In this document: piece after piece, positions 1-64,000 of the stretch
Position numbering within the stretch: the first letter of the stretch is position 1
How the letters are laid out: each line of letters starts with the position of its first letter
DNA from: Cupriavidus nantongensis
GTDB taxonomy: Bacteria > Pseudomonadota > Gammaproteobacteria > Burkholderiales > Burkholderiaceae
DNA: 64,000 bases
Reading direction: 5' to 3'
Assembly: GCF_001598055.1 (NCBI RefSeq)
Contig: NZ_CP014844.1
Location: forward strand, 2,782,967-2,846,966
Made by a program: the position numbers and the translations under genes
The notes under the pieces: model-generated
Databases searched by the model: none
The model's input: the letters and a program-made list of their open reading frames with translations, nothing else
What the model was told of the DNA's origin: nothing

Positions 1-237
1 ATCGCCGATGATACGAGGCCATTCCTGTGTCACAAGGCGGCATATCACCCCAAGGCGGTCCCCGGGCGCATTGCTGAATGCCGCGGCGCGCAGATTTGGC
101 TCAGAAAGATGGGGTTTCCGAATGTTCCCATGCGTCTCGCATTCTCCTTAGGTTTGCTCAATCCAGTCGAACTGGATGGTCAAGCCGATCAAGTGATAGG
201 GGTGGAAATCCTCGATGAGGGGCTGCCTAAAGAGTAG
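1..237 (+). CDS. C-terminal part of an unidentified protein, cut by the window edge
   Basis: Frame 1 is open from the first base to a TAG at 235-237, giving 78 residues with no start in the window. The peptide looks coding (it ends GVEILDEGLPKE) and reads in the same direction as the genes that follow. I recognise no family and no motif. A 70-bp gap separates it from the small peptide gene that starts the ssb pair, so it may share their transcript. The start and most of the protein lie to the left of the window. Confidence 0.5.
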   Translation: MADDTRPFLCHKAAYHPKAVPGRIAECRGAQIWLRKMGFPNVPMRLAFSLGLLNPVELDGQADQVIGVEILDEGLPKE

Positions 238-307
238 CTCCAAAAGACCCTGGCCCATGCCACTTAGTTCGGTACATGGCTTACCCTCTACAAAAGGAGC
301 CTTAACG

Positions 308-403
308 ATGCAGAAAAATCGGGTCGCGCGCATCGCCAGCGCCGTCGCAACGATGCTGAGCGTGAACGAGATTCCCCCACCTGCCGGGAAGGTCTCGGCA
401 TGA
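308..403 (+). CDS. 31-residue leader-like peptide coupled to ssb
   Basis: The ATG at 308 follows a strong Shine-Dalgarno (AAAGGAG, about 294-300) at normal spacing. The peptide is 31 residues, begins MQKNRVARIASAV and contains an alanine/valine-rich hydrophobic stretch. Its TGA overlaps the ATG of the SSB gene (ATGA at 400-403), a typical arrangement for translational coupling. A longer reading starting at 215 is possible but has no better ribosome site. Function unknown; it may simply deliver ribosomes to ssb. Confidence 0.5.
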   Translation: MQKNRVARIASAVATMLSVNEIPPPAGKVSA

Positions 404-837
404 GTCGAGATACCAATCGCGTCAGCATCAAAGGGACTGTGGCCGCCGCGCCGGAATGCCGCAGCAAGCCCAACGGCGATAGGACCGTAACTCTTCGCGT
501 TTCTACGGTGGATCGAGTGCAGCGTAATGGCGAGACAGCCGAGTTCACGAGCTGGCACCGTGTTGTGTGCTTTGGCAGCACCGCGGATGATGCCGCCAGG
601 CTTTCCGAGAACGACCGTGTCAGCATCGAGGGAAAGCTGCAGACACGCAAGTATGAGGTCAACGGCAAGGCCTCATACATCACCGAAGTGATTGCCTTCG
701 ATCTGGACAAACTGGCGTCGAACACAACGGCCAGCGGATCTGCTATGCCTACACGCGTCGCAACCACGCCCCCGAGCAACGGCGTCGGTGCGGATGCGCT
801 TGGGGATATGTGGCGGGATGATGGACGGCCGTTCTAA
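400..837 (+). CDS. ssb: single-stranded DNA-binding protein
   Basis: A 145-residue SSB. The N-terminal ~105 residues form the OB-fold: NRVSIKGTVAAAPECRS, a TSWHRVVCFG segment and YITEVIAFDLDKL are characteristic. A short variable linker is followed by an acidic/aromatic tip (MWRDDGRPF), equivalent to the DDDIPF tail that recruits partner proteins. It binds single-stranded DNA in the cytoplasm. Plasmid-borne SSBs are common on conjugative plasmids, where they coat transferred DNA and can dampen the SOS response in the recipient. It is translationally coupled to the 31-residue peptide just upstream. The tip is less acidic than the usual DDDIPF, so partner binding may differ. Confidence 0.93.
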   Translation: MSRDTNRVSIKGTVAAAPECRSKPNGDRTVTLRVSTVDRVQRNGETAEFTSWHRVVCFGSTADDAARLSENDRVSIEGKLQTRKYEVNGKASYITEVIAFDLDKLASNTTASGSAMPTRVATTPPSNGVGADALGDMWRDDGRPF

Positions 838-839
838 GG

Positions 840-1199
840 ATGAGAGGCGTGATGGCAGCGATGCAGCGGGTGCCAATTGCTTACTTCCACATCGTCACGC
901 CAAACGGCCAGGATCTCGGCTGGGTCGGGTTCTGTGAGGAGCTTAACGTGGCCATGATTCCTGCGGTGCTGCACCGGGGCGGCGAAGATGGGGCAAGGAA
1001 GCGCGCAGAAACGGATCCGCCCAAGCCCCTTGGGTTCCACGGGGGGGCGCCATTTGCGCCATTCCCGTGGATGCTGGGAGGCCTACGCGACGAGTCCTAT
1101 GTCCCTGTCCTCAAGGCAATGGATCACGCCGCACGATCTGCCTTTGCGGAGAGCAAGCGCAGCACCAATGCCGGGGCGGATTCGGCGACAAAGGAATGA
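840..1199 (+). CDS. hypothetical protein downstream of ssb
   Basis: A 119-residue protein starting 2 bp after the ssb stop. The SD-like AAGGA at 836-840 better serves the second in-frame ATG at 852, which would give 115 residues. The N-terminal half (PIAYFHIVTPNGQDLGWVGF) looks folded; the tail is rich in Ala, Ser and Lys. No catalytic motif, signal peptide or membrane segment is visible. It is probably co-transcribed with ssb. I do not recognise the family. Confidence 0.55.
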   Translation: MRGVMAAMQRVPIAYFHIVTPNGQDLGWVGFCEELNVAMIPAVLHRGGEDGARKRAETDPPKPLGFHGGAPFAPFPWMLGGLRDESYVPVLKAMDHAARSAFAESKRSTNAGADSATKE

Positions 1200-1322
1200 T
1201 GAATATAGGCGATCAATCGCGCCTTTATCCCTTATTCGATATTTCGTAAGTGGTTTATCCTGTCGTGTCGGCGATCCAGGTTTCGTCGTATGAGTTCACA
1301 AGAATCAAAGGGAGAGTACCTC

Positions 1323-1670
1323 ATGAATAGGACCATTCTGGCTATTGGACTGGCTATCTCGGCGGCTCTTGCCGGCTGCACGACCACAGGCGCGAGCAAT
1401 GCCATCACAGACGAGTCGAAGGTCGCGATGATCAAGCCGGGCGTTACCACCACCAAAGATGTGGAACGGATCTTTGGTCGTCCGAGCAACGTTCAGTATC
1501 TGGAAAAGGGGGAGCAGATCTGGTCGTATCAGAACGTGAAGACCGGTGCCCTCGCGTACATTCCATTTGCCAACATGCTTGGCAACAGCATGAAGGAATC
1601 AAGTCTGGTATTCCGCTTCACGGGCAAGGGGGTGGTGAAGGAATTCCAGCAGGGAGAAAACCGTCTGTAG
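1323..1670 (+). CDS. SmpA/OmlA (BamE)-like outer-membrane lipoprotein
   Basis: A 115-residue lipoprotein. The ATG at 1323 is preferred because it begins a clean type II signal peptide (MNRTILAIGL then LAGC, lipidated Cys19) and sits behind GGGAGAG; an ATG at 1290 would put 11 odd residues in front. The mature part contains KVAMIKPGVTTTKDVERIFG and RPSNVQYLEKGEQIWSY, the pattern of the SmpA/OmlA (BamE-like) fold, in which a small alpha-beta domain is tethered to the outer membrane. Relatives are frequent on betaproteobacterial mobile elements, with unknown job. It seems to be transcribed alone: 120 bp separate it from the previous gene. Confidence 0.75.
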   Translation: MNRTILAIGLAISAALAGCTTTGASNAITDESKVAMIKPGVTTTKDVERIFGRPSNVQYLEKGEQIWSYQNVKTGALAYIPFANMLGNSMKESSLVFRFTGKGVVKEFQQGENRL

Positions 1671-1754
1671 GGTGGAGAGGGAATAACCCCTCTCTCGTAG
1701 ACGGGGCTGTGCCAGTGACCTCGGTCAGAGGCAGAAGCACGCTGGCCGGCCGGC

Positions 1755-1964
1755 CTATCGCGCCAGGTTGTTCCAAGCCCCAACCGCTGCGAGCAACAAG
1801 ACGTGGTCGGTTAGGTCTCCCCTTTTGAGTTGTTCCGGGCCCTTATGGCCGCAGGCGAGACAGCGGACGAATGCTGTGCCGACCTGCTGCTCCGCATCAA
1901 TCCGCTTAGGCTCATGGCATTTCGGACACGGTGCCGGCACCAGTTGCTCGCGTACGGCTTTCAA
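1755..1964 (-). CDS. Lar-like zinc-ribbon protein
   Basis: A 69-residue protein with two CxxC pairs (C13-C16 and C35-C38) and the ending VGAWNNLAR. The spacing (CPKCHEP, then VRCLACGHKGP, then an AWNNLA helix) matches the small zinc ribbons annotated as Lar-family restriction-alleviation proteins of phages and plasmids. If so, it would modulate type I restriction in a recipient, but the assignment rests only on this short pattern. The initiation codon is TTG at 1964 or GTG at 1940, neither with a strong SD. It stands alone between two plus-strand genes. Confidence 0.5.
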   Translation of the reverse strand: MKAVREQLVPAPCPKCHEPKRIDAEQQVGTAFVRCLACGHKGPEQLKRGDLTDHVLLLAAVGAWNNLAR

Positions 1965-2060
1965 AAGCTGTCGGAGGGGAGACGTTGGTGCTTCTGAGGG
2001 TCAAGGCCCCCGTGGAAAATCGGGGTATCTCCCACGTCGGCGGCATGAAATGCAGCATAA

Positions 2061-2108
2061 GGGACGTTGGCATTGACCCTTTGCCCGCCCCGGCGGGCTT
2101 TTTTTTGA
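2061..2108 (+). ncRNA. candidate small-RNA 3' end with Rho-independent terminator (copy 1)
   Basis: A GC stem (GCCCGCC...GGCGGGC, 2083-2099) followed by eight T forms a terminator. The 21 bases before it (from GGGACGTTGGCATTGACC) are exactly repeated, again directly before a terminator, on the minus strand at 25447-25467. No coding gene ends just upstream on the plus strand, so this may be the 3' end of a short RNA rather than a gene terminator. The 5' end is not defined; a TATCT at about 2026 is only a guess at a -10 box. Confidence 0.45.
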
Positions 2109-2205
2109 CCGCAGCCGACAAAAAAAGCTCCAACCGAGGGCACCGCCACCGCGGAGGCTCGGATGAGCGAACTGCTGAAAACGTCGCACAGCACGAGGAA
2201 AACTG

Positions 2206-2502
2206 ATGACGACCTATGCGTATGAAATCAAGCCGCGCCGGTCGGAGGTGGGGGGTGGATGGCAACTGCGGCTGCTGCAAGACGGCAACGAGGTTGGTGG
2301 CGGTGTGTTCCCCGTCGACCAGGAAGCGGAACGCCGAAGCGGTATCGAGTGGTTCAATGCGCTGACGGAGGACGAACGGGCCAGCTGGCTGGCCAAGGCG
2401 GAAAGTGCGCGCCCGGAGGACGCCTGGGGCGCGTACCTGACCGATGCGGCCTTTCTGGACGCGCATGCAGAAGGCGAGAGCTGGGTAGCCGCTCGCCAGT
2501 GA
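2206..2502 (+). CDS. hypothetical acidic protein
   Basis: A 98-residue soluble protein beginning MTTYAYEIKPRRSEVGGGWQ. The N-terminus suggests a small beta-rich domain (WQLRLLQDGNEVGGGVF), followed by two acidic helices ending DAHAEGESWVAARQ. No known motif. The AGGAAAACTG at 2196-2205 supplies a ribosome site. It is the first of four small genes separated by copies of a conserved leader element, the first copy starting right at its stop codon. Confidence 0.55.
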   Translation: MTTYAYEIKPRRSEVGGGWQLRLLQDGNEVGGGVFPVDQEAERRSGIEWFNALTEDERASWLAKAESARPEDAWGAYLTDAAFLDAHAEGESWVAARQ

Positions 2503-2579
2503 AAACGCCCCTCGAGGCCACTAGGCAGTCACCAGGCGCTCAGGCGCCCCGCACCGGTCAGCAGTTCGAGAGTTCCACG
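2501..2579 (+). ncRNA. repeated leader element, copy 1
   Basis: About 79 bases between the stop at 2502 and the ATG at 2580. Shares GAAAACGCC, the hairpin GGCGC-tcag-GCGCC and CCCCGCACCGG with two other copies at 3024-3097 and 3492-3563, each ending just before a start codon. The first stem here is GCC-cctcga-GGC. Conserved stems with differing loops suggest a structured 5' leader; a DNA-level repeat is the alternative. Confidence 0.5.
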
Positions 2580-3020
2580 ATGACATCCGCACATGAGGTA
2601 GCTTCCAAATCGCTTTATATCGGCAAGTATGAGGTGCCGGCGGCCGGACCGCGCATCCTGCTGTTCTTCGCCTTCTGGCTTGGGGCCCCGGCTCTAGCGC
2701 TCGTGATATCGGTTCTTTGGCGGCCGGCGGGTGTCTTGACATGCCTGGTTTGGTTCGCCGTTGCCGTGGGCCTTTTTCACCTACGTAATGTTGTCGTGCG
2801 CAAGGAAATCGAAGAGGGCTTGCACGATCCGCTCTATGGCGCCCATCTGAGGCGTATGCGAAGGCGGACCGTCAATGAAAGGCACCCCTGGTATCGCTGG
2901 TTTAAGGGGGCTTACTCGGCCGTGGTTACAATCCTAATTGCGTGGGCACTCGTGACTGCCGATGGTGCGGGCTCGCAGGTTCAGTCCTCTGTTGCGCCGC
3001 CAATGGGAAGCCAACAATGA
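2580..3020 (+). CDS. small inner-membrane protein
   Basis: A 146-residue protein starting at the ATG at 2580, directly behind leader copy 1. Two hydrophobic segments near residues 24-60 (ILLFFAFWLGAPALALVISV and VLTCLVWFAVAVGLFHL) and one near 115-130 (AVVTILIAWALV) predict three membrane passes, with a basic cytoplasmic loop (RRMRRRTVNERH) between. No family recognised. It is followed by leader copy 2 and another small membrane protein, so the two may act together in the envelope. Confidence 0.6.
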   Translation: MTSAHEVASKSLYIGKYEVPAAGPRILLFFAFWLGAPALALVISVLWRPAGVLTCLVWFAVAVGLFHLRNVVVRKEIEEGLHDPLYGAHLRRMRRRTVNERHPWYRWFKGAYSAVVTILIAWALVTADGAGSQVQSSVAPPMGSQQ

Positions 3021-3023
3021 CTT

Positions 3024-3097
3024 GGAAAACGCCCCAACAGGGCACCAGGCGCTAAGGCGCCTCGCAACCGGCCGGCAGCCGGGAGGAACCGAAAACG
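3024..3097 (+). ncRNA. repeated leader element, copy 2
   Basis: Begins GGAAAACGCCC immediately after the stop at 3020 and ends at the ATG at 3098. Stems: GCCC-caaca-GGGC, AGGCGC-taag-GCGCCT, and a CCGGCCGG/CCGG region. Best-formed copy of the three: the second stem pairs over its full six base pairs. Confidence 0.5.
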
Positions 3098-3409
3098 ATG
3101 GAGCCAATCGCGCAATTTGTGACGATCGTCAGCATCTGTTATTTAGCCTACCAATGCGTCGCCAAGCAGTATTACTCTCCGGTTTTCATCATCGGGAGCC
3201 TTGGACCGGCGATGTGGATCGCTCAAGCCGCTTTCGAAAGCTTCGATATCGACGTCCCATGGATCTATGCGTGGGCATTGATAACGTCCATCGCCGCCTA
3301 CTTCGCTTTCGCCGCTCCTGCCAAGTCGTCGCAAACACCAAACGCTCCCCAAGCATCCGCGGAGGCAGCCTTGGCACAAGATGCGGGCCGGCAAGAGGGC
3401 AAGGCGTGA
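3098..3409 (+). CDS. small membrane protein
   Basis: A 103-residue protein (MEPIAQFVTIVSICYLAYQC) with predicted membrane helices at about 4-20, 28-45 and 54-72, and a hydrophilic Ala/Gln/Glu-rich tail. It sits between leader copies 2 and 3. No family recognised. The size, three-helix topology and neighbouring membrane gene suggest an envelope function, such as a small entry-exclusion or accessory protein, but nothing in the sequence proves that. Confidence 0.55.
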   Translation: MEPIAQFVTIVSICYLAYQCVAKQYYSPVFIIGSLGPAMWIAQAAFESFDIDVPWIYAWALITSIAAYFAFAAPAKSSQTPNAPQASAEAALAQDAGRQEGKA

Positions 3410-3491
3410 GCATGATGGCGCCGGCGCAAGCAGCACTTCCGCGGGATCCTGGCGCAGTGGCGCCCGGAAGCGTGTGAGGGACCGACGCCAA

Positions 3492-3563
3492 GGAAAACGC
3501 CCTTCGGGGCAGACAGGCGCTCCACGCGCCCCGCACCGGCCGGTAGCCGAGAATAGAGAAAAT
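3492..3563 (+). ncRNA. repeated leader element, copy 3
   Basis: GGAAAACGCCC again, with first stem GCCC-ttcg-GGGC (a UUCG-type tetraloop in RNA), second stem GGCGC-tccac-GCGCC, then CCCCGCACCGGCCGG. Ends at the ATG at 3564. The preserved stem with a different loop is the best evidence that structure is what is kept. Confidence 0.5.
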
Positions 3564-3809
3564 ATGTCGAAGACGCTCAAGGTGTGGCAACTCGCGGATG
3601 CGAAAGCATTCGGCCTGGTTGACGGTGAATCGGACTACCGCATTGTGCCTTTCACCCGTATCAAGGAATTCCGCGTGGTCTCGGCTGTGCAATCGAAGTG
3701 GGAGATCCAGGCGCTGTTGGAAAACGAATGGCAAGCCTTTGGCCAGTACGATCAGCGGCAGGCCGCGTTGAACAAAGTCGTCAACTACGCCTCGGACGTG
3801 TGGAAGTAA
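3564..3809 (+). CDS. hypothetical small soluble protein
   Basis: An 81-residue protein beginning MSKTLKVWQLADAKAFG, start chosen at the ATG directly after leader copy 3. It looks like a compact alpha-beta domain (RIVPFTRIKEFRVVSAV, then EWQAFGQYDQRQAALNKVVN). No motif or family recognised. A terminator hairpin follows at 3826-3846, so it is the last gene of the leader-punctuated group that begins at 2206. Confidence 0.55.
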   Translation: MSKTLKVWQLADAKAFGLVDGESDYRIVPFTRIKEFRVVSAVQSKWEIQALLENEWQAFGQYDQRQAALNKVVNYASDVWK

Positions 3810-3825
3810 TCAAATGCGCCTGGCG

Positions 3826-3846
3826 AGCCGCCCGCGGGCGGCTTTT
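3826..3846 (+). terminator. Rho-independent terminator
   Basis: AGCCGCC-CG-CGGGCGGCTTTT, a strong GC stem with a short T-run, 17 bases after the stop of the gene ending at 3809. Confidence 0.65.
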
Positions 3847-3872
3847 CGTGCCTGTGCGCCTTTGCCGATAAC

Positions 3873-4043
3873 TGGCATTATCGGCATGGCGTTCTCGTCC
3901 GCAAAAGCGGGCGGGCGTGGGACGAGGCTCGCGCCGCCGCGCAGGAGACATTGAGCGAGCTGTTGGCGACCATGAGCGCGCGCCGGCGCCCGGGCACCAC
4001 CGGCAAGCCGAAGGCAACCAGCGCCCACCTGCCGCAGTCGTGA
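3873..4043 (+). pseudogene. coding-like remnant without a start codon
   Basis: A reading frame ending at the TGA at 4041-4043 translates to a protein-like sequence (WHYRHGVLVRKSGRAWDEAR, then a QETLSELLATM helix) but has no ATG/GTG/TTG at its beginning; it runs back into the terminator region. It may be the tail of a decayed small gene. Nothing identifies its family. Confidence 0.25.
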
Positions 4044-4074
4044 CGCGATCATTCCCAAGATCCGAACCACTGGA

Positions 4075-4356
4075 ATGACTGCCATGAAGCCTTACGACTA
4101 TCTCGGTTTCCGCATCGTCCCCGATGCCACCCATGTCCCCGAAATCCGCCTCTGGATGGCGGCGGGCGACGTACGGAACGCCGGGATCGTGGACGGCCAC
4201 GCCGAGCCGGCCCGCACGCCGGAGCTGTTTTTTACCGAGGACGAAGCCCGCACCGCCAGCGCGCGACAGGCGGAGGGCATGGTCCGCCGTCATCGCGCCG
4301 GCGGCGCTGGACTGGCCGACCTCGATCGAGAGCGACAATGGAAAAAACAACCGTAG
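4075..4356 (+). CDS. hypothetical protein
   Basis: A 93-residue protein, MTAMKPYDYLGFRIVPDATH; an alternative ATG at 4084 would remove three residues. The C-terminus is highly charged (EEARTASARQAEGMVRRHR). Its 3' end overlaps the next gene by 19 bp, so the two are probably co-translated. No recognisable domain. It is the first gene of a tight plus-strand cluster running to 6506 in phage/plasmid accessory style. Confidence 0.5.
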   Translation: MTAMKPYDYLGFRIVPDATHVPEIRLWMAAGDVRNAGIVDGHAEPARTPELFFTEDEARTASARQAEGMVRRHRAGGAGLADLDRERQWKKQP

Positions 4357-4769
4357 TGCCTGAAGCTGGCCACGCCGAGCCAGCCATCAATTTCGATGGG
4401 CTGGTGTCCGCCTTGCATGCGCGCCTTCGCCACGGCGGCACGGTTGACGAGATCGCGGAGCCGGCGCTGCTGGCCTGCCGGCGCCTAGCGCGTGCCGGGC
4501 AGGTTCAATGGCTGGCAGCCGCCTTGCGGGTAAGCGGCCAGGTTTCCGACCTCGCACAGTCTGTCGCGCGCGAACGCCTGCCACGATTGATCATCAACGA
4601 ATACCTCATCGGCCGGCTTGGGCTGGATCCCACGCTCGTCATGCGATGGGAGGCAGCACACGGCGGGGCGCTGGCGCTGATTGCCGAACGTGCGCTCGAT
4701 CCCACGGGGCTACCGATGGCAATCCAGGCGGTCGAAAGTTCCATCGCCGCTTTTGCCCGCACGACCTAA
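4338..4769 (+). CDS. hypothetical helical protein
   Basis: A 143-residue, almost entirely helical, soluble protein (NFDGLVSALHARLRHGG, ALLACRRLARAGQVQWLAAAL). The start at 4338 overlaps the preceding gene by 19 bp and has GAGAGCGAC as ribosome site. No catalytic motif, no membrane segment. Co-transcribed with the nuclease-like gene 25 bp downstream, so it could be an accessory of that protein. Family not recognised. Confidence 0.5.
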   Translation: MEKTTVVPEAGHAEPAINFDGLVSALHARLRHGGTVDEIAEPALLACRRLARAGQVQWLAAALRVSGQVSDLAQSVARERLPRLIINEYLIGRLGLDPTLVMRWEAAHGGALALIAERALDPTGLPMAIQAVESSIAAFARTT

Positions 4770-4793
4770 CTGAGGCGGGGTGGACTACGAACG

Positions 4794-5573
4794 ATGATGA
4801 CAACGGAAATTCCAAGCGTGGTGCGCCAAGGTGGCCACGACAAAGCGCACGCCGCCTTGTGCGTGCGCGCGGTGCGGTGGCTGCAGCTGTCGGAAAGCAG
4901 GCAAGGCCCAGGCTGCACCATCGCGGTCAGCGAATGTCAGGCGGCCGATGCGGGCGAGATCCCCGATGCGATTGGCTTTCGCGCCGTCGGCCAGGAGCTG
5001 CATTCGGTAGTGGTCGAAGTCAAGGTGTCGCGGGCCGATTTCCTCGCAGACGCCAAGAAGCCGCACCGCCAGGAACCGGCGGCTGGCATGGGCCAGTTTC
5101 GCTATTACCTCGCGCCAGCTGGCCTGATAAGGCCCGACGAGTTGCCGCCCCGATGGGGGCTGATCGAGGTCGACGGACGCGCCTTGCGGGTCCGCGCCGG
5201 CCATGTCCTGGCACCTCGCTTGCCCGAGAAGAGCTACCAGCGGGATTTCACCCCTTGGTCGCTTGCATCAAACAGGGAGCGTGAGCTTGCGTTGATGGTG
5301 CGACTGTTCGCCAGGGTCGGCGACGCCGACCTGTTGCACCGGCAGCTGAAGGAGGCACGCAATCGACTGGCTTATGCAGCCAGGACCGCCGAACACTACC
5401 GCGACCGAGCGACGGCGGCAGAGCGCAATAACTTCGTGCTGCGCTGTGCCTTGGACGAGCATGCAATACCGCATCCAACGCTGGAGCGATTACCCAAATC
5501 CCTACCTCGCCGTGCCAGCGCAGCCAGCAACGGCCAAGCCTATCTTGAAAGGAGTACCGCACATGGTGTTTAG
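4794..5573 (+). CDS. MmcB/VRR-type PD-(D/E)xK nuclease-like protein
   Basis: A 259-residue protein. The core is HSVVVEVKVSRADFLAD (about residues 69-85), an E-x-K followed by the R-x-D-F-L-x-D signature of MmcB-like restriction-fold proteins, then GMGQFRYYLAPAGLI and LPPRWGLIEVDG, also typical of that family. Such proteins are usually predicted DNA-repair or phage-associated nucleases. The last ~100 residues (ARNRLAYAARTAEHYRDRAT) form a helical, possibly DNA-binding tail not found in minimal members. The acidic metal ligand expected before the E-x-K is probably in AGEIPDAIGF (about 53-62). The gene overlaps the next one by 11 bp. Confidence 0.65.
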   Translation: MMTTEIPSVVRQGGHDKAHAALCVRAVRWLQLSESRQGPGCTIAVSECQAADAGEIPDAIGFRAVGQELHSVVVEVKVSRADFLADAKKPHRQEPAAGMGQFRYYLAPAGLIRPDELPPRWGLIEVDGRALRVRAGHVLAPRLPEKSYQRDFTPWSLASNRERELALMVRLFARVGDADLLHRQLKEARNRLAYAARTAEHYRDRATAAERNNFVLRCALDEHAIPHPTLERLPKSLPRRASAASNGQAYLERSTAHGV

Positions 5574-5745
5574 CGATGCGCGCCGCGAACTGCGCGAACA
5601 GATCCAACTGGTGGCCGAGACAGAGCGCTACGACGCCACGCTTGCTTCGGATCCGAGCATTGTGCCGAGCGAACGCGCGCTGGCAGAGCGGCGGCGGAAG
5701 GGATCACGGAAAGCCGAATTGCTCACCAAATACGAACTCGCCTAG
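5563..5745 (+). CDS. 60-residue hypothetical protein
   Basis: A short, charged, helical protein (MVFSDARRELREQIQLVAET). The ATG at 5563 has an excellent SD (GAAAGGAG, 5547-5554) inside the end of the nuclease-like gene, which argues strongly that it is translated. The second half is strongly basic (ERRRKGSRKAELLTKYELA), consistent with nucleic-acid binding. No family recognised. Confidence 0.55.
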   Translation: MVFSDARRELREQIQLVAETERYDATLASDPSIVPSERALAERRRKGSRKAELLTKYELA

Positions 5746-5753
5746 GAACGAAC

Positions 5754-5999
5754 ATGCAACGCAAGACGGAAGCACCGGCCCCTCTGCCGGCCGGCAGATA
5801 CCGGATCCGCACGCGAGAACCCAACAAGCTGCTGGCCGCCATGAACGGCCACAGCCTCGTGTTTCCCGAGGCCGATTGCGTCAGCGACGGCAAGTGGTGC
5901 GTGTTCTATCGAGACGACAAGCAAGTGTGGGGCTGCAATGCGCTGTATGCAGCCGCGCATTTCGATTGCGAGCCGCAAGGCGATGATCGCGGGCCATAG
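5754..5999 (+). CDS. hypothetical protein with a duplicated 5' end downstream
   Basis: An 81-residue protein (MQRKTEAPAPLPAGRYRIRT) with a beta-rich middle (WCVFYRDDKQVWGCNALYAA) and two cysteines. The ATG lies 8 bp after the previous stop, with AGGAACG as ribosome site. Its first ~65 bases are imperfectly repeated directly after its stop (6005-6070), so an old tandem copy exists. Function unknown. Confidence 0.5.
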   Translation: MQRKTEAPAPLPAGRYRIRTREPNKLLAAMNGHSLVFPEADCVSDGKWCVFYRDDKQVWGCNALYAAAHFDCEPQGDDRGP

Positions 6000-6004
6000 G
6001 CGAC

Positions 6005-6103
6005 ATGCAGCGTAAGACCGAAGCGCCGTCCCCCTGCTGGCCGACAGAAAACCGCATCCGCACGCGTTCCGTACATGGCATCGACATCGAACACCCCCAG
6101 TAG
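6005..6103 (+). pseudogene. truncated tandem copy of the preceding gene
   Basis: The reading frame MQRKTEAPSPCWPTENRIRT is clearly related to the start of the gene at 5754 (MQRKTEAPAPLPAGRYRIRT), both in codons and residues, but diverges after IRTR and stops after 32 codons. It overlaps the 5' end of the XRE gene in another frame. It is the leftover of a tandem duplication cut by the regulator gene. Confidence 0.55.
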
Positions 6104-6506
6104 CATCGGAGAGGCAATTGCACGAGCGCGTGAAGCGCGCGGGCTCAACCAGTCCGAGTTGGCGCGACAGCTTGGGGTTACGCCTCAGGCCGTTCAAAAA
6201 TGGGAATCCAACACGACATCACCGCGGCCGGCAAAGGTCGCACTCATCGCTCGGGTTCTTGGCATAGATCCTCGAATCCTGCTGCCTATTGGATTCGAGC
6301 TAACGCAGACGCCAGGGGAAGAAGCCCCGTCAGACAGATGGCCGTTTCGGGTCTCCAGGGACCGAGTGCTGCAGATGGATGCGGATGAGTTGGAGCGCAT
6401 CGACGACTTTATCGAACAGAGCGTCCGACGGTGGGAATCGCGACGGAGCAGCACAAGCGGCCCGGTGTCTGGCGTCGTTGGGCCACACCGCGGTTCTCGA
6501 AGATAA
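6075..6506 (+). CDS. XRE-family transcriptional regulator
   Basis: A 143-residue DNA-binding protein. Residues ~10-65 are a classic Cro/C1-type helix-turn-helix: IGEAIARAREARGLNQSELA, then LGVTPQAVQKWESN and PRPAKVALIARVLGI. The C-terminal half (DRVLQMDADELERIDDFIEQ) is a probable dimerisation helix, followed by a disordered basic tail. It is the last gene of the plus-strand cluster and converges on the minus-strand T6SS cargo module. Its target is unknown; no inverted repeat is evident upstream, where the truncated gene copy lies. Confidence 0.8.
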   Translation: MASTSNTPSSIGEAIARAREARGLNQSELARQLGVTPQAVQKWESNTTSPRPAKVALIARVLGIDPRILLPIGFELTQTPGEEAPSDRWPFRVSRDRVLQMDADELERIDDFIEQSVRRWESRRSSTSGPVSGVVGPHRGSRR

Positions 6507-6596
6507 CCCGATCAAGGGTAGAAATGCGGGTGCTGCGCCGGTGGCCGATCCCCGCATGCCCTTCTCTGCCTTGCCGTCTGCCGTAGCGCCGCTGAC

Positions 6597-6899
6597 CTAG
6601 AACGGTGGCGGGTCGAAGAAGTAAAACTCGCGGACCCATCCTTCCAGTTTCGGGTCTTCACAGCGCACCCGGATCGCGTTTGCTTTGCCACCGACTCTAA
6701 CCGTGTAGCACTTCGCCCCGACAGGGATCGTCGCGATATCGCCTGTACGCGCGTTCGCGTCTGCCTCCGTTGCGTACAGCTTTACCGCGCTAGTCGTAAC
6801 GCTTGGCGTTGGATCGACACGCATCCCGAAGATCCACCAGAATAAGACGCCCACCGCGGCAAACGCCGTCAACACTATTACCGCTCGTTTCATGGTCAC
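6597..6899 (-). CDS. membrane-anchored SH3-like protein, candidate T6SS immunity protein
   Basis: A 100-residue protein: one N-terminal membrane helix (AVIVLTAFAAVGVLFWWIFG) and a periplasmic ~70-residue part (VKLYATEADANARTGDIATI) reading like a small SH3-type barrel. It is the last gene of a four-gene minus-strand module and overlaps the effector-like gene by 4 bp (ATGA). An envelope-anchored small protein directly after a secreted peptidase-fold effector is the classic place for its immunity protein. The role is inferred from context and topology; the fold is a guess from pattern. Confidence 0.55.
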   Translation of the reverse strand: MTMKRAVIVLTAFAAVGVLFWWIFGMRVDPTPSVTTSAVKLYATEADANARTGDIATIPVGAKCYTVRVGGKANAIRVRCEDPKLEGWVREFYFFDPPPF

Positions 6900-7456
6900 C
6901 AGTTCTCCGAGGCGCCTGCCTTCCAGCCTTTGGGGTACTTGCGCTCGCCGACGACCCGGCTTGATTTGCGCACTGCGGCCAACAGCTCCGCAGGGGTGAT
7001 GGGCGTTGGCAGGCCACGCGGGTCATGGGCCATGATGCCGATCAGCTCAAGGGCCTCAGCGGTGTTGGTAGAGCAGGAGTTATTCAGCAGGTTATATCGG
7101 CGCCCTTCCTTTACGCGGCGTTCCAATTCTTGCTGAAGCTTATTCGCCTCCATCGGTGTTACCCACAAGCGTACGCCGATGATGTCTCGTACCGAGGCTT
7201 GCTCTCTAATGTATTGCCACGGAGGCTCGCGATGGTAACCATCTAGCTGCCGGTTGTAGCTAATGCCGCGTACCTCGATTGCTGCGTGGCCCATCACCGC
7301 TGCGGGATTGGCCAGAATGCTGTCGAAAACCTGGACCTCAATGATCTCGCGGTCCAGGTAGATGGACTTAGGGGCGTTCGCGGGCGTGGGTGTAGTCTTG
7401 CGCTTGGCGGCCAGGTAGAGCGTCTTGCCGCTTGGGTGTTTGACGAACTCGCTCAT
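6896..7456 (-). CDS. permuted papain-like (NlpC/P60 superfamily) effector, probable T6SS cargo
   Basis: A 186-residue soluble protein with no signal peptide. Candidate catalytic residues are His57 in VMGHAAIEVRG and Cys128 in YNLLNNSCSTNTAEAL: the His-before-Cys order of circularly permuted papain-like enzymes, a fold that includes peptidoglycan amidases, LRAT-like acyltransferases and several type VI effectors. It overlaps the PAAR gene upstream and the candidate immunity gene downstream by 4 bp each, so the three are one translational unit. Expected targets are cell-wall peptide or lipid in a rival cell. The substrate cannot be decided from sequence. No spike (vgrG) or other T6SS genes are seen in the window. 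Confidence 0.65.
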   Translation of the reverse strand: MSEFVKHPSGKTLYLAAKRKTTPTPANAPKSIYLDREIIEVQVFDSILANPAAVMGHAAIEVRGISYNRQLDGYHREPPWQYIREQASVRDIIGVRLWVTPMEANKLQQELERRVKEGRRYNLLNNSCSTNTAEALELIGIMAHDPRGLPTPITPAELLAAVRKSSRVVGERKYPKGWKAGASENW

Positions 7457-7983
7457 CTTTGCCCTTCGACAAAGATCTCGATGGGTTCGGATTTGGCTAC
7501 CGCGCTCAGCAAATGGGTCTGCCCTCGCCTATTCGTTCGGCCATACTCAAGCTCGCCGTTGGCACGTCGGATCGCGTAATCGGCATTTGCGATAGGCTCA
7601 TCTGTGCCAGCATCGCGAAGCACATACAGATCGTCATGCAGCAACGCAGGAGGCAGTGCAGTTGTCGTGCCGGCGCTGTTCAGGAAAGCGGTGGCCACTC
7701 CCGCTGCCGCGCCTGGGAGCGGATGTTGGCCGGTTGTTGTGGAGGGCGTGGCAAGAAGTGTCGCACCACAGGCGGTCCTCATCCCATGCATTGCCACGGG
7801 GACACCATCCACCGTGATGTGCGCATGTCCCTCGATAATCGGGAACGCTCCTTTACACCTTGGGCACACGACCTTGTGGCCGACGCCGGCCCAAGGCTTG
7901 CCGCCGGAGGTTGTTGTGCCGAAGCCCTCAATCACAGTTCCACCATGATCAGTTCGATCACCGACCCGCACGATGTCCTTCAT
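7453..7983 (-). CDS. PAAR-domain T6SS spike-tip adaptor
   Basis: A 176-residue protein. Residues 1-~80 are a PAAR domain: VGDRTDHGGTVIEGFG, VVCPRCKGAFPIIEG, DGVPVAMHGMRTACGATLLA, with the conserved His/Cys zinc ligands. PAAR proteins cap the VgrG spike of type VI secretion systems and carry effectors. After a Gly/Ala/Thr linker, residues ~115-176 (DDLYVLRDAGTDEPIANADY, NRRGQTHLL) resemble a transthyretin-like beta-sandwich, a domain often found between PAAR and effector as a docking module. The next gene encodes the likely cargo. The plasmid would depend on a chromosomal T6SS. Confidence 0.85.
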   Translation of the reverse strand: MKDIVRVGDRTDHGGTVIEGFGTTTSGGKPWAGVGHKVVCPRCKGAFPIIEGHAHITVDGVPVAMHGMRTACGATLLATPSTTTGQHPLPGAAAGVATAFLNSAGTTTALPPALLHDDLYVLRDAGTDEPIANADYAIRRANGELEYGRTNRRGQTHLLSAVAKSEPIEIFVEGQR

Positions 7984-7989
7984 GGCAGA

Positions 7990-8337
7990 TCAGCGCAACG
8001 TCGGATCTGGGGCGTATGGCCCCATCACTTTTCCGGTGGTAGCAAAGACCAGATAGGCCTGCCAACTATTCCCGTCCCGCGTGCATTCGACGATGGCCTC
8101 GCCTGGCGTTTGGTAATGTCGGCGGAAACGGTACTGGCCGCATCCACCGATCCGGTTCGCTGCCAAGGCTTGGGTGATCTCCAAGTCGAAGGACTCGTTC
8201 CAAGGGCCAGGGTATTGTTCCGCCATCGACAGATCAGCAGCACGGCTTCCCGTCCGCCCGCAGCCTCCCACGCCGGAGACGACAGCGATTAAGACGGCCG
8301 CAATCAAGAGAGGCTTTCGAATATTGACCATTATCAT
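7990..8337 (-). CDS. hypothetical lipoprotein at the head of the T6SS cargo module
   Basis: A 115-residue protein with a lipoprotein signal (KPLLIAAVLIAVVSG then VGGC); the mature part (MAEQYPGPWNESFDLEITQA, then IVECTRDGNSWQAYLVF) has two further cysteines. Start at the ATG at 8337 or 8331. It ends 6 bp before the PAAR gene and is probably co-transcribed. It could be a second immunity-type protein or an envelope partner. The insertion sequence begins about 110 bp upstream of its start, so it may have displaced or supplied the promoter. Family not recognised. Confidence 0.55.
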   Translation of the reverse strand: MIMVNIRKPLLIAAVLIAVVSGVGGCGRTGSRAADLSMAEQYPGPWNESFDLEITQALAANRIGGCGQYRFRRHYQTPGEAIVECTRDGNSWQAYLVFATTGKVMGPYAPDPTLR

Positions 8338-8445
8338 GCGTTTTTTTATTTTATCGGACCGCCTGCGGTAGCAGGTTGAAAGCTGCAACCAAGGTTTACA
8401 GGCGGGCTGCGTTAATATATCAGACAGAGCGGCCGAGACCCCTAG

Positions 8446-9779
8446 CAGGCCGCTGAAATACCTCCGGTGGACGTCAGCGCGACAACTGGCTGAAGCGTTG
8501 ATTTGAGGAACCCATCCAACTCCACTTTCATGCGCGGCGCAGATACCTTCACGGAAAGTTTGTTCACTATGCGGAGGCTGGATGATTTCGTGCCGAAGTC
8601 CCACCCGCTGCGCTCGATCCGCGCCATGGCCAACCAGGCGCTGGTAAAGATGGACCGGTTGTTCGCACAGATGTACGAGGACGATATCAAGGGTGGCCAG
8701 CCCAGCATCGCGCCGGAGAAGTTGCTGCGGGCCATGCTGCTGCAGGTGCTCTACAGCGTTCGCTCCGAACGCCAACTCATGGAGCAGACGCAGTACAACC
8801 TGCTGTTTCGCTGGTTCATCGGGCTGTCGATGGACGACACCGTTTGGGTGCCCACGGTCTTCACCAAGAACCGCGAGCGGCTGATCAAGCATGATGCGGT
8901 GATCCAGTTTTTCAACGAGGTGCTGGCCATCGCGCAGAAGAAGAACTGGCTGTCGGGCGAGCACTTCAGCGTGGACGGCACGCTGATTCAGGCGTGGGCA
9001 GGCCACAAGAGCTTCGTGCGCAAGGACGGCGGCGACGACAAGGACGACAACGACGGCGCCAACTTCAAAGGTCGCACGCGCAGCAACGAGACGCACGAGT
9101 CCAAGACCGATCCCGATGCCAAGCTGTACCGCAAGGGCAAAACTGCGAGTGAACTTCGCTATATGGGTCATACCCTGAGCGACAACCGTCACGGCCTGGT
9201 GGTGAGCGCCATGGTGACCAATGCGGACGGACATGCTGAGCGCGAGGCCGCGAAGGTGATGCTCAACGATGCCCGACAGGTGACGGACGACCCGAACACC
9301 GAAATCACGGTGGGTGCAGACAAGGGCTACGACGCGCAAGAGTTCATTCAAGCCTGCCTGGAACTGAAGGTGACGCCCCACGTGGCACAGAACACCTCGG
9401 GGCGCCGCTCGGCCGTTCCTGATGCCATTGCTTGCAGCGCCGGGTATGCCGTTTCGCAGCAAAAGCGCAAGCTGATCGAACAAGGCTTCGGATGGGTCAA
9501 GACTGTCGGGCGCATGCGCCAGGTGATGGTGCGTGGACTGAAGCGAGTCGACCAGATGTTCGTGCTGAGCATGGCCGCCTACAACCTCGTGCGCATGCGC
9601 TCACTGGGACAAATCCGTCCGCAGTTGCAGTAATCGCGGTAATGAGGCCGGAATCGGGCGCCAAACCGCCGAAAAAATCGATGTAGGGACGTCCCGCTTC
9701 CAGATTGTGAAAAATCGCAAGCCTACTGCCTTGCAGGGGGAAGCCTCGCCTCTTGTACGGGGAGTACTTCAGCAACCTG
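8446..9779 (+). mobile_element. IS5-family-like insertion sequence with CTAG target duplication
   Basis: Terminal inverted repeats: left CAGGCCGCTGAAATA at 8446-8460 and right TACTTCAGCAACCTG at 9765-9779, differing at three positions. Each end is flanked by CTAG (8442-8445 and 9780-9783), a palindromic 4-bp duplication of the kind several IS5-like groups make. The match can be read as longer (CCCCTAG...CTAGGGG), so the exact ends are uncertain by a few bases. The element is about 1334 bp and holds one transposase gene plus an unusually long ~145-bp non-coding right end. Confidence 0.8.
8530..9633 (+). CDS. IS5-family-like DDE transposase
   Basis: A 367-residue transposase with an intact frame. 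The N-terminal DUF772-type helical domain is recognisable (PSIAPEKLLRAMLLQVLYSV and QLMEQTQYNLLFRWFIGL). Catalytic DDE residues lie in FSVDGTLIQAW, GADKGYDAQEF and the box RKLIEQGFGWVKTVGRMRQ with its glutamate. A charged insertion (RKDGGDDKDDNDGANFKGRT) is typical for this group in beta- and gammaproteobacteria. The ATG at 8530 is preferred over a TTG at 8503. With both inverted repeats present, the element may still be mobile. Confidence 0.93.
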   Translation: MRGADTFTESLFTMRRLDDFVPKSHPLRSIRAMANQALVKMDRLFAQMYEDDIKGGQPSIAPEKLLRAMLLQVLYSVRSERQLMEQTQYNLLFRWFIGLSMDDTVWVPTVFTKNRERLIKHDAVIQFFNEVLAIAQKKNWLSGEHFSVDGTLIQAWAGHKSFVRKDGGDDKDDNDGANFKGRTRSNETHESKTDPDAKLYRKGKTASELRYMGHTLSDNRHGLVVSAMVTNADGHAEREAAKVMLNDARQVTDDPNTEITVGADKGYDAQEFIQACLELKVTPHVAQNTSGRRSAVPDAIACSAGYAVSQQKRKLIEQGFGWVKTVGRMRQVMVRGLKRVDQMFVLSMAAYNLVRMRSLGQIRPQLQ

Positions 9780-9977
9780 CTAGGGGAATCGCTTGGCTCC
9801 GCAAGTTACGGCTGCATCAGGCTGTGTGATTTCGTTTTTGGCCCCTTTGCCGGTATCTGGCCTTATTGGTCTGCACTGTCCAAAGAAGATCATTACTTAT
9901 GCCGCCCTCCATTTCCCAACGCACCACCGCCGACGACAGGTTAGGCGGCATGCGCCGCCACAGCGAAGGAGCAGTTC

Positions 9978-11111
9978 ATGCTGACACGACTCGATAATGG
10001 CGTACTGCAGGCGCTACTCGACAGTGCCGCGCGTGAGTCGGCCGAGCTGGATTTCAAGTCGGATTTCAACGCCGACAACGCAGATCATCGCCGGGGTCTG
10101 ATTGAAGACGCCTGCGCATTCGCCAATGCGCGAGGTGGATGGCTTCTGCTCGGCGTGGCCGAGGAGGCGGGGAGCGTCTCGGGTCTGCCCGGCCTGGAGG
10201 TGGCGGACCCCGATGCACTGCGTCTACGGCTGATCCAGATGGTGGAGACCGGACTAGAGCCACGGCTATCGGGATTGCGCATTGATTGCGTGCCGGTCGC
10301 TGACGGACGGCATGTCGTGGGAATTCGTGTGCCGCAGAGCTGGTCCGGGCCTCACCGCACAGTCGGCCAACGCCGGTTCATGGTGCGGGGCGATAGCACT
10401 AACAGCGAGTACGACATTCTCGGACTACGCCAGGCTTTCCTGGCGCGGGACCACGCCGCCCAGGTATGGGAGGCCTTTCGCAACGAGCGGATTTCCAGGT
10501 ACTACGCGAATCGTCTGCCTCTTGTGGTGGCAGCTGAGCCTGCGGCGCTGATCCACCTTTATCCCCTGAGTGCGGTCGGCACGGCGGCTGGCATCGACTT
10601 AGCGACCGCGGCAAGGTCGCCCGCATTTTTGCCGGCACGTGGAAACGGCTGGGGCCCACGGCATCACCTTGAGGGCATCGTTCACCGTGGCGAAGAGCAT
10701 GATGCCGCATCGACACACTATGTCCACATCTTCCGGAACGGGGCGCTAGAGTCGTTCCTAGCGTTGGATCCCCACGTCGGGAATCCCGGGCTCGCGTTGT
10801 CCAGGTTGCAGGCTACTGTCGAAACATTGCTTCCCCGCTGGTTGGAGGGCGTGAGCGACCTCGCCGTTGCGGGCCCTTTCCAATTCGCGGTGACGCTGGT
10901 GGGCGTGCAGGGCATGCAGCCGCTACGGGATGAACCACCGCGCTATTCGACGTGGGGAAACGCGGCGAGGGAAGATACGCTGCCGCTGCCGGCACGCTAT
11001 CTTGACCCGAGCGAGATTGATGCAGGGGCGATGGAATTGTTGCTGGAAGAGCTTCGCGTGGTGCTTCATCACGCGTTCGGAAGGGACGGCATCCGCTCGC
11101 GGTACTTTTAG
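9978..11111 (+). CDS. AlbA/Schlafen-type DNA-binding-domain protein
   Basis: A 377-residue protein. Residues ~8-150 fit the AlbA_2 (Schlafen-AlbA) domain: ESAELDFKSDFNADN, EDACAFANARGGWLLLGV with the conserved ANARGG, VVGIRVPQSWSGPH and a FMVRGDST-like strand. In bacteria this domain occurs in transcriptional regulators and in phage-defence proteins. The C-terminal ~220 residues (HHLEGIVHRGEEHDAASTHY, LLEELRVVLHHAFG) match nothing I know and could be a sensor or effector domain. The ATG at 9978 has AAGGAGCAG as SD. It lies 200 bp right of the IS, in a plausible accessory or defence position, and is transcribed alone. Confidence 0.75.
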   Translation: MLTRLDNGVLQALLDSAARESAELDFKSDFNADNADHRRGLIEDACAFANARGGWLLLGVAEEAGSVSGLPGLEVADPDALRLRLIQMVETGLEPRLSGLRIDCVPVADGRHVVGIRVPQSWSGPHRTVGQRRFMVRGDSTNSEYDILGLRQAFLARDHAAQVWEAFRNERISRYYANRLPLVVAAEPAALIHLYPLSAVGTAAGIDLATAARSPAFLPARGNGWGPRHHLEGIVHRGEEHDAASTHYVHIFRNGALESFLALDPHVGNPGLALSRLQATVETLLPRWLEGVSDLAVAGPFQFAVTLVGVQGMQPLRDEPPRYSTWGNAAREDTLPLPARYLDPSEIDAGAMELLLEELRVVLHHAFGRDGIRSRYF

Positions 11112-11191
11112 CACCTCGGCGCGCGGCGTCGCGACCATCGAGCCGACACAGTGAGGATGTGCCGGCCCTCATTTTTATCGAAGGAGCTTCT

Positions 11192-11647
11192 ATGCCACCC
11201 AAGATCCAAGGATTCCACACCGCCCATTCGGACATGGTGACGAACCCTAACGGACGCGCCGATTCCCACCTGGTGACCTGCAGGGTCTGCCGGATGTCGT
11301 TTGTCACGAGTGAGGCCAAGGACGTGCGCTCGCACGAGGCCGAGCATGCGGCTTTGGCCCAAGGCAGTATGCCTATGGTCGCACGTGAACTGCTTAAGAC
11401 AGTGGGCTGGAATCTCGCCTATCAAGATCGCCCACTAGACCTAGCCCGCTACACCGCGGAAGACGGCAAGTTAGCCATCGTCTACGGGTGGTGGATGCGG
11501 GCCCTCTACCGCGGGGTGTCTCCCTCCGAATTCGACGCCTATATGGCCGAGCACCTACGCCTTGTGGACTCGATTGTGGCCGGAACCGACAACGAGCTGT
11601 CACCCGAGCGCTGTGCGACGAAGCGCTGGGAAAAGTACGCAGGCTGA
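11192..11647 (+). CDS. hypothetical protein with C2H2-like zinc finger
   Basis: A 151-residue protein. The ATG at 11192 is preferred because AAGGAG sits 8 bases upstream. Near residues 28-50, CRVCRMSF followed by SHEAEHAAL gives a C-x2-C...H-x3-H arrangement typical of a classical zinc finger. The rest is helical (MVARELLKTVGWNLAY, GWWMRALYRGVSPSEFDAYM). Role unknown; possibly a nucleic-acid-binding accessory. It converges with the prepilin peptidase gene, leaving a 76-bp gap. Confidence 0.55.
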   Translation: MPPKIQGFHTAHSDMVTNPNGRADSHLVTCRVCRMSFVTSEAKDVRSHEAEHAALAQGSMPMVARELLKTVGWNLAYQDRPLDLARYTAEDGKLAIVYGWWMRALYRGVSPSEFDAYMAEHLRLVDSIVAGTDNELSPERCATKRWEKYAG

Positions 11648-11723
11648 ATAAACAGTTGCCTCTCATGTCCCCGCATGGGGGCCACGTCGCACAGGGGCAA
11701 GCCGCAACAGGGCAGAGGTTGCA

Positions 11724-12680
11724 TCAACGGACCCATGGAAAGGCGGCCGCGATGACGCGCAATAGCCAATCGTCGCCGCCCAGCAATACCAGGATGCCGG
11801 CCACTGCAAGACAGGGGCCAAAAGGAAGAGGACGGTCGCGGTCGAGAGAGCGCACAAGGCCGGTGCCCAGCGCGCAGACGAGACCAGCGAGCGATGACAG
11901 TAGCAGCAGCGCCGGCAGAGCCTGCCACCCGAACCAGCCACCCAGCGCAGCCATCAGCTTGAAGTCGCCGTAACCCATACCCTCCTTGCCCCGCAGCAGC
12001 TTGAACAGCCAGTAGACGCCCCACAGCATCAGGTAGCCACCCGCCGCGCCGACAATCGCATCAGTGGCGGGCACGAACAAGCCCCAGACATTGACCAACA
12101 GTCCCAGCCAGAGCAACGGCTGCGTGATCTGGTCAGGCAGAAGCAAGGATTCCGCGTCGATGAGCGCCAGTGCGAGCAGCGACCACCCAAGCACCATGCC
12201 GGCAGCCGCTTGCCAGGTCGGTCCGAGTTGCCACAGTGCAGCCGCGGCGACCGCGGCACCAGTCACCTCGACGGCCGGATAGCGCCAACCGATTGGCGCT
12301 CCGCAGGCCCCGCAGCGCCCGCGCAGCAGCAGGAAGCCAATCACCGGGACATTATGCCGGTGCGCAACCGGCCGCTGGCAATCCGGGCAATGGGAGCGCG
12401 GCATAGCCAAGTCGAAGCGATCCCGGTAAGGCAGCGGCTCGTTGCGCAGCGAAGCAACATAGTTGGCCTCCGCTCGCTCCATCATGCGCGGCAGGCGGTG
12501 AATTACGACGTTGAGAAAGCTGCCGACCAGCAGGCCGAGCATCACCACGACGCCGAACTGGAACCATAGCGGCTGCACCGCGATAGCGGCCACCTCCCAT
12601 TGAGCATGCGCCGCGGGCACGTAGAAATATTGGCCTGTCACGTTAGCGGCCACACTGTTCAACCGGGGTTGCCATAGCAT
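11724..12680 (-). CDS. pilD: prepilin peptidase (type IV leader peptidase, PilD/PilU-like)
   Basis: A 318-residue polytopic inner-membrane aspartic protease that cleaves, and in PilD also N-methylates, type IV prepilins. Visible: VGSFLNVVIHRLP at ~52-64; two CxxC pairs (C98/C101 and C123/C126) in the cytosolic N-domain; catalytic Asp175 in LIDAESLLLPD and Asp239 in GMGYGDFKLM; about seven membrane helices. IncI1-type plasmids use such a peptidase (PilU) for the thin pilus used in liquid matings, so a pil cluster may lie elsewhere on the replicon; no pilin is seen here. It follows the ART gene by 7 bp and ends the minus-strand tra block. Confidence 0.92.
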   Translation of the reverse strand: MLWQPRLNSVAANVTGQYFYVPAAHAQWEVAAIAVQPLWFQFGVVVMLGLLVGSFLNVVIHRLPRMMERAEANYVASLRNEPLPYRDRFDLAMPRSHCPDCQRPVAHRHNVPVIGFLLLRGRCGACGAPIGWRYPAVEVTGAAVAAAALWQLGPTWQAAAGMVLGWSLLALALIDAESLLLPDQITQPLLWLGLLVNVWGLFVPATDAIVGAAGGYLMLWGVYWLFKLLRGKEGMGYGDFKLMAALGGWFGWQALPALLLLSSLAGLVCALGTGLVRSLDRDRPLPFGPCLAVAGILVLLGGDDWLLRVIAAAFPWVR

Positions 12681-12687
12681 CTGCCCC

Positions 12688-13641
12688 CTACATCTTCATG
12701 GCTGGCGCGTTCTTGGCGGCGTCTTTCCAGAAGACGCCGAGCTTGCTTAGCTTCTCCTGTGCAGTCCGGCAGAAATCGCCGAAGTCACCGGGCGAATGCG
12801 CCTCAAGGCGGTCCACTTCCGCACGGAGGCGGCCGACGCCCTGTTCGAAATCCCCACGGATACCCTTCATTACGCCGTTGATTGCGCTGGAGGTGTCGTG
12901 GCTGATGACACCCGCCGCCTTGGCGGCGTCCTGTGTCTCCTGCAGCGCGCGGAAACTGGCCACGAAGGCCTTCACCAGTGCCTTCACCGAGGCCGAAGCC
13001 GCGCGTTCACCCGATACCGAGTCATCCACCACTGCGGCAAAGGTCTGTGTCGTGGCGGCTATCGATTCAACCGCCGTCTGGACGCGCGCCCGTCGAAACG
13101 CCGCGATGGCATCCGTTGGGCTTGGCACAAGGCTCGGTAGGGCTGCTGCCCCCTGGCTCTGGTTCATGTGTTCGGCAATCGTCATGTTGCTTACGATCTT
13201 GATCTGTGCTGGCTCAAAAACAACATATTCCCTACCGCCGTCGACCACTATCCCGTCGTATCCGAGCTTCATCAGAAGCTGTACAACGCTCTCGCCCGGG
13301 TAGGGGTCAACCAGCGCTCCCGCGACCTCGGGTATCGCCACCATCTCGGCCTTTGTGATGGGGCGGCGGATATCCAGGTGGGCGACAATGATGCGGGGCT
13401 CTCCTTCGCCCTGCACTCCCCTTGCCACGGCCTCTGCATATTCGCGATCATTCGTGAAATAAAAGCCGTCCCCATAGTCCCCGATACTTGTTTCGGAATC
13501 CGCACCGCTGCCAATTGCATCTCTCGAGAACTGTGCAAAGTTGGCTTTCGTACCGTGGTAGACAGACAGAAGCGAACCATCTTGCCCGGCGACCTTGGTA
13601 TGCGGGAACGCTCCGTCTTCCTGTCGTCTCCTATCTGGCAT
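12688..13641 (-). CDS. ADP-ribosyltransferase-like (ART-PolyVal) protein
   Basis: A 317-residue protein, start taken at the ATG at 13641; a start at 13728 would overlap the upstream gene by about 100 bp. Residues ~24-150 match the ART-PolyVal pattern: SLLSVYHGTKANF (the HGT of the NAD pocket), DYGDGFYFTNDREYAEAVA, EPRIIVAHLDIRRP, YDGIVVDGGREYVVF then EPAQIKI. Such domains are found in large polyvalent proteins delivered by phages and conjugative elements, where they are predicted to modify host proteins. Here the domain stands alone with a helical C-terminal half (AVESIAATTQTFAAVV, FCRTAQEKLSKLGVFW). There is no secretion signal. It is encoded between TraW-like and prepilin peptidase genes. 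Activity is inferred from motif only. Confidence 0.7.
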   Translation of the reverse strand: MPDRRRQEDGAFPHTKVAGQDGSLLSVYHGTKANFAQFSRDAIGSGADSETSIGDYGDGFYFTNDREYAEAVARGVQGEGEPRIIVAHLDIRRPITKAEMVAIPEVAGALVDPYPGESVVQLLMKLGYDGIVVDGGREYVVFEPAQIKIVSNMTIAEHMNQSQGAAALPSLVPSPTDAIAAFRRARVQTAVESIAATTQTFAAVVDDSVSGERAASASVKALVKAFVASFRALQETQDAAKAAGVISHDTSSAINGVMKGIRGDFEQGVGRLRAEVDRLEAHSPGDFGDFCRTAQEKLSKLGVFWKDAAKNAPAMKM

Positions 13642-14833
13642 TCGTGCTCTGTGCTCGCAGAAGCTGTGCCTCGATGGACGGCCGCATCTCGGCCCGCGTC
13701 TGGGCCGCAAGAAGTTGGCCAAGTGCAACGCCCACCTTTTCCATCATCCGCAGATTCTGGAGCTGCAGTTCATTCGAATAGGCTTGCATCAAGACCATCT
13801 CGCGCTGCAGCTTCTCTGGGCTAGCTTCGGCCGCCATGGCAATCACCCAGTACGGATTACGGAAGCGCCGACCCGACTCGAAGTCCATCATCTCCGCAAG
13901 GCTCATCGCGCCATTCTTGGCCTGCTTTGATGCCGTCATGTCGAAATACTTGGCAGCGTGGTCCGCTTTTTTGATCTCCTGAACCAGTTGGTTGCTACCG
14001 GGAAAAGGCATGCGAGAGGCAATCAGGTCAAACTGGATCTTCTCTGCTGCGCTCATGTTCGCCTGATACATCTTCTGCAGGGCGATATAGCTCTTGCCCT
14101 GTTCCGTGGCCGCCTCGGCCTTGGTTATGTTCTGGGGCGGGTGGGGGTCGAGCGACAGTCTCGCGTACGCGCGTGCGGCCTCCTCCTGCTCGGTCGAGAA
14201 AGTAAGCTCAGGGTCCTTGCCTGGCTTGCCCGCGCCGGTGAGGATCGATTCGACGTTTGCGTCGGCATCCGGCATGCTGGAACCACTGCAGCCCGCGTAG
14301 CCCAACCGCTGTTCAACTGCGTTGCAATATTTCGCCATATGGATGGCGTGGGATTGCCTGCGCGCTACTTCGGGGGAAGGGAAGGGATCGTTCAACGCTT
14401 TGCTGAGCACGGGACTGCTGACTGAGGATCCACCGCCACCGCCGCGCTTGTACCCTGACGACTTGCCGCCTGTAGAAATTGTTGCCTGGCTCGCGTAGTT
14501 CCCGCTCGAGTTCGAGCATGGGTCAATGGGTAGCTCCGTCTCCCGCTCGACACGCTCCTTCTCGGTTCGTCGTTGCGTTTCGATCTGCAGCTCGCGCTGC
14601 TGATTTGCAGATTGCACAACCGCGTCGGAGACCTTCGAACCAACGTTTGCCAGATTGGTACTGAGCAGGTTGATCGCGGTCGAAATTGTCGTGGTTGAAG
14701 CAGCAACGGCGGCCGTGATTGTGGCATTCGCAGTTTGGACTGCGGCAACAACACATCCGTCGCAGACGGCGAAGGCGGACTGCGATGCCGTCGTCGCCAT
14801 GACCGCGCTCAGGGCTAGGAGTTTTCGCTTCAC
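13631..14833 (-). CDS. periplasmic conjugal transfer protein, TraW-like
   Basis: A 400-residue protein with a cleavable signal peptide (MKRKLLALSAVMATTASQSA, cut near SAFA). Mature features: a helical region with AINLLSTNLANVGSKVSDAV, a charged coiled coil (RRTEKERVERETE), a Gly/Ser linker, paired cysteines (YCNAVEQRLGYAGCSG) and a long helical C-terminus (MVLMQAYSNELQLQNLRMME). In position and design it resembles the large periplasmic TraW of IncI1 systems, linked by some authors to IcmX of Legionella. It overlaps the preceding periplasmic gene by 4 bp. I am confident it is an exported transfer protein and only moderately so that it is TraW. Confidence 0.5.
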   Translation of the reverse strand: MKRKLLALSAVMATTASQSAFAVCDGCVVAAVQTANATITAAVAASTTTISTAINLLSTNLANVGSKVSDAVVQSANQQRELQIETQRRTEKERVERETELPIDPCSNSSGNYASQATISTGGKSSGYKRGGGGGSSVSSPVLSKALNDPFPSPEVARRQSHAIHMAKYCNAVEQRLGYAGCSGSSMPDADANVESILTGAGKPGKDPELTFSTEQEEAARAYARLSLDPHPPQNITKAEAATEQGKSYIALQKMYQANMSAAEKIQFDLIASRMPFPGSNQLVQEIKKADHAAKYFDMTASKQAKNGAMSLAEMMDFESGRRFRNPYWVIAMAAEASPEKLQREMVLMQAYSNELQLQNLRMMEKVGVALGQLLAAQTRAEMRPSIEAQLLRAQSTNAR

Positions 14834-15336
14834 TGGAAGAACCTCCTTAGAGAATCCACGAGGCCGCCGCCACCATTAGATGCTGCGTTGCCTTGACCCG
14901 CGATCCCGTTGATCACACCGGGAAGGCTGTTTCCGAGGCCTCCTGGTAAGGCGTTCGTGGCGCCCTTCACCGCCTCGTTTGTTGCATTTCGAGCAGCTTG
15001 CACCGCCGCATCGTAATTCTGCTGCGCCTTCTTGCTTAACTCCTCGCAGGTCGACTTTCGCAGCACCTTGAACGCCTCCTGCAGTAGTGCGGTCGACGGC
15101 AACTGCGTTGGATAGCTCGGGAAATTCTCGAGGCAGAGTTTCATCAGATCGTTAGCCTTCTGAAGCACCTCCAGCTGCGAGTCGATGTTCTTCATGCGCC
15201 GGTCACGCTCCTCCTGCCGCTTCTGTTCCATCGCCGCTGACATGTCACAGGCCTGTGCGGCCGCGTTTGCGTACGGGCTTACGCTCGCGGCAAGCAGGGC
15301 TACCGTCACGCAGCGAGCGCGTAGTGTCACCTTCAT
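14830..15336 (-). CDS. periplasmic transfer-associated protein
   Basis: A 168-residue exported protein: signal peptide MKVTLRARCVTVALLAASVS ending at ANA, then four cysteines in a helical domain (ACDMSAAMEQKRQEERDRRM, LMKLCLENFPSYPTQ, STCEELSKKAQQNYDAA) and a glycine-rich tail ending LVDSLRRFFQ. Its stop overlaps the ATG of the TraW-like gene (4 bp), so the two are co-translated and may interact in the periplasm. Family not recognised. Confidence 0.55.
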   Translation of the reverse strand: MKVTLRARCVTVALLAASVSPYANAAAQACDMSAAMEQKRQEERDRRMKNIDSQLEVLQKANDLMKLCLENFPSYPTQLPSTALLQEAFKVLRKSTCEELSKKAQQNYDAAVQAARNATNEAVKGATNALPGGLGNSLPGVINGIAGQGNAASNGGGGLVDSLRRFFQ

Positions 15337-15354
15337 TCGTGCCCTCTCTTGACC

Positions 15355-15765
15355 CTAGATTGCAATCGGCCGCCAGCTCGCCCGACCACGCTGCTCAGGA
15401 GGCAGCCAGGCATACTCGAACATCGGATACAACTCGACGGTCTTTCCTCGCTCAGGTGAGAACATCAACTCGGCGGCGCGAGATAGGAGAAGGATTACCG
15501 GCTGCGTGCCTTCGTCCTCCAGTTCCACACGCCTGCCAAGGATGCTTTGCTCGGACGCGGTGAATCGGGCACGTAGTGGTGCACCGAAGATGCGCTCGCT
15601 CAACTGGCTGGCGAGGTCCACGACCATCGGCAGGAAGCCACCATGGTGAAAGACTTCATCGTGGCCGAACTCTTGTCCGTTAAGGACAAATGAGCAACCC
15701 AGTGCCCGCTCGTAATAGACGGCGAGCGCTCGCGGGTGCTCCACTGGAATCCGAAAAGTTTCCAT
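15355..15765 (-). CDS. hypothetical protein
   Basis: A soluble protein of 136 residues if translation starts at the ATG at 15765 (METFRIPVEHPRALAVYYER). The frame continues upstream to an ATG at 15831, but a promoter-operator-like inverted repeat lies at 15774-15791, inside that extension; starting at 15765 leaves it between genes and provides CGGA as SD. Content: GQEFGHDEVFHHGGFLPM, an acidic stretch and a C-terminal EYAWLPPEQRGRASW. No motif recognised. It is the first gene of the group 15765 to 11724. Confidence 0.5.
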   Translation of the reverse strand: METFRIPVEHPRALAVYYERALGCSFVLNGQEFGHDEVFHHGGFLPMVVDLASQLSERIFGAPLRARFTASEQSILGRRVELEDEGTQPVILLLSRAAELMFSPERGKTVELYPMFEYAWLPPEQRGRASWRPIAI

Positions 15766-15773
15766 ATATTTCC

Positions 15774-15791
15774 GTATAGCCGCCACGATAC
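15774..15791 (-). promoter_or_regulatory. operator-like inverted repeat (site 1)
   Basis: GTATAG-N6-CGATAC, 9 bases before the preferred start at 15765. One of nine sites with the same 6-6-6 layout in the window. Confidence 0.5.
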
Positions 15792-15802
15792 GTATTCTAC
15801 CG

Positions 15803-16216
15803 TCAACGAGACGAATGGCGTACTGCGACATGAGAAACGGCAAGCACCGTGCCGTCACGGTGCTCCAACTCACGCTGCCCCAGCTCTTCTCTCCTGGACA
15901 GTTGACGCAGCTTCTCCATCAGTCCTTTGGGATCCGCAAGCAGCGCACCCGCAACGACCAGTGGGTCGATGCCCAAGGCATCGCAGCAAAAGGGGAATGG
16001 AATGGTTGCGGCGTCGCCGCAGCTGGCCGAGATCCAGCGTTTTGCAGACTTGTGATTCAGCCTGGCTTCTCGAGCGCCGCGCGTTAGATCTTGGTGCCCC
16101 GGCAATGGCCGCGCTAGATCCGCGGCGGCCAATTCGAGCATTTCGATGGCCAGATGCTTGAAGATGGATCCACCGGCAACCCGCCTCTCGTCCGTCTCAA
16201 GGGCAATTCGCGGCAT
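15803..16216 (-). CDS. hypothetical protein with CII/phage-regulator look
   Basis: A 137-residue protein starting at the ATG at 16216 (GAGGG SD at proper spacing); a GTG at 16231 is the alternative. It is helical and basic (ARLNHKSAKRWISASCGDAA), with a middle segment (PFCCDALGIDPLVVAGALLA) that resembles the recognition half of a helix-turn-helix. Overlaps the previous gene by 20 bp. No confident family; possible small DNA-binding protein. Confidence 0.4.
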   Translation of the reverse strand: MPRIALETDERRVAGGSIFKHLAIEMLELAAADLARPLPGHQDLTRGAREARLNHKSAKRWISASCGDAATIPFPFCCDALGIDPLVVAGALLADPKGLMEKLRQLSRREELGQRELEHRDGTVLAVSHVAVRHSSR

Positions 16217-16391
16217 TGCCTTTACCCTCACGAAGCTTGCGAAGGACGCGGTCGTGCATCTCGGCCGCCCGGCCGCCGTCCACCAGCGGAGGTGGCGACG
16301 TCGACGACATGTACCGCGCTTTGAAGTAGTCCCATTCTTCCGGGGACAGTCTTTCCTGTGCCGCGCTTAGAAAGCGGATCAGCATCGTCAT
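16197..16391 (-). CDS. 64-residue hypothetical protein
   Basis: A short soluble protein (MTMLIRFLSAAQERLSPEEW) ending in a basic helix (HDRVLRKLREGKGNAANCP). The start is at 16391 or, two codons in, 16385. It begins 7 bp after the stop of the 2180-residue polyvalent gene and overlaps the next gene by 20 bp, so it belongs to that operon. Function unknown. Confidence 0.5.
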   Translation of the reverse strand: MTMLIRFLSAAQERLSPEEWDYFKARYMSSTSPPPLVDGGRAAEMHDRVLRKLREGKGNAANCP

Positions 16392-16398
16392 ATCGGTC

Positions 16399-19300
16399 CT
16401 AAGCAGCCTTCGGCCGCGGTGTTCGAGCGCTCGACTGGACCATCTCGAACTTCGTTCGCGCGATGTCGAGATAGTCCTTCATTGCGGTGTTGATCGTTGC
16501 TCGATCCCGACCGAGGGGATACGCGGAGTGTGGCCGCGTCTCGTGAGCTGATTCCTCGGTACCATGGACAAGATAGTCCTCCCTCCAGCCGTTTTCCTCG
16601 ATCTGGTCTTGGACGAAGCTCTCAAATGCCCGAGCCGTCAGCTCTCGCATCTGGGACCAATACGGCTGCGCCTTCTTCTTGTCGAAATTCTGTGCACTGA
16701 CGGCATACTGTGTATAGGTCCGCTTCTTCGCATGGTCGCTCTCGCGGCGCAGCGTATCGTCAGCGAGAAGCGCGTAGGCCTGAATATAGCCACGGATATG
16801 CCTGCCCAGCACCATCAAGCGAACGTCATGATCCGCTTTGGCCTTTCCATCCATCACCACCGGAAGGTCTCGCAATGCTTCCTGCAGCGGATGCTTCGCC
16901 CAACTGCACTGTCTCGCCTCCGGGTCCGTAGCTTCAAGGCGCAACTGGTCGAGATACTTTCGACAAGTGTGCTTGGCAATCTCCGCTGAAGCATTCGGTT
17001 GTGCGGCAAGAAGGATGTTCTCCAACGAGATTAGCAATGCGCGCTCTTCTCTCGCCACGTCTTCTTGCACTGCGCGCAGGACTTCTTCGTCCGACCAGGG
17101 GCGCGTACTTATCGAATCGACCAGCTTCAACAGTGGCCCCATCTCCTCCATCTCCGCGGGAAGCTTGTTCCAGTTCGCGTAGATAGCCGTCTTGAAATCT
17201 CCGCGCCGCCGGCCGCGTTGCACCGCAAGGAACAGCTCCGATGCGAAGTACGTGTCGCCAAGCTGGGCGTTTGCTCCGCGCTTCTCGGCGGCCTCCTTCT
17301 TAAGCTTATCGCCGACATAATCGTCGAACGCGTGCCACCATTCGTGAGCGAGAGATCCGGCCCCGCGTAGACGCGTGAGGTTGATCACCTTTCGTGCGCA
17401 TTCGTAGTGTGCGAGGGCTCGTCCGACGCCGCGCGATCCGAATGCAAGGGCCAAGGTGCCTTCGAGGCTTAGGGCCTTCTTGTCGACTTCGAGCACCCGT
17501 GCGAGCGTGCACAAGGCATCGTAGGCGCGATTCAAAACGTCCTGCCGCTCGGTATCCGGCAGCCAGTTTCCGAACTCGCACGCGCGGAAGCCGAAGTCAT
17601 TTAGCAGGTCCTCAGGCAAAACGTTCCGGCCATAGCGCTCATCCGGAAGACCCTCTCGGATGACGTTGGCGAGGTGCGGACGCGCCAGTGCTTGCTTGTC
17701 TGCATCCCCGCTTTCTCGGTTCTCCATTGTCTGCCTACGCTTCTGCGCGGTTTGCTGCCTCTGAGCCTCCAGAAAATCGTAGAACGCGTCCGAGTCCATG
17801 TCACGGGGACGTTGCCACTCATCTCCAATCTTGAACTGCTTGGAGTGGTACGGATAGGTGGCCAGCCTGTACCCTTCGTCAGCATCGAACAGAAACCGGT
17901 TGACGAACCTAAAGCCACTGCGCGAAGCCGCGTACAGCATGTCGGAATACTCGTTCGACAACGAGCGTGAGGTCCCATAGGGCCGCTCTTCTCGCACGAG
18001 AACACCGGCACTGACCAGGCCATCCTCGAAGGCAGAAAGATCGGCCTTCGTTTTGATCCTGCCCGCTAGATCCTGGAGCTTCCGCGCCATGTCGACATAG
18101 ACTTCCACATGGCTAATGTGCTTGGGAGCAGCAGGAAACTCCCTGCGCATGGACTGCACGAATAGCGCGACTCTCGCGTCGACGCCCCGCTCACGATAAT
18201 CTGCGAGAGACCGCGACGGCCAGACGTTGTCCTTCGTGACCAGTTCCATCTTCTCCCGGTCGTTCATGTCCGCCAAATCTTCCACGCGAAGGGCCAAGTT
18301 GTAGAAATCCTTGCGGGCTCCTCCGATCTTCTCACCGGCATCATCGATGCGATCCCGCGCGGCCTCTGGATTCTTCGCTGCACGGCGGCGGCGCACCGGT
18401 TCCTGTGCGTTCAGCACGCTGCCGGCATCCGCCTTTTCGCTCGCAATCTCGGCGTGGGCGTCTTTCCATAGGCCGGGAAGTGGGAACTGGTGACCCATCG
18501 GGCCATCCACCATCAGGTGGTTTCGCTTAACGCGGAGCCCCGCACCCGCCCATGTTTGGAACGTGTGGCCTTTCTGGATCCCAGGCATCACCAGATTAGG
18601 GCCGGTGATCCCATCTTGACGGATTAGCGAGGCGACGTAGGCCACTGCCGCAGCCCGTGCTTCTCCTTCGGTCAGCCGGTGACCACCGATATCCGCCTCC
18701 GCCTGCGGTTCGATGCCAGCGTAGGCCAGCAAGCGCTCACGCTCGCCGGCTTGCAGACGGGTATCGGCTCGGATGAAGTCGAACAGCCCCTCCGTATCCA
18801 GGCCTCCTTGTTCGCGGAAGGCATCGAGGTCGCTACGGTAGGTCTCATACTGGTCGGACCCGCGGAATCGCATTTCAACGATCCAGCCGTCGCCGGACTG
18901 CAAAGCACGATAGTGGTGGTGCAGGTCAGCACCGCTGAACGCGGCAGCCAAGATGGTGGCCATTGACTGTGTAGCGACGGCCGACCCCGGTATGACTACC
19001 CAATGGCCGCAACGATAGTGCTCATTGGCTTCGTGGGCTGCCAATCCCTCGGGTCGGGAGTCACCCGTTTCCACTCTCCCATTGAGAGCGCTCACCAAGC
19101 TGGCAAACTGTGCCGGATGCTCTTGCCAGATCCTGACCAACTCGGCGTAGTCATCCACGCTAACCTTGTCGATAGGGAACAGCGACACAGCGGCTTCCAG
19201 GACGAGTCTGGCGCGATGCCCTATGCCCGTGTGATCGGGGCCAGTTCCGCGCAGATCCGACGTTGCGTTCGCCTGCCATTCCGGATCCGCCGCCAGCTTC

Positions 19301-22300
19301 ACCTTGATCGCGGCGAACATCTCGATCCAACGGGCGATTCGCTCGGCGTCACGGTCCGGTTGTCCGGGCGTTGACGAAGCAGGCGGCGAACCCGTCCGGG
19401 TCGCGGTGCGCTCCTCCTCTTTATTGGCAATCGCGATCTTGTGCTGGGCGAAAAGATAGTTGCCCAGCTGCTTGACCCGGGCGGGGGACAATCCGCTGAC
19501 GGTACTGTAGTGCTCAGGCTGAGCGAGCCACGCAGCCGCTGCAGCCTTTGCCAGCTCAGGATTCTCCCGGGCATACCGAGACAGGAAGAAATCAGCATTT
19601 GCGACCGCGTCACTGAGGCCCCGGAATCCGGCGTGCTGGCCTCGGCGAATACTGGCGACTTCGAGAAGCACGTCGACACGCTGGCGCTCCGCCTGGGCGT
19701 TGCCCTCCAACGCCGCCAGGAGGGCGCGACGTGTGATCCTTCCATCGAGAGTGCAAACGTGCTTGCCTCGGAACAGCACTTTCCTGAACCGTCCGTCCTC
19801 CTCTATCGAGAAGCCGGCATCCGGCAATGAAGACGCGCCTTTAGCCGCGACCAGGGCAGCATCGAAGTCATCCACCGTCGTGGCAGCCGAGTGGAGCGCT
19901 TCGGCTTCCCGCTCCTTGGCGCGCCGAACCTGCTCAATATCTGCCTGGATTGCTGCCTGGCTAAGCACCCGCTCGATGCGTTCGGCCCTGCCTTCTGCTG
20001 GAGCATCCTTCGTGAGAATCTTGCTGCGAAGGATATTTGCGTCAGCCGACACCTCTATATCTGCGTCCAGGCCGGCGTCAACGATTTGCTGCAGTCGCGG
20101 AGCAAGGCGGCTGTCCGCCAGCGCGCCGAGAATGTGGACTGCCTTGGGCTTGCTCTCGCGCAGGAATGTAATGAACTCCTCCGGCGTGATCGCCGCAGCG
20201 TTCGACGGAATCCCAACGACAAATCGGTCACTACCGAGGACCTCTACCACTTTCGCATATGCCTCGGAAAGCGACAGATCACCGCGCTGCAGCGGCACCA
20301 CGGGCCGCGAAACCCGAAACTCCGTTTCCACCTTGATCCAGTCCCGGTACTGCCGAACAAGATCGATAGAGGCGGCTTGGTCGCCCACGACATCGGGCAT
20401 TACCAACATAGGGGGTGTCACCCGTTCCTCAGCGGGGTTGGCTTCGGCAATGTACTGTTGCAGCTGCCCGTACTTCCTGAGCACCGCATCGAAGTTCATC
20501 GGTTGCGTATCCCCGTTCTTGAGCCCCCGCTTGAACAGACCAAACGCTCCAGAGTCAACGAAGACTCGGGCCCGCATGTTTACGATCCGGTCCGCCAGTT
20601 CTCGCAGGGCGGCATCCGACAGCTCCCCTATGTCGACGCCGATCCCGTGCTCAGCCCGTGCCGCGGGATGGAAGTCCTTGGCTCTCGACATGCCGGAGGC
20701 AAAGCGCGTAACCCGCTCCTGCAAAGCCTTGACGCGCCCCTCGGGGCCTCCGTCCACGTCGGCGTGTTCGACCTCAGCTGCGGGTGCCTCCATGGCGCGG
20801 CGGACGAAATCGCCCACCTGGCGGGTTGCCTCAGCGGAGTACGGCCCCTCCCATTCCTCCACCCACTCTTCACGTTCCAGCCGGCGGACTTGAATCGTCG
20901 AGCCACTCGCGTCCAGTTCGGCGTGGACTTCATGTCCTCCGCCCAGGTCCACCGACCAGCGGCGCGGGTCGAGCCCATCCATTTCGAGACCAAGCGAGCG
21001 CATGGCGACCGCGAAGTGATGGACCCGCGCCGTCTTGGAGTCGTCATCGAGGTGATCGACGGAATCAGGCTCTCGCGACCACTGGGACAAGACACTCAGG
21101 GCATCTGCCAGTTCATCGTGCTTGCTGTATTCGAAGCTGCCAGCCTTCAGGCGCGACACCGTGAACACACTGGTGGCGCCTGGACCCGCGTGCGCGGATA
21201 GCGAAAGACGGTCATTACGGGTTGGATGCGCCCAGTCGCAGCCGACTTGGCCCGAAGGAACCAAGCCGGCAGCATTTGCAGCCTGTTCGGCAGCCGCGAT
21301 GCGCGCCGTGGACCTTGCGGTTGGATCAATGACGGCCTCGAATTCCGCACGGGACCGCGCTTTGATGGCGTGCTCGGCTTCTTCCGGTGTGTCGTAGGTC
21401 CCGCTCGCATATTCACCGCCGAAGAAGCGGACCACCGAATACTTCGTCTTCCCGCTATGCAGCGGGCTATAGACCTGCAATTCAATTCGTGTGTCGTCAT
21501 TGCCGTCCCCCTTCTCCCACGAGGAACCGTCGCTGTAGGGCGACTGGACCATGCCGTTCGCCTCACCGATGGCCTTAGCCTTCGCGAGCCGGTCCCGGTA
21601 GTCCGCGTCCCGAGCGGCATTCCGAACTTCATTCAGCCGCGTACCGACGCGGTGCAGGATCTCCGTAGTTGGATGACGCTCCCGCGCTCCTCGAGGCGGC
21701 TGCAGCTGTTCAATGAGCCGCTTAGCGGCAACGAGAACTGACTCTTTCGACTCGGAGGTAATGATGCCGACTTTGCGAGCAAGCGCGTGAACATGGCTTT
21801 CCAGCTGTTCATGCTTTTTTGCAGAAGGCGCACGCCGGTTAAGGCTTCGCCAACCCGCCACCCATTGCCCGAGCGTTCCCCAATGGATGTTGGTCCCCGG
21901 CGTCGTATTGTTGCGGGATTCATCGCTCCCCGTTGCCCGGAAGGCCCGATCCTCTGCGACCCGGGTAAGGAATTCACCAGCCGTGACGAATCGTGTCTGC
22001 TCGTTCAGCTGATCGAGGTTCACCGTAACGAATACGATGAACGGATTCGCGGTGACAACATCATGGTTGATCCACCACGCGTCTTCGCCGTGCATATCAA
22101 CCAGGACGTCACCCTTCCGCGCAAGCAGCTCGCTCCCGGAATGTTGACGAGCCTCTGCTCCGGCCCTGAGGTGCTCCTCCGCTTCTCGAGCGGCTACCGT
22201 CAGTGCAAGGATCTGATCAAGCTCGTCGTTGATCAGACTGCGCAGATAGTTCAGCGAACCTCTCAGGGCAAAAAGTGCCTTACCGTGAAAGGCGATCAGA

Positions 22301-22941
22301 ATGTCGTAGTCAGAGATGGCATCGAGTCCTACCGTCCGCAATTCGTCATAGCGGTCGACCAGGCTCTGTAGCGCGTGGTGCTTCTGCTCCAAACGCTGCC
22401 GTAGAGCATCAGCTCTCTCCTGTGCATCTTCCGATAACGCAAGCCCTTCCAGCGCCCTCTCGGACGCTTGGTCGGTGTAGCTGCGTTTCGCGGCCAGCAA
22501 CGCTTCCAGACTCGGAAATTCCGCGAGGATTGACGCGACCTGCTCCGGCGTTGCCTCCGCGCGTGCTCGACGTGCCTGTTCTTCCCGGCCGGGATGGGTA
22601 TGGGGGTCTGCGGCCTTCGCGACCAGCTCATCGAGCTGGAAGTCAGCGTTCGCCAGGTCCAGATCCTCGTAACCGACCAGGAAAGTCCCGGTGTCGAACT
22701 CACGCACGTCACGAGCTGGGTCGAAACCCGGAAACCACTTTCGCAGATCGCTCGTCTTGAACGAGGGGACGCTTCCGAGCCAGACATTGTCCTGCAGCCT
22801 CGTGAAACCGAACTGCGAAAGATCACTCCGGATGTAGTTGCGCACTGCCAGGCGATGTCTGCCGTCAGGTGGGCACCCGGTTGCAATGAGCATTTCCGCG
22901 CCGTCGTAGCGCGATAGATCGACCCAGCGACGCACAGCCAT
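16399..22941 (-). CDS. 2180-residue polyvalent protein with TGT/DpdA-like domain and LPD1 HEWWH metalloprotease
   Basis: A single uninterrupted protein, probably injected into or made early in the recipient like other large polyvalent proteins. Two domains can be read. (1) About residues 780-1000: VFVDSGAFGLFK with Asp796 (compare the DSGGFQ of tRNA-guanine transglycosylases), PPMLVMPDVVGDQ, RPVVPLQRGDLSLSEAY, VVGIPSNAAAITPEEF and KPKAVHILGAL, which parallel the TIM-barrel base-exchange enzymes TGT and DpdA; the C-terminal zinc ligands of classical TGT are not seen. (2) About 1755-1880: RPHLANVIREGLPDERYG, AFGSRGVGRALAHYE, INLTRLRGAGSLAHEWWHAF, an LPD1 zincin with ligands His1866 and His1870 and catalytic Glu1867. 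The rest is largely charged helical linker with several small unassigned alpha-beta modules. No relaxase or helicase motifs seen. Confidence 0.8.
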   Translation of the reverse strand: MAVRRWVDLSRYDGAEMLIATGCPPDGRHRLAVRNYIRSDLSQFGFTRLQDNVWLGSVPSFKTSDLRKWFPGFDPARDVREFDTGTFLVGYEDLDLANADFQLDELVAKAADPHTHPGREEQARRARAEATPEQVASILAEFPSLEALLAAKRSYTDQASERALEGLALSEDAQERADALRQRLEQKHHALQSLVDRYDELRTVGLDAISDYDILIAFHGKALFALRGSLNYLRSLINDELDQILALTVAAREAEEHLRAGAEARQHSGSELLARKGDVLVDMHGEDAWWINHDVVTANPFIVFVTVNLDQLNEQTRFVTAGEFLTRVAEDRAFRATGSDESRNNTTPGTNIHWGTLGQWVAGWRSLNRRAPSAKKHEQLESHVHALARKVGIITSESKESVLVAAKRLIEQLQPPRGARERHPTTEILHRVGTRLNEVRNAARDADYRDRLAKAKAIGEANGMVQSPYSDGSSWEKGDGNDDTRIELQVYSPLHSGKTKYSVVRFFGGEYASGTYDTPEEAEHAIKARSRAEFEAVIDPTARSTARIAAAEQAANAAGLVPSGQVGCDWAHPTRNDRLSLSAHAGPGATSVFTVSRLKAGSFEYSKHDELADALSVLSQWSREPDSVDHLDDDSKTARVHHFAVAMRSLGLEMDGLDPRRWSVDLGGGHEVHAELDASGSTIQVRRLEREEWVEEWEGPYSAEATRQVGDFVRRAMEAPAAEVEHADVDGGPEGRVKALQERVTRFASGMSRAKDFHPAARAEHGIGVDIGELSDAALRELADRIVNMRARVFVDSGAFGLFKRGLKNGDTQPMNFDAVLRKYGQLQQYIAEANPAEERVTPPMLVMPDVVGDQAASIDLVRQYRDWIKVETEFRVSRPVVPLQRGDLSLSEAYAKVVEVLGSDRFVVGIPSNAAAITPEEFITFLRESKPKAVHILGALADSRLAPRLQQIVDAGLDADIEVSADANILRSKILTKDAPAEGRAERIERVLSQAAIQADIEQVRRAKEREAEALHSAATTVDDFDAALVAAKGASSLPDAGFSIEEDGRFRKVLFRGKHVCTLDGRITRRALLAALEGNAQAERQRVDVLLEVASIRRGQHAGFRGLSDAVANADFFLSRYARENPELAKAAAAAWLAQPEHYSTVSGLSPARVKQLGNYLFAQHKIAIANKEEERTATRTGSPPASSTPGQPDRDAERIARWIEMFAAIKVKLAADPEWQANATSDLRGTGPDHTGIGHRARLVLEAAVSLFPIDKVSVDDYAELVRIWQEHPAQFASLVSALNGRVETGDSRPEGLAAHEANEHYRCGHWVVIPGSAVATQSMATILAAAFSGADLHHHYRALQSGDGWIVEMRFRGSDQYETYRSDLDAFREQGGLDTEGLFDFIRADTRLQAGERERLLAYAGIEPQAEADIGGHRLTEGEARAAAVAYVASLIRQDGITGPNLVMPGIQKGHTFQTWAGAGLRVKRNHLMVDGPMGHQFPLPGLWKDAHAEIASEKADAGSVLNAQEPVRRRRAAKNPEAARDRIDDAGEKIGGARKDFYNLALRVEDLADMNDREKMELVTKDNVWPSRSLADYRERGVDARVALFVQSMRREFPAAPKHISHVEVYVDMARKLQDLAGRIKTKADLSAFEDGLVSAGVLVREERPYGTSRSLSNEYSDMLYAASRSGFRFVNRFLFDADEGYRLATYPYHSKQFKIGDEWQRPRDMDSDAFYDFLEAQRQQTAQKRRQTMENRESGDADKQALARPHLANVIREGLPDERYGRNVLPEDLLNDFGFRACEFGNWLPDTERQDVLNRAYDALCTLARVLEVDKKALSLEGTLALAFGSRGVGRALAHYECARKVINLTRLRGAGSLAHEWWHAFDDYVGDKLKKEAAEKRGANAQLGDTYFASELFLAVQRGRRRGDFKTAIYANWNKLPAEMEEMGPLLKLVDSISTRPWSDEEVLRAVQEDVAREERALLISLENILLAAQPNASAEIAKHTCRKYLDQLRLEATDPEARQCSWAKHPLQEALRDLPVVMDGKAKADHDVRLMVLGRHIRGYIQAYALLADDTLRRESDHAKKRTYTQYAVSAQNFDKKKAQPYWSQMRELTARAFESFVQDQIEENGWREDYLVHGTEESAHETRPHSAYPLGRDRATINTAMKDYLDIARTKFEMVQSSARTPRPKAA

Positions 22942-22943
22942 GA

Positions 22944-23171
22944 CTACCCCCTCATGCCGAGGGGTCGCACGCGCTGAACAGACTTGGTCGCTTCGACGCT
23001 CTTGAGAATGGGCTCCAGCTTCGCGGAGATAGATTCGAAGTAGTCCGCTGCCTTCTGCAGGTTGTCACGGCTTGGCGTAATGCCAAGCGCGCCGTAACGG
23101 CTCAGCCGGACAAGCGTCTGTCCCGCGTGCTGCAACTTGCGGGTGAGGTCAATGTTTTCGTCCAGGGACAT
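22944..23171 (-). CDS. 75-residue hypothetical helical protein
   Basis: A small helical protein (MSLDENIDLTRKLQHAGQTL, then DYFESISAKLEPILKSVEAT) with heptad-like spacing. It ends 2 bp before the start of the polyvalent gene, a spacing that suggests co-translation; it might be a chaperone or partner of that very large protein, but this rests on position alone. Confidence 0.5.
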   Translation of the reverse strand: MSLDENIDLTRKLQHAGQTLVRLSRYGALGITPSRDNLQKAADYFESISAKLEPILKSVEATKSVQRVRPLGMRG

Positions 23172-23183
23172 AATGATTGCTTC

Positions 23184-23612
23184 TTAGGTATTGTGAAACT
23201 CGTGCAGCTGTTCTTCGAACGCCGGGTCGACGATGAACGTTTCGTCCTCGGGGTCGAACAGGGTCGAGTCGTCCTCGACCCGCAGTGCGCTCGCGCTCCG
23301 GAGGCACGTCCGCAGGAGCCGAATGACGCTGTCTTCTGTGTAAGGCTGCCCTGTCAGCGAATGTGTCCGTGACCCCGCATCAAGGGTGAAACTCGGGTAG
23401 ATGGTCCCGTGGACACCGAGATAGCAGGCGAACTCGATGACATCGCCGCTGAGACGCAACGTAGCGACGTCGCTGTCGTTGTGAGCGCCGACCAGCTCGA
23501 CAACTCCCATCGCATGGCTAATCAGCAGCAGGAGCGGTGGCGCTCTGTCCCCTGCCAGATCCGCGATCAAAGATAGGTACTTAGTTTTTGCAATAGGTGC
23601 GCCAGCGCTCAT
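23184..23612 (-). CDS. hypothetical protein
   Basis: A 142-residue soluble protein (KYLSLIADLAGDRAPPLLLL, TLRLSGDVIEFACYLGVHG) with a very acidic C-terminus (VEDDSTLFDPEDETFIV). It looks like a mixed alpha-beta fold, possibly DNA-mimic-like at the tail. Starts 1 bp after the stop of the topoisomerase-like gene, so it is in the same operon. Family not recognised. Confidence 0.5.
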   Translation of the reverse strand: MSAGAPIAKTKYLSLIADLAGDRAPPLLLLISHAMGVVELVGAHNDSDVATLRLSGDVIEFACYLGVHGTIYPSFTLDAGSRTHSLTGQPYTEDSVIRLLRTCLRSASALRVEDDSTLFDPEDETFIVDPAFEEQLHEFHNT

Positions 23613-23613
23613 G

Positions 23614-24252
23614 TCAGTCGATCCATGAAGTGTGTTTGCAAGCGGGGTAAGCGGAGCAGCTCACCAGCCTCTTTCCCGACGCGAGGCGGCGGCCAGTCAT
23701 CGTCCCCTCTCGACACTTAGGGCATGGCTGACCATGGCCTGGCAACGTATGATCGATTTCGGAGCGGGGTTTTGCGTCTACCTCCTGTTGTGCACCCATT
23801 TTGGAGAGGTCGAACTTGACTGACTTCATTCCCTCAACCAGGGCGCAACACATCTTGCGGATCATGTCGTCAAAGCTGGCAGGAGGCATCTTTCCCTCGG
23901 CGATCAGCCCTAGCGCCATCTCCCATTTCGCGGTGGTTACGGGATCCCTGAGTTCCGGTGGAAGCTTCTCGATCAACTCGATCCCAGCCTCTGTCGGATG
24001 CAGTTCCCCCTTCACGGCCTTGAGGTATCCGCGCGCCTTCAAGGTTTCAATGATCGCGTCGCGAGTCCGATCGGTACCTATCCCTTTCGTGTCCCGCAGA
24101 ATGCGGCGATCCGCCTCGTTCGTAACGAAGCGGTGAATGTTGGTCATAGCCGTGATCAACGTTCCATCGCTGTATCGCCGCGGAGGTGTGGTCTCGGCCG
24201 CCCGAAGACGGGCGCGGCCCCCTACAAGCCGCTGCCCAACCGAATACGTCAT
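23614..24252 (-). CDS. stand-alone C-terminal part of a topoisomerase III-like protein
   Basis: A 212-residue protein matching the region of type IA topoisomerase III after the catalytic tyrosine: VGGRARLRAAETTPPRRYSD, GTLITAMTNIHRF, LRDTKGIGTDRTRDAIIETL, KARGYLKAVKGELHPTEAG. It is followed by a four-cysteine zinc ribbon at the end (PCPKCREGTMTG, LVSCSAYPACKHTSW). The Toprim domain and the active-site tyrosine region are absent, so it cannot cleave DNA by itself. It could bind single-stranded DNA or complement a partner. The frame is intact with operon-like spacing to both neighbours, so it is a maintained gene rather than obvious debris. Confidence 0.75.
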   Translation of the reverse strand: MTYSVGQRLVGGRARLRAAETTPPRRYSDGTLITAMTNIHRFVTNEADRRILRDTKGIGTDRTRDAIIETLKARGYLKAVKGELHPTEAGIELIEKLPPELRDPVTTAKWEMALGLIAEGKMPPASFDDMIRKMCCALVEGMKSVKFDLSKMGAQQEVDAKPRSEIDHTLPGHGQPCPKCREGTMTGRRLASGKRLVSCSAYPACKHTSWID

Positions 24253-24264
24253 GAGATTGCCGAG

Positions 24265-24762
24265 TTAGTCACCGAAGCGCTGAGGTTGGTCTGCGCTGGA
24301 CTCCCGCTTTGGTCGGGGCCGCCGCGCTTCCCGAAAGCCGAGTTGCCGGTGCAGGTCTGAATCGCACTCGTCGGTGACGTACACCGCCACCGGCTCCGCG
24401 TCGTCGATGCGCTGCTCATCATCGTCGAGCGGGTTAAACAGAATGGTGTCGAAATAGACGTCACCGCCGTCCGCACGTTGGTTCACAACGCTTCCAAGGG
24501 CTACCGTCCGGCGGCCCATCTCGCCCGAAGTTGGGTCGATGTAGCTGGCAGTCAGAGAGATTACGACTCCCTCTCCATCACGCCGAGGGTTGATGAAGCC
24601 GAACACATGCTGACGCCCCTGCCCGACCAGATCGATATAACCGGAGAAGGCAGCCCGGCTGTTCGGATTGGTATTCTTGTAGAACGCCGCCTTTTCGAAC
24701 CACTTTTCACCAATCTTGCGTACACAACGCAAGATCGGCTGCGGGCCTTGGTCGTACGACAT
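24265..24762 (-). CDS. hypothetical transfer-region protein
   Basis: A 165-residue protein starting at the ATG at 24762 (CGGAG SD); the frame extends further upstream but across the operator at 24822. The first ~95 residues (ILRCVRKIGEKWFEKAAFYK, RQHVFGFINPRRDGEGVVIS) look like a beta-rich domain, possibly OB-like; the middle is very acidic (FNPLDDDEQRIDDAEPV) and the end basic. It lies 12 bp before the topoisomerase-like gene, which would suit a DNA-binding accessory. No firm family. Confidence 0.5.
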   Translation of the reverse strand: MSYDQGPQPILRCVRKIGEKWFEKAAFYKNTNPNSRAAFSGYIDLVGQGRQHVFGFINPRRDGEGVVISLTASYIDPTSGEMGRRTVALGSVVNQRADGGDVYFDTILFNPLDDDEQRIDDAEPVAVYVTDECDSDLHRQLGFREARRPRPKRESSADQPQRFGD

Positions 24763-24821
24763 CGCGATTCTCCGAAGTAAGTTTGGAAGAGCAGAGCCAA
24801 GTACACGTAGCCATGCCGTTC

Positions 24822-24839
24822 GTATCATCATAACGATAC
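24822..24839 (-). promoter_or_regulatory. operator-like inverted repeat (site 2)
   Basis: GTATCA-N6-CGATAC, 59 bases upstream of the start at 24762 and downstream of the membrane-protein gene ending at 24879. It would control the operon 24762 to 15803, including the polyvalent protein. Confidence 0.6.
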
Positions 24840-24878
24840 ATAATACCAACAAAATATAGCCGTTTGGGCTTGCACTGT

Positions 24879-25301
24879 CTAGCGATCCTTGTTCGATAAC
24901 CGGCTTGGCGGTTTATTGCATTTTCTCGCGGCCGTGGTGTTCCAACGACGTTGCAAGCGCCTCACAAGGATGCGCAGAGCAACCAAGACCACGCAGGAGG
25001 TGAGCCCAACCAAGATGGCCAGCCGGTTTCTCGCTTCGCTAGAGAGAGATTCGTCGGATGTGGCTGTGCGCGTGGTTTCGTCAAGGACCTCGGCGCGCAT
25101 CCGCCGCAAGGCGGCCTTCGTGGGATGTGGCTGAAGAACTAGATTGCGCTGCAAGGCTGCGGCCGCAGCCGGGAGATGGTGCAGACTCGCCATGGCGCCT
25201 ACGATGTCGTCCTGAGTGGCAGGAAGCTGATCGCGGATCGACATCGTTAGGGTCAATATAACAAGCGCACATAGGGCGAGGGTCTTTGCCTTCTCGAGCA
25301 T
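24879..25301 (-). CDS. membrane protein with two helices
   Basis: A 140-residue protein starting at the ATG at 25301. Membrane helix near residues 4-20 (KAKTLALCALVILTLTMSI), a periplasmic ~75-residue helical region (DIVGAMASLHHLPAAAAALQ, TKAALRRMRAEVLDETTRTA), a second helix (RLAILVGLTSCVVLVALRIL) and a basic cytoplasmic end. No family recognised. It lies alone between the candidate small RNA and operator site 2. Confidence 0.55.
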   Translation of the reverse strand: MLEKAKTLALCALVILTLTMSIRDQLPATQDDIVGAMASLHHLPAAAAALQRNLVLQPHPTKAALRRMRAEVLDETTRTATSDESLSSEARNRLAILVGLTSCVVLVALRILVRRLQRRWNTTAARKCNKPPSRLSNKDR

Positions 25302-25427
25302 TCTGATGTTACGGTCCTTTCCGGTTGAATGACAGGCTGCCAAGGCACGCTGCGGGGCTCTGGGCGCCAAGGCGGAGAGCCCCGGCCCGTGGTGCTCTCT
25401 GCGTTCGTGCCGAGGAATAAAAAAAGG

Positions 25428-25500
25428 CCCGCCGGGACGGCGGGCCAAGGGTCAATGCCAACGTCCCCGAGGGGTCTCCGCTAGCGCCCGCAATTATGGC
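25428..25500 (-). ncRNA. candidate small RNA with Rho-independent terminator (copy 2)
   Basis: Read on the minus strand, a GGCCCGCC-GTCC-style GC stem and seven T (25428-25446) follow 21 bases identical to those at 2061-2081. A CATAAT box at about 25492-25497 could be a -10, giving an RNA of roughly 60-75 bases with a small CCCC-TC-GGGG hairpin. It could also simply terminate the operon ending at 25577. Confidence 0.45.
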
Positions 25501-25576
25501 GCAAAGCCCGCTGTATCGCGACAATCAACTGCCCGGTTCATGGCTCGTGACGCGCGGCGCGCAACCGGTTCATGGC

Positions 25577-26965
25577 CTATGCCGTGTCCATTGCGTGAAG
25601 TTGGACTTGTATGAACTTCGAAGCAATCGAGCCTACTGTGTCCCGGTACACCGCCATGGTCTTCCATGGCTTAATGAATTTCAGAACACTCTCTTCGATG
25701 TTGAGCTTCTTGCAGGACGCGCTCCAGTAGTAGCTATCGATGCCGAGAAGGATCTTTGTCCCGACCGTGGTGATGACAGCCTCGGGGAAATGAGACGGCG
25801 CTTGCGAGACCACCCACAGGGCCATGCCAAACTTCCGCAGTTCGAGGCAGATCTTCACGTAGATGCTGTCTGGATCATCATCGAAGAGGTTGTGCGCTTC
25901 GTCCGCGCCGAGGATCTCCCTTACCTGGGGCACCGCTCCGAGCAGCTTCCTGCGTCGCGCGATGTACTGGGCGCGGACCATGCAGAACAGCGTCTTCTCT
26001 TCTTCTGACAGGCTGGTCAGGTCATAGGACCAGACCTTCGCAGCAGGGTCGAAAGGCGGCGGATTCGCATTGAAGATGCCCCGTGCTTCGAAGTTCTTCA
26101 ACCGGTCAATGACGCCCTTCAGCGTTTCCTTGCTGTCGTACTTGATTAAGTTGTCGAACTCCAGACCGTTCTCGATGGAGGCAATGTACTCGTCCACCTT
26201 CTCCCTGAAGAGGGCCACTGCGGCGTCAAACTCCTTCTGGGCCTTCTCCTTTTCTTCTACGGAGAATGCCTTTTCCTGCTTAACCTGTGCGCGGTACTTG
26301 CGTGCCGCTGCACTGTTCATCGCCTCCAGCGCGCCCACAGCACGGAAGCCGGACTCGCTGCCGTTCAGCCCACCATACATCGCCTTCAGGCGCCGCTCGG
26401 CGAAGCCGATGGCGTCTCGCAGAGTCGGATAGTAGAGGTTCAATTCGCTCCATCGTCGCTGCTCCCAGATCTCGTCGCGCAGCGCTTCGGTCATCTCCTT
26501 GCGCACCCAAGTTTCGGGCTGTCGCTCATGGATCCCATAGAACGCGTAGAGGTCTGTCAGAAGGTTTCGCAGCGTCGCCTCCTGTCGGTCCATCAACTTT
26601 CGGGATGTCCGGTTGATCGTGGAGATCAGGAAATTGATCTGGCGGTTCACGCCCCCCGTCCGTGGGTCAGTATCGAGGACCAACGGGTTGTATCCGTATC
26701 TCGTCTCGCCGTCGAATCTAACGCGCGACTCGCCTTCGATAACCAGGTCGCCGTGGACGTCAAGGTTGTGGTACCGCTCGAATTCATCACCTGCCGTTGC
26801 AACCGCCTCGGCAATCATTTGCTTCAATCGAGTGCTCTTGCCGGTGCCAGACTTACCGCAAACGAGTATGTGCGGGTTGATGATGGAAGACGGGTCCCAA
26901 TAGACGGGCACGTCTTGGGACTGGTGTTTTCGCTTGTAGTCGTCGTAGCCTAGAAAGACTCTCAT
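25577..26965 (-). CDS. VirB4/HerA-like ATPase
   Basis: A 462-residue cytoplasmic P-loop ATPase. Walker A is GKSGTGKST (Lys43) right at the N-terminus after PSSIINPHILVC; Walker B is ILGADEAHNLF (Asp355, Glu356); an arginine-rich sensor region and FGMALWVVSQAPSHFPEAVI follow, as in VirB4/TraG/HerA motors. A charged coiled coil lies at about 225-270 (EEKEKAQKEFDAAVALFREK). The transfer operon already has its own TraU/IcmB and TrbC/DotL ATPases, so this is an additional motor, encoded next to the bactofilin and a DotF-like protein. It is not a DotB/TraJ-type (VirB11-like) ATPase. Confidence 0.8.
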   Translation of the reverse strand: MRVFLGYDDYKRKHQSQDVPVYWDPSSIINPHILVCGKSGTGKSTRLKQMIAEAVATAGDEFERYHNLDVHGDLVIEGESRVRFDGETRYGYNPLVLDTDPRTGGVNRQINFLISTINRTSRKLMDRQEATLRNLLTDLYAFYGIHERQPETWVRKEMTEALRDEIWEQRRWSELNLYYPTLRDAIGFAERRLKAMYGGLNGSESGFRAVGALEAMNSAAARKYRAQVKQEKAFSVEEKEKAQKEFDAAVALFREKVDEYIASIENGLEFDNLIKYDSKETLKGVIDRLKNFEARGIFNANPPPFDPAAKVWSYDLTSLSEEEKTLFCMVRAQYIARRRKLLGAVPQVREILGADEAHNLFDDDPDSIYVKICLELRKFGMALWVVSQAPSHFPEAVITTVGTKILLGIDSYYWSASCKKLNIEESVLKFIKPWKTMAVYRDTVGSIASKFIQVQLHAMDTA

Positions 26966-27004
26966 GATTCGATATCGATGGTGCTTTGCTGATCCGACGT
27001 CTGG

Positions 27005-27253
27005 TTACCGGCGCTGTGCGCGCCCTGAGCGTCTCAGTTGAAACAGGGAGGCCGCCGCCGCGCTAAACAGCACTATCAAGGCGGCAACGAGGACGGCGAG
27101 CACTGTTAGAGCAGCTTCAACGCCCAATACAGGTGCGAAGCCATGGGCAAGCTCTTCCGCCGCCAGACACATCCAGAGTGGATGCGCTATCCCGACTGCG
27201 AACGACGCGGCAAGCCACAAGCAGACCGCCAGCGCGGCCGCGCGAATGCTCAT
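27005..27253 (-). CDS. small membrane protein
   Basis: An 82-residue protein with two membrane helices (AAALAVCLWLAASFAVGIA and VLAVLVAALIVLFSAAAASL) and a basic C-terminus. It overlaps the bactofilin gene by 4 bp and precedes the VirB4-like ATPase by 39 bp. Context suggests a membrane partner for one of those. Family not recognised. Confidence 0.55.
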   Translation of the reverse strand: MSIRAAALAVCLWLAASFAVGIAHPLWMCLAAEELAHGFAPVLGVEAALTVLAVLVAALIVLFSAAAASLFQLRRSGRAQRR

Positions 27254-27945
27254 GCCGTTCGCACCGCCGGCCGAATCGTGCTTACGTTTGTTCCCTCAGC
27301 ACCTTCGTCCCGCGTCACCTCAACGCGAGCATTCGCACCGAGATCGATGCCGAGTTCCTTTGCCGGGTCCGGTTCGGCAGGATGCTCCGCCACGACGTTC
27401 GGAATCACCATGGTCAACGTGCCGTCAACCCGTGCCCCCTCGGCCATAGCGAGCGTGCTGTACCGAATGTCGCCCCGTACGCTGGCCCCTTCGGTGAGGA
27501 TCACTCGCTCTGCTTCGATGTCACCTTCCACCTGGCAGCCGATGATGGCGGCCTTTCCGCTGATATTTCCGTGCACGCTCGACGTGTGGGTCAGGATGAC
27601 CTGATGGTCGCCCCTCACCGTAATGTTGCCGCGGACGGGCCCCTGGAACACGACGTTCTCGCCAATCTCGATCTCGCCAACAACCGTCATGGAGGGGGGG
27701 ATCAGCGTATGGACTACCTCGGTTCCGTTCACGCCGGGAACCTTCACCTTGGTAGGAATGGCTGGAATGAGGGACTTGCCGGCCTCAGATTGAGGTGCAT
27801 GCGGCGCCGGAGTCAACGCAGTGCGTACTTGAGATGACTCTGCATCCTGGACCGACTTCATCGGCAAAGCTATGGGCCTTTTCCGTACGAAGCCGGCAGA
27901 TATGAGAATGCGCGTGAGGAGTGGGGGATTGCTTTGCATACTCAT
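27250..27945 (-). CDS. bactofilin (polymer-forming cytoskeletal protein)
   Basis: A 231-residue protein. Residues ~80-185 are a bactofilin right-handed beta-helix: repeats of the form IEIGENVVFQGPVRGNITV, VHGNISGKAAIIGCQVEGDI, VILTEGASVRGDIRYSTLAM, with the regular hydrophobic/Gly pattern of the family. The flanks are disordered, as usual. Bactofilins self-assemble into filaments at the membrane and scaffold envelope machines. It lies in an operon with a DotF-like bitopic protein (1 bp upstream) and a VirB4-like ATPase, so it probably helps place or organise the transfer apparatus. The role is inferred. Confidence 0.88.
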   Translation of the reverse strand: MSMQSNPPLLTRILISAGFVRKRPIALPMKSVQDAESSQVRTALTPAPHAPQSEAGKSLIPAIPTKVKVPGVNGTEVVHTLIPPSMTVVGEIEIGENVVFQGPVRGNITVRGDHQVILTHTSSVHGNISGKAAIIGCQVEGDIEAERVILTEGASVRGDIRYSTLAMAEGARVDGTLTMVIPNVVAEHPAEPDPAKELGIDLGANARVEVTRDEGAEGTNVSTIRPAVRTA

Positions 27946-27946
27946 C

Positions 27947-28618
27947 TCAGTTCGGCACGTTGACGATGCGCTTGTCCGTAACGACCGTGCGCGTTTGAGG
28001 ATCCACAGCGACGAGTAGTTCGCCGCTAGGAAGGTGCGCGCCGACCGTGTGCCGCGTGCCCGCGATCACGACAGACCCGCTGTCGAATGAGCTGATCCCG
28101 CTCTTTTCGGCTGTCATGAACTCGACCGGCAGGGCGCTCACGTCGACCTTGCTGACTTTCGCCTCTGCTACCGTCTTGCGGGCCGTCTGAGCGGATACAG
28201 CGGCCTCCTCCTTCGCCCTCGGGCTCGTCGCCTTCGGGAGGGACTCCAGCTGGGTTTCAAGCCTGTTTAGAGCGCGCTCCGCCTCGGAGAGGCGCGCACT
28301 CTGCGCTTCCGTCGTAGCCCGCAACGCAGCCAGCAGCACGGCCGTAGGTTCCTTCCCGGTGCTGTGTACCGGCGACGCAGGGGCCTCCTTGCTTTGCAGC
28401 CCGACTATTGAGGGAGGCGGCGCAGCCGCCTCCCTTGGGACGGCGGCGCTGGCTTCGGTAGACCCCCATCCATTCGATTCGGTGTACAGGTAACCCGCTA
28501 TGCCAATTGCGAACAGGAGCGCAACCAGGAGCGCCTTACCTGACGCGGTAATCTCATAGCCGCCTGACTTGCCCGCATGCCCCGTCGTCATTGCCTTCAG
28601 TGTGCCCTCGCCTTGCAT
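27947..28618 (-). CDS. bitopic inner-membrane protein, DotF/TraP-like architecture
   Basis: A 223-residue protein starting at the ATG at 28618; the longer frame would run through the operator at 28641. One membrane helix (ALLVALLFAIGIAGYLY), a Pro/Ala linker, a coiled coil (TTEAQSARLSEAERALNRLE) and a C-terminal ~65-residue beta domain (SGSVVIAGTRHTVGAHLPSG, ELLVAVDPQTRTVVTDKRI). This layout repeats that of the TraP/DotF gene at 53732, so it is either a second, diverged DotF-like protein or a PilP-like pilot for the pilus. It is the first gene of the bactofilin operon. Confidence 0.55.
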   Translation of the reverse strand: MQGEGTLKAMTTGHAGKSGGYEITASGKALLVALLFAIGIAGYLYTESNGWGSTEASAAVPREAAAPPPSIVGLQSKEAPASPVHSTGKEPTAVLLAALRATTEAQSARLSEAERALNRLETQLESLPKATSPRAKEEAAVSAQTARKTVAEAKVSKVDVSALPVEFMTAEKSGISSFDSGSVVIAGTRHTVGAHLPSGELLVAVDPQTRTVVTDKRIVNVPN

Positions 28619-28640
28619 CTCGCCCTCATTTCTGTATTGC

Positions 28641-28658
28641 GTATCGCATACACGATAC
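28641..28658 (-). promoter_or_regulatory. operator-like inverted repeat (site 3)
   Basis: GTATCG-N6-CGATAC, both arms perfect, 22 bases upstream of the start at 28618. A TATAGT -10-like box lies just beyond it on the minus strand. Confidence 0.7.
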
Positions 28659-28756
28659 ATACTATACATGCTCGCAACATTTTGCATAGGAGTCAAGAAA
28701 TGCAAGTCTGTGCGCGGCGGATCGGCGACACTCGCGATCCGCCCGCAAGAAGCCGT

Positions 28757-29356
28757 CTACAGCACGATCTCGATGTCCGGGTGCAAACGCGCCCTCGCGG
28801 AGGCAATCCTTTTGTAGTCGCTTGGAAAGGAGGTTGCGGTAAGAGGCAACGTGTGAAACTGCGTCATGACAGGATGGGTGACGACTTTCACATGAGAAAA
28901 GGCCGGCAAGCGCAATAGGCGCGGCAATAGATCGGGACGTCGGGCGATCAGCTCCGCTTCTTTAGGATTGCGGGGATCCATCCCTCGCTTACCATCCTCA
29001 GTCAGCCACTCATGCCAGTGTTCACCTATGATCTGAATCAACTCCCGGCTGGTCCTATTGAGGTTGAGCAGGTCGACATTCTCTAATTGATCCGTGCCAA
29101 GTATCTTTGGATACAACGGCTTGGCGACCTCGACCGTAAGGTCGACCACGATCATTTCCCTCTTCTTCGCATCCGCATACTTGCGCGCATGCATCATGCC
29201 CACCAGACTCGATTGGCCCGACAGCCCGGTAATAAATCCTGGTATGCGGTGAAGTATCGGCATCGAGCAATCCCGGATTGGAATCTGGTCCGGGATCTCC
29301 GATTTCTTGAAGAATAGAACGACAGCAACGTCGACGCTCGCCCCTTTTTTTGTCAT
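28757..29356 (-). CDS. hypothetical protein
   Basis: A 199-residue soluble protein (VDVAVVLFFKKSEIPDQIPI, SRELIQIIGEHWHEWLTEDG). The middle has SLVGMMHARKYADAKKREMI. No signal peptide, membrane segment or catalytic motif recognised. It lies 21 bp downstream of the regulator-like gene at 29378 and ends about 100 bp before operator site 3, so it closes the operon that begins at 31018. Confidence 0.5.
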   Translation of the reverse strand: MTKKGASVDVAVVLFFKKSEIPDQIPIRDCSMPILHRIPGFITGLSGQSSLVGMMHARKYADAKKREMIVVDLTVEVAKPLYPKILGTDQLENVDLLNLNRTSRELIQIIGEHWHEWLTEDGKRGMDPRNPKEAELIARRPDLLPRLLRLPAFSHVKVVTHPVMTQFHTLPLTATSFPSDYKRIASARARLHPDIEIVL

Positions 29357-29377
29357 GTTGGCTCTCTGCTCCCCAGG

Positions 29378-29893
29378 TTATTCCTTGCGCCAGGTAGCCC
29401 GTTCGAACAGGTCTTTAATTCCTAGGCGTTCAGCAATCTTGATGGCGTATGTCCGCAGCAAAGCCCGCTTCTTCGGTCCGGGCAGGTGAATTCGGCTATA
29501 CGCCTCCATCAGTCGCTCGACTGGCTTGCTGTAGTTCCCCTCTCCAGCGAGCCAGCGGTAGACAGCTGCAGGCTCGCGCCCCACGAGCACTGCAAACTCC
29601 TTCTTGTGCGAAGGGTTTTCCGGATCGAAACCCAGTTCGATCATAAATTGCTGAATATCGAGCTGCCGGACGCTCGGCATTGATTCTGGATAGGCCTCGT
29701 ATATCTCAAGCAGCTGACAGACCGCCTTGTCTTCGATTGGATCTTGCGGCCTAGATCGCATTTCAGTGAACTTAGCGCGTTGCAGCCCCAGTTGCTCGCA
29801 CGCCGCGCTCACAGTTAGGCCATTTTTTATGCGCCACTTCTCGACCTCAAGATTCTTGATTGGTTCGGCCAAGTTTCGGTCTGTCTTTTTCAT
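29378..29893 (-). CDS. probable helix-turn-helix regulator
   Basis: A 171-residue helical protein. Two segments look like helix-turn-helix units: GLTVSAACEQLGLQRAKFTE (about 25-44) and KEFAVLVGREPAAVYRWLAG (about 97-117), each followed by a further helix. Two HTH-like halves in one chain would suit binding to an inverted repeat, which makes it one candidate for the regulator of the nine GTATCG-type operators. It ends 21 bp before the next gene and starts 3 bp after the previous one. Confidence 0.5.
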   Translation of the reverse strand: MKKTDRNLAEPIKNLEVEKWRIKNGLTVSAACEQLGLQRAKFTEMRSRPQDPIEDKAVCQLLEIYEAYPESMPSVRQLDIQQFMIELGFDPENPSHKKEFAVLVGREPAAVYRWLAGEGNYSKPVERLMEAYSRIHLPGPKKRALLRTYAIKIAERLGIKDLFERATWRKE

Positions 29894-29896
29894 AAG

Positions 29897-31018
29897 TTAG
29901 GTTGTTGGTCGACTCCCTTTCCCAAAACCGGAAAGGTCATCCGCCTGCATTTCAATTTCAAACAGGTCGTCGTCACCCACCAAGGCAACGTGTTGGGCAG
30001 CAGATTGCTCGATTCCTGCTTTCTCGGCCGGAGGCAAATGGCCGGCCGCCTCCAGTTTGCTCAATACATCCTGCACCGCCGCTGGCGGCTCAGAGACTGC
30101 CCGCAAGTTGCGGAGCGGCTTCAACTCCACCACATTGTTCGGCAGTTCCTCGTTAGCTTGATGCCGGAGGGCAAGGGCATTCTTGATTGCGTCCCGCCCT
30201 ACCCCATACTTATCGAGTAGCCCCGCCAACGCCGCCTCACTGTAGCCGGCCTCCAATGCCGTCGCGCAGATTTGCTCTCGCGCCCGACGTTGTGCCGCCA
30301 GTGCGGAGTGAAGCCGGTCCAACTCAGCAATGTAGGGCGTCATTTCGCCTTGTGGATCGAATTCACGCGCCAGCGCGCCGCCGCCGCGGCGAACGTCATT
30401 GGCAAACACCGATAGGGCGTCTTCCGCGCTGATGTCCAGCCGTGCCGCGGCCGGCGAGATATGGACCAGAACCCGGCATTCGAGATCCGAGACCACACCC
30501 TTCATCTGTCTATCCAAGTCGCAGTTCGACTGGAGTAGCACCCGCAGAGCAATCTTTGGGTCAGCAAGTTCCGGCGTACTCAGTGCAGCCTGCAGAGAAG
30601 CAGATAAATTCTGCCCCGTTGCGGACTCGACCAAGCCGGTTACCATGGCATTGACACGTTCGAGGATTTCCTGAGGCCCCTTCACATGGAAGCCTTCAGG
30701 CGATTCTGTTGCCGTCATGGCCGGGCCGCCATCGTAGCCCGCGCCGGTCGGAGGAGCGGCCGGCCCTTCGCCAGTTGCGCTGCCCGGTACCTCTGGTCTG
30801 CCAGTAAAGAAACTGACGATACGGCGCAACAACACTCGAATGGCCTCGATCAGATGGCGCAAACTGATACCCTCCGCCGCCTGCCCTTGTATAGGGGACC
30901 GTTTCACCCGGCTTGCCAGCGCGGCTTTGTCGAGCCAAAGCTCACCGCTACCAGCGGTGGCCAGATCTTTCTCTGCGGGGCTTCCAAAGTAACTTTCCGA
31001 CATTACGCCCGGGGGCAT
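29897..31018 (-). CDS. hypothetical transfer-region protein
   Basis: A 373-residue protein; the ATG at 31018 is preferred (GGAG 8 bases upstream), with a TTG at 31051 possible but inside the operator. N-terminal ~100 residues basic with RHLIEAIRVLLRRIVSFFTG (amphipathic or membrane-peripheral), a Gly/Pro linker, then a long helical part (ILERVNAMVTGLVESATGQN, FANDVRRGGGALAREFDPQG, AGYSEAALAGLLDKYGVGRD). It may be a VirB1- or mobilisation-type accessory, but nothing is diagnostic. First gene of the operon controlled by operator site 4. Confidence 0.5.
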   Translation of the reverse strand: MPPGVMSESYFGSPAEKDLATAGSGELWLDKAALASRVKRSPIQGQAAEGISLRHLIEAIRVLLRRIVSFFTGRPEVPGSATGEGPAAPPTGAGYDGGPAMTATESPEGFHVKGPQEILERVNAMVTGLVESATGQNLSASLQAALSTPELADPKIALRVLLQSNCDLDRQMKGVVSDLECRVLVHISPAAARLDISAEDALSVFANDVRRGGGALAREFDPQGEMTPYIAELDRLHSALAAQRRAREQICATALEAGYSEAALAGLLDKYGVGRDAIKNALALRHQANEELPNNVVELKPLRNLRAVSEPPAAVQDVLSKLEAAGHLPPAEKAGIEQSAAQHVALVGDDDLFEIEMQADDLSGFGKGSRPTT

Positions 31019-31039
31019 AGAGTGCTCCAGCGCGATTCT

Positions 31040-31057
31040 GTATCGCTTCAATTATAC
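31040..31057 (-). promoter_or_regulatory. operator-like inverted repeat overlapping a TATAAT box (site 4)
   Basis: On the minus strand, GTATAA-TTGAAG-CGATAC; the TATAAT within it is a perfect -10 box. It lies 21 bases before the ATG at 31018. Confidence 0.7.
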
Positions 31058-31134
31058 GGGGTTGCAAACAGGGAAGACCAAAATTGGCTTCATCCAAAAT
31101 GGTGAGGAAAAGTTAGTATGTGGCGTCTGCGTCA

Positions 31135-31674
31135 CTATTTGCCCCTCCAAGCTCTGACTTTCTCATCGACGTCGTTATGCACGAAGTCCCTTTGGTTGTA
31201 GAAACCCACCCCTCCTTGGCGCGCCAAATAGGCCAGGCGACCGAGATACTCTGCAGAGATCTCGCGAGTGCTGAAGTCCACCGCCCGGAACACACCCATC
31301 TGATTTGGCAAGTGCCGCGAATTCTGGACTCCGCCTTCACGGCTATTTGTTGAAGCCACACGGCAACCGGAGTGGATGACAAACGGAATCGTGTAGCCGT
31401 AGGCCGACAGCCACGCTTGCTCCCACGCAAGCAGCCGGAGCAGCGCAGGGTGCGGACTACCGGTGAAGCCGGCTTGGACGTCCCGAAGCAGGTACGCCGC
31501 AGCCCGGTATCCCTCGGGAGTGGCAAAGTCGATGCGCGCATGGTCCTTGCCGCGGCGCAGCCACAGGACAGAAGGCATCACCACCTCTTGGGCCAAGGCC
31601 TCACGCACCCCGACGCAAGGAGCAATCGTTGCAGCCGCCACGGCCGCGCGGAGGAATTCCCGTCTTAGCATCAC
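31135..31674 (-). CDS. Tat-exported M15/DUF882-type murein peptidase
   Basis: A 179-residue exported zinc peptidase. The N-terminus MLRREFLRAAVAAATIAPCV is a twin-arginine (Tat) signal. Zinc-site pattern of the M15/DUF882 (YcbK-like) fold: IHSGCRVASTNSREGG, SRH at His121, AVDF at Asp133 and DFVHNDV at His166. Such enzymes trim peptidoglycan peptides. In the trb operon, next to a lytic transglycosylase, it probably opens the wall for assembly of the transfer channel. It overlaps trbC by 4 bp, so it is made with the coupling protein. Confidence 0.8.
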   Translation of the reverse strand: MMLRREFLRAAVAAATIAPCVGVREALAQEVVMPSVLWLRRGKDHARIDFATPEGYRAAAYLLRDVQAGFTGSPHPALLRLLAWEQAWLSAYGYTIPFVIHSGCRVASTNSREGGVQNSRHLPNQMGVFRAVDFSTREISAEYLGRLAYLARQGGVGFYNQRDFVHNDVDEKVRAWRGK

Positions 31675-34526
31675 CGTGCCTTGCTCGCCGACTTCTCGAT
31701 ATTCGCTTGCATGCTTCCGAAGAGGTGCTCAATGTCGTCGATGGTCATGTCTTCCGCGGGCTGAGTCCACTTCAGCTGCGCTGAGATCTCTCGCTCGGTC
31801 GCCTGCACCGCCTCCTGCGGATGTTCGCTGCCGAGCGCCTCCTCCATGCGGACCAGCATCTCGGCGGCCTCTTGCTTAAAGCCGATGACGACTGGATTCG
31901 TTTCGACCTGGTGCACTGTCCGACTTGGCGGCTCGGGGTTGACGAGGTCCACCTGGGCTGGGGTCAGATTCTGTCTCCGCTCCATGGGACGATCATCGAC
32001 CGTGCCACCGTCACCCTGCTGGCTGTTTTGATACTGGGCGAGCCATTCGTGCAGACCGCCGTCTGTGCTGTCGCCGCTTGCTGGGTCGGCCAGATTTTCG
32101 TCGCCACTGTTCACCGGGCGCGCCGCTTGCGCATCCGGCAAGGCGTCATAATCTTCTGTCACAACGGCGCTGACAGTCTCCTCCTTGATGCTCGACAGGA
32201 CCGATGCCGGTCGCTGCGTGGACTCAGCGAATTCCCGCACCAGGTCCGCGAATGCGTTGGGCGCTGCTTTCTCCTGCAGCGGAGGATTGTGGTAGGGGTC
32301 GGTCCGGACGGTCGCTTCTTGCGCCGTAGCGGAGGACACGATTGCAGGCGATTCAGCTGCGAAGTCGACACCTTCGTACTGGTCTATCGCACTGACCTCT
32401 GGAATGTGCTCTTCCTCGCCTCCGGCGGCGGTCCAGTAGCGGCCTTGCGCATCAGGCTGACGTGCGCGCATCGCTGTCACTGCCGCTTGGTAATAGGCAA
32501 TGCCGCGATTCACTGCCCCTTCGTTGGGATTCAATTCCTCGATCTTTAGCCAGGTCTCGCGGACCGCCGCGAGGACTGGGTCGTCATTGCCGGGGTACTT
32601 CTTGGCCGTTCCCTCTCGGATCTTCTGGATGATATTGGCGATGATCGTGAACCGACGATCCGTTGCCTTGATCGGTGTAACCTTGCCTTTCAGTTCAGCG
32701 AACTGTGGACGGTCCACCTGCAGAAAGCGGTTCAGACGGAAAGGCAGCTTGGTCTTCTTGAACGAGTGGAACCACGTAAAACTGCGTGCCCTGGTAACCT
32801 GATCTTTGAAGATCAAGATACCTTCCATCTCCTTCAAGGCTTTCAATTCCTGCAACTCGATACGATCTCTTCGCTGGATTGAGCCTGTCAGTGCCTGGTT
32901 GAAGTTTGTCGGAAAGAGATTTCCAACACTGCCCTCATAGGAGCCCGTCTCCACAGTGATCGCCTGACCGGCGACCTTCTTGAAGACCTCCAGCGTCTTG
33001 TCTGGATCCTCCAGTGCCAACGTGTACTTGATCTTGGTGTTGGCAATCATCGAATCGACTTCTTCTTTGTTCTCCCCCTTCGCCATTGCGGCCACGTCCT
33101 GACCCGCGGCAATCATCATGAAGCCGAGGCTTCGCGCTTGCGCGAACATCAGTGCGATGCCCTCTGCAAAGTAGTAGCCCAGTTCGTCCATCGTAATGAT
33201 GTAAGGAGCTGGCGAGTTCGTTGCCTTGGTGTCGATGATCTCAGCGTAAGTGCCTTCAAGCCTATGGCCGAGGTTCATCGCCATCATGAGGCGAATACTC
33301 GCGACGACAAGCTTGCCAAGGTTGGCCGCTTCCTGCGCGGACTTCTCCAACGTCGGGATCATGACCACCAGGATGCGCCGATTCAGCAGCACATCCATCA
33401 TGTCGACTTCGGAGTATTTGTCCTTGAAGATGTAGCCATACGTGTCCATGAGCATGGAGAGCGTCCGCGCGTACTGGCCCGTCAGGTATCCGTGCTGGTC
33501 ATAGACGCCCTGATCCCACTTGTCAGGCTTGTCCGCGAGATCCGGGCGAAAGCCTGGCAAACCTGTCTCCAAATAGGCTTTGATGGGAAGGAACGCATAT
33601 TCAGGAATCTCGCCCTTCTTGCCCTTCAGATATAGCTTCACCAGGTTGGGCAGCGCCAGGTATTCCCGAATTACGCCGATAGACAGCGTAAGGTTCCCGG
33701 CGGCACGCTCGTAACAAAGCGTACGCAGTACGGCGTCCATCATGTTCACGGCTTTCTGCTGCCACTGCGCTCCATCCCCGCCGGCCTTCGGTAACAGGGA
33801 TGACGAAAGCTGCGACAAGAAGTCTGGCGTGCCCTCGTACCACGGATTCATGCTGTTCGAATGCTTCTCCGTGGTCTTCTTGCGCTTGTACGGATCCGCG
33901 CCGCCCGTCATGAAGTTGAGGACAAGGTAATCGTCCTCTCGCCCCGTGCGACGGCACATGCTCCACACTGCGGCATGCAGGCTCGAATCGGCCTTCCCGT
34001 CCGAGTAGAAGAAGCCCGACCCCCAAGCCAAGGCATTGAAGCAGATCGAGAGCAGCGTGACAGTCTTACCCGACCCCGTTGTCCCCATCAGCAGCATGTG
34101 AGTACGCGCGTCCGAGTTCGTGACCCAAAGCTCTTTGAGATGCTCAGCAGGATCAACGGAGCGCTGGTTCCCTAGGTGCAGGATGCCGTCGGCTTCCTTG
34201 CGTTTGATGACCTCCCCTGTACCATCCTTGTTCGGCTCCGCCGCTTCAAGCGTAGGATCGATGCCCCCAAGATGCTTCGGCATTCGCATCGGCAATTGGA
34301 AGCGCTGCCACGAGTACCAGAGTTGGACGAGCAGCATCACCACGGTGATTGGCAGCCATAGGAACGACAGTGCGACCGAGGCCACGGCGGCCCCTAGCTG
34401 GAACTTGGCGTAGTTCCGTGGCTGCTTGAGCCAATCGCCCATCTTTTGGGCGATTGGTCGAGGGTCGAGCGTGATCCCCTGTTGGGATAATTCTCGATTT
34501 GGCGACGTCTGGTATGGGTTATTCAC
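31671..34526 (-). CDS. trbC: type IV coupling protein, TrbC/DotL (IcmO) type
   Basis: A 951-residue VirD4-family motor that delivers DNA-relaxase or effector substrates to the type IVB channel. Two N-terminal membrane helices (GAAVASVALSFLWLPITVVM and adjacent); Walker A MGTTGSGKTVTL with Lys154; Walker B near YIITMDELGYYFAEG; the MMIAAGQDVAAMAKG motif typical of coupling proteins. The last ~300 residues are acidic and low-complexity (EEHIPEVSAIDQYEGVDFAA), corresponding to the DotL tail that binds adaptors. It directly follows trbB and trbA in the same order as on IncI1 plasmids. Confidence 0.93.
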   Translation of the reverse strand: MNNPYQTSPNRELSQQGITLDPRPIAQKMGDWLKQPRNYAKFQLGAAVASVALSFLWLPITVVMLLVQLWYSWQRFQLPMRMPKHLGGIDPTLEAAEPNKDGTGEVIKRKEADGILHLGNQRSVDPAEHLKELWVTNSDARTHMLLMGTTGSGKTVTLLSICFNALAWGSGFFYSDGKADSSLHAAVWSMCRRTGREDDYLVLNFMTGGADPYKRKKTTEKHSNSMNPWYEGTPDFLSQLSSSLLPKAGGDGAQWQQKAVNMMDAVLRTLCYERAAGNLTLSIGVIREYLALPNLVKLYLKGKKGEIPEYAFLPIKAYLETGLPGFRPDLADKPDKWDQGVYDQHGYLTGQYARTLSMLMDTYGYIFKDKYSEVDMMDVLLNRRILVVMIPTLEKSAQEAANLGKLVVASIRLMMAMNLGHRLEGTYAEIIDTKATNSPAPYIITMDELGYYFAEGIALMFAQARSLGFMMIAAGQDVAAMAKGENKEEVDSMIANTKIKYTLALEDPDKTLEVFKKVAGQAITVETGSYEGSVGNLFPTNFNQALTGSIQRRDRIELQELKALKEMEGILIFKDQVTRARSFTWFHSFKKTKLPFRLNRFLQVDRPQFAELKGKVTPIKATDRRFTIIANIIQKIREGTAKKYPGNDDPVLAAVRETWLKIEELNPNEGAVNRGIAYYQAAVTAMRARQPDAQGRYWTAAGGEEEHIPEVSAIDQYEGVDFAAESPAIVSSATAQEATVRTDPYHNPPLQEKAAPNAFADLVREFAESTQRPASVLSSIKEETVSAVVTEDYDALPDAQAARPVNSGDENLADPASGDSTDGGLHEWLAQYQNSQQGDGGTVDDRPMERRQNLTPAQVDLVNPEPPSRTVHQVETNPVVIGFKQEAAEMLVRMEEALGSEHPQEAVQATEREISAQLKWTQPAEDMTIDDIEHLFGSMQANIEKSASKAR

Positions 34527-34540
34527 GGTCGATCACCGCA

Positions 34541-35560
34541 TCACCGGTACTGCTTCACCAGCTCATTCAGGTCCAGCAACTTGCCATCCGCGTTTACCAC
34601 GGAAGGCGTCTGCGTGAGGCCCATGGCTTCGAATGCCTGACGATTCTTCTCGAGCCAATCCTTGCCTTTGGTGCACAGCTTGGGAACACGATCTCGGTTC
34701 TTGAATAGTTCATCGTTCAGAGTGTTCTCCTTACCGCGTACGTCGACTGCCATCGCTTCTCGCCATGTCTCTGCCTGCTGCTGCCAATCGCCGCGGCACA
34801 ACGCGTCGACAGCCACTTCATCGGACCCTGGCTTGTACGCGACGGGTAGGACGACAACCGGTTGATGTTGCGCAAGCTCCTGGATCACAGGCTCAGCTGC
34901 ACGACACGCGGGGCATTTCGGGTCGGAAAAAACGTAGACCGGCGGCGTGCCTTCGGTAAAGAGCGCGGGACTGACGTAGATCTGCCCGTCTGTACCCAAA
35001 AGCTCCGTGCGCGCGATCTTCGGTACATGCGTCGCGGATTCCGACGGCAGTCCCGACGGTGCGACCATCTTGTTGGCCTGGGCCAAGATCGCGGCTGCCA
35101 ATTCCGGCGATTGCGCTTTCGCTGTCGCAAGGGTGGCGATACTGCTGTATAGGCCCAGCACGAGCATAGGGACGCCGACATATAAGCCGAGCGTGCGTAG
35201 CCGCGCTTTCCAACGCTCCGCGGACGAGCGACGATGGAATGCGCCGACAATCAGGCCATGCGCCCGCTCGGCGTCTTCGCGCGAATGGAATCGCTCAAGA
35301 ATGCGAAGCTTCTCGCTGGCATCTTCGGTCACAAAGACGATGGCATACGGCGCCGTAGCCGCATCGTCGTGCGACACTTCGGCCTGTCTGGCCGAGACCA
35401 CCGAGAACGCATTCAGCGATGCGTCGGGCGCCGTAGTCAACCGGACGCGCGACAACGCTTTCAGGTGGCCGGTACTAGCAAAGAAGGACGAGAGGGAGCC
35501 GTCCGGCTCGATTCGCACGCAATCCTTCGCCTTACGCTCAAACGAGATCTTCATGTTCAT
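34541..35560 (-). CDS. trbB: TrbB-like membrane-anchored thiol-disulfide protein (DsbC/G-like)
   Basis: A 339-residue protein. Cytoplasmic N-terminal ~115 residues (KISFERKAKDCVRIEPDGSL, EKLRILERFHSREDAERAHG) of unknown fold, one membrane helix (about 122-145), then a periplasmic thioredoxin-fold domain with the active site CPAC (Cys216, Cys219) in PPVYVFSDPKCPACRAAEPV and TPSVVNADGKLLDLN, the cis-proline loop. It would isomerise or oxidise disulfides in periplasmic Tra proteins, several of which have paired cysteines. Flanked by trbA (4-bp gap) and trbC (14-bp gap), the IncI1 order. Confidence 0.88.
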   Translation of the reverse strand: MNMKISFERKAKDCVRIEPDGSLSSFFASTGHLKALSRVRLTTAPDASLNAFSVVSARQAEVSHDDAATAPYAIVFVTEDASEKLRILERFHSREDAERAHGLIVGAFHRRSSAERWKARLRTLGLYVGVPMLVLGLYSSIATLATAKAQSPELAAAILAQANKMVAPSGLPSESATHVPKIARTELLGTDGQIYVSPALFTEGTPPVYVFSDPKCPACRAAEPVIQELAQHQPVVVLPVAYKPGSDEVAVDALCRGDWQQQAETWREAMAVDVRGKENTLNDELFKNRDRVPKLCTKGKDWLEKNRQAFEAMGLTQTPSVVNADGKLLDLNELVKQYR

Positions 35561-35564
35561 TCCT

Positions 35565-36683
35565 TCACGGTCGGTTCAATAGCGAAAATTCTTCTTGCTT
35601 ACTGGATGGCTCGATTAGGCCCGTATCCTCGAGGTACTTGCGTAGGCCAGCCAGCGCGTTGTCCACGTGTGGTTCCTTCAAAACGCATCCGGCTTCCCAC
35701 GCCACCTCCTCAGCCTGCATATGATTGAAGACGCCAGCCGACTCCATCATCGGGGCCTTACGCCCGGCCGTATTGAGCGGGTACCACAGTGCGCGGTCGT
35801 TCGGTTTGAGCCAGATGAATTCCGAGGATGGGAGAGTGCCAAGTTCCCGCGCTTGAATCAGCATCGCCATTAAGAGCGTGCGTGGGTACCTGTGCTTCTT
35901 TATCCAGGTATCCACTTCCTTGGATCGCAGGCAACGCTGAAATGCGGGGGTGGCCACAGAGAAGTCTGGCCGCGAACCTTCATTCGAAGCACTGTAGTTG
36001 AGGGCATCCATGAGGTCGCGACACGCATCGATGTCCTTGAAGAAGACCCGCAGCCCGAACACGGCGAACAGTGCCCGTTCAGTAGGCGTCAACTGCCCCA
36101 GCTCACGTCGGTCAGCAATGGGCCTGCCGAGCTGTTGCGCCAGGAGATCGCGGGCCCGTTCATCGTCCAGCTTCTCTGAATGGATAAGCCCGTGCTCCGC
36201 AACCCATTCTTCCGGATGCACCGACGATGCCCACTCCGGCGGATCTTCCTGGGAGAGATCGCGGTGCAAGATTGGCGCGACCGCGGAGAAGTTGCGGCTC
36301 TGTGCTTCCAACAGGCCTTGAATCGTGTAGACGCTTTTTGCCTTTAGGATCGGGTTGCGCAAAGCCTTGAGGGCGAACCAGATGCCCAAGGACACAGGCA
36401 CAAACGCCCAGAGGTACCCGACTGCCGACCCGGCCACCCAGATCTCTTTGAACGTCACGACACGTGCGTACTTGAAATAGGTGACCAGCTGCCACTGACG
36501 ATCTCTGGCGAAGTCGAACAGTTTCGCCCAAGGGTAGATCTCGTATCCCTTCCAGATCAGCAGTCGTTGAGCCATGGCCTCATGTCGGAACGTCCACAGA
36601 AACCAGAGGAGCGCGACCGCGATCAGAATGCACATGCCGAACAGCGGCGCTGCCGAGCGGTCGTTCTTTACTTGATCTGACAT
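35565..36683 (-). CDS. trbA: TrbA/DotM (IcmP)-like coupling-complex protein
   Basis: A 372-residue membrane protein. Two N-terminal helices (FGMCILIAVALLWFLWTF and VGYLWAFVPVSLGIWFALKA) are followed by a cytoplasmic domain with FSAVAPILHRDLSQEDPPEW, ERALFAVFGLRVFFKDIDAC and LLMAMLIQARELGTLPSSEF. This matches DotM/IcmP, part of the DotL coupling complex that recruits substrates. Overlaps the lytic transglycosylase gene by 16 bp. Position before trbB and trbC is as in IncI1 trb operons. Confidence 0.85.
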   Translation of the reverse strand: MSDQVKNDRSAAPLFGMCILIAVALLWFLWTFRHEAMAQRLLIWKGYEIYPWAKLFDFARDRQWQLVTYFKYARVVTFKEIWVAGSAVGYLWAFVPVSLGIWFALKALRNPILKAKSVYTIQGLLEAQSRNFSAVAPILHRDLSQEDPPEWASSVHPEEWVAEHGLIHSEKLDDERARDLLAQQLGRPIADRRELGQLTPTERALFAVFGLRVFFKDIDACRDLMDALNYSASNEGSRPDFSVATPAFQRCLRSKEVDTWIKKHRYPRTLLMAMLIQARELGTLPSSEFIWLKPNDRALWYPLNTAGRKAPMMESAGVFNHMQAEEVAWEAGCVLKEPHVDNALAGLRKYLEDTGLIEPSSKQEEFSLLNRP

Positions 36684-37144
36684 CCGAACCTCCTTGCGGC
36701 GTCGGCGACCCGCAAGACATAGCCATAACCAATGACGGGGTCCGGGTTGTGATACCTCGCCACGCCAGTCCAGAAATCACGTGCACGGTTTATCTCGTAG
36801 CGCAAGACGTATCCGGCACCGCGGATTGCAAGACACCGATCCTGGACGATCTGCTGCGCCGTGATGCCGAAGTTGCGCTGGAACACCCGGATCCAGAAGT
36901 CATTAAGTTGCATGATTCCGTAATCGCGTGATCCGTTTCGATTGGGTCGGGAGACCATGGTTGTGCTTTTCGACCCGGAAGACTCCACCTGGTGGATGCC
37001 ACGCAGAATGCAGGAAGGCACCTGATATTCGATCTCTGTCGCCGCAAAACACTGCGCGAGTTCTGCATCGTCCGAAGCTGACGCGACGGATCCCATTCCA
37101 GCTATCGCTGCGGCACCCAGAAGCTTTCCCAGCCGGACCCTCAT
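36668..37144 (-). CDS. SLT-type lytic transglycosylase
   Basis: A 158-residue exported enzyme with signal peptide (KLLGAAAIAGMGSVASA). The SLT core is clear: VPSCILRGIHQVESSGSKST with catalytic Glu54, GSRDYGIMQLNDFWIRVF, and VARYHNPDPVIGYGYVLRVA. It cuts peptidoglycan glycan strands so that the transfer apparatus can span the wall. VirB1-like enzymes of this size are standard in conjugation operons. It overlaps the genes on both sides, so it belongs to the trb operon. Confidence 0.9.
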   Translation of the reverse strand: MRVRLGKLLGAAAIAGMGSVASASDDAELAQCFAATEIEYQVPSCILRGIHQVESSGSKSTTMVSRPNRNGSRDYGIMQLNDFWIRVFQRNFGITAQQIVQDRCLAIRGAGYVLRYEINRARDFWTGVARYHNPDPVIGYGYVLRVADAARRFGCQIK

Positions 37145-37548
37145 TGCGTCTCCTCGATCTCTTCAATGCAAACCAGTAGATGGCGCAGCTTTTCAGTCGA
37201 GAACAACAAGGCGTACTCGCCTCCCTTCCGGATACGGTCCAGGCGCCGATTTGCCTCCGGAATGGTCTCGATGTGATGCGGCCACTTGTGCTCGATGGCG
37301 ATCACAACCGGTATCGCCGCGGTGAAAGGCACTGCAGAGAAAAAGCGGTTTAGCTCGACATGGCACGCTTCCAGGTCATCCCGTGACATCGCTGACACCA
37401 TCTGCGCCATGCGGTGGGCAGCGGCGGCAATCTGCTGCCTGGGCATGCCTGTGGGCGACGCGTCGATCTGCCTTGCCACCATGCGGCCCACTTCCGACTG
37501 GAGCAGTTCGATCAACGCCGCCCGTGGCTCTCCGAGCATTGAGGCCAT
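37141..37548 (-). CDS. hypothetical protein heading the trb operon
   Basis: A 135-residue soluble helical protein (GEPRAALIELLQSEVGRMVA, HRMAQMVSAMSRDDLEACHV). The ATG at 37548 has AGGAGA nine bases upstream, which decides the start. Its stop overlaps the transglycosylase start by 4 bp. It lies 23 bases from the double operator at 37572-37600. Family not recognised; could be a cytoplasmic accessory of the coupling complex. Confidence 0.55.
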   Translation of the reverse strand: MASMLGEPRAALIELLQSEVGRMVARQIDASPTGMPRQQIAAAAHRMAQMVSAMSRDDLEACHVELNRFFSAVPFTAAIPVVIAIEHKWPHHIETIPEANRRLDRIRKGGEYALLFSTEKLRHLLVCIEEIEETQ

Positions 37549-37571
37549 GTGTTAGGATCTCCTGTGGTTCC

Positions 37572-37600
37572 GTATCGCTGTAACGATACGCATTGTATCG
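37572..37600. promoter_or_regulatory. double operator-like site between divergent trb and rep genes (site 5)
   Basis: GTATCG-CTGTAA-CGATAC (37572-37589) plus a further half-site GTATCG at 37595-37600. The 81-bp divergent region between the genes starting at 37548 (minus) and 37630 (plus) can therefore be shut or opened from one place. Confidence 0.7.
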
Positions 37601-37629
37601 TCAAAATTTAAGTTGACTGGGAGGAAAAA

Positions 37630-37872
37630 TTGTCTGCACCCACGGAGAAGCCACAAGCGCGCCCCAAGCCGGCTATGCAGGAGGATGACGAAGGCTCCAC
37701 GCAGGACCTTAGTCATCTGGCGAGTCTTGCAGGACTCGGGCTGATTGGTCACGTTGCAGACTTTGCTGAAACTGCTTCCGAGGAAATTGTTGGCGAACGC
37801 CCAGGTGGGTCCGTCCTCGCCACGGACCCGCGAGCAGCGGTCGAGCCTCGCAAGCGCTATACCCCCAGGTGA
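37630..37872 (+). CDS. small protein upstream of repA
   Basis: An 80-residue protein starting with TTG at 37630 behind a strong GGGAGGA. Sequence is hydrophilic at both ends with an amphipathic middle (LSHLASLAGLGLIGHVADFA). It is divergent from the trb operon and 140 bp before repA, which suggests a copy-control or stability accessory. Family not recognised. Confidence 0.5.
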   Translation: MSAPTEKPQARPKPAMQEDDEGSTQDLSHLASLAGLGLIGHVADFAETASEEIVGERPGGSVLATDPRAAVEPRKRYTPR

Positions 37873-37983
37873 GCGCTGGTTGGCGTTGGGCCGAGCACCG
37901 GCCTACTTGGCGCAGGTGTATCGGCGGCGCGATAGGAACGACGCGAGGAATTTGACATATCACCGCTCCGGCTCTATGGTTAC

Positions 37984-38001
37984 GTGTCATTACAACGATA
38001 C
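37984..38001 (+). promoter_or_regulatory. operator-like inverted repeat at the repA start (site 6)
   Basis: GTGTCA-TTACAA-CGATAC, ending 10 bases before the ATG at 38012. The left arm is the most degenerate of the nine sites. Confidence 0.5.
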
Positions 38002-38011
38002 GGAATTGGTC

Positions 38012-39019
38012 ATGGCTGAATTGGAACTCGTTGCCCCGGCTGCCACGAGGAGACCCAAGGTTGTTGCTGGCGAAAAGGTCATTCACGCATCGACCGTGAT
38101 CGCCGCTCGCAAGCCCGGTCTTGATGAGGTCGGATTTGGCGCGAAATGTCTCGTCTCGGCTTCCTTGCCATACCGAAATCCGAAGCCAGAGCAGTTGGTC
38201 AACGGCGCGTGGCTCAGGCACAACGGCAACTACGCTCTGTGGGTACAAGGCGGTATCAACGGGATTCCATACGGCATTTATCCGCGACTGTTTGTCATGT
38301 GGCTGACATCGGAGGCGCTCCGCACGGGCAGCCGGAAGATTCATACCGGTGGAACGTTCGCTGAGTTTTGTCGCAAGCTGAATATTGATCGGAGTCGAGG
38401 CAAGCGCGGTGCGGGCAAAGCCCTGATCGAACAAGCAGATCGCTTCCTGCAGAGCCGTGCTGCCTTCGTAACACTTCCCGCGCATCTCGCGACCGGCAAG
38501 CGAGCGGACTTTCTTAGCGCGAAGCTAAAGCACACCGACCTACTCAGCTTCGCCGACGGATACTCGCTCTTCTTTGATCCGGATGAGCAAGCGTCTCAGC
38601 AAGGTTCCCTCTTTAGCTCAGAAATTACCCTTACGGAGAACTTCTTCGACGAAATTACGGCTCACTGCATTCCAGTGGATCTGCGAGCCGTTACTGCCCT
38701 GCAGCGCTCGCCCATGGATCTGGATATCTATCAGTGGCTTGCCTATCGGATGTTCAAGCTGACCAAGCCGGCCTATCCAACCTGGGAGCAGCTGTACCAG
38801 CAGTTCGGCTCAAACTACGGGCGGTTGCGTGACTTCCGAAGCGAGTTCATCGAATCACTTAAACGAGTCCACCTCGTCTACCCCGGGCTCCGCGTATCTG
38901 AAGCCGAAGGTGGGTCCGGTCTAGTTCTTTATCCATCGCCGACACCAGTCGCGCCAACCTCACTGCCCGCGGCGCGCAACGCCAGTGAAGCTTCGCCCCA
39001 ACTGCTATTGGTTAGCTAA
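38012..39019 (+). CDS. repA: plasmid replication initiator, RepA (RepA_C-type)
   Basis: A 335-residue initiator. The ATG at 38012 is preferred: GGAATTGGTC supplies a ribosome site and the operator stays outside the gene; 37976 is an alternative. Family pattern of plasmid-encoded RepA proteins: YGIYPRLFVMWLTSEALRTG, KIHTGGTFAEFCRKLNID, HCIPVDLRAVTALQRSPMDL, DIYQWLAYRMFKLTKPAYP, and YGRLRDFRSEFIESLKRVHL. These proteins bind iterons and open the origin with DnaA. A matching nine-iteron array lies 3.2 kb downstream (42208-42513) and a single copy lies 100 bp after the gene. Confidence 0.9.
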   Translation: MAELELVAPAATRRPKVVAGEKVIHASTVIAARKPGLDEVGFGAKCLVSASLPYRNPKPEQLVNGAWLRHNGNYALWVQGGINGIPYGIYPRLFVMWLTSEALRTGSRKIHTGGTFAEFCRKLNIDRSRGKRGAGKALIEQADRFLQSRAAFVTLPAHLATGKRADFLSAKLKHTDLLSFADGYSLFFDPDEQASQQGSLFSSEITLTENFFDEITAHCIPVDLRAVTALQRSPMDLDIYQWLAYRMFKLTKPAYPTWEQLYQQFGSNYGRLRDFRSEFIESLKRVHLVYPGLRVSEAEGGSGLVLYPSPTPVAPTSLPAARNASEASPQLLLVS

Positions 39020-39119
39020 ACGGTGTTTCACGTAAGGCCGCGGCGCCCGATACCGAAAGCCACCAAAGGAGCCGCGCAATCTGTGTTGGGAGCAGATATA
39101 CCGCAGCTCGAACATCCGG

Positions 39120-39135
39120 GGTGAAATGGTCGCGC
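39120..39135 (+). repeat. solitary iteron copy after repA
   Basis: GGTGAAATGGTCGCGC, identical to the best iterons of the origin at 42.2-42.5 kb. It lies in the 297-bp stretch 39020-39316 downstream of repA, in which I see no gene. It could titrate RepA or be an origin remnant. Confidence 0.7.
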
Positions 39136-39316
39136 TTCCAGCGGCATGCGAGCCGGCCAGCGGCGAAACTACAGGCGGTGGATGCCACCGAGTCGCGCGA
39201 GCCAGCAACGTGGCTAAGCGAATGCCCCCACAACGTTGGGTGTGGAATCGCTTTTCGCAGACCGATAACCAAGCAACAGATTCGTGGGTTTCCCAAGCGT
39301 CTCTCGTGCTTTTCTT

Positions 39317-39475
39317 ATGATTGATATCGTTATCGTCGCTGCTGCATTCATTCTCTGTATCTGCTATAAAGTTCGCGAGGTATTAGTCCGGCACGCCACC
39401 GTAACGAGGTTGATTGCCGACCTGGAATCGATGCTCGCCCAACGTCGCGCGATGCTTGACCGCCATCGATCCTAA
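39317..39475 (+). CDS. 52-residue membrane protein
   Basis: One N-terminal membrane helix (MIDIVIVAAAFILCICYKV) then a basic helix (RLIADLESMLAQRRAMLDRH) with leucine spacing suggestive of a short coiled coil. Start at the ATG at 39317; the SD is poor. Function unknown. Confidence 0.4.
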   Translation: MIDIVIVAAAFILCICYKVREVLVRHATVTRLIADLESMLAQRRAMLDRHRS

Positions 39476-39514
39476 AGACTGGCTGGCGGAACCGTGCTGG
39501 GCACGGAGGCCAAC

Positions 39515-39826
39515 GTGAAGATCCGACGCATCCGAAAGGTCGAACAGTTCCGGAACCGAGTCATTACCGACAAGCTTGTCATCGGAAGCGACTGGGTGCC
39601 ATCGGCCCCAAACATCAACGCGCTTCCCAAGCCACTGCGTGACTTCATTGTCCGGCTCTACGCTTATGATCCCCAGCACTACGTCCAGAAGGTCGCCGTG
39701 CTGCAGGAACACATCCGGATGCTCGAGGCGGATAACAAGCGACTCCGCAATGAGCTGGGGTGGTGCCGGAAAGCTCTAGGACAGGCGACGGATGGCGGGT
39801 CAGCTCCAGCCAAGGCTATTGGATAG
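39515..39826 (+). CDS. hypothetical coiled-coil protein
   Basis: A 103-residue protein. The GTG at 39515 has ACGGAGG at good spacing and is preferred over a GTG at 39494. Basic N-terminus (VKIRRIRKVEQFRNRV), then a C-terminal coiled coil (HIRMLEADNKRLRNELGWCR). It converges with the SRAP-peptidase gene, leaving only 9 bp. Possible small DNA-associated protein; family not recognised. Confidence 0.5.
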   Translation: MKIRRIRKVEQFRNRVITDKLVIGSDWVPSAPNINALPKPLRDFIVRLYAYDPQHYVQKVAVLQEHIRMLEADNKRLRNELGWCRKALGQATDGGSAPAKAIG

Positions 39827-39835
39827 GCAAGCGTC

Positions 39836-40516
39836 TTACTGGACGGGAACAACGAGCTGGGGCCCTTGATTCCGAACGTTCCCCACTTCCTTCCCTACTT
39901 CCCACCATTGGAACGTGTCCGCGGCAAGCATGCCCGTGCGAAGCAGATTCTCTGCGCCCTCGGGTGCCAGGGCAGGATCAAGCCACAACCGTGCATCCTC
40001 CCCATCTAAGACGACTGGGCGCCGATCATGGACGTCGACCAGGCCCCCATCAGCATCCGAAGTGATAATCACCATTCCGCCGGCCGGCTGCTCCTCCCAG
40101 ACGTCCGCTAGGCCGGCAAAGAAGCAGGGGCCCTCACGACGTGAGATGAACTGTGGTCGCTTAACCCCGTCGATAACCGGCCATTCATACCAGCCATCGG
40201 CGGGGACGATTACTCGCTTGCGAGCCGCCCAAAGCCCCCGGTAATACCCGCTGGTCGGAACGCTTTCGATGCGGGCATTGATGACAACCCTACGGGTCTT
40301 ATCGGCGCGAGCCCAGTGCGGCTTGTAGCCCCATGTGATGGCCTCACAGCGGCCTAGGGCTTGGGAATTCAGGCGGTCAAAGGCCCAAACCTCAGTCTGC
40401 GGCGCAACGTTGTATCGTGGCCGGAGATCCCCGACGTGCTCGGCGACGCTACTGTCCCAGCCCATCGCTACCGCAAACAGCCGTAAATCGCTAAATTGGG
40501 TGATGCGTCCGCACAT
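39836..40516 (-). CDS. yedK: SOS response-associated peptidase (SRAP, YedK/HMCES-like)
   Basis: A 226-residue SRAP protein. The start at 40516 places the catalytic Cys at position 2 (MCGRITQF) after methionine removal, as required to cross-link abasic sites in single-stranded DNA. Other signatures: RPRYNVAPQTEVWAFDR, INARIESVPTSGYYRGLW, RVIVPADGWYEW with the active-site glutamate, and VDVHDRRPVVL with the histidine. These enzymes protect ssDNA, which suits conjugative entry. It lies 4 bp after the gene at 40521 and so under the LexA box at 40851. Confidence 0.93.
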   Translation of the reverse strand: MCGRITQFSDLRLFAVAMGWDSSVAEHVGDLRPRYNVAPQTEVWAFDRLNSQALGRCEAITWGYKPHWARADKTRRVVINARIESVPTSGYYRGLWAARKRVIVPADGWYEWPVIDGVKRPQFISRREGPCFFAGLADVWEEQPAGGMVIITSDADGGLVDVHDRRPVVLDGEDARLWLDPALAPEGAENLLRTGMLAADTFQWWEVGKEVGNVRNQGPQLVVPVQ

Positions 40517-40520
40517 CCCG

Positions 40521-40847
40521 TCACCTCGGAAATGAAACATCTCGGCCAGGGTTGCTGGCCCCATGGAAAATGTCGTGCACACGTGCATTGTGCTCAGCAA
40601 TACATGGCTCGCCGGCAGTCTCGTGCTGCCAGCATGCTCGAATGAAGTTTCTCGACTCTAGGCATCCACCGTCCAGAGACCGTTCGAGCTGATCGCCCCG
40701 GACCACCAACCGGCGAAGGCGAAACACTTCCCACGCCAGCGCCATCACCACATGCTTCGATGGTGCCGCGCGGCAGAGCGCACGTAGCTCACGGGCCGTA
40801 AGCTTTGGAAGCTCGTATTTGCCGTCTGGGCCGATGGGGTATCTCAT
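40521..40847 (-). CDS. hypothetical SOS-controlled protein
   Basis: A 108-residue helical protein (MRYPIGPDGKYELPKLTARE, LCRAAPSKHVVMALAWEVFR) with a histidine/cysteine-rich end (CWQHETAGEPCIAEHNARVH). The start at 40847 lies 3 bases from a perfect LexA box, so it must be the first SOS-controlled gene, followed by the SRAP peptidase. Family not recognised; linkage suggests a DNA-repair accessory. Confidence 0.6.
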   Translation of the reverse strand: MRYPIGPDGKYELPKLTARELRALCRAAPSKHVVMALAWEVFRLRRLVVRGDQLERSLDGGCLESRNFIRACWQHETAGEPCIAEHNARVHDIFHGASNPGRDVSFPR

Positions 40848-40850
40848 GGA

Positions 40851-40866
40851 CTGTATATATATACAG
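40851..40866. promoter_or_regulatory. LexA box
   Basis: CTGTATATATATACAG, a perfect match to the CTGT-N8-ACAG consensus with an ideal AT-alternating centre. It sits between the minus-strand gene starting at 40847 and the plus-strand gene starting at 40921, so it can repress both. Confidence 0.88.
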
Positions 40867-40920
40867 TGCCATCGTCTCGGTCAACCCTATGTCGGTCAGT
40901 GCAGGCCAGACCCAGATGCC

Positions 40921-41196
40921 GTGATCAGGGTACGTGGGACCGCCACCGTCTCGGCCAGTGTCAGCTTCAGCCTTCAGAAGTGGGGTGGCATTGACCGGGA
41001 GTACATCGACATGGGCCTCGCAGAACTGAGCGAAACCGCCGAAGTGGAGTTCGCTGCTCTTGTCACCGTCCGCACCGGCGATGGCTTCACGATTGACGAC
41101 GTCGAGATCCTGCCCACTACTCACGATCTGCAGTTCTATGACATCGAGCCTGACTGGATGAATGATCCGGACGAAGACGCCGACGAACAAGAATGA
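40921..41196 (+). CDS. hypothetical protein divergent from the SOS operon
   Basis: A 91-residue acidic protein starting at the GTG at 40921 (VIRVRGTATVSASVSFSLQK), with a very acidic end (DWMNDPDEDADEQE). It lies 55 bp from the LexA box on the other side. The first part resembles a small beta-barrel; the tail might mimic DNA. No family recognised and the SD is weak. Confidence 0.45.
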   Translation: MIRVRGTATVSASVSFSLQKWGGIDREYIDMGLAELSETAEVEFAALVTVRTGDGFTIDDVEILPTTHDLQFYDIEPDWMNDPDEDADEQE

Positions 41197-41243
41197 GGCG
41201 ACAACTATAGGGTGCACCTTCCGCTACGGTTTCCCTTTGCGGT

Positions 41244-41882
41244 CTATTCTTGAGCCGCCCTTGTGAACTTACCGAGCCGGTGATAGCCGGGCACTTTGAC
41301 CTTGCGCCAGTCGTTGGATGCCCCACCGCGGTACGCGCTACCGGCGCGCTTTGCAACGATGCCTTCCATGCCTAGTTGCTTGACGAACTGATACAGTCCC
41401 TCCCCTTCGTCAACCGCAGTCACGCAGAGCAGACCAACATCGACCCCGTGCAGCAGCTCCTGGAGGGCGGCCTTCCGCTCTTCGATAGGCCAGTCCCGGA
41501 TATCTTGGCCTCGTCGAACCAGAAGATCAAAAGCTGCCAAGACAACCGGGCGTGCACCGGGATACCAACGCCTGCGCAACGCCCGCTCATGAAAAGCGTT
41601 GAAGTCCGGGCGACCAATGTCATCCAGGATCACGCCTTCGGCGTCCAGTACACAACTCGAAGGTAACGCCGCAAGTGAATCGTGCAGCTCCGGAAACCAG
41701 GCGGTCGCGTCGCCACCTTCTCGCAGACGAAGCGCTGGATCGCCAGTCCGTGCGAGAAGCCGATATCCGTCGTACTTGATCTCGTAATGCCAGTCACCGG
41801 CCTGCGGCATCATCCCGGGCTTGGCAAGCATCAATGAGTAGCAGCCCAGGTCGAGCGATGCGTCAGCGGGCTGCCCAGGCAT
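41244..41882 (-). CDS. minimal ATP-dependent DNA ligase (LigD-type nucleotidyltransferase domain)
   Basis: A 212-residue protein holding only the adenylation domain. Motif I is YEIKYDGYRLLA with the AMP-accepting Lys36; motif III-like FDLLVRRG; motif IV GMEGIVAKRAG; motif V DWRKVKVPG. The C-terminal OB-fold needed for full ligase activity in most families is missing, so it may act with a partner or seal only simple nicks. Relatives accompany LigD/Ku end-joining sets. It is immediately downstream (4 bp) of a DUF2188 gene, a frequent pairing, and near the SRAP gene, forming a repair group. Confidence 0.82.
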   Translation of the reverse strand: MPGQPADASLDLGCYSLMLAKPGMMPQAGDWHYEIKYDGYRLLARTGDPALRLREGGDATAWFPELHDSLAALPSSCVLDAEGVILDDIGRPDFNAFHERALRRRWYPGARPVVLAAFDLLVRRGQDIRDWPIEERKAALQELLHGVDVGLLCVTAVDEGEGLYQFVKQLGMEGIVAKRAGSAYRGGASNDWRKVKVPGYHRLGKFTRAAQE

Positions 41883-41886
41883 GGCA

Positions 41887-42108
41887 TCAGCCCTTCACAT
41901 TCCGGGGATCATGACCGAAGCTGTTTCGCTCACGGATTTGGCCGTCCCGCCCATGGATGATCAACTCAACCTGGTCTCGCTTCGCGCGCTCGGTACCGGC
42001 CGTAATCGCGGCTTCTTGTGTCGCGTGTACATCTCCGCCTTGCGCGCCTTCGATCTCGACGGCCCAGCCGTCCCCCGACGGCACAACGTGGATGTTCCTT
42101 GCAGGCAT
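41887..42108 (-). CDS. DUF2188 protein
   Basis: A 73-residue protein starting at the ATG at 42108 (MPARNIHVVPSGDGWAVEIE). The pattern HATQEAAITAGTERAKRDQV, ELIIHGRDGQIRERNSFGHD is diagnostic for DUF2188, a small family often encoded next to DNA ligase/LigD genes. Biochemical role unknown. It heads the ligase transcript and its promoter side faces the iteron array. Confidence 0.85.
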   Translation of the reverse strand: MPARNIHVVPSGDGWAVEIEGAQGGDVHATQEAAITAGTERAKRDQVELIIHGRDGQIRERNSFGHDPRNVKG

Positions 42109-42384
42109 GGTTGCTTCTCGCGGGTGAATAGTGAATCGAGTCTCGCACCAGCGCCACCACATCGCGTATCCGCCGGCGTCCTACACCGATTCATCTAAGA
42201 AACGAGGGGTGATTTGGTCGCGCGCCTAATACTGCACTCTACGAGGGGTGATTTGGTCGCGCTCCAACCGCGGGAAGGTGAGATGCTTGTCACAGCGCCA
42301 GCTTGGGCGGTGGGCGGGGGTGAAATGGTCGCGCTGCCATGGTGGGGTGTTTTGGTCGCGGTCTCTGCGTCCCAGGAATAAGCC

Positions 42385-42393
42385 TGTGGATAA
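42385..42393 (+). promoter_or_regulatory. DnaA box inside the iteron array
   Basis: TGTGGATAA, part of a longer palindrome GGATAAC-taaa-GTTATCC (42388-42405). Confidence 0.75.
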
Positions 42394-42623
42394 CTAAAGT
42401 TATCCTAGGTGAAATGGTCGCGCTTACCGAGGTGAAATGGTCGCGCCATCTAGGGTGAATTGGTCGCGCTCCGAAGGTGAAGTGGTCGCGCCTGGGGGGT
42501 GAATTGGTCGCATCCATTTGCCGCTAAGCCAAGCTGCTGGCGGCTTGGCACGTATACCCTGTAGTACCTGTATTTCTTCCTTTAGGTCTTCCTATATATC
42601 CCTGTAGTTAACCGACGCATCGC

Positions 42624-42632
42624 TGTGGATAA
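42624..42632 (+). promoter_or_regulatory. DnaA box beyond the AT-rich stretch
   Basis: TGTGGATAA, same orientation as the one at 42385. Confidence 0.75.
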
Positions 42633-42956
42633 CCCATTCGGCTAGGACTTGCCCGAACAACCTATGGACAGCCCGCTTCGCGGGTCCCCGCCTAACCGCT
42701 ACGCGGTTCCCCGTGGAGAAGCACAGGACAACCCTTCAGGTTGCCCTGCCCTTCCCCACCGGTCGGCGGCTGCCCACAGGTTCCTCGGGCGCGACGACCA
42801 AACTTGACATAGGGATCTGACCAACCGCGGCGATCTCCACGAATGTCGGCCCATTGTTTACGTCCTTGGACACAGTCCGTCCCAGCTCGAAAATGGCTTG
42901 CATGGTCGTTCGTGTGTCCGATATATTCGGCGTGACAGATACACGGCGGGGTCAAA

Positions 42957-43238
42957 ATGGCGATGGACATGCTTTTCATGGGGCAGGCAAGGGCAAATGC
43001 GCGCGTCGCGAATGCGAACGCACAGGCTGCCGATGACTGGGCCGCATACGCCCATCGACTCGAGCAGCTGCTGCTCGAAGCGAATGCGCGCGAAAAGGCC
43101 GTTAATGCCGTCAAGGACGCGGCGCTTGCCGAACTGGCACGAGTCGACCCTCGCAACTACCTCTTGGTCCAGAAGAACCGCCAGGCTTTGGGCAACGCGG
43201 CCTACTATGAGGCCCTGGAAGAACGCAAGGCATCCTGA
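42957..43238 (+). CDS. hypothetical coiled-coil protein
   Basis: A 93-residue Ala-rich helical protein (ARANARVANANAQAADDWAA, YAHRLEQLLLEANAREKAV). The start at 42957 follows GGCGGGGT. A strong terminator lies 22 bp downstream, so it is a single-gene unit next to the origin. The continuous helix suggests oligomerisation. Family not recognised. Confidence 0.6.
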   Translation: MAMDMLFMGQARANARVANANAQAADDWAAYAHRLEQLLLEANAREKAVNAVKDAALAELARVDPRNYLLVQKNRQALGNAAYYEALEERKAS

Positions 43239-43260
43239 ACGAAATCGCAGATACGGCCGG

Positions 43261-43295
43261 ATGGCGAGTCTGAGACTCGCCATTTTTATTTTTTG
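43261..43295 (+). terminator. Rho-independent terminator
   Basis: ATGGCGAGTCT-G-AGACTCGCCAT followed by TTTTTATTTTTT, a perfect stem with a long T-run. Confidence 0.88.
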
Positions 43296-43362
43296 CCGGG
43301 ACATTCCGCCCAGTGAGAGGGAACCTCGAAGTGGCGATCAATCTCGACGGAGAAAGCGAACT

Positions 43363-44322
43363 ATGACGCAAACACTATGCCCCTACTCAACGGAACCCCT
43401 TGACGGTTCAGAGCCCGAGAACGCTGAACACATCTTGCCTTCTGCATTAGGTGCGCCTGAGAACTTCACCGTGCCCGCGAAGGCGGCTAAGAATCTGGAG
43501 ATGAATAAGCTGATTGACGAACCGGCAATTCATGATCCGGTTCTCAGGCTCCTGGCAGTCGCCCAAGGTGTCAAGTCTCGTTCGGGCTCGGTCAAGGTCG
43601 ATCTCCAAGGCACGGCCATCGCGCTCGGAGCAGATGTTCGAGTCACGCTGAGCCAGGATGGCGCGACTTTCAAACTGCGCAGCCCTGTGGACCGTGACCC
43701 AGAAACGGGCGAGATTCGCGGCATTATGGGCTTTGGAGATGATGCACAGAAACTGGCAGACCAGTTCCAACGCGACAACGCGAAGAAGGGCAAGACGGTC
43801 GCGGCGGGCGACGTCATTCCGCACCCCTCCGATGTGCATGTGGAAACGGCGATGGATTACCACGTCGTGCGCAGAGAACTCTTAAAGATCGCCTATCTTA
43901 TGACTGTCCGCGTATTCGGGGACGACGCGATCGTGTCCGAGTCGGGCCGGTTGTATCGGGCAGCGATAATGACGTCGACGGTTGAGGAATTGAAGGAGGT
44001 CGGCATAGGCGGCGCGACGTTTCAAGACTTTCCCCCAGGGCTCCCCCGCCCTCACCAGAAGAATCAGCACGTGCTTACTTGTGTGCGAATTGGCAGGACG
44101 ATCCTGTCCGGAGTGACGTTGTTCGGAGGGATCAATGGCTTCTTTGTCACGCCGGCGACCGGTTTCAGCGCCGAGGATCAAGTCGGCGAAGTCGTGGTGA
44201 TCGATGCCTCAACGAGCAAAATGCAGACGTACGAGTATATCAATGTGATTCTGGACATAATGAATACTGGCATGCCGCTTCCTGCGGCACAGCAGTCTCG
44301 GGGCCGCGGGGAAATGGCGTAG
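43363..44322 (+). CDS. HNH-endonuclease-like protein
   Basis: A 319-residue protein. The N-terminus CPYSTEPLDGSEPENAEHIL followed by PSALG fits the start of HNH-type nucleases (usually CxxC...EHIIPxxLGG), but the second cysteine is replaced and the later zinc-ligand pair is not obvious, so the site may be degenerate. The rest is alpha-beta (VKVDLQGTAIALGADVRVTL, TCVRIGRTILSGVTLFGGIN) and may bind DNA or RNA. It converges with the traY gene; a hairpin terminator lies between. Host-interaction role possible but unproven. Confidence 0.55.
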   Translation: MTQTLCPYSTEPLDGSEPENAEHILPSALGAPENFTVPAKAAKNLEMNKLIDEPAIHDPVLRLLAVAQGVKSRSGSVKVDLQGTAIALGADVRVTLSQDGATFKLRSPVDRDPETGEIRGIMGFGDDAQKLADQFQRDNAKKGKTVAAGDVIPHPSDVHVETAMDYHVVRRELLKIAYLMTVRVFGDDAIVSESGRLYRAAIMTSTVEELKEVGIGGATFQDFPPGLPRPHQKNQHVLTCVRIGRTILSGVTLFGGINGFFVTPATGFSAEDQVGEVVVIDASTSKMQTYEYINVILDIMNTGMPLPAAQQSRGRGEMA

Positions 44323-44478
44323 TCTCGATGCCCGTCCCCCTACTCAACTCCGAATTGCGAGCGCCGCACATACCTATGGGCGTCGCTACCCCAGCCGCAC
44401 GTTTCATGAAGTCCCCCAGTCAGCGCATACAGGACGGACTCGATACTGCTCCGGCGCTGACTGTTCGATGCCAGATGA

Positions 44479-44498
44479 AAGGCCCGGTGGCGGGCCTT
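44479..44498. terminator. bidirectional hairpin between converging genes
   Basis: AAGGCCCG-GTGG-CGGGCCTT, an eight-bp perfect stem, between the stop at 44322 and the traY stop at 44507. Only short T-runs flank it. Confidence 0.5.
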
Positions 44499-44506
44499 GC
44501 GTTGGA

Positions 44507-46774
44507 TTAGAACGAGGGCGGCCTCGAGGGGTGGTCGCCAGAGGGAGCCTTTGGTGGCTTCGGCCCTGGCGCCGCACGAGGAGCCCGGCCCATTCCCGCC
44601 ATAGAGTTCCGTGCCGCGTCCTTGCCTGTTGCGACGCCACCGACGAAGACATGCTTGGCGCGATCTTCTGTGTCACGCCCGACCTGCCCGGCCATATGCC
44701 CTCCGACCCACGAAAATACCTGATCGGGAACGACATGGATTAAATTGAAGCATCCGTGGATAAGGGTCAGGCACAAGCCTACGTACAAGGCGATAAATCC
44801 GATAATACTCACCAGCCCGGTCGTACTATCGAACTGTGCGTTTGCCATGGCAACGCCGAACATCGTGTTTAACAGCGTTCCAAGCACAATGACACCGGCA
44901 CCGCCAAGCGCAAAGCCGACCATCATCAGCGCGGGTCTGAATAGGACGTTCAGCAGGAAAATGTAGCCGTGCGTCGACCGCTGCCCAACGCCTTCACCAT
45001 CTCCATCCAGGTGTGTAATGCCCCACAAGGGCGAAGCGATCAGCGCCTCCCCCACCACCGCATACCATGAGGTGACTCCGCCAAACCAGACGATGAACGG
45101 CACCATCGGGATATAGATGGACAGCATCGCGCCAAAGAAGAATAGCGAGAGTAGAGCGACAATGATGAAGGGACCCAACGCATCCAGCACCCCCAGCGCG
45201 GCCTTCTTCAAGGCCCCAGCGGCTCCGAACGTAACCGCATCGGCCACAGCGGTTGCCGCCTTTCCCAGCGTCGAATCTGCCGCGGCTAGGCCGCCTTTGA
45301 TGGCCGTGTAGGTTCCAAGGGCGCCCCACCCCCCCATCAGGATGTAGTCGCCGAGATTCTTCATCCCTATCATCGGATTTGTAGTGCCGCCTCCTCCGTT
45401 GTTCCCGTTCAAATTGATGGCGGCTTTGACCCACTCTTGCCCGCTGAAGATGCTCGCGACAAAGCCTTTTGCATCCGTCGATTCCGTCTTCAATGCGGCG
45501 ACTGCATTCGCAGTGCTGGACGCACTTGACCCGTCCTTTGCGCGCTGCTGCTGATAGGCGCTCAGAACCTTGCGGTACAGTTGTGGATATGCCAGATTGT
45601 TCGTGTCGGTCCCTGCGATGCCAGCGGCGGTTGCGTTAGCCAACGCCGTTGCCTGGGCGTTTGCCTGCGCAAAGGTCTGATACCAGGCCCCCGTCATGAT
45701 CCAACCGTCGCGCTTGAGGTTCTGCTCGATTCTGCTGGTCAGCGAGTCGATGGATCCCCGAGATCCTGCTATCGCTTGGCGAATCGTGTTCTCATACGCT
45801 TGCGCTGCCGAGGCCAGCGCCGCGCTCACGTCAGGCGGAGCGCTGCCACCGTTCACCGCATTTACGTACTGCTGGGCAAGCGCACTTAGCGTGGACTGCA
45901 TGGTCGACAGCCCGGCCTCGTGAGCCGATTGCATCGGACCATACAAAGTCGAAGTATCTAGCCCATAGCCGGCAATGCTCTCGGCCCCGCCTGTCATTGA
46001 GACTGGCTGGGGAAGCTCAAGCTTCGCCCCACCGCAAGACTGCCCTCGCCCGTTCACAATATTGATGCTCTTACTGGAGACTGACGGCGAGAATCGTTCG
46101 GCCGCATCGGCGCTGACTCCGCTTTCAGCTGGCATCTGCGTAATTGCGGTGTTCACCGACTCACCACAGAGGTTCGCCTCGAATAGCGCCTGCGCCAAGG
46201 TATTTGCGGCCGGCGCGGCTGGCGTGGCCACCATGGAACCGCCGGACTTGAGCACAGCGATGGTTGCGTCCTGCGTGAGGTTCGCTACACCGACACCCAT
46301 CATCGTGGCCCATAGCATCACAACTTGCGCGCCGCAGTAGCCGCCGAAGATGGGCACCAGGGAGCAAAAGCCGACAACCATGCGGATCATGAACCAAGGC
46401 GACGACTTCTTCTGCCCCAGAAACTCGCCATCCTGGCCGGTGGCGATCATGCTGGACGCGAAATGATAGATCGCCCAAATGACGCCGACCGCAAGGATGC
46501 AGGAGGTGATAACCAGAAAGATGCTGGCCAGCATCCCGCCGCCCGCGCCTCCGGAGGCCGAGAGCGGGTTCCGGACAATGCTGCCGAAGACCAGCTCAAG
46601 CAGCGCCATGGATTTATCGCCAGTTCGATTTGCCGCATTCTGGATCTCTCCAACCGACGTCTGCGCAAACGCCGCCGAACTGGTCAGAGCAAGAGCAAGC
46701 GCGCTGGCCGCGCGGACCAAGGCCACCGCGAAATGGAGCACACCGCGGTCATCTGTATAAACGGCACGATACAT
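44507..46774 (-). CDS. traY: DotA/TraY-family polytopic inner-membrane transfer protein
   Basis: A 755-residue protein starting at the ATG at 46774 (MYRAVYTDDRGVLHFAVALV). Signal/anchor near 15-38 ending AFAQ, first helix block MLASIFLVITSCILAVGVIW, a large periplasmic region (~150-480) rich in Ala/Asn/Ser, and C-terminal helices (FIIVALLSLFFFGAMLSIYI, ALMMVGFALGGAGVIVLGTL, IIGFIALYVGLCLTLIHGCF). The marks FNLIHVVPDQVFSWVGGH near the end are typical of DotA/TraY. It forms part of the inner-membrane channel and, in IncI1, is the target of entry exclusion. Last gene of the main tra operon, as on IncI1. Confidence 0.93.
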   Translation of the reverse strand: MYRAVYTDDRGVLHFAVALVRAASALALALTSSAAFAQTSVGEIQNAANRTGDKSMALLELVFGSIVRNPLSASGGAGGGMLASIFLVITSCILAVGVIWAIYHFASSMIATGQDGEFLGQKKSSPWFMIRMVVGFCSLVPIFGGYCGAQVVMLWATMMGVGVANLTQDATIAVLKSGGSMVATPAAPAANTLAQALFEANLCGESVNTAITQMPAESGVSADAAERFSPSVSSKSINIVNGRGQSCGGAKLELPQPVSMTGGAESIAGYGLDTSTLYGPMQSAHEAGLSTMQSTLSALAQQYVNAVNGGSAPPDVSAALASAAQAYENTIRQAIAGSRGSIDSLTSRIEQNLKRDGWIMTGAWYQTFAQANAQATALANATAAGIAGTDTNNLAYPQLYRKVLSAYQQQRAKDGSSASSTANAVAALKTESTDAKGFVASIFSGQEWVKAAINLNGNNGGGGTTNPMIGMKNLGDYILMGGWGALGTYTAIKGGLAAADSTLGKAATAVADAVTFGAAGALKKAALGVLDALGPFIIVALLSLFFFGAMLSIYIPMVPFIVWFGGVTSWYAVVGEALIASPLWGITHLDGDGEGVGQRSTHGYIFLLNVLFRPALMMVGFALGGAGVIVLGTLLNTMFGVAMANAQFDSTTGLVSIIGFIALYVGLCLTLIHGCFNLIHVVPDQVFSWVGGHMAGQVGRDTEDRAKHVFVGGVATGKDAARNSMAGMGRAPRAAPGPKPPKAPSGDHPSRPPSF

Positions 46775-46784
46775 AGTCACACGC

Positions 46785-47282
46785 CTATTCAAAAAGCTGC
46801 GGATCGAAGGTCTTTCGTAAGAAGTCACTGGAGCGCACGAAATCGCGGACGCCACGCAGTGGCTCGTCGGGAGACGCCTGCCCCATAGCAATCTGCCACG
46901 ACCGGTGCGCGTAACGCGTCGCCAGGATAGCGCAGAGAATAGTAAAGAGCGTGCCAGTCAGAGCACCGAAAAGATTGCCAGGCACCATGCTCGCGAGGGC
47001 GTACACCAGCGCAAGGACGCCGAACGCGAGTGCGATGCGCTTGTTGGTCAGACAATTGCGTTGGATCTGCTCCAGCGGCGCAGCGTCCGTAGGGCGCGCT
47101 GCCATGGCCTCCCGAAAGGTCCGGATCCGCGGGTTCTGACGTTGATGCGCAAGGTCGGCCTGCAGGTCTTGAATCGTTTGCCAACCGCTGCTCACCGTTC
47201 GTTTCATCGACGTCAGCGGTGAGAATGGATTCATAACTTTCCCGACTGCCCGCAGGACGCCTCGGTTCTTTTCTTCACTCAT
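46785..47282 (-). CDS. traX: TraX-like (IcmV-like) membrane protein
   Basis: A 165-residue protein: cytoplasmic N-terminus with KVMNPFSPLTSMKRTVSSGW, two adjacent membrane helices (RIALAFGVLALVYALASMV and ALTGTLFTILCAILATRYAH), and a charged C-terminus. Its place between the TraU ATPase (4-bp overlap) and TraY/DotA matches IncI1 traX and Legionella icmV, whose product works with DotA. Identification rests mainly on synteny and topology. Confidence 0.7.
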   Translation of the reverse strand: MSEEKNRGVLRAVGKVMNPFSPLTSMKRTVSSGWQTIQDLQADLAHQRQNPRIRTFREAMAARPTDAAPLEQIQRNCLTNKRIALAFGVLALVYALASMVPGNLFGALTGTLFTILCAILATRYAHRSWQIAMGQASPDEPLRGVRDFVRSSDFLRKTFDPQLFE

Positions 47283-50200
47283 GCTGCCATCCTCTCTGCT
47301 TGAATCTCGGCTTGATATTTCGCGACCAGTTCGCTGGCCACTATGTCGATGATCCCGTCCGCCTCGCTTTCGCTCAGCTCCTTCTGCCGCTGCTCCATGT
47401 AGGCTTCGGCGGTGCCTGCAGGGAACTCCTTAGCGAGGATCTTGCGGGCCGTCGCAGGCTTCATGTGACGATACAACCTTCGGCGAAGGCCCGTATCCTT
47501 CGGCGTCGTAGAGAAGGCCCACAACTCGATAGCCCCAGGAGCGTTATGCAAGACCTGCGTAACCACGCCGGACTTGACCTGGTGCCATACCAAGAACTTG
47601 CCAGGGCCATGCACATCTCGCTTCAGGCGCTCGATGGCCGAATCGGAAAGGCCGAACAGCTCTTGCGCAGCCCTCTGCGTTTCGCTGGTACCCGCATTCA
47701 TGATGTAGACCGAGAACGCAGACTCCGTGATGGACTCGCCATCGGAATTGAAGTCGTTCATGAATTGCGATGCCAGGGATACGCGAATCCCCCACTTGCG
47801 CCCTTCCCGCCGATCAAGGGACAGCAATTTGCGGAAGGCCTTCTTGCCACCCGTGCGATGCAGTTCATCAACACAAAGCCCCTTCATTTGATCTCGGATC
47901 TCCTCGATCCGCTCTTGGTGGTAGCGTTGGTACTGAGCGGGGCAAAGCTTCAGGATCTCTTCTGACAAGTAATACTGCCGAGCCGCGATCTGCCGCGCGA
48001 ACACGAACATGATCCCGGCACGCCGCTCGCCATCCTCCCCGCCACCCCGCGCCACTTCATCCAAGTCCAGCGCTACCACACGCGAGTTCTCGTTGATTTC
48101 AAAACGGCTGTGGCTAGAGATAATCCGAAAGTCCCGCAGTGCGGTCGTCAGTACCTGTGCCATCTTGTCGATCAGTGTGAGACCAGAGGCGGTGCGGGCC
48201 TGAGAATCTTCACTCGGCGAGAAGATGGATCTAATCGAAGGACTGCGAACAACGTCAATGAGGTCCGACAAGACTGGCACGGCGAATCGCTGGGCCAATC
48301 GCGCCTCGCGCGGCTTGCCGGCATCCATCAGTGCATCGGTGACCTCCCACCAGGTCGTCATGTCGTCTGCCGCGAAGCGGATGTCGGACAGAGCCTGATC
48401 GACAGCTTCATCCGTCATGGCATCGTAGCGCTTCATAGATCCGGGCGAGGCGTACAGCTTGTATGCCTCATCGATCATCATAGCGGCCAGCTCGGGCGCG
48501 CTTTCGGGAGGGTCCGTGTGACCGGCCGGCGTCGCCAGCATGCTGATCAGCGCAATCTGAAACTCGCGCTCAAACTGCGTCGGGTACCGGCAACCAAGTT
48601 GCGTATCGAACGGGTTGATAGCGAACTCATCGGTATTGCGCAGACGAACGTAGATAGCCTCGTGCTTGCGCTCTTCAGGCAGCGCACTCTGCAATAGATC
48701 GATGAGACCCGCGGAGCTTGGCCCCACGTCGATGATGGTGATCAGCGGGATGCGCTTCAGCCCGGGGGAGAGAATCGATCCGAGATTCAATGTGTTTAGC
48801 CAGACTGACTTACCCGACCCCATGATCGCCCATATCAGGTCGATCCACGCGGTCTGCTTCGACGACGTCGGCTGGTAGGGATAGAGCTTTCCATCAAGCG
48901 ACCGAAGCGGGATTGATCCGCCTTCGAACCAAGGCGACGCCGGCCGCTGCCAAGGCAGCATCCGAACCACGTCGCTCAGCAACGCCACCATGCGCGGCGC
49001 GATGTTCTTCTCGCTAAAGCCCGGCAGAGTCGATACCAAGCCCTGAATCGGATCGCCGGCATCGGTAGTAACCTGGGTAATTCCCCAGCCCTCCAACGCC
49101 TTGGCGATGGTGGAGACTTGCCGCTGGCAGTCTGCCTTGCTATCGGCCCAGGTAGACGCACAGATCTTCACGGTGACGGTATGCTCGCCGTCATCAATTG
49201 CCGCCTGCAGCGCGTCGAACGAGCGCTTGATTGCGGCGTTAGTGGAACTCAAGAAGGCCGTGATATCGACGATTGTTTTCTTCATGGCCATGGACTCGAT
49301 GCCACCAGGTTCAATGGTCCACTTGACGCGCCAGGGCAGTTGGTCCCCCATCCGGCGGAAGAGGGTCATGAAGTCACGTGGATCCTGCGGTCCAAGCTCC
49401 ATAAAGCAATACCCGTGGTACTGGCCGTTGATGACCACAAACTCGCCATCGGTCTCCACTTTCGATTTGCACAGCTGATGGGATAGCTTCGGAAGCAGCA
49501 GGTTCGAAGCATCATCCTTGCGCGACGAGGCCCGCGGCGTGTACCGATCACCAGGCAACGCCGCTTTCCAGTCCAAGCCAGTATTCCGTCGATCAAAGGA
49601 CCTGCGGATCTCGCGAAGTGCGTGGTGCGTAGAGAGGCGGCCGACGTGCATCTTCGCCGAGCGCAAGTCCTCTTCAATGGCTTCGATCAGAGTCTCATGC
49701 GTATGGAGTAGGCCTTTGATCAATGCGGTTGGGGACTGCGCATACTTGGCAGCGGGTACCGCGTGTTCCTTGATTCGTTGGCGGTGGTCCGCCATCTCGC
49801 GCTTGAGTTCCTCCGAAGACATCGAGGACAGATGCGTATAAACGAGCAGCAGGCAGGACTCGTGTTGGCATAGCGCGGCGACACGTGCGCAACGGTCGTC
49901 CAAAACATCACACAGACCGTCCAACCCTAGCCGCCTTGCTGTCGCATACGCAGGCTCCATCATCCTGTCCACATGAGCCCGCATAAGAGCGGGATCCCGG
50001 TCAAATGAAATTTCGATGCTGTGACCGGGCCGCTGGAAGTAGGACGCGAGCGCGTCGTGAACTTTCGATGTGATGGACTCAAACTCTGCATCGCCGACCA
50101 CGTCCATCGAGCCCGTCAACTCGAACGCGGTGAGCATGGAGCATTCGCGGGTCAGAAGAATATAAGGCTTGACCCCGTCCGGGTTCTTGGCTCGCGCGGC

Positions 50201-50347
50201 AATAGTGCGAGGGTCTTCTTCGTCTAGTCCGATAGCCGATTCCAGATGGCAGTACGAAGGAAGGTCGGCCCCTAACCCGAAGCTGGCCAGCCACGCCAAG
50301 ATCGATTCCACGCCCTCGACTACGTTCGTTGCGAGTGCCCTGCTCAT
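47279..50347 (-). CDS. traU: TraU/DotO (IcmB) VirB4-like ATPase
   Basis: A 1022-residue cytoplasmic ATPase that powers assembly and transfer at the base of the type IVB channel. Walker A is MGSGKSVWLNT (Met509, Lys513), Walker B region MKGLCVDELHRTGG, with RVSLASQFMNDFNSDGESIT downstream. The N-terminal ~450 residues (ILLTRECSMLTAFELTGSMD, FVVINGQYHGYCFMELGPQD) match the DotO/IcmB N-domain, which sits on the inner membrane. Size and order (traT, unknowns, traU, traX, traY) follow IncI1. Confidence 0.95.
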   Translation of the reverse strand: MSRALATNVVEGVESILAWLASFGLGADLPSYCHLESAIGLDEEDPRTIAARAKNPDGVKPYILLTRECSMLTAFELTGSMDVVGDAEFESITSKVHDALASYFQRPGHSIEISFDRDPALMRAHVDRMMEPAYATARRLGLDGLCDVLDDRCARVAALCQHESCLLLVYTHLSSMSSEELKREMADHRQRIKEHAVPAAKYAQSPTALIKGLLHTHETLIEAIEEDLRSAKMHVGRLSTHHALREIRRSFDRRNTGLDWKAALPGDRYTPRASSRKDDASNLLLPKLSHQLCKSKVETDGEFVVINGQYHGYCFMELGPQDPRDFMTLFRRMGDQLPWRVKWTIEPGGIESMAMKKTIVDITAFLSSTNAAIKRSFDALQAAIDDGEHTVTVKICASTWADSKADCQRQVSTIAKALEGWGITQVTTDAGDPIQGLVSTLPGFSEKNIAPRMVALLSDVVRMLPWQRPASPWFEGGSIPLRSLDGKLYPYQPTSSKQTAWIDLIWAIMGSGKSVWLNTLNLGSILSPGLKRIPLITIIDVGPSSAGLIDLLQSALPEERKHEAIYVRLRNTDEFAINPFDTQLGCRYPTQFEREFQIALISMLATPAGHTDPPESAPELAAMMIDEAYKLYASPGSMKRYDAMTDEAVDQALSDIRFAADDMTTWWEVTDALMDAGKPREARLAQRFAVPVLSDLIDVVRSPSIRSIFSPSEDSQARTASGLTLIDKMAQVLTTALRDFRIISSHSRFEINENSRVVALDLDEVARGGGEDGERRAGIMFVFARQIAARQYYLSEEILKLCPAQYQRYHQERIEEIRDQMKGLCVDELHRTGGKKAFRKLLSLDRREGRKWGIRVSLASQFMNDFNSDGESITESAFSVYIMNAGTSETQRAAQELFGLSDSAIERLKRDVHGPGKFLVWHQVKSGVVTQVLHNAPGAIELWAFSTTPKDTGLRRRLYRHMKPATARKILAKEFPAGTAEAYMEQRQKELSESEADGIIDIVASELVAKYQAEIQAERMAA

Positions 50348-50598
50348 TGTGCATTCCTTCTTTTCATGAATTCTCTCTTCAGTAGGGGGGCTGCTCCCGT
50401 CTCGCTCAGCACCTTTGCCACCAACGGATCTGCGCTCAGGGATTCGTTCGCCGTCTTCACGGCGTGGATTACACGCTGTAATGGCGACATGGTGGCAAGG
50501 ACGTCAAGGCTTAGAAAATCGCCAGCTCGGATTGCCACTGCGCACAGGATCTCGCTTAGATCCTCCAGATCTACGGGGTCATGCTGCTGCGGCTGCAT
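50344..50598 (-). CDS. small protein coupled to traU
   Basis: An 84-residue helical, acidic protein (HDPVDLEDLSEILCAVAIRA, LQRVIHAVKTANESLSADPL). The ATG at 50598 has CAGGAG at good spacing and lies within the end of the preceding gene; its stop overlaps the traU start by 4 bp. Size and charge recall the IcmS/IcmW-type chaperones, but there is no sequence evidence for that. Position corresponds roughly to traS/traV-like small genes of IncI1. Confidence 0.5.
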   Translation of the reverse strand: MQPQQHDPVDLEDLSEILCAVAIRAGDFLSLDVLATMSPLQRVIHAVKTANESLSADPLVAKVLSETGAAPLLKREFMKRRNAQ

Positions 50599-51862
50599 CG
50601 ACGTCTCCTGCATGAATGATCCGGCCGAAGTTGGGCGCAACGAGCTGGTTCTCGATTGCGAATTCCAGTGCTTGAAACAACTCGGACCGTTGAATGCGCA
50701 CCCGTACGGCCCCCGTTCCGTATCCCGTCACCACGAACCCCTTGTCGACGGCCTTCTTCGCCAGGGCGAAGCACAACGCGCGGTCTGCTGCCCGCAGCCA
50801 TACAGCGCGGGATGAAAGCGTCTTTCGTTTCGTGATCTTGTTGTACTCGTCGCTGGCAAGGCTCATCCAGTGATTCTCCGCCAGCAGCCCCGCCGAGTAC
50901 GACAGTTGGAGCAGAGGATCGGAGGTGAGCGCGGCTGGTAACTGCAGCGTATCCGGCAGGGCAACGTATCGTGATGAGCGGAACACGGACTTGATCTCCA
51001 GCGGTGCGAAGCGTGACAGCCAATGCAGCTCCGGATGGGACACCCACTCACGCAGCACCATGCGACTGCTGGCCTTCTGACCGAAGGCTGAGAGCGCGGC
51101 ATACTGAGAGTCGGCCTTGGACATGTCGACCAGCACTTCCGCCAGGACAGGGTGTTCGTGGCCAAGGCAGAATGCGAGGCGCTCTCGCTGGCTACTCGGC
51201 AGCGCGACGCCCGGGATGTACTCCCACGCGTCTTCTGGAATTGGACACGACATCACTCGCTTCGCGTGTGCGAGGCGGTTCATACGAAGCGTGAGGAATA
51301 CGGAGTCCGCGATGAAATCTGCTTTCGACAATGCGGAATCCGTCTGATAGGCAGCCTGCAACCCTCTTTCAAGCGCGGGGTTGTTCAGGCTCACGTCGCG
51401 CGGAAAGCGCGACCTGATGTTCTGGTGGAGCTTCTCCGCATTTGCGAGTTCGTTTGGCTTCCACTCGTAGCACTCCGCCAGCAGCTTGAACGTCCGGGTG
51501 GCGATGAGGCTGATGGTCGGCGCAACTTGGGCCGAGTTTGTCGTGCTCATGTCCAGGCCCAGATCCGCGCCGATCTGACTGACGTTTGTCCGAAAGAAGT
51601 CCGAGCCGCGGAGATTGTGAACGTTGCGGTGGCCCTGCACCATGAACTGGCTCCAGGCGCCGTTCGTGATCCAGATGACGTTGTTTGCGAGATCGGAATG
51701 CTGACGAACGTGAGTGGCAGGCGATCCATTGACGGAGGCATGCCCTGAGGTACATTCGTTCGGGTTGTCGTACAGTAGGACGCCCACCTCAGGGATGACG
51801 ATGTCGTTTTCCGCTTCAGTGGACGTGCCTTGCCTCCTATTGTTTTCCGACTGCACGGTCAT
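50579..51862 (-). CDS. hypothetical transfer protein
   Basis: A 427-residue soluble protein (IVIPEVGVLLYDNPNECTSG, NNVIWITNGAWSQFMVQGHR). The middle and end are helical with many conserved-looking hydrophobics (SFGQKASS-like SAFGQKASSRMVLREWVS, RAADRALCFALAKKAVDKGF). Encoded between IcmJ/DotN and IcmB/DotO homologues with overlaps on both sides (26 and 20 bp), so it must be made in step with the ATPase complex. No Dot/Icm or IncI1 counterpart recognised. Confidence 0.55.
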   Translation of the reverse strand: MTVQSENNRRQGTSTEAENDIVIPEVGVLLYDNPNECTSGHASVNGSPATHVRQHSDLANNVIWITNGAWSQFMVQGHRNVHNLRGSDFFRTNVSQIGADLGLDMSTTNSAQVAPTISLIATRTFKLLAECYEWKPNELANAEKLHQNIRSRFPRDVSLNNPALERGLQAAYQTDSALSKADFIADSVFLTLRMNRLAHAKRVMSCPIPEDAWEYIPGVALPSSQRERLAFCLGHEHPVLAEVLVDMSKADSQYAALSAFGQKASSRMVLREWVSHPELHWLSRFAPLEIKSVFRSSRYVALPDTLQLPAALTSDPLLQLSYSAGLLAENHWMSLASDEYNKITKRKTLSSRAVWLRAADRALCFALAKKAVDKGFVVTGYGTGAVRVRIQRSELFQALEFAIENQLVAPNFGRIIHAGDVDAAAAA

Positions 51863-52613
51863 GGATGCGCTGCCAGGTATTCGTGGGAAGAGACTTGTAC
51901 AACTCGTCTACCCAGCGGCCGATGTACTCGACAAAGCGCGATGGTCGGTAAAGGAGCCCGAGGCCGGCGAAAGCGCTTTCCCGCTTCTCCATTTCTTGCT
52001 CCTTCAATTCGAGCATTGCGTTCGCAAAGTCAGACGGGTTGGCGCTGCCCCACACCTTGATGACTAGTTCCCCGCGGCTGGCGAGGTGTTGAAGAAGTGA
52101 CGACGCTTCGCGCTTTTCGGCGTCCGTACCGACCTCCAGCACCACGGCAATTGTTCGCTGCAGATGATTCAGCTCCGCCTGCGGCAGGCCTGCGGCTTCA
52201 ATCATCAAACCATGCCGCTTGGCCCCCACCTGACCGATGTGCTGGGTACCATGACAGAGTGGATCTGCCACGATGAGGTTTTCAGCTCGGTTATCCGCAT
52301 GGTTGTCGTTCTTGTGGTGGATCTCCGTGTGCTTGGACCGGAAGCCACAGAACACGCACTGATAGTTTCCCTTCTGAAGCCGCGACTCCCGTTTTGCGCG
52401 GTACTCGGCGTCGGCGGCTTCCATGTTGTCGTCGTTCTTGCGCCACAGATGGCGCTTGACGGAGAACACGATGGGCGCAAAGCGGCGAACCGCAAAGTTG
52501 GCGCCGAGCGACTCAGAAGGAGGCGACATTCCCTCGGTCGCCTTGTCCCACGAGATTCCGGTCGCGATGGCTTCCACGAGATCGTCGCCCATGCGCGCGG
52601 TGCTCTCTGTCAT
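51837..52613 (-). CDS. traT: TraT/DotN (IcmJ)-like zinc protein with HNH-type fold
   Basis: A 258-residue cytoplasmic protein. The zinc/HNH region is YQCVFCGFRS (Cys86, Cys89), TEIHHKNDNHADNRAENLIV (His99, His100) and ADPLCHGTQHIGQVG (Cys120, His121), then LPQAELNHLQRTIAVVLE. This closely parallels IcmJ/DotN, a component of the DotL coupling complex whose structure is a degenerate HNH-nuclease fold, so nuclease activity is not expected. Located between the TraR-like and TraU genes as in IncI1. Simple annotation would call it an HNH endonuclease. Confidence 0.85.
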   Translation of the reverse strand: MTESTARMGDDLVEAIATGISWDKATEGMSPPSESLGANFAVRRFAPIVFSVKRHLWRKNDDNMEAADAEYRAKRESRLQKGNYQCVFCGFRSKHTEIHHKNDNHADNRAENLIVADPLCHGTQHIGQVGAKRHGLMIEAAGLPQAELNHLQRTIAVVLEVGTDAEKREASSLLQHLASRGELVIKVWGSANPSDFANAMLELKEQEMEKRESAFAGLGLLYRPSRFVEYIGRWVDELYKSLPTNTWQRIHDRAVGKQ

Positions 52614-52625
52614 TCGGTCGAGTCC

Positions 52626-53177
52626 TTAGAGGCCGCCAGGCATCCGGTTCATCTGACCGGAGCTGCCGCCAACGGACTCTGCGAGCGAGTCGGCCAGGTA
52701 ACCAAACATCATGAGTGCGATGCCACCGATACCGTTGCCATAGATGCTGGCGGTCTTGATGCTCTGGTCGCCATTGGACTTTTTCTTGCCGTTCGCCACG
52801 GCGGTAATCAGCGCAACCATGCCACCGCCATAGGCCCCATAGATCAGCAGGTCATAGACGTCGCCCAGTTGCGCCTTGATGGCGCGAGCCCAGCCAGCAA
52901 TGCCGCCGGCGGCGTGGGCGACATCGGGCGAGAGCAGCATCGCGAGCGTGAGCGAGGCGGCTACCATCGGAGCCATGCTGCCGGGCTCCAGCCGCGGCTT
53001 CTTGCCAGCTGCGACGAGGACGTACAAGCAGATGGCGGTCGAAAGGAGTAGCGTGCAAGCCAGAGACGGGTTGCGATACAGCAGACCACCGAAAATGATG
53101 GCCACGGCCGTCCCGAATTTCAGGACATGGGCGTGAGTCTGGGCGGCGATGTGTGCCTTGTTGATCCAGTGTTGCAT
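52626..53177 (-). CDS. traR: TraR-like membrane protein
   Basis: A 183-residue inner-membrane protein with helices near FGTAVAIIFGGLLYRNP, LACTLLLSTAICLYVLVAAG, MVAASLTLAMLLSPDVAHAA, VYDLLIYGAYGGGMVALITA and IGGIALMMFGYLADSLAES. It shares this multi-helix, glycine-rich style with the neighbouring TraQ-like protein. In IncI1 and Dot/Icm systems the corresponding small membrane proteins (TraQ/TraR, IcmC/DotE and IcmD/DotP) lie here. Which of the two is which is assigned by order. Confidence 0.65.
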   Translation of the reverse strand: MQHWINKAHIAAQTHAHVLKFGTAVAIIFGGLLYRNPSLACTLLLSTAICLYVLVAAGKKPRLEPGSMAPMVAASLTLAMLLSPDVAHAAGGIAGWARAIKAQLGDVYDLLIYGAYGGGMVALITAVANGKKKSNGDQSIKTASIYGNGIGGIALMMFGYLADSLAESVGGSSGQMNRMPGGL

Positions 53178-53201
53178 TTTGATCTCCGAGATGGGGAACT
53201 G

Positions 53202-53732
53202 TTAAAACGTCATGCCAATGGTTTCTTTGAACGCATCCACGGTGCTGCCGATGTTGACCATCGCGGCTCCGCCCATGGCGTGGATGAATCCTTTCCATGC
53301 GTAGTCTTCGTATCCGCCGCTACCGTGTCCCTCCGATGCTTTCTTGAACATCGTTAATCCCTTGAATCCGTACCACCAGCCAAACGTCGAAACAATGGTG
53401 AAGATGGCGTTGATAGCCGGCGCAAACACGCCAGCGGCACTGGCCCCCGAGTAGGACACCATGCCGAACCCAGCACCACGTTGGCCGGTCATGGTTTCCC
53501 AGAGATCGCCCATCGTGCTGGTGAAGTTGAGCAACACTGCGCCGATCAGGAGCGCGGTGAGGATCGCTGCGCCGGATGTTTCGCCACCCCCGGGGTGACT
53601 AGAGGCTTTGATCCCTCGATTTACTGCCTTTGCGATGTACCAGAGGCCGACTCCGTAGGCTGCAGCCGCCGCGAGCGACTGAAACTCGACAATAGAGGCG
53701 GCAATCTGCGTGACAATCGTTGTGAGATCCAT
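53202..53732 (-). CDS. traQ: TraQ-like (IcmC/DotE-like) membrane protein
   Basis: A 176-residue inner-membrane protein with several helices (FQSLAAAAAYGVGLWYIAKA, AAILTALLIGAVLLNFTSTM, AINAIFTIVSTFGWWYGFKG, FIHAMGGAAMVNIGSTVDAF). The arrangement resembles IcmC/DotE and TraQ of IncI1. It touches traP (53732 is shared) and precedes the TraR-like gene by 24 bp. It probably contributes to the inner-membrane channel. Confidence 0.7.
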   Translation of the reverse strand: MDLTTIVTQIAASIVEFQSLAAAAAYGVGLWYIAKAVNRGIKASSHPGGGETSGAAILTALLIGAVLLNFTSTMGDLWETMTGQRGAGFGMVSYSGASAAGVFAPAINAIFTIVSTFGWWYGFKGLTMFKKASEGHGSGGYEDYAWKGFIHAMGGAAMVNIGSTVDAFKETIGMTF

Positions 53733-54661
53733 CAGCGAATGACGCCCGCCGTCGTGCGAACGATGTACTTGTCAGCGTCAATCTCCACGATTTCACTGCC
53801 GCCAAGCTTGTCTCCTTTGGTTTTCACATACTGCTTGCCTGTCTCATCTTCGAGCCAGGCCTGTCCAGGGATGACTTGCTTGATCTTGTAGCCGAGTTGA
53901 ATTTCGTCCCTCGGGTTCGAGCGCGCACGCGTCGCCTTGGCGCGGACTACGCCAGCCGCCTTCTCGCGCGCGCGGTCTTCGTCAGATAGAGGCTTGGTGG
54001 CTCGCGTGGCTTTCGGTCGCGGCTGGACTTCGACGCGACGATTTTCTAGCGCGGCAAGTCGCTTTCCCATGTCCTCGAGTTGAGCCGTCTGAGCTTTCAG
54101 CTGCGCTAGGATGGCCGCGTCCGTGTCGCTCGCTTCCCGCCTGTCGGAGTCCTTGGGAACTTCCTTGCGGCTACCGATTTCAGTGGGCGCGTTCACAGCG
54201 CTAGCAGTCAAGGAGGCAGCAGACACCTCGCTCGCAGAACCAATAGAAGCCGCCGACCCCGTCACAGCCGCAGCAAAGCTGTCGCTCTGCATGGCCGGAC
54301 CTGTGCCATTGGGAACGAAACCCTGTGGTGCGGTCTCGTGCTGAAGTTGACGGCTGGGAGAGAACGAGTCCGGTGCGGGGCCCTCCCCATTCGGCTGCAG
54401 TGCGCCCATCATTCCGCCTTCGCTCATCGGTGCACTCGACGAGAATGCGGCCGGGCTAGAAGGCTTACTCATCTTCTTGTAGCCCCAGAAGCCCAGGACG
54501 GCGAAAGCGACCGCGCCATAGATCAGAAAGTTGGCGGGCAGCTTGCGCTTCGGTTTTTCCGAAGTCGGAACGTCGGTGATCTCGTCTTGCGAAGGATCGT
54601 ATGGGGCGTCGTCGTGGTCGGTCGTTTCGAGATTGGCGTCAAAGTGATTGGTCTGGCTCAT
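53732..54661 (-). CDS. traP: TraP/DotF (IcmG)-like bitopic protein
   Basis: A 309-residue protein: acidic cytoplasmic N-terminus, single membrane helix (NFLIYGAVAFAVLGFWGYK), a Ser/Ala/Pro linker, coiled coil (AILAQLKAQTAQLEDMGKRL), basic region and a C-terminal ~60-residue beta domain (IQLGYKIKQVIPGQAWLEDE, VEIDADKYIVRTTAGVI). DotF/IcmG is part of the core complex that links coupling proteins to the envelope channel. It has its own operator and -10 box just upstream, so a second promoter may feed traP through traY. A shorter relative is encoded at 27947. Confidence 0.85.
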   Translation of the reverse strand: MSQTNHFDANLETTDHDDAPYDPSQDEITDVPTSEKPKRKLPANFLIYGAVAFAVLGFWGYKKMSKPSSPAAFSSSAPMSEGGMMGALQPNGEGPAPDSFSPSRQLQHETAPQGFVPNGTGPAMQSDSFAAAVTGSAASIGSASEVSAASLTASAVNAPTEIGSRKEVPKDSDRREASDTDAAILAQLKAQTAQLEDMGKRLAALENRRVEVQPRPKATRATKPLSDEDRAREKAAGVVRAKATRARSNPRDEIQLGYKIKQVIPGQAWLEDETGKQYVKTKGDKLGGSEIVEIDADKYIVRTTAGVIR

Positions 54662-54677
54662 GCGGGTCCCCGGATGC

Positions 54678-54695
54678 GTATCGATGTAATTATAC
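54678..54695 (-). promoter_or_regulatory. operator-like inverted repeat overlapping a TATAAT box (site 7)
   Basis: On the minus strand, GTATAA-TTACAT-CGATAC with a perfect TATAAT. It lies 16 bases upstream of traP in the only sizeable gap (57 bp) of the traM-traT stretch. Confidence 0.7.
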
Positions 54696-54718
54696 GTACT
54701 AACGTGGGCGGAAAAACC

Positions 54719-55885
54719 CTACTCTTTCAAATACGCGTCTGCCTTGAAGAGCACCATGATCGGCGTGCCTCGTTTGATGCGCCCGCGACGCGGTGGGATG
54801 CTCGCATTCTCCTGCTGGATTACTTGTTGCGTAGCTTGTAGGCCAGCCGATACGGCCGCACCGCCAAGTTGCTTTCCACTTGGATGCGGATTGGTCGTCG
54901 TGGAAACGCCTCCTAGCGGCGTCTGTTGTACGACGGATCCTGCATTCTGGTAGACCGAACCTGCGGCCCCCAACGCGCCCAGAAGAGCCGGAACGCCAAT
55001 TCGCTGCGCGTATCTGTGATCGATGTCTGCCGGCTGAGCCGTGCGCATTTCCGCCTCGTCCAGGGCCACAGCTGTGATGGTGATCATTTCGCCCGTCGGT
55101 ACCTTCATCTTGGTGAATTCGGTGACAACGACTTCGTTTGATAGGCGCGCAGTCCCGTACAACAGGCTGCCAGCATATTTTCCGGTCTCTACGCTTGCGA
55201 GTACATCAGACGGTGCATCGGTATCGATACTGTTCTGATAGACCGCTGGGATTTGGTCCAAGCCTCGAATGTATGGAGTTGCCTGGCGCTTCGTGCTGGC
55301 GCCATCAGATGCCGTTGACGTACCTCCCCCGGCCAGACTCGTTGTCGTTGCGTTCGCGTTCCGAGCATCACCGGTCTGGGCGGCAATGTTCAGGATCTGC
55401 TGCGACGATTCGTCCCGTGTCCATACTGCCCGCAGCCCCTGCAGTTGATCGCCCAAGCCCGTCGACGTGGGTTGTACCTGTTGCGCTTCAGTTGCTGTAT
55501 AGGGTTGATTTGGACGGGCCAGATCGCGCTCCTGCGGCGGGGGATTTGCCTCGGCGCGCTTGGCTGGATCGTCCTCCAGGGTCGTCGTCTTGCCGCTGTT
55601 CTCGGACAGCGTGGGAATGAACGTCCCGCCAACATGCTCGGCCTGCTGGAACCCTTTTTCGTTGGCCCGGTTGAGCGCCTTCGAGTAATTCGGTGTCTCT
55701 TCGGTTTTCTTGGCGCCGTGCGTGTCGATGGCCGGCACTTCAACGATTGCGGCCTGAGAGCTTCGCCCCTGCATAGCCATATATGCAACCCCTACCCCGG
55801 CCACGGCTACTCCGGCAACGACCGCCATGACTTTGGCATTCTTCTTGAATCCGGGATGCAGCTTCTTGCGTTCGGCCATGGTCAT
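54719..55885 (-). CDS. traO: TraO/DotG (IcmE, VirB10-like) core-complex protein
   Basis: A 388-residue bitopic protein. Membrane helix near 15-33 (VMAVVAGVAVAGVGVAYMAM), a proline/charge-rich linker, then the VirB10-like C-terminal domain: DVLASVETGKYAGSLLYGTA, VVTEFTKMKVPTGEMITITA, RYAQRIGVPALLGALGAAG, and IKRGTPIMVLFKADAYLKE at the end. DotG spans both membranes and forms the central channel. It is shorter than Legionella DotG, as usual for conjugative TraO, lacking the long repeat region. Overlaps traN by 4 bp. Confidence 0.93.
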   Translation of the reverse strand: MTMAERKKLHPGFKKNAKVMAVVAGVAVAGVGVAYMAMQGRSSQAAIVEVPAIDTHGAKKTEETPNYSKALNRANEKGFQQAEHVGGTFIPTLSENSGKTTTLEDDPAKRAEANPPPQERDLARPNQPYTATEAQQVQPTSTGLGDQLQGLRAVWTRDESSQQILNIAAQTGDARNANATTTSLAGGGTSTASDGASTKRQATPYIRGLDQIPAVYQNSIDTDAPSDVLASVETGKYAGSLLYGTARLSNEVVVTEFTKMKVPTGEMITITAVALDEAEMRTAQPADIDHRYAQRIGVPALLGALGAAGSVYQNAGSVVQQTPLGGVSTTTNPHPSGKQLGGAAVSAGLQATQQVIQQENASIPPRRGRIKRGTPIMVLFKADAYLKE

Positions 55886-56799
55886 TCCAAGTCAAAGTAG
55901 ATATTGCGCAGCGAGCCGTTCTCGCTAAGTGTGGCAACGGGCGTTGCCGCCATCTCGTACACCCGCGTGCCGTCAGCGGCGGCTATCGTTGCTTGATAGG
56001 CCGGATTGTTTAGAAAATGTGTCGTGCGGAGAACCACATTTCCACCGACCATCCATGCACGCGTCCCGGGGGGAGCATTTTCGACACGAATTGACTTTGC
56101 GTTTGGCGTGTCGATGCCGTCCAGCAATGTCTGCAGATAGTTGGCGGGCAGGTTGATCGACGGCGTGCCAGCAATCGGATCAATGGCGTTGGGGCCGCGC
56201 TGCGGAATACGCAGATCGAGACGGTAGTCGGTTTCACGCTGGCCAGCGACCATGCGCACCATCACGGGAATCGAAAGGCCCTTCAGGAAAATGGCAACGT
56301 TGCCTTCGACGTAATCACCCATTGCTGTGATCGTGATGGTGGGAACTTCCTTGACCGGCTGCTTCACTTCAAAGGACCGCTTGGCAAGGTTGTTCACATC
56401 AAGGATGTCCCATGGCGCGCCCGTGATATCGATGAATGAAACGGCAGCCCCCTGATTGCTCACTCGCACAATGGGTGGAGTCGATCCCGGAGAGAGATCG
56501 ACGGTTATTGTCGAGATGACAGGCTTCGGCGGGACGCCCGGATGCGTCGCGGCAGCGCGCCTGGCGCTGTCTACTCGTTTCCGCAGGTCTAAGATCTCAT
56601 TGGCCGTCAACGGCGAGATCGTATCCACAGCGCTGTTGAAGTTCGCCGAACCGACTGGAGGCGCTTTGAGAGGCGGGAGTGCACGCGGAGCGTTTGCATC
56701 ATCCGCCCCACTGGGACTGCCCTGCGCGGCGGCCTGGCCGCAGACAGTTGAGATCGACACGATCAACAGTGCGTAGAGCCGCGGAATCGAAAGGCGCAT
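55882..56799 (-). CDS. traN: TraN/DotH (IcmK) outer-membrane core protein
   Basis: A 305-residue exported protein with a signal peptide (RLYALLIVSISTVCGQAAAQ). The mature part contains ISPLTANEILDLRKRVDSAR, RVSNQGAAVSFIDITGAPWD and GYVEGNVAI-type strands (AMGDYVEGNVAIFLKGLSIP), TPSINLPANYLQTLLDGID and the beta-rich end, as in DotH/IcmK (VirB9-like). It builds the outer-membrane ring with DotC and DotD, whose homologues are not in the window. Overlaps traO by 4 bp. Confidence 0.92.
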   Translation of the reverse strand: MRLSIPRLYALLIVSISTVCGQAAAQGSPSGADDANAPRALPPLKAPPVGSANFNSAVDTISPLTANEILDLRKRVDSARRAAATHPGVPPKPVISTITVDLSPGSTPPIVRVSNQGAAVSFIDITGAPWDILDVNNLAKRSFEVKQPVKEVPTITITAMGDYVEGNVAIFLKGLSIPVMVRMVAGQRETDYRLDLRIPQRGPNAIDPIAGTPSINLPANYLQTLLDGIDTPNAKSIRVENAPPGTRAWMVGGNVVLRTTHFLNNPAYQATIAAADGTRVYEMAATPVATLSENGSLRNIYFDLE

Positions 56800-56801
56800 G
56801 G

Positions 56802-57068
56802 CTAGAATGGCACTCCGGTGACGGCGGCTACCATGCAGCGGGTATCGATGATGCCTTGCAACCAGTCATGGCACCGGCGCGACGGTGCGCTTTGCTGCAA
56901 CTCGGTGAGGGTGTCGCGCGAAGCCGCGAAGACGTCGATCAGATCGAGCTGGACTGCCCAGTCGGTTTGCATCGCTGAGCTGAGAGGGTGACCGTGCTCC
57001 CCGCAGGCCGCTTCCTGAACGATGTCCAGCGATGTCGGCAAGGAGAATTCTTCTGCTTCTTGTGGCAT
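56802..57068 (-). CDS. hypothetical small protein between traM and traN
   Basis: An 88-residue soluble protein with several cysteines and histidines (VQEAACGEHGHPLSSAMQTD, RCHDWLQGIIDTRCMVAAV). It lies 8 bp after traM and 2 bp before traN, so it is certainly in the operon. It has no counterpart in the IncI1 order and no known family. Lack of a signal suggests a cytoplasmic role. Confidence 0.55.
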   Translation of the reverse strand: MPQEAEEFSLPTSLDIVQEAACGEHGHPLSSAMQTDWAVQLDLIDVFAASRDTLTELQQSAPSRRCHDWLQGIIDTRCMVAAVTGVPF

Positions 57069-57076
57069 GACTTAAC

Positions 57077-57763
57077 CTAGTTGATTTTCGTGTTGCAAGT
57101 AAGCCGCAGGGACTGGGTAGCAATGCCTGCCGGGTTGTCTTCGATCGGGAGTCGCTTGACCGTCTGCTTGACCAGGCATTCGTAGGTCTTGCGTTCGCTC
57201 TGGCCGGTAATGGTGATGGCGATGGGCATCTCGGTTTCCCACGTGTACACGCCGCCCTGGTCGTACTCGTTCGCAATAACCCCTGCACCGGTGGCTACAG
57301 CCGAAGTGACCAAACGACGCGAGCGGATCTTCTCGATGAGACCCGACGTGTCGTACTGCTGCATCAGAGAGGCGTACCCATCCCGGGTGAACTGTGGTCG
57401 CAGCGCAACCAACTTCGCCTTGAGGTTGGTGTCATCAAAGTCCAGGGAGAACGCGCCGGTCGCGGTTTTCTGCACCTTCTGCAGGACTGCTTCGCTACTG
57501 ACGAAGGGCTTCGACAGAGGAACTATCGGGATCAGACGTCCCCCTTCTGTCATGCCAAGCAGTTGCGGGCCAGGCCGCGTCACGAATTGAATGATGTTCA
57601 GGCCAATGGATCCAACGAGCGCAAGCCCGATGACTAGGTTGTTCGTCAGCTGACGGCTAAAGCCTGATTTGTAGAAGCCGGACGTGGCGAGCGTCCTCAT
57701 GATGGGGTCTGTATTTGCGGCCGGGCGCGCGCTGGCCGCCGCTTTCTGGACGGGCGAGGTCAT
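57077..57763 (-). CDS. traM: TraM/DotI (IcmL) inner-membrane protein
   Basis: A 228-residue bitopic protein. Membrane helix near 40-60 (NLVIGLALVGSIGLNIIQFV), then the periplasmic NTF2-like (VirB8-type) domain: GRLIPIVPLSKPFVSSEAVL, FTRDGYASLMQQYDTSGLIE, WETEMPIAITITGQSERKTY and the end QSLRLTCNTKI. DotI forms rings in the inner-membrane part of the machine. First structural gene of the tra operon, overlapping the regulator gene by 4 bp. Confidence 0.92.
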   Translation of the reverse strand: MTSPVQKAAASARPAANTDPIMRTLATSGFYKSGFSRQLTNNLVIGLALVGSIGLNIIQFVTRPGPQLLGMTEGGRLIPIVPLSKPFVSSEAVLQKVQKTATGAFSLDFDDTNLKAKLVALRPQFTRDGYASLMQQYDTSGLIEKIRSRRLVTSAVATGAGVIANEYDQGGVYTWETEMPIAITITGQSERKTYECLVKQTVKRLPIEDNPAGIATQSLRLTCNTKIN

Positions 57764-58113
57764 TGCACAGCGTCCTTTTCTGGTTGGCGGGCAGCAAATC
57801 GCTCGGGATAAAGGAGGTGGATCTCTGACACGATCATGTACACCCCACCCATGCGGTCGAGCAGCTCCTTGCAGGCCGCCAAGAGCTTTGTCTTCTGTTC
57901 CGAGGGCGCCCCGTCCTTATCACGGCCGCAAGTCCCAGAGTTCAGAATGCGCGCCAAACTCGCGGCGACTTCCGGGGTCGGGACGCCCCCCTGCTCGAGA
58001 CGCGTGAAGTACGAACGGGAAATCCCAGCAGCTTCACAAAGCTTGTCTGGGCTGAGGTTGCGCGCCACGCGTATGGCCTTGAGTGCCGTCAGCGGTCTAT
58101 CGGATGCGGACAT
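57760..58113 (-). CDS. XRE-family regulator at the head of the tra operon
   Basis: A 117-residue protein starting at the ATG at 58113 (the frame runs on through the operator). Residues ~8-60 are a Cro/C1-type HTH: ALKAIRVARNLSPDKLCEAA, GISRSYFTRLEQGGVPTPEV, AASLARILNS. The C-terminal half (LLAACKELLDRMGGVYMIVS) is likely for dimerisation or ligand sensing. Position as first gene of the operon, with operator site 8 in its promoter, makes autoregulation likely; it is the leading candidate for the protein that binds the GTATCG-N6-CGATAC family. Confidence 0.82.
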   Translation of the reverse strand: MSASDRPLTALKAIRVARNLSPDKLCEAAGISRSYFTRLEQGGVPTPEVAASLARILNSGTCGRDKDGAPSEQKTKLLAACKELLDRMGGVYMIVSEIHLLYPERFAARQPEKDAVQ

Positions 58114-58131
58114 TGGTACGGGCGTAATTAT

Positions 58132-58149
58132 GTATCGTGTGAATGGTAC
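58132..58149 (-). promoter_or_regulatory. operator-like inverted repeat of the tra operon (site 8)
   Basis: On the minus strand, GTACCA-TTCACA-CGATAC, 18 bases before the ATG at 58113. TACCAT takes the place of the TATAAT seen at sites 4, 7 and 9. Confidence 0.6.
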
Positions 58150-58698
58150 GAAATTAAACCGCGCGCGGATTTTGACTGTCAAGAACATTCACTGACGGGA
58201 AACAAATCTGCGACGTGAGGGGCCATGGCTTGCGCGCGGTGTTTCTTTGCCCCCTCGTGGGTCGGCGGGCGGCGCGAAAGCCTATGGAAATGACGTATGA
58301 AGCACCGTGGTCTCGAGCGCTATGTGATGTAAGCGCTTCTTTAATCTGATTTATCCACTGTGTTAAACGGCGCGGACGGCCACTTTCTGGATACCCCACT
58401 CGGGGGGGGGCCGTGTCGCCCCGCTATCGGCGTTTGCTCTTGCTGCGTCAGCTGGCTGGATGGTCGGCGCTGCGAAGGAGCGGGCCGTGGGTAGGCAGGA
58501 GTGAATCTAGATGGCTGCGCCGTAGCGGGATGCCTCACGGAGTAGAGGCCGGAGGAGCGCTACGAAAAATAATTTGCATTGCACTCTGCCCTACAAATCC
58601 GGGAGGCCCGGCGGGGGCACCGGGCGTTATTGCTTCCGAATCAGCGACTTACGGACTCATGCGCTGTAGGCGGGACGCCCAAATAGGCTGGTACCTGC
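58150..58698. other. non-coding stretch between tra operon and recombinase
   Basis: About 550 bp without a convincing gene on either strand. It should contain the rest of the tra promoter (58150-58200). I see a G8 run at 58404-58411 but no terminator, array or long inverted repeat. Confidence 0.5.
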
Positions 58699-59625
58699 TC
58701 AGCTGCCGTCTGGCTTCGCAACGGGCACCGGTTTTGTCTTGTCCCGATACTTCGGCCAGGCGGAGCGCTTTGGAGCGTAATGCGTGCGAGCCGTTCTCGT
58801 GGACGCGTGCCCGAGTAGCTTTGCGACTTCTTCGTGCGAGTGAACAGCCTTGACGTTGGCGCTGAACTGGTGACGTGCGGAATACAACGCGTAGCGCTTT
58901 GTAGGGTCGTTCCCCCACAAAGCTTTGCAGGCCCGATAGACCGCCACCGCGCAATTTTCGTGGATCTCCGTAAAGGATTTTCCGGCACCGAGCATCTCGC
59001 GGATCGAGGCGATGTGCGCCCGTACGATGCCCATGTCTTCGTGCGCGACAGGGACCGAGCGCGTCGGACCGGTTCCCCTGCCATTGGTCGCCTTGGCGTT
59101 ACGTGCATGCAGCTGGCCGGTGGCTTCGTCCAGTTCGGCATGCTCCCACTCGCGTGGTCGCAGGCCGGTGGCGACGGCGGCCATCAGCCATAGGCTGGCG
59201 CGCGTGGCGTAGTAACCGTTTCGGGTAGGGTTCGAGAGGTTGGCGACAAGCAAATCGTAGTCTGCCTTCCTGATCCCCTTGCGCTTTCGCGACGAAGTCT
59301 GGCCCACGGTATTCGCGGGGATGCAGTCGCCGTAAGGTAGGCGGCGGATTTCCTCAGCCGTCTGCATGAAGAGCGCGTTGCCGGTTCGTTCGGCTTCGAT
59401 TTCGTAGCGGCAGGCCAAACTGGCCTGATATTGCCGGAATGTTGACCACTTCCATTGCGGGGCGTTCTGCTTCATGAAGGCGACGACGGCCTCGGGCGGC
59501 GGATAGGCGTCATCGGGGAGCGCCATCTCCTTCGCCAAGCGGGTCATCAGGCCATTCGCACGCCGCAGGTAACTGTCGACTGTTGCCGACGTCCGAGACT
59601 GCTTACGGGCTCTGTTGGGATTCAT
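58699..59625 (-). CDS. tyrosine recombinase (integrase/resolvase type)
   Basis: A 308-residue site-specific recombinase starting at the ATG at 59625. Core-binding domain ~15-95 (TVDSYLRRANGLMTRLAKEM, WSTFRQYQASLACRYEIEAE); catalytic domain with Arg156 in ATGLRPREW, the box ALYSARHQFSANV (Arg251; the usual first His is Tyr248), LLGHAST with His273 and the nucleophile Tyr283 in RTHYAP. On a plasmid this usually resolves multimers or integrates cassettes. The adjacent 1.1-kb non-coding block with perfect inverted repeats (60054-60107) is a natural place for its site. Confidence 0.88.
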   Translation of the reverse strand: MNPNRARKQSRTSATVDSYLRRANGLMTRLAKEMALPDDAYPPPEAVVAFMKQNAPQWKWSTFRQYQASLACRYEIEAERTGNALFMQTAEEIRRLPYGDCIPANTVGQTSSRKRKGIRKADYDLLVANLSNPTRNGYYATRASLWLMAAVATGLRPREWEHAELDEATGQLHARNAKATNGRGTGPTRSVPVAHEDMGIVRAHIASIREMLGAGKSFTEIHENCAVAVYRACKALWGNDPTKRYALYSARHQFSANVKAVHSHEEVAKLLGHASTRTARTHYAPKRSAWPKYRDKTKPVPVAKPDGS

Positions 59626-60053
59626 GTGCGTCGAACTCCATTCCATTGTCGTCGGCCGCAGGCCGTGCCGCCCGGCGGCATCACTGTGCATTGCAGCTTA
59701 CCTACCGCGATGGTCTCCGCGGCCAAGTAGGGTCCATGCGCTTCGAATCCAATGTCAGCCTCCTGCGCCCATTCCGATAGCTGCCCCGTTGATGTCGGCC
59801 TCGCCGGTGCCTCCTGGTGGCTCCCGCCTTCGGGTGGTATCCGTGCTCGCGGGCCCGGTCCGGTCGATTCCTGCCTGGGTGGCCACACCGGTCTCTGACC
59901 TGCAGGGTCCGATGTGACGGGTGCCGCGGTTGCTATCTGCGAGTGAGTGGTGACGAGCTTACGGGCGCTGGCTGCTGGTGTGCTGATCCTGCAGTGGCCG
60001 GCCGCTGCAGGTCGCGATTCTGGTTGATTCCGTTACTCGGGTTGGTATCGGCG
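59626..60053. other. non-coding stretch next to the recombinase
   Basis: Frames are open here in several directions because of high GC, but none has a ribosome site or protein-like composition I trust. Contains short repeated words (GGTATCCG, CCGTTACTCGG) but no array. Likely promoter and site DNA for the recombinase. Confidence 0.4.
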
Positions 60054-60107
60054 GCGGCTATGTTGTCACATAGCCGCGTTACACGAGCGCTCACTGCGTC
60101 GTGTAAC
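60054..60107. repeat. two adjacent perfect inverted repeats (candidate recombination site or oriT element)
   Basis: GCGGCTATGT-tgtc-ACATAGCCGC (60054-60077), directly followed by GTTACACGA-N12-TCGTGTAAC (60078-60107). Two perfect, abutting palindromes in non-coding DNA 430 bp from a tyrosine recombinase and 640 bp from stbA. Confidence 0.6.
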
Positions 60108-60378
60108 AGGCCCATGGTGACGGAATCCTAGCAGATACCGTGTTCGTCGGGAATCTGATGTTGTGTTTTCTGCGCATCGCGCTGTGCCACCCGGGTGGGA
60201 GCGTCGGTTTGGCTGGCGACCATATCGGTGACGGTCTAGCCGTGGCAGCGCGACATTGCGTTCGAGAAGCGTGGGCCGGCTGGCGAACGCGGGGCGGCGC
60301 GCACGCCAGCGCCCTCTTTGCGTTGCGCTCCCTTCAGCTGAGGTCTCCATCGCCATGGGTCTCCTGCCGTCCCCTCCA

Positions 60379-60420
60379 GCGCCCGTTACCGAGCATATCG
60401 ATGTGCTTGGTAACGGGCGC
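60379..60420. repeat. 12-bp perfect inverted repeat
   Basis: GCGCCCGTTACC-N18-GGTAACGGGCGC. Part of it, CCGTTACCGRGCATA, recurs at 60533-60547. It could be an oriT hairpin or a protein-binding site; not followed by a T-run, so not a terminator. Confidence 0.55.
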
Positions 60421-60585
60421 GGACAGCAACCACATAGCGGCTCTCGGCCCATATTGCACAAGGCTGTCCCGGCTACCTCGTAGTGCTCTGCATCGGAGCG
60501 GTTGCCTTTGAACGGTCTACAACAAGTGGTCCGTTACCGGGCATAGCGCCGAATGCCCCGCCTTTCGGGCGAGCCGACGAAGTGT

Positions 60586-60658
60586 TCCTGCAGGTGCACT
60601 GCAAGGGCACTGCATCTTCACTGCAACTGTCCTGCACTATCAGTGCGCCGGCACTGCA
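60586..60658 (+). repeat. seven direct repeats at an exact 11-bp period upstream of the stb operon
   Basis: CACTGCA or a variant starts at 60586, 60597, 60608, 60619, 60630, 60641 and 60652. Four are perfect (60597, 60608, 60619, 60652), two read TCCTGCA and one CAGTGCG. One helical turn per unit places all on one face of the DNA, as in the StbA-binding stbDR repeats of plasmid R388. Confidence 0.75.
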
Positions 60659-60707
60659 TGACGCTCGCCCTCTCACCCCAAGCTCACTGCGCAGACGTCC
60701 TGATTCC

Positions 60708-60725
60708 GTATAATTGCAGCGATAC
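60708..60725 (+). promoter_or_regulatory. operator-like inverted repeat overlapping TATAAT, stb promoter (site 9)
   Basis: GTATAA-TTGCAG-CGATAC with a perfect TATAAT at 60709-60714, 21 bases before the stbA ATG and about 50 bases after the 11-bp repeats. Confidence 0.72.
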
Positions 60726-60746
60726 ATACATGCAGAGGAACATTCG

Positions 60747-61187
60747 ATGGAGAAGAGCAGCGTGGTCTGCGCGCTGCGCGCGCTTGCAGCCGACAACAAG
60801 GGGCGCTCCGACACTGCGCGTCTGCGCGAAGTGTTTGAAGACGTGGAAGCGGCTCTCAATGCCGGCGTGAAGCGTCGGGCGATCCTGGAGGCACTGAACC
60901 AACAGGGCTTCAAGATGACCTTCAAGGGATTCGAGAGCGCGATGTACAGAATTCGCAAGCAGCGAAGCCAAAGGACGCCAGCTGCGTGCGGAGTGACGCT
61001 GCCCGCCATCCCGCCCCAAACACCGGTTGGAGCCGCACACGCGCCGCCCATGGCTATCGAGCCCGTCGCCGACACCGATGCAGTACGTGATGCATTGACC
61101 AATCAGAAATCTCGCGAAGAGAAGTTCTCTCGTTACTCAACCAGCACCACCCTTTCCCAGCGTCTCGGACAGAAAAAGGAGTCATAA
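60747..61187 (+). CDS. stbA: StbA-like DNA-binding plasmid stability protein
   Basis: A 146-residue protein starting at the ATG at 60747 (AGAGGA upstream). Residues ~18-75 (ARLREVFEDVEAALNAGVKR, RAILEALNQQGFKMTFKGFE, SAMYRIRKQR) form the helical DNA-binding domain seen in StbA/TraA-like proteins of IncW/IncP-type plasmids. A Pro/Ala linker and a charged tail follow. In R388 StbA binds direct repeats before its own operon and near oriT, ensures inheritance and limits conjugation; the 11-bp repeats at 60586 are in the same place. First gene of a three-gene operon. Confidence 0.75.
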   Translation: MEKSSVVCALRALAADNKGRSDTARLREVFEDVEAALNAGVKRRAILEALNQQGFKMTFKGFESAMYRIRKQRSQRTPAACGVTLPAIPPQTPVGAAHAPPMAIEPVADTDAVRDALTNQKSREEKFSRYSTSTTLSQRLGQKKES

Positions 61188-61877
61188 ATGCGTATCGCCT
61201 TTGCCAATTTTTCCGGCAACAACGGCAAGACCACCCTCGCCCACCATCTTGCGGCACCGCGGTTGAACACCCACGTGATTACCGTGGAAACCATCAATGC
61301 CGGCGAAGGCGGCGAGAGCATTAGGGCCAGCCAGTTTCACGACCTACAACGCCATCTGCTCACGACCCATACTGCAGTGGTCGACATTGGAGCTTCGAAC
61401 ATCGAGGTCTTCATCCATGCGATGGCTCAATACCGTAAGTCGCACGAGGACTTTGACTACTTTGTCGTTCCCGTCGTAAAGGAAGCGAAGCAACAGAAGG
61501 ACACGATTGCCACCATTGACGCCCTGGCGGCTCTTGGTGTGCCTGCCAGGAAAATCCGCGTGGTCTTCAATAAATTGGCCATTGATGACGATGTGCACAG
61601 CCAGTTCGGCGCGATCTTCGGGTATGCAGCCGAGGAAAAGAAGTGTGTGGTACGGCCTGAAGCCGCCGTCTTTGAAAGCGATATCTTCGAGAGAAGCCAG
61701 GCGCTGGGAAAGACCATCTCCGAGATCCTCGCTGACACGACCGACTTCCGCGCCAAGCTCAAGGATGCCAAGGACGATCAGGAGAAGGAGTATTGTGTTC
61801 AGATGATCCTCGCAAAGCGCCTGGCTGACTCGGCCGACGAGAACCTCGACGCCGTCTACAAGGTGTTGTTCAAGTAG
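61188..61877 (+). CDS. stbB: StbB-like ParA-type ATPase
   Basis: A 229-residue P-loop ATPase beginning MRIAFANFSGNNGKTTLAHH. The Walker A is a deviant SGNNGKTT (Lys14) instead of the KGGxGKTT of true ParA; HTAVVDIGASNIEVFIHAM is the switch/Walker B region; RKIRVVFNKLAIDDD contains the NK base-recognition-like motif. This matches StbB of R388, which is needed for conjugation and not for segregation by itself. Starts directly at the stbA stop (ATG at 61188). Confidence 0.85.
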   Translation: MRIAFANFSGNNGKTTLAHHLAAPRLNTHVITVETINAGEGGESIRASQFHDLQRHLLTTHTAVVDIGASNIEVFIHAMAQYRKSHEDFDYFVVPVVKEAKQQKDTIATIDALAALGVPARKIRVVFNKLAIDDDVHSQFGAIFGYAAEEKKCVVRPEAAVFESDIFERSQALGKTISEILADTTDFRAKLKDAKDDQEKEYCVQMILAKRLADSADENLDAVYKVLFK

Positions 61878-61887
61878 AGCCACGGCC

Positions 61888-62328
61888 ATGCGCGAAATCC
61901 GAAAGATCCACGAGGCTCTGCTGGCTCAGCACTTCGAAGACGTCGACCGGCTCGCCAACAAGATCACGGACGCCGCCGAAAAAGTGGAGCGGGCCACCGC
62001 CACGCTAACGGCGGTCTGTGGCACGCCCCGGCCCGGGCGGGTGTCGCAGAATCCTCCTGACCGCAATGCGTTTGCTGCGCGGTCGGCTTGGGGTCAAGGA
62101 CTTGTGGTCGCAACGATTATGGCAGGAGTCATGACATCGGCCGGCGTGGCTGCCTGGGTGAGCCGCACTCAGCCTATGCATACGCCGGAGCAGGAGCGCG
62201 CGGCGAAAATCGGAAACGCCATCGTGCAAGCTTGGCCGACATTCGATCCCGCTACCCAGAGGAGGATGTGGAACGCGCTGACGCCGGAGGCTCAAGAGGC
62301 TCTGGCCCGCTCCGCAAATCGCAGGTAA
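61888..62328 (+). CDS. membrane-anchored third gene of the stb operon (StbC position)
   Basis: A 146-residue protein: N-terminal amphipathic helices (ALLAQHFEDVDRLANKITDA, AEKVERATATLTAV), one membrane helix (GLVVATIMAGVMTSAGVAAW) and a C-terminal ~50-residue helical part (AAKIGNAIVQAWPTFDPATQ). It follows stbB by 10 bp. R388 has an unrelated-looking StbC at this place; homology is not evident, so only the position is used. It could tether the StbAB complex to the membrane near the transfer machine. Confidence 0.6.
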   Translation: MREIRKIHEALLAQHFEDVDRLANKITDAAEKVERATATLTAVCGTPRPGRVSQNPPDRNAFAARSAWGQGLVVATIMAGVMTSAGVAAWVSRTQPMHTPEQERAAKIGNAIVQAWPTFDPATQRRMWNALTPEAQEALARSANRR

Positions 62329-62606
62329 CTGGCTAGCGTGGCGTGTTCGCTACAGTTTGGCCTTCGCACTCGCGATGCACCTTTCGCTGCACGCCTATCT
62401 CCCCATGCGTGAACGCATCGTCCATGGGACCACAATGCACTACATGGATCGGGGCGGCGCTAGCAGTCGTGGCTCGGCGGCCGCGGCACCGCACAGCTGC
62501 AGACACTGAGACATGTTTTTGCAGTGGGGCCAGAGGTGCATCATCGTTGGTGCGATGCAAGAGACCGGATCGCCAATGCGAGGCCATTGGGCGATGCAGT
62601 TCGGCA

Positions 62607-63626
62607 TTATTGGCAGTTGAGCCGTCGCTCGACATCGAAGGTGGCTAGAACCAGGTCGCCGCGTTCCACGGCCTGTATCCAGGGCAAGAGATCATTCATC
62701 GGGGCGGTGCCGCTGCGGTCCATCCCTAGGACTTGCACGTAGCGTGCATCGCGATCAATGCGATAGAGACGGTCACCGCTGCGGGTTGCCAAGGTTGCGC
62801 CGCGGAAGCGCTCCTTGAAGCGCGCTACCCGGGTATGCAGCAGTGCGGCCTCGTGCGCCTTTGCGGCGGCCTCACGGGCGGCAGTGGCAGCGACGGAAAA
62901 GTCGGTCGGGCCGCTGGCTAGCTTCGCCAGATACGCATACAGGCGACCTCCTTTGAAATCGGCGAGACGGTTAGCCATCGCTGCCACGATGTCCGATAGC
63001 CGCTTGCCGTGGGCTTTGGCTATTCCCATCAGTTTGAAAAGGCCCGCCTTGGACAAACCTTGGCCAGTGAGATGGGCCAAGTCGACGGGGAGGGCGCCAA
63101 TAGTGGCTACAGGGCGATGATTCTTTGCGATAGTGGGTTCAGATAACGAATGGCCGACTGACAAATTGTCAGACGGTGGCGTGTGGATAACATCCTTAGG
63201 AGCCTCGATCAGCCCCACCAATGCAGCGGCCTTCGGGGTAAGACGGATGCGGGCGACGGCGTACCGCCCGTTACGCGACTTGCGCTCTTGGGGCATCACT
63301 TCGATGAGGCCTTCGCTTTTGAGTCCAGCCAGGTGGCGGTACAGGGTTCGCTCAGTTACGCCCAGACGGTCTGCAATCTTTGACTTATGGGCAAAGACGG
63401 TAGCGAACGGCTCGGATTGCGGCACGTAGCGAACAAGCTCAGCGAGTGCGGCGCGGAGGCTCTTGCTCAAGCCCTCAATGTGTTTCGCTGCGTCAAACGC
63501 ACGAAGGATACGGTTGGGCAGATTGCGACGTGTTGCTGGAGTCAGGGTTACAGGATGACCCTGCTGGCATTCGTGGGTCGGGCGAACGCCACCCTCGCCA
63601 GCAACGAAGTGTTGCGCGATAGACAT
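62607..63626 (-). CDS. winged-helix protein, possible second replication initiator or regulator
   Basis: A 339-residue protein starting at the ATG at 63626 (GGAAGC SD). Residues ~45-125 (SLRAALAELVRYVPQSEPFA, KSKIADRLGVTERTLYRHLA, GLKSEGLIEVMPQERKSRNG) are a clear winged helix of the type found in phage O-like and several plasmid replication proteins. The C-terminal half is helical (GLFKLMGIAKAHGKRLSDIV, AAREAAAKAHEAALLHTRVA) and ends with ERGDLVLATFDVERRL. It could initiate at a second origin, but no iteron array is evident next to it. It converges with the stb operon over a 278-bp gap in which I see no gene. Confidence 0.6.
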   Translation of the reverse strand: MSIAQHFVAGEGGVRPTHECQQGHPVTLTPATRRNLPNRILRAFDAAKHIEGLSKSLRAALAELVRYVPQSEPFATVFAHKSKIADRLGVTERTLYRHLAGLKSEGLIEVMPQERKSRNGRYAVARIRLTPKAAALVGLIEAPKDVIHTPPSDNLSVGHSLSEPTIAKNHRPVATIGALPVDLAHLTGQGLSKAGLFKLMGIAKAHGKRLSDIVAAMANRLADFKGGRLYAYLAKLASGPTDFSVAATAAREAAAKAHEAALLHTRVARFKERFRGATLATRSGDRLYRIDRDARYVQVLGMDRSGTAPMNDLLPWIQAVERGDLVLATFDVERRLNCQ

Positions 63627-63709
63627 GTCAAGCTTCCATTTCAAGAATGGCCAAACAATGCTTGACTGCCCCTCACGTTTCGCTACACTCCGAGTTACGG
63701 TCCTCATCC

Positions 63710-63791
63710 GGTTCCAGCCGGTGAGTCTAGCGGGTAAGGTTCCAGCCAAGCCCATTTTGCAAAAGCCTTCGGTTCCAGCCGAAGGCTTTTG
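63710..63791. repeat. three direct repeats and a 13-bp hairpin upstream of the winged-helix gene
   Basis: GGTTCCAGCC occurs at 63710, 63738 and 63771. The last copy is the loop side of CAAAAGCCTTCGG-ttccag-CCGAAGGCTTTTG (63760-63791), a perfect 13-bp stem that can terminate transcription and separates the gene starting at 63626 from the one ending at 63889. Confidence 0.6.
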
Positions 63792-63888
63792 TCTTTTGGG
63801 TCAGCAATAGTTGCTGGTCAAATCGGCACCTTTTTCTCTAAGTGATTGATTTTTAACGATTCCCCATTGGGAACGTTTGCGGGCCGGG

Positions 63889-64000
63889 TTATTTGTTCGC
63901 CTCTTCAATCTGTGAGCGGATGAAGGCCTCGATCTTGCTGGCCCAATCCTCAACCGCAGCCTCATTGTTCTTGCCGTTAAATCGGAGTCCGATAACACCC
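63889..64000 (-). CDS. C-terminal part of an unidentified protein, cut by the window edge
   Basis: The last 36 codons of a minus-strand gene with stop TAA at 63889-63891, reading GVIGLRFNGKNNEAAVEDWA and SKIEAFIRSQIEEANK. Composition is that of a real soluble protein. The start lies to the right of the window; family not recognisable. Confidence 0.55.
   Translation of the reverse strand, partial: GVIGLRFNGKNNEAAVEDWASKIEAFIRSQIEEANK

What the first reader, a model, noticed from the sequence alone, without database searches (positions are those of the whole stretch)
15774..60725. A nine-site plasmid-wide regulon built on GTATCG-N6-CGATAC
The same 6-6-6 inverted repeat, or a close variant, occurs at 15774, 24822, 28641, 31040, 37572, 37984, 54678, 58132 and 60708, almost always 9-24 bases (once 59) before a start codon of a transfer, replication or stability gene. 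Read in the gene's direction, three sites (31040, 54678, 60708) share GTATAA as left arm, making a perfect TATAAT -10 box, so a bound repressor would cover promoter and start site. One control element would then tie together tra, trb, the polyvalent-protein operon, bactofilin operon, repA and stb, as KorA/KorB do on IncP plasmids but with a different operator. Candidate regulators: the XRE protein at 57760, the double-HTH protein at 29378, or StbA.
Basis: partly seen in the sequence, partly recalled or inferred. Interest (0 to 1): 0.85.

Follow-up and report, generated by a model that had tools for sequence, protein, structure and literature searches.

The report
Mobile element's shared transfer-gene off-switch sites
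A 100-kilobase bacterial mobile element carries one recurring 18-letter DNA mark on the promoters of its transfer, replication and stability genes, and a similar mark sits on many of the same promoters in related plasmids of other bacteria, pointing to a shared repressor of a family of gene-transfer machines.

Summary
All nine sites exist, and a matrix trained only on distant relatives picks exactly these nine plus a tenth (46755, dotA) in the window, against 0.05 per shuffle. The window is part of a ~102-kb Dot/Icm-type (MPF_I) conjugative element in a 4.62-Mb contig, related along its length to a 104-kb Cupriavidus gilardii plasmid. Sites recur before the same genes in three Cupriavidus plasmids and in diverged Burkholderiaceae elements; outer GTAT/ATAC bases are 98% conserved, spacers 67%, flanks 77%. 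They overlap predicted -10 boxes or start sites, the geometry of a repressor.

The choice of regulator changes. Plasmids of Pseudomonas, Stutzerimonas, Stenotrophomonas, Bordetella and Burkholderia relatives without the XRE gene carry the core GTAT-N10-ATAC before many of the same operons, and a near-match before the gene of the double-HTH protein. Six Dot/Icm plasmids without that protein, all enterobacterial, show no excess. I favour the double-HTH protein (29378-29893) as master repressor, XRE as clade-specific second regulator or passenger; StbA is unlikely. Binding and repression are inferred. My literature searches found no description.

The parts
15774..15791 (-). operator GTATCGTGGCGGCTATAC before gene 15355-15765 (tra-region operon)
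   Evidence: site at this gene in three sister plasmids
24822..24839 (-). operator about 60 bp before gene 24265-24762, next to the topoisomerase and polyvalent-protein genes
28641..28658 (-). perfect operator before the gene ending at 27947 and the bactofilin gene behind it
   Evidence: also at this gene in G122, G078 and G323, and farther upstream (d 122, 278) in G130 and G179
31040..31057 (-). operator with internal TATAAT, before 29897-31018, the double-HTH gene and 28757-29356
   Evidence: 18 of 18 bases identical in three sister plasmids
37572..37589 (-). perfect operator 24 bp before 37141-37548, first gene of the trb operon
   Evidence: also in G130, G078 (score 12.5), G179, G323
37984..38001 (+). 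operator (GTGTCA left arm) before repA (38012-39019); TTGACA-N17-TATGGT just upstream
   Evidence: same place in two sister plasmids, G179 and G323; weak in C. gilardii (8.1)
54678..54695 (-). operator with internal TATAAT, 17 bp before 53732-54661 (traP position)
   Evidence: also at traP in 4 of 6 XRE-less plasmids read whole
58132..58149 (-). operator 19 bp before the XRE-dotI-dotH-dotG operon; TTGACA-N18-TTTAAT just upstream
60708..60725 (+). operator with internal TATAAT before stbA (start 60747)
29378..29893 (-). double-HTH protein (dHTH, P0002, 171 aa), favoured master repressor
28757..29356 (-). gene after dHTH (199 aa, no Pfam match); its homologue is the next gene after dHTH in five XRE-less plasmids; possible partner
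57760..58113 (-). XRE-type protein (P0001, 117 aa), first gene of the dotI operon; found only in Burkholderiales elements here; rival or second-layer regulator
60747..61187 (+). StbA-like protein (26.8 bits, cut-off 100); gene behind a site, unlikely to be the regulator
61188..61877 (+). StbB family protein
   Evidence: 287 bits, cut-off 200

Best explanation
The sites are operators of one element-encoded repressor. It binds an 18-bp near-palindrome, GTAT-NR-TTRYAA-YN-ATAC, that lies on the -10 box or start site of main operons and blocks RNA polymerase, holding transfer, pilus, replication, partition and maintenance genes at a low, self-limited level. The most likely repressor is the double-HTH protein at 29378-29893, whose own operon carries a site. 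The XRE protein in the dotI operon is probably a later, clade-specific member of the regulon that may bind its own promoter. Shown here: the sites, their conservation, their overlap with predicted promoters and their co-occurrence with dHTH. Inferred: binding, repression and the identity of the regulator.
For: Independent matrix: ten window sites, 0.05 expected. Footprint, window element against three sisters at positions fixed by alignment and not by score, 40 of 42 pairs alignable: outer GTAT/ATAC 314 of 320 identical, arm positions 5-6 140 of 160, spacer 160 of 240, flanks 1228 of 1600. Same genes and similar spacings in four Cupriavidus elements and, for many genes, in diverged ones. Best -10 box within -15..+12 of the operator start in 70 of 80 distinct gene-oriented sites, 30% in shuffles; at operator bases 2-7 in 33 of 80. 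Core GTAT-N10-ATAC in nine XRE-less, dHTH-bearing records: 39 against 4 for the reversed pattern; in six dHTH-less Dot/Icm records: 6 against 7. In six of the nine, read whole, core or one-mismatch sites lie at dotD in 6, dHTH in 6, dotI in 5 and traP in 4. One-mismatch sites before dHTH in all nine. The Bordetella plasmid has GTATCGTTCATACGATAC before dotD and no XRE match. Two HTH domains in a confident dHTH model.
Against: Co-occurrence does not prove binding: the gene after dHTH co-occurs almost as well. The six dHTH-less records were hand-picked and are all Enterobacterales, so kinship rather than dHTH could explain the contrast. Two enterobacterial records with a distant dHTH (27-33% identity) show no excess of the core (1/0 and 1/3) and no site before dHTH. 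The sites before dHTH in the nine plasmids each have one mismatch in the outer eight bases and lie 89-159 bases upstream of the start used. A chain with two HTHs need not bind a simple palindrome; no oligomer was modelled. The 18 bases before XRE are almost unchanged in eight distant elements while other sites vary, which suggests that something, perhaps XRE, reads that site further.
Confidence: 0.6

Rival explanations
1. The XRE protein at 57760-58113, a P22 c2/SinR-like repressor, is the master repressor in this clade and binds all the sites, including its own promoter.
Against: XRE-less plasmids carry the operator at several of the same operons, and in 5 of 6 a site lies at dotI itself (in Stenotrophomonas overlapping the inferred start), so the site before XRE may be the old dotI operator. 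The Bordetella plasmid has a perfect GTATCG/CGATAC site without an XRE match.
Confidence: 0.2
2. Two regulators share one operator set, as CI and Cro do: dHTH in the whole branch, XRE added in the Burkholderiales clade as an opposing or fine-tuning factor. (This overlaps with the main reading, so the odds do not sum to one.)
For: The site before XRE is conserved far beyond the others in distant elements. The two XRE+ records counted whole have 10 cores each, the XRE-less ones 3-5.
Against: No second motif stood out in the one XRE+ plasmid scanned de novo (C. gilardii). Nothing shows that XRE binds any site. The higher number of sites may reflect larger elements.
Confidence: 0.3
3. The regulator is the gene product after dHTH (28757-29356) or another conserved protein without a recognised DNA-binding domain.
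For: Detected in the five XRE-less plasmids with sites that were compared, and not in the R64 or p40-95A stretches.
Against: No Pfam match, so no sign of a DNA-binding domain; its fold was not predicted.
Confidence: 0.1
4. The repeats are not operators but recombination, replication or partition sites, or chance.
For: One conserved site (74996; C. gilardii 4332) lies inside a pilus ATPase gene and not at an operon start.
Against: Most stand singly at gene starts on the predicted -10/+1 region, unlike iterons or centromere clusters; chance is excluded.
Confidence: 0.04

Closest known systems
KorA/KorB global regulons of IncP plasmids (recalled)
   Same: A plasmid-encoded repressor system binds a short inverted repeat at many promoters and ties replication, transfer and maintenance together.
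   Different: Different operator (the KorA/KorB operators are recalled, from no call); the favoured regulator is a two-HTH protein with no PDB sequence match at E <= 1; transfer genes are Dot/Icm (MPF_I).
IncI1 / I-complex transfer control (R64, pESI, pMS7163B)
   Same: Same family of transfer machine.
   Different: There TraB (NusG-like in pESI) and TraC act positively, and a transposon screen found no repressor under its conditions (passages of PMC5013300 and PMC10286972). R64 has one GTAT-N10-ATAC core, as many as the reversed control, and is not among the dHTH matches.
HigA2 / MqsA / Aca2 repressors
   Different: dHTH has a second, N-terminal HTH; Z this low may only mean a common arrangement.
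P22 c2 / SinR / CylR2 repressors
   Different: XRE is absent from many plasmids that carry the operator.

Membership tests
MPF_I / Dot-Icm (T4BSS) conjugative element | DotA, B, C, D, G, H, I, IcmT, TraQ, TraU and TraW homologues in conserved order | tested here: met
IncI1-type regulation by TraB/TraC | NusG-like TraB activator in the element | not tested
   no search for TraB/TraC was made in the element; TraB described in PMC5013300 (passages)
IncP KorA/KorB regulon | KorA/KorB operators at the promoters | not tested
   operators recalled only; no scan made
XRE (HTH_3/HTH_31) protein, for 57760-58113 | Pfam HTH_3/HTH_31 above the curated cut-off | tested here: met
   35.7 and 38.9 bits, cut-offs 23 and 27
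XRE protein as master repressor of the whole branch | present wherever the operator set is present | tested here: not met
   no orthologue in pEMT1, pZPPH33, Bordetella, P. syringae; only generic XRE proteins in Stutzerimonas and Stenotrophomonas; pBVIE04, pG20 and pMRSN365855_2 not among tblastn matches
dHTH as master repressor | present wherever the operator set is present, with a site before its gene or operon | tested here: met
   sites before dHTH in the XRE-less plasmids have one mismatch; no site was mapped before the dHTH operon in G122, G078 and G106; the two distant enterobacterial homologues lack the operator
dHTH as master repressor | binds the operator and represses | not testable with these tools
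   -
HigA2/MqsA-like HTH, for the C-domain of dHTH | fold match clearly above background | tested here: inconclusive
StbA (NF041290), for 60747-61187 | score above 100 bits | tested here: not met
   26.8 bits
StbB (NF041292), for 61188-61877 | score above 200 bits | tested here: met
   287 bits

The most novel reading that the evidence does not exclude
A previously undescribed family of two-HTH repressors and its GTAT-N10-ATAC operator form the ancestral global off-switch of the non-enterobacterial branch of Dot/Icm-type conjugative elements, kept at the same operons in Burkholderia relatives, Cupriavidus, Trinickia, Bordetella, Pseudomonas and Stenotrophomonas, while enterobacterial relatives use other control; in Burkholderiales an XRE protein was captured into the regulon as a second layer.
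Probability: 0.45. Interest if true: 0.75.

Novelty: new variant of a known kind. Interest (0 to 1): 0.62.

Why it matters
As far as I know (recalled), control of Dot/Icm-type conjugation has been studied mainly in enterobacterial IncI plasmids; in the passages I read, positive regulators stand out there (PMC10286972, PMC5013300). This work predicts one operator and one candidate repressor for an environmental branch that includes catabolic plasmids such as pEMT1 and plasmids of Pseudomonas. The prediction is precise enough to test with a gel shift and a reporter, and it links several genes annotated only as hypothetical into one regulon.

Tried and rejected
N6 as a free spacer: pooled sites favour TTRYAA, although between close relatives the spacer drifts at least as fast as the flanks (160 of 240 against 1228 of 1600). 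A first footprint count took only sites scoring 12 or more and gave outer bases 285 of 288; it leans towards conservation, so I use the score-blind count. In that count 4 of 40 aligned sister positions fall below score 12 or align with a gap (two of these, in C. oxalaticus and P-10, still have a site at that gene), and 2 of 42 could not be aligned. XRE as a homologue of R64 TraL, which holds the same gene position: rejected, no similarity. A diverged XRE in XRE-less plasmids: not found; hits in Stutzerimonas and Stenotrophomonas are generic XRE proteins. StbA as regulator: unlikely. Sites 17516 and 37918: chance. Genomes of the family with dHTH but no XRE (7 of 16 dHTH-bearing genomes): of the four whose surroundings I read, G044 and G197 are partial or rearranged and keep two sites each, G029 (a 26.6-kb contig) and G001 one each, that of G001 102 bp before dHTH, so they decide little. 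Integration ends: no tRNA in 144 kb and no exact direct repeat of 16 or more bases between the two end regions compared. Phage records with dHTH: none at E <= 0.01. PDB sequences: no match to dHTH at E <= 1, none to the XRE profile at E <= 0.001. Foldseek gave no match to dHTH below E 0.6. A family that the fold lists do not show is not thereby excluded. Papers: (listings only); passages seen in PMC10286972, PMC5013300 and PMC7690428. None describes this operator in what I saw; most subscription papers are not in that library.
Full report
WHAT THE WINDOW IS. The window is bases 2782967-2846966 of a 4.62-Mb contig in a 7.14-Mb, three-contig genome. Window 52000-62000 matches a 104-kb circular plasmid of Cupriavidus gilardii WM2 (NZ_OP484953.1) at 88% over 84% of its length. 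Compared over its length, the related stretch runs from about window -6835 to 95327 at 73-92% identity with gaps. Annotation of the sister names DotA, DotG, DotH, DotI, DotD, IcmT, TraQ, TraW, a type IV pilus set, RepA, StbB and a ParB-domain protein. G+C is about 58-62% inside and 64-67% outside. So it is a Dot/Icm-type (MPF_I) conjugative element, here in a chromosome-size contig; I did not find its integration ends.

THE SITES ARE REAL. All nine are there. Stricter forms raise the contrast: 8 in the window against 0.07 per shuffle, 11 in the element, 0 in 41.5 kb of flank, and 11 of the 15 genome-wide sites in 1.4% of the genome. The training sites were chosen by the strict form, which fixes the outer eight bases.

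THEY ARE CONSERVED AS OPERATORS. In four Cupriavidus elements sites recur before the same genes with similar spacing: StbA, DotD, the traP position, XRE, the trb operon head, repA, the double-HTH operon, the bactofilin operon and others; the dotA site is clear in three of the four and weak in C. gilardii. With positions fixed by alignment and not by score, 40 of 42 window-element/sister pairs could be compared: 314 of 320 outer bases agree, 140 of 160 at arm positions 5-6, 160 of 240 in the spacer and 1228 of 1600 within 20 bases on either side. In elements whose proteins are mostly about 30-75% identical, sites still precede traP, DotD, trb, hyp60010, DotA, repA and the dHTH operon, though not every element has every site, and some lie farther upstream.

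PROMOTER GEOMETRY. Among 80 distinct gene-oriented sites within 130 bp of a gene, the best sigma-70 -10 box lies between -15 and +12 of the operator start in 70, against 30% in shuffled sequences; in 33 it is operator bases 2-7. The operator itself contains TAT, which helps this count. RepA and XRE instead have TTGACA with a 17-18 bp spacer and the operator just after the -10 box in the Cupriavidus elements. Both arrangements would block RNA polymerase.

WHICH PROTEIN. XRE looked best at first: its homologues in the family search (9 of 398 genomes) have a site at their promoter, G122's being a three-mismatch variant. But plasmids without XRE carry the core GTAT-N10-ATAC. Whole-record counts against the reversed pattern: pBVIE04 4/0, Stutzerimonas 4/1, pG20 4/1, pMRSN365855_2 5/0, pEMT1 5/0, pZPPH33 5/0, Bordetella 4/1, Stenotrophomonas 3/1, P. 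syringae 5/0, in all 39/4; Dot/Icm records without dHTH: R64 1/1, Pantoea 0/1, Salmonella 2/2, Erwinia 0/0, E. coli 1/3, Edwardsiella 2/0, in all 6/7; two enterobacterial records with a distant dHTH 1/0 and 1/3. That is 11 of the 55 non-Cupriavidus dHTH records and 6 hand-picked of the 3,668 DotH-matching records, these 6 all Enterobacterales. In six of the XRE-less records read whole, sites lie at dotD (6 of 6), dHTH (6 of 6), dotI (5 of 6), traP (4 of 6) and the trb/topB divergence (6 of 6); some have one mismatch in the outer eight bases and a few overlap the inferred start. The sites before dHTH, each with one such mismatch, are near-identical from Burkholderia to Pseudomonas and recognisable in Bordetella; the two distant enterobacterial homologues have none. 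The Bordetella plasmid, which has no XRE match, has GTATCGTTCATACGATAC before dotD. The simplest reading is that dHTH is the regulator of an old network and that XRE came later into the dotI operon behind an existing operator. Against leaving XRE out altogether, the 18 bases before XRE are almost invariant across eight distant elements while other sites vary.

VERDICT. The regulon is real and wider than proposed; a repressor is the likely mode of action; dHTH is the likeliest regulator at about 0.6, with XRE sharing the operators an open possibility. On checking I lowered the main reading from 0.62 to 0.60 and the novel reading from 0.50 to 0.45, because the dHTH-less comparison set proved to be all enterobacterial. 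The searches named under Tried and rejected found no print of it.

Noticed in passing
window coordinate 74996 (in L014); C. gilardii plasmid 4332: A site conserved in four Cupriavidus elements lies inside the pilus ATPase gene and not at an operon start; it may mark an internal promoter.
   Followed up: no
L070-L076, upstream of the XRE gene: The XRE/dotI promoter of distant elements has a further conserved upstream stretch with two CTTGAC boxes about 20 bp apart, suggesting another regulator.
   Followed up: no
window 57760-58113: The 12 aligned XRE homologues share an invariant EIHLLYP stretch near the C-terminus, of unknown role.
   Followed up: no
pEMT1 and pZPPH33 (L066-L069): The palindrome ACGTA-N2-TACGT occurs 14 times in each, far above expectation; perhaps an iteron or partition array.
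   Followed up: no
G323:C2 ends (L038-L044): The start and the end of this contig both carry the same XRE/dot/pil region, so it probably is circular with overlapping ends, or carries the element twice.
   Followed up: no
about window -6835 to 95327: The element sits in a chromosome-size contig although its closest relatives found are circular plasmids; no tRNA or long direct repeat marks its ends.
   Followed up: partly
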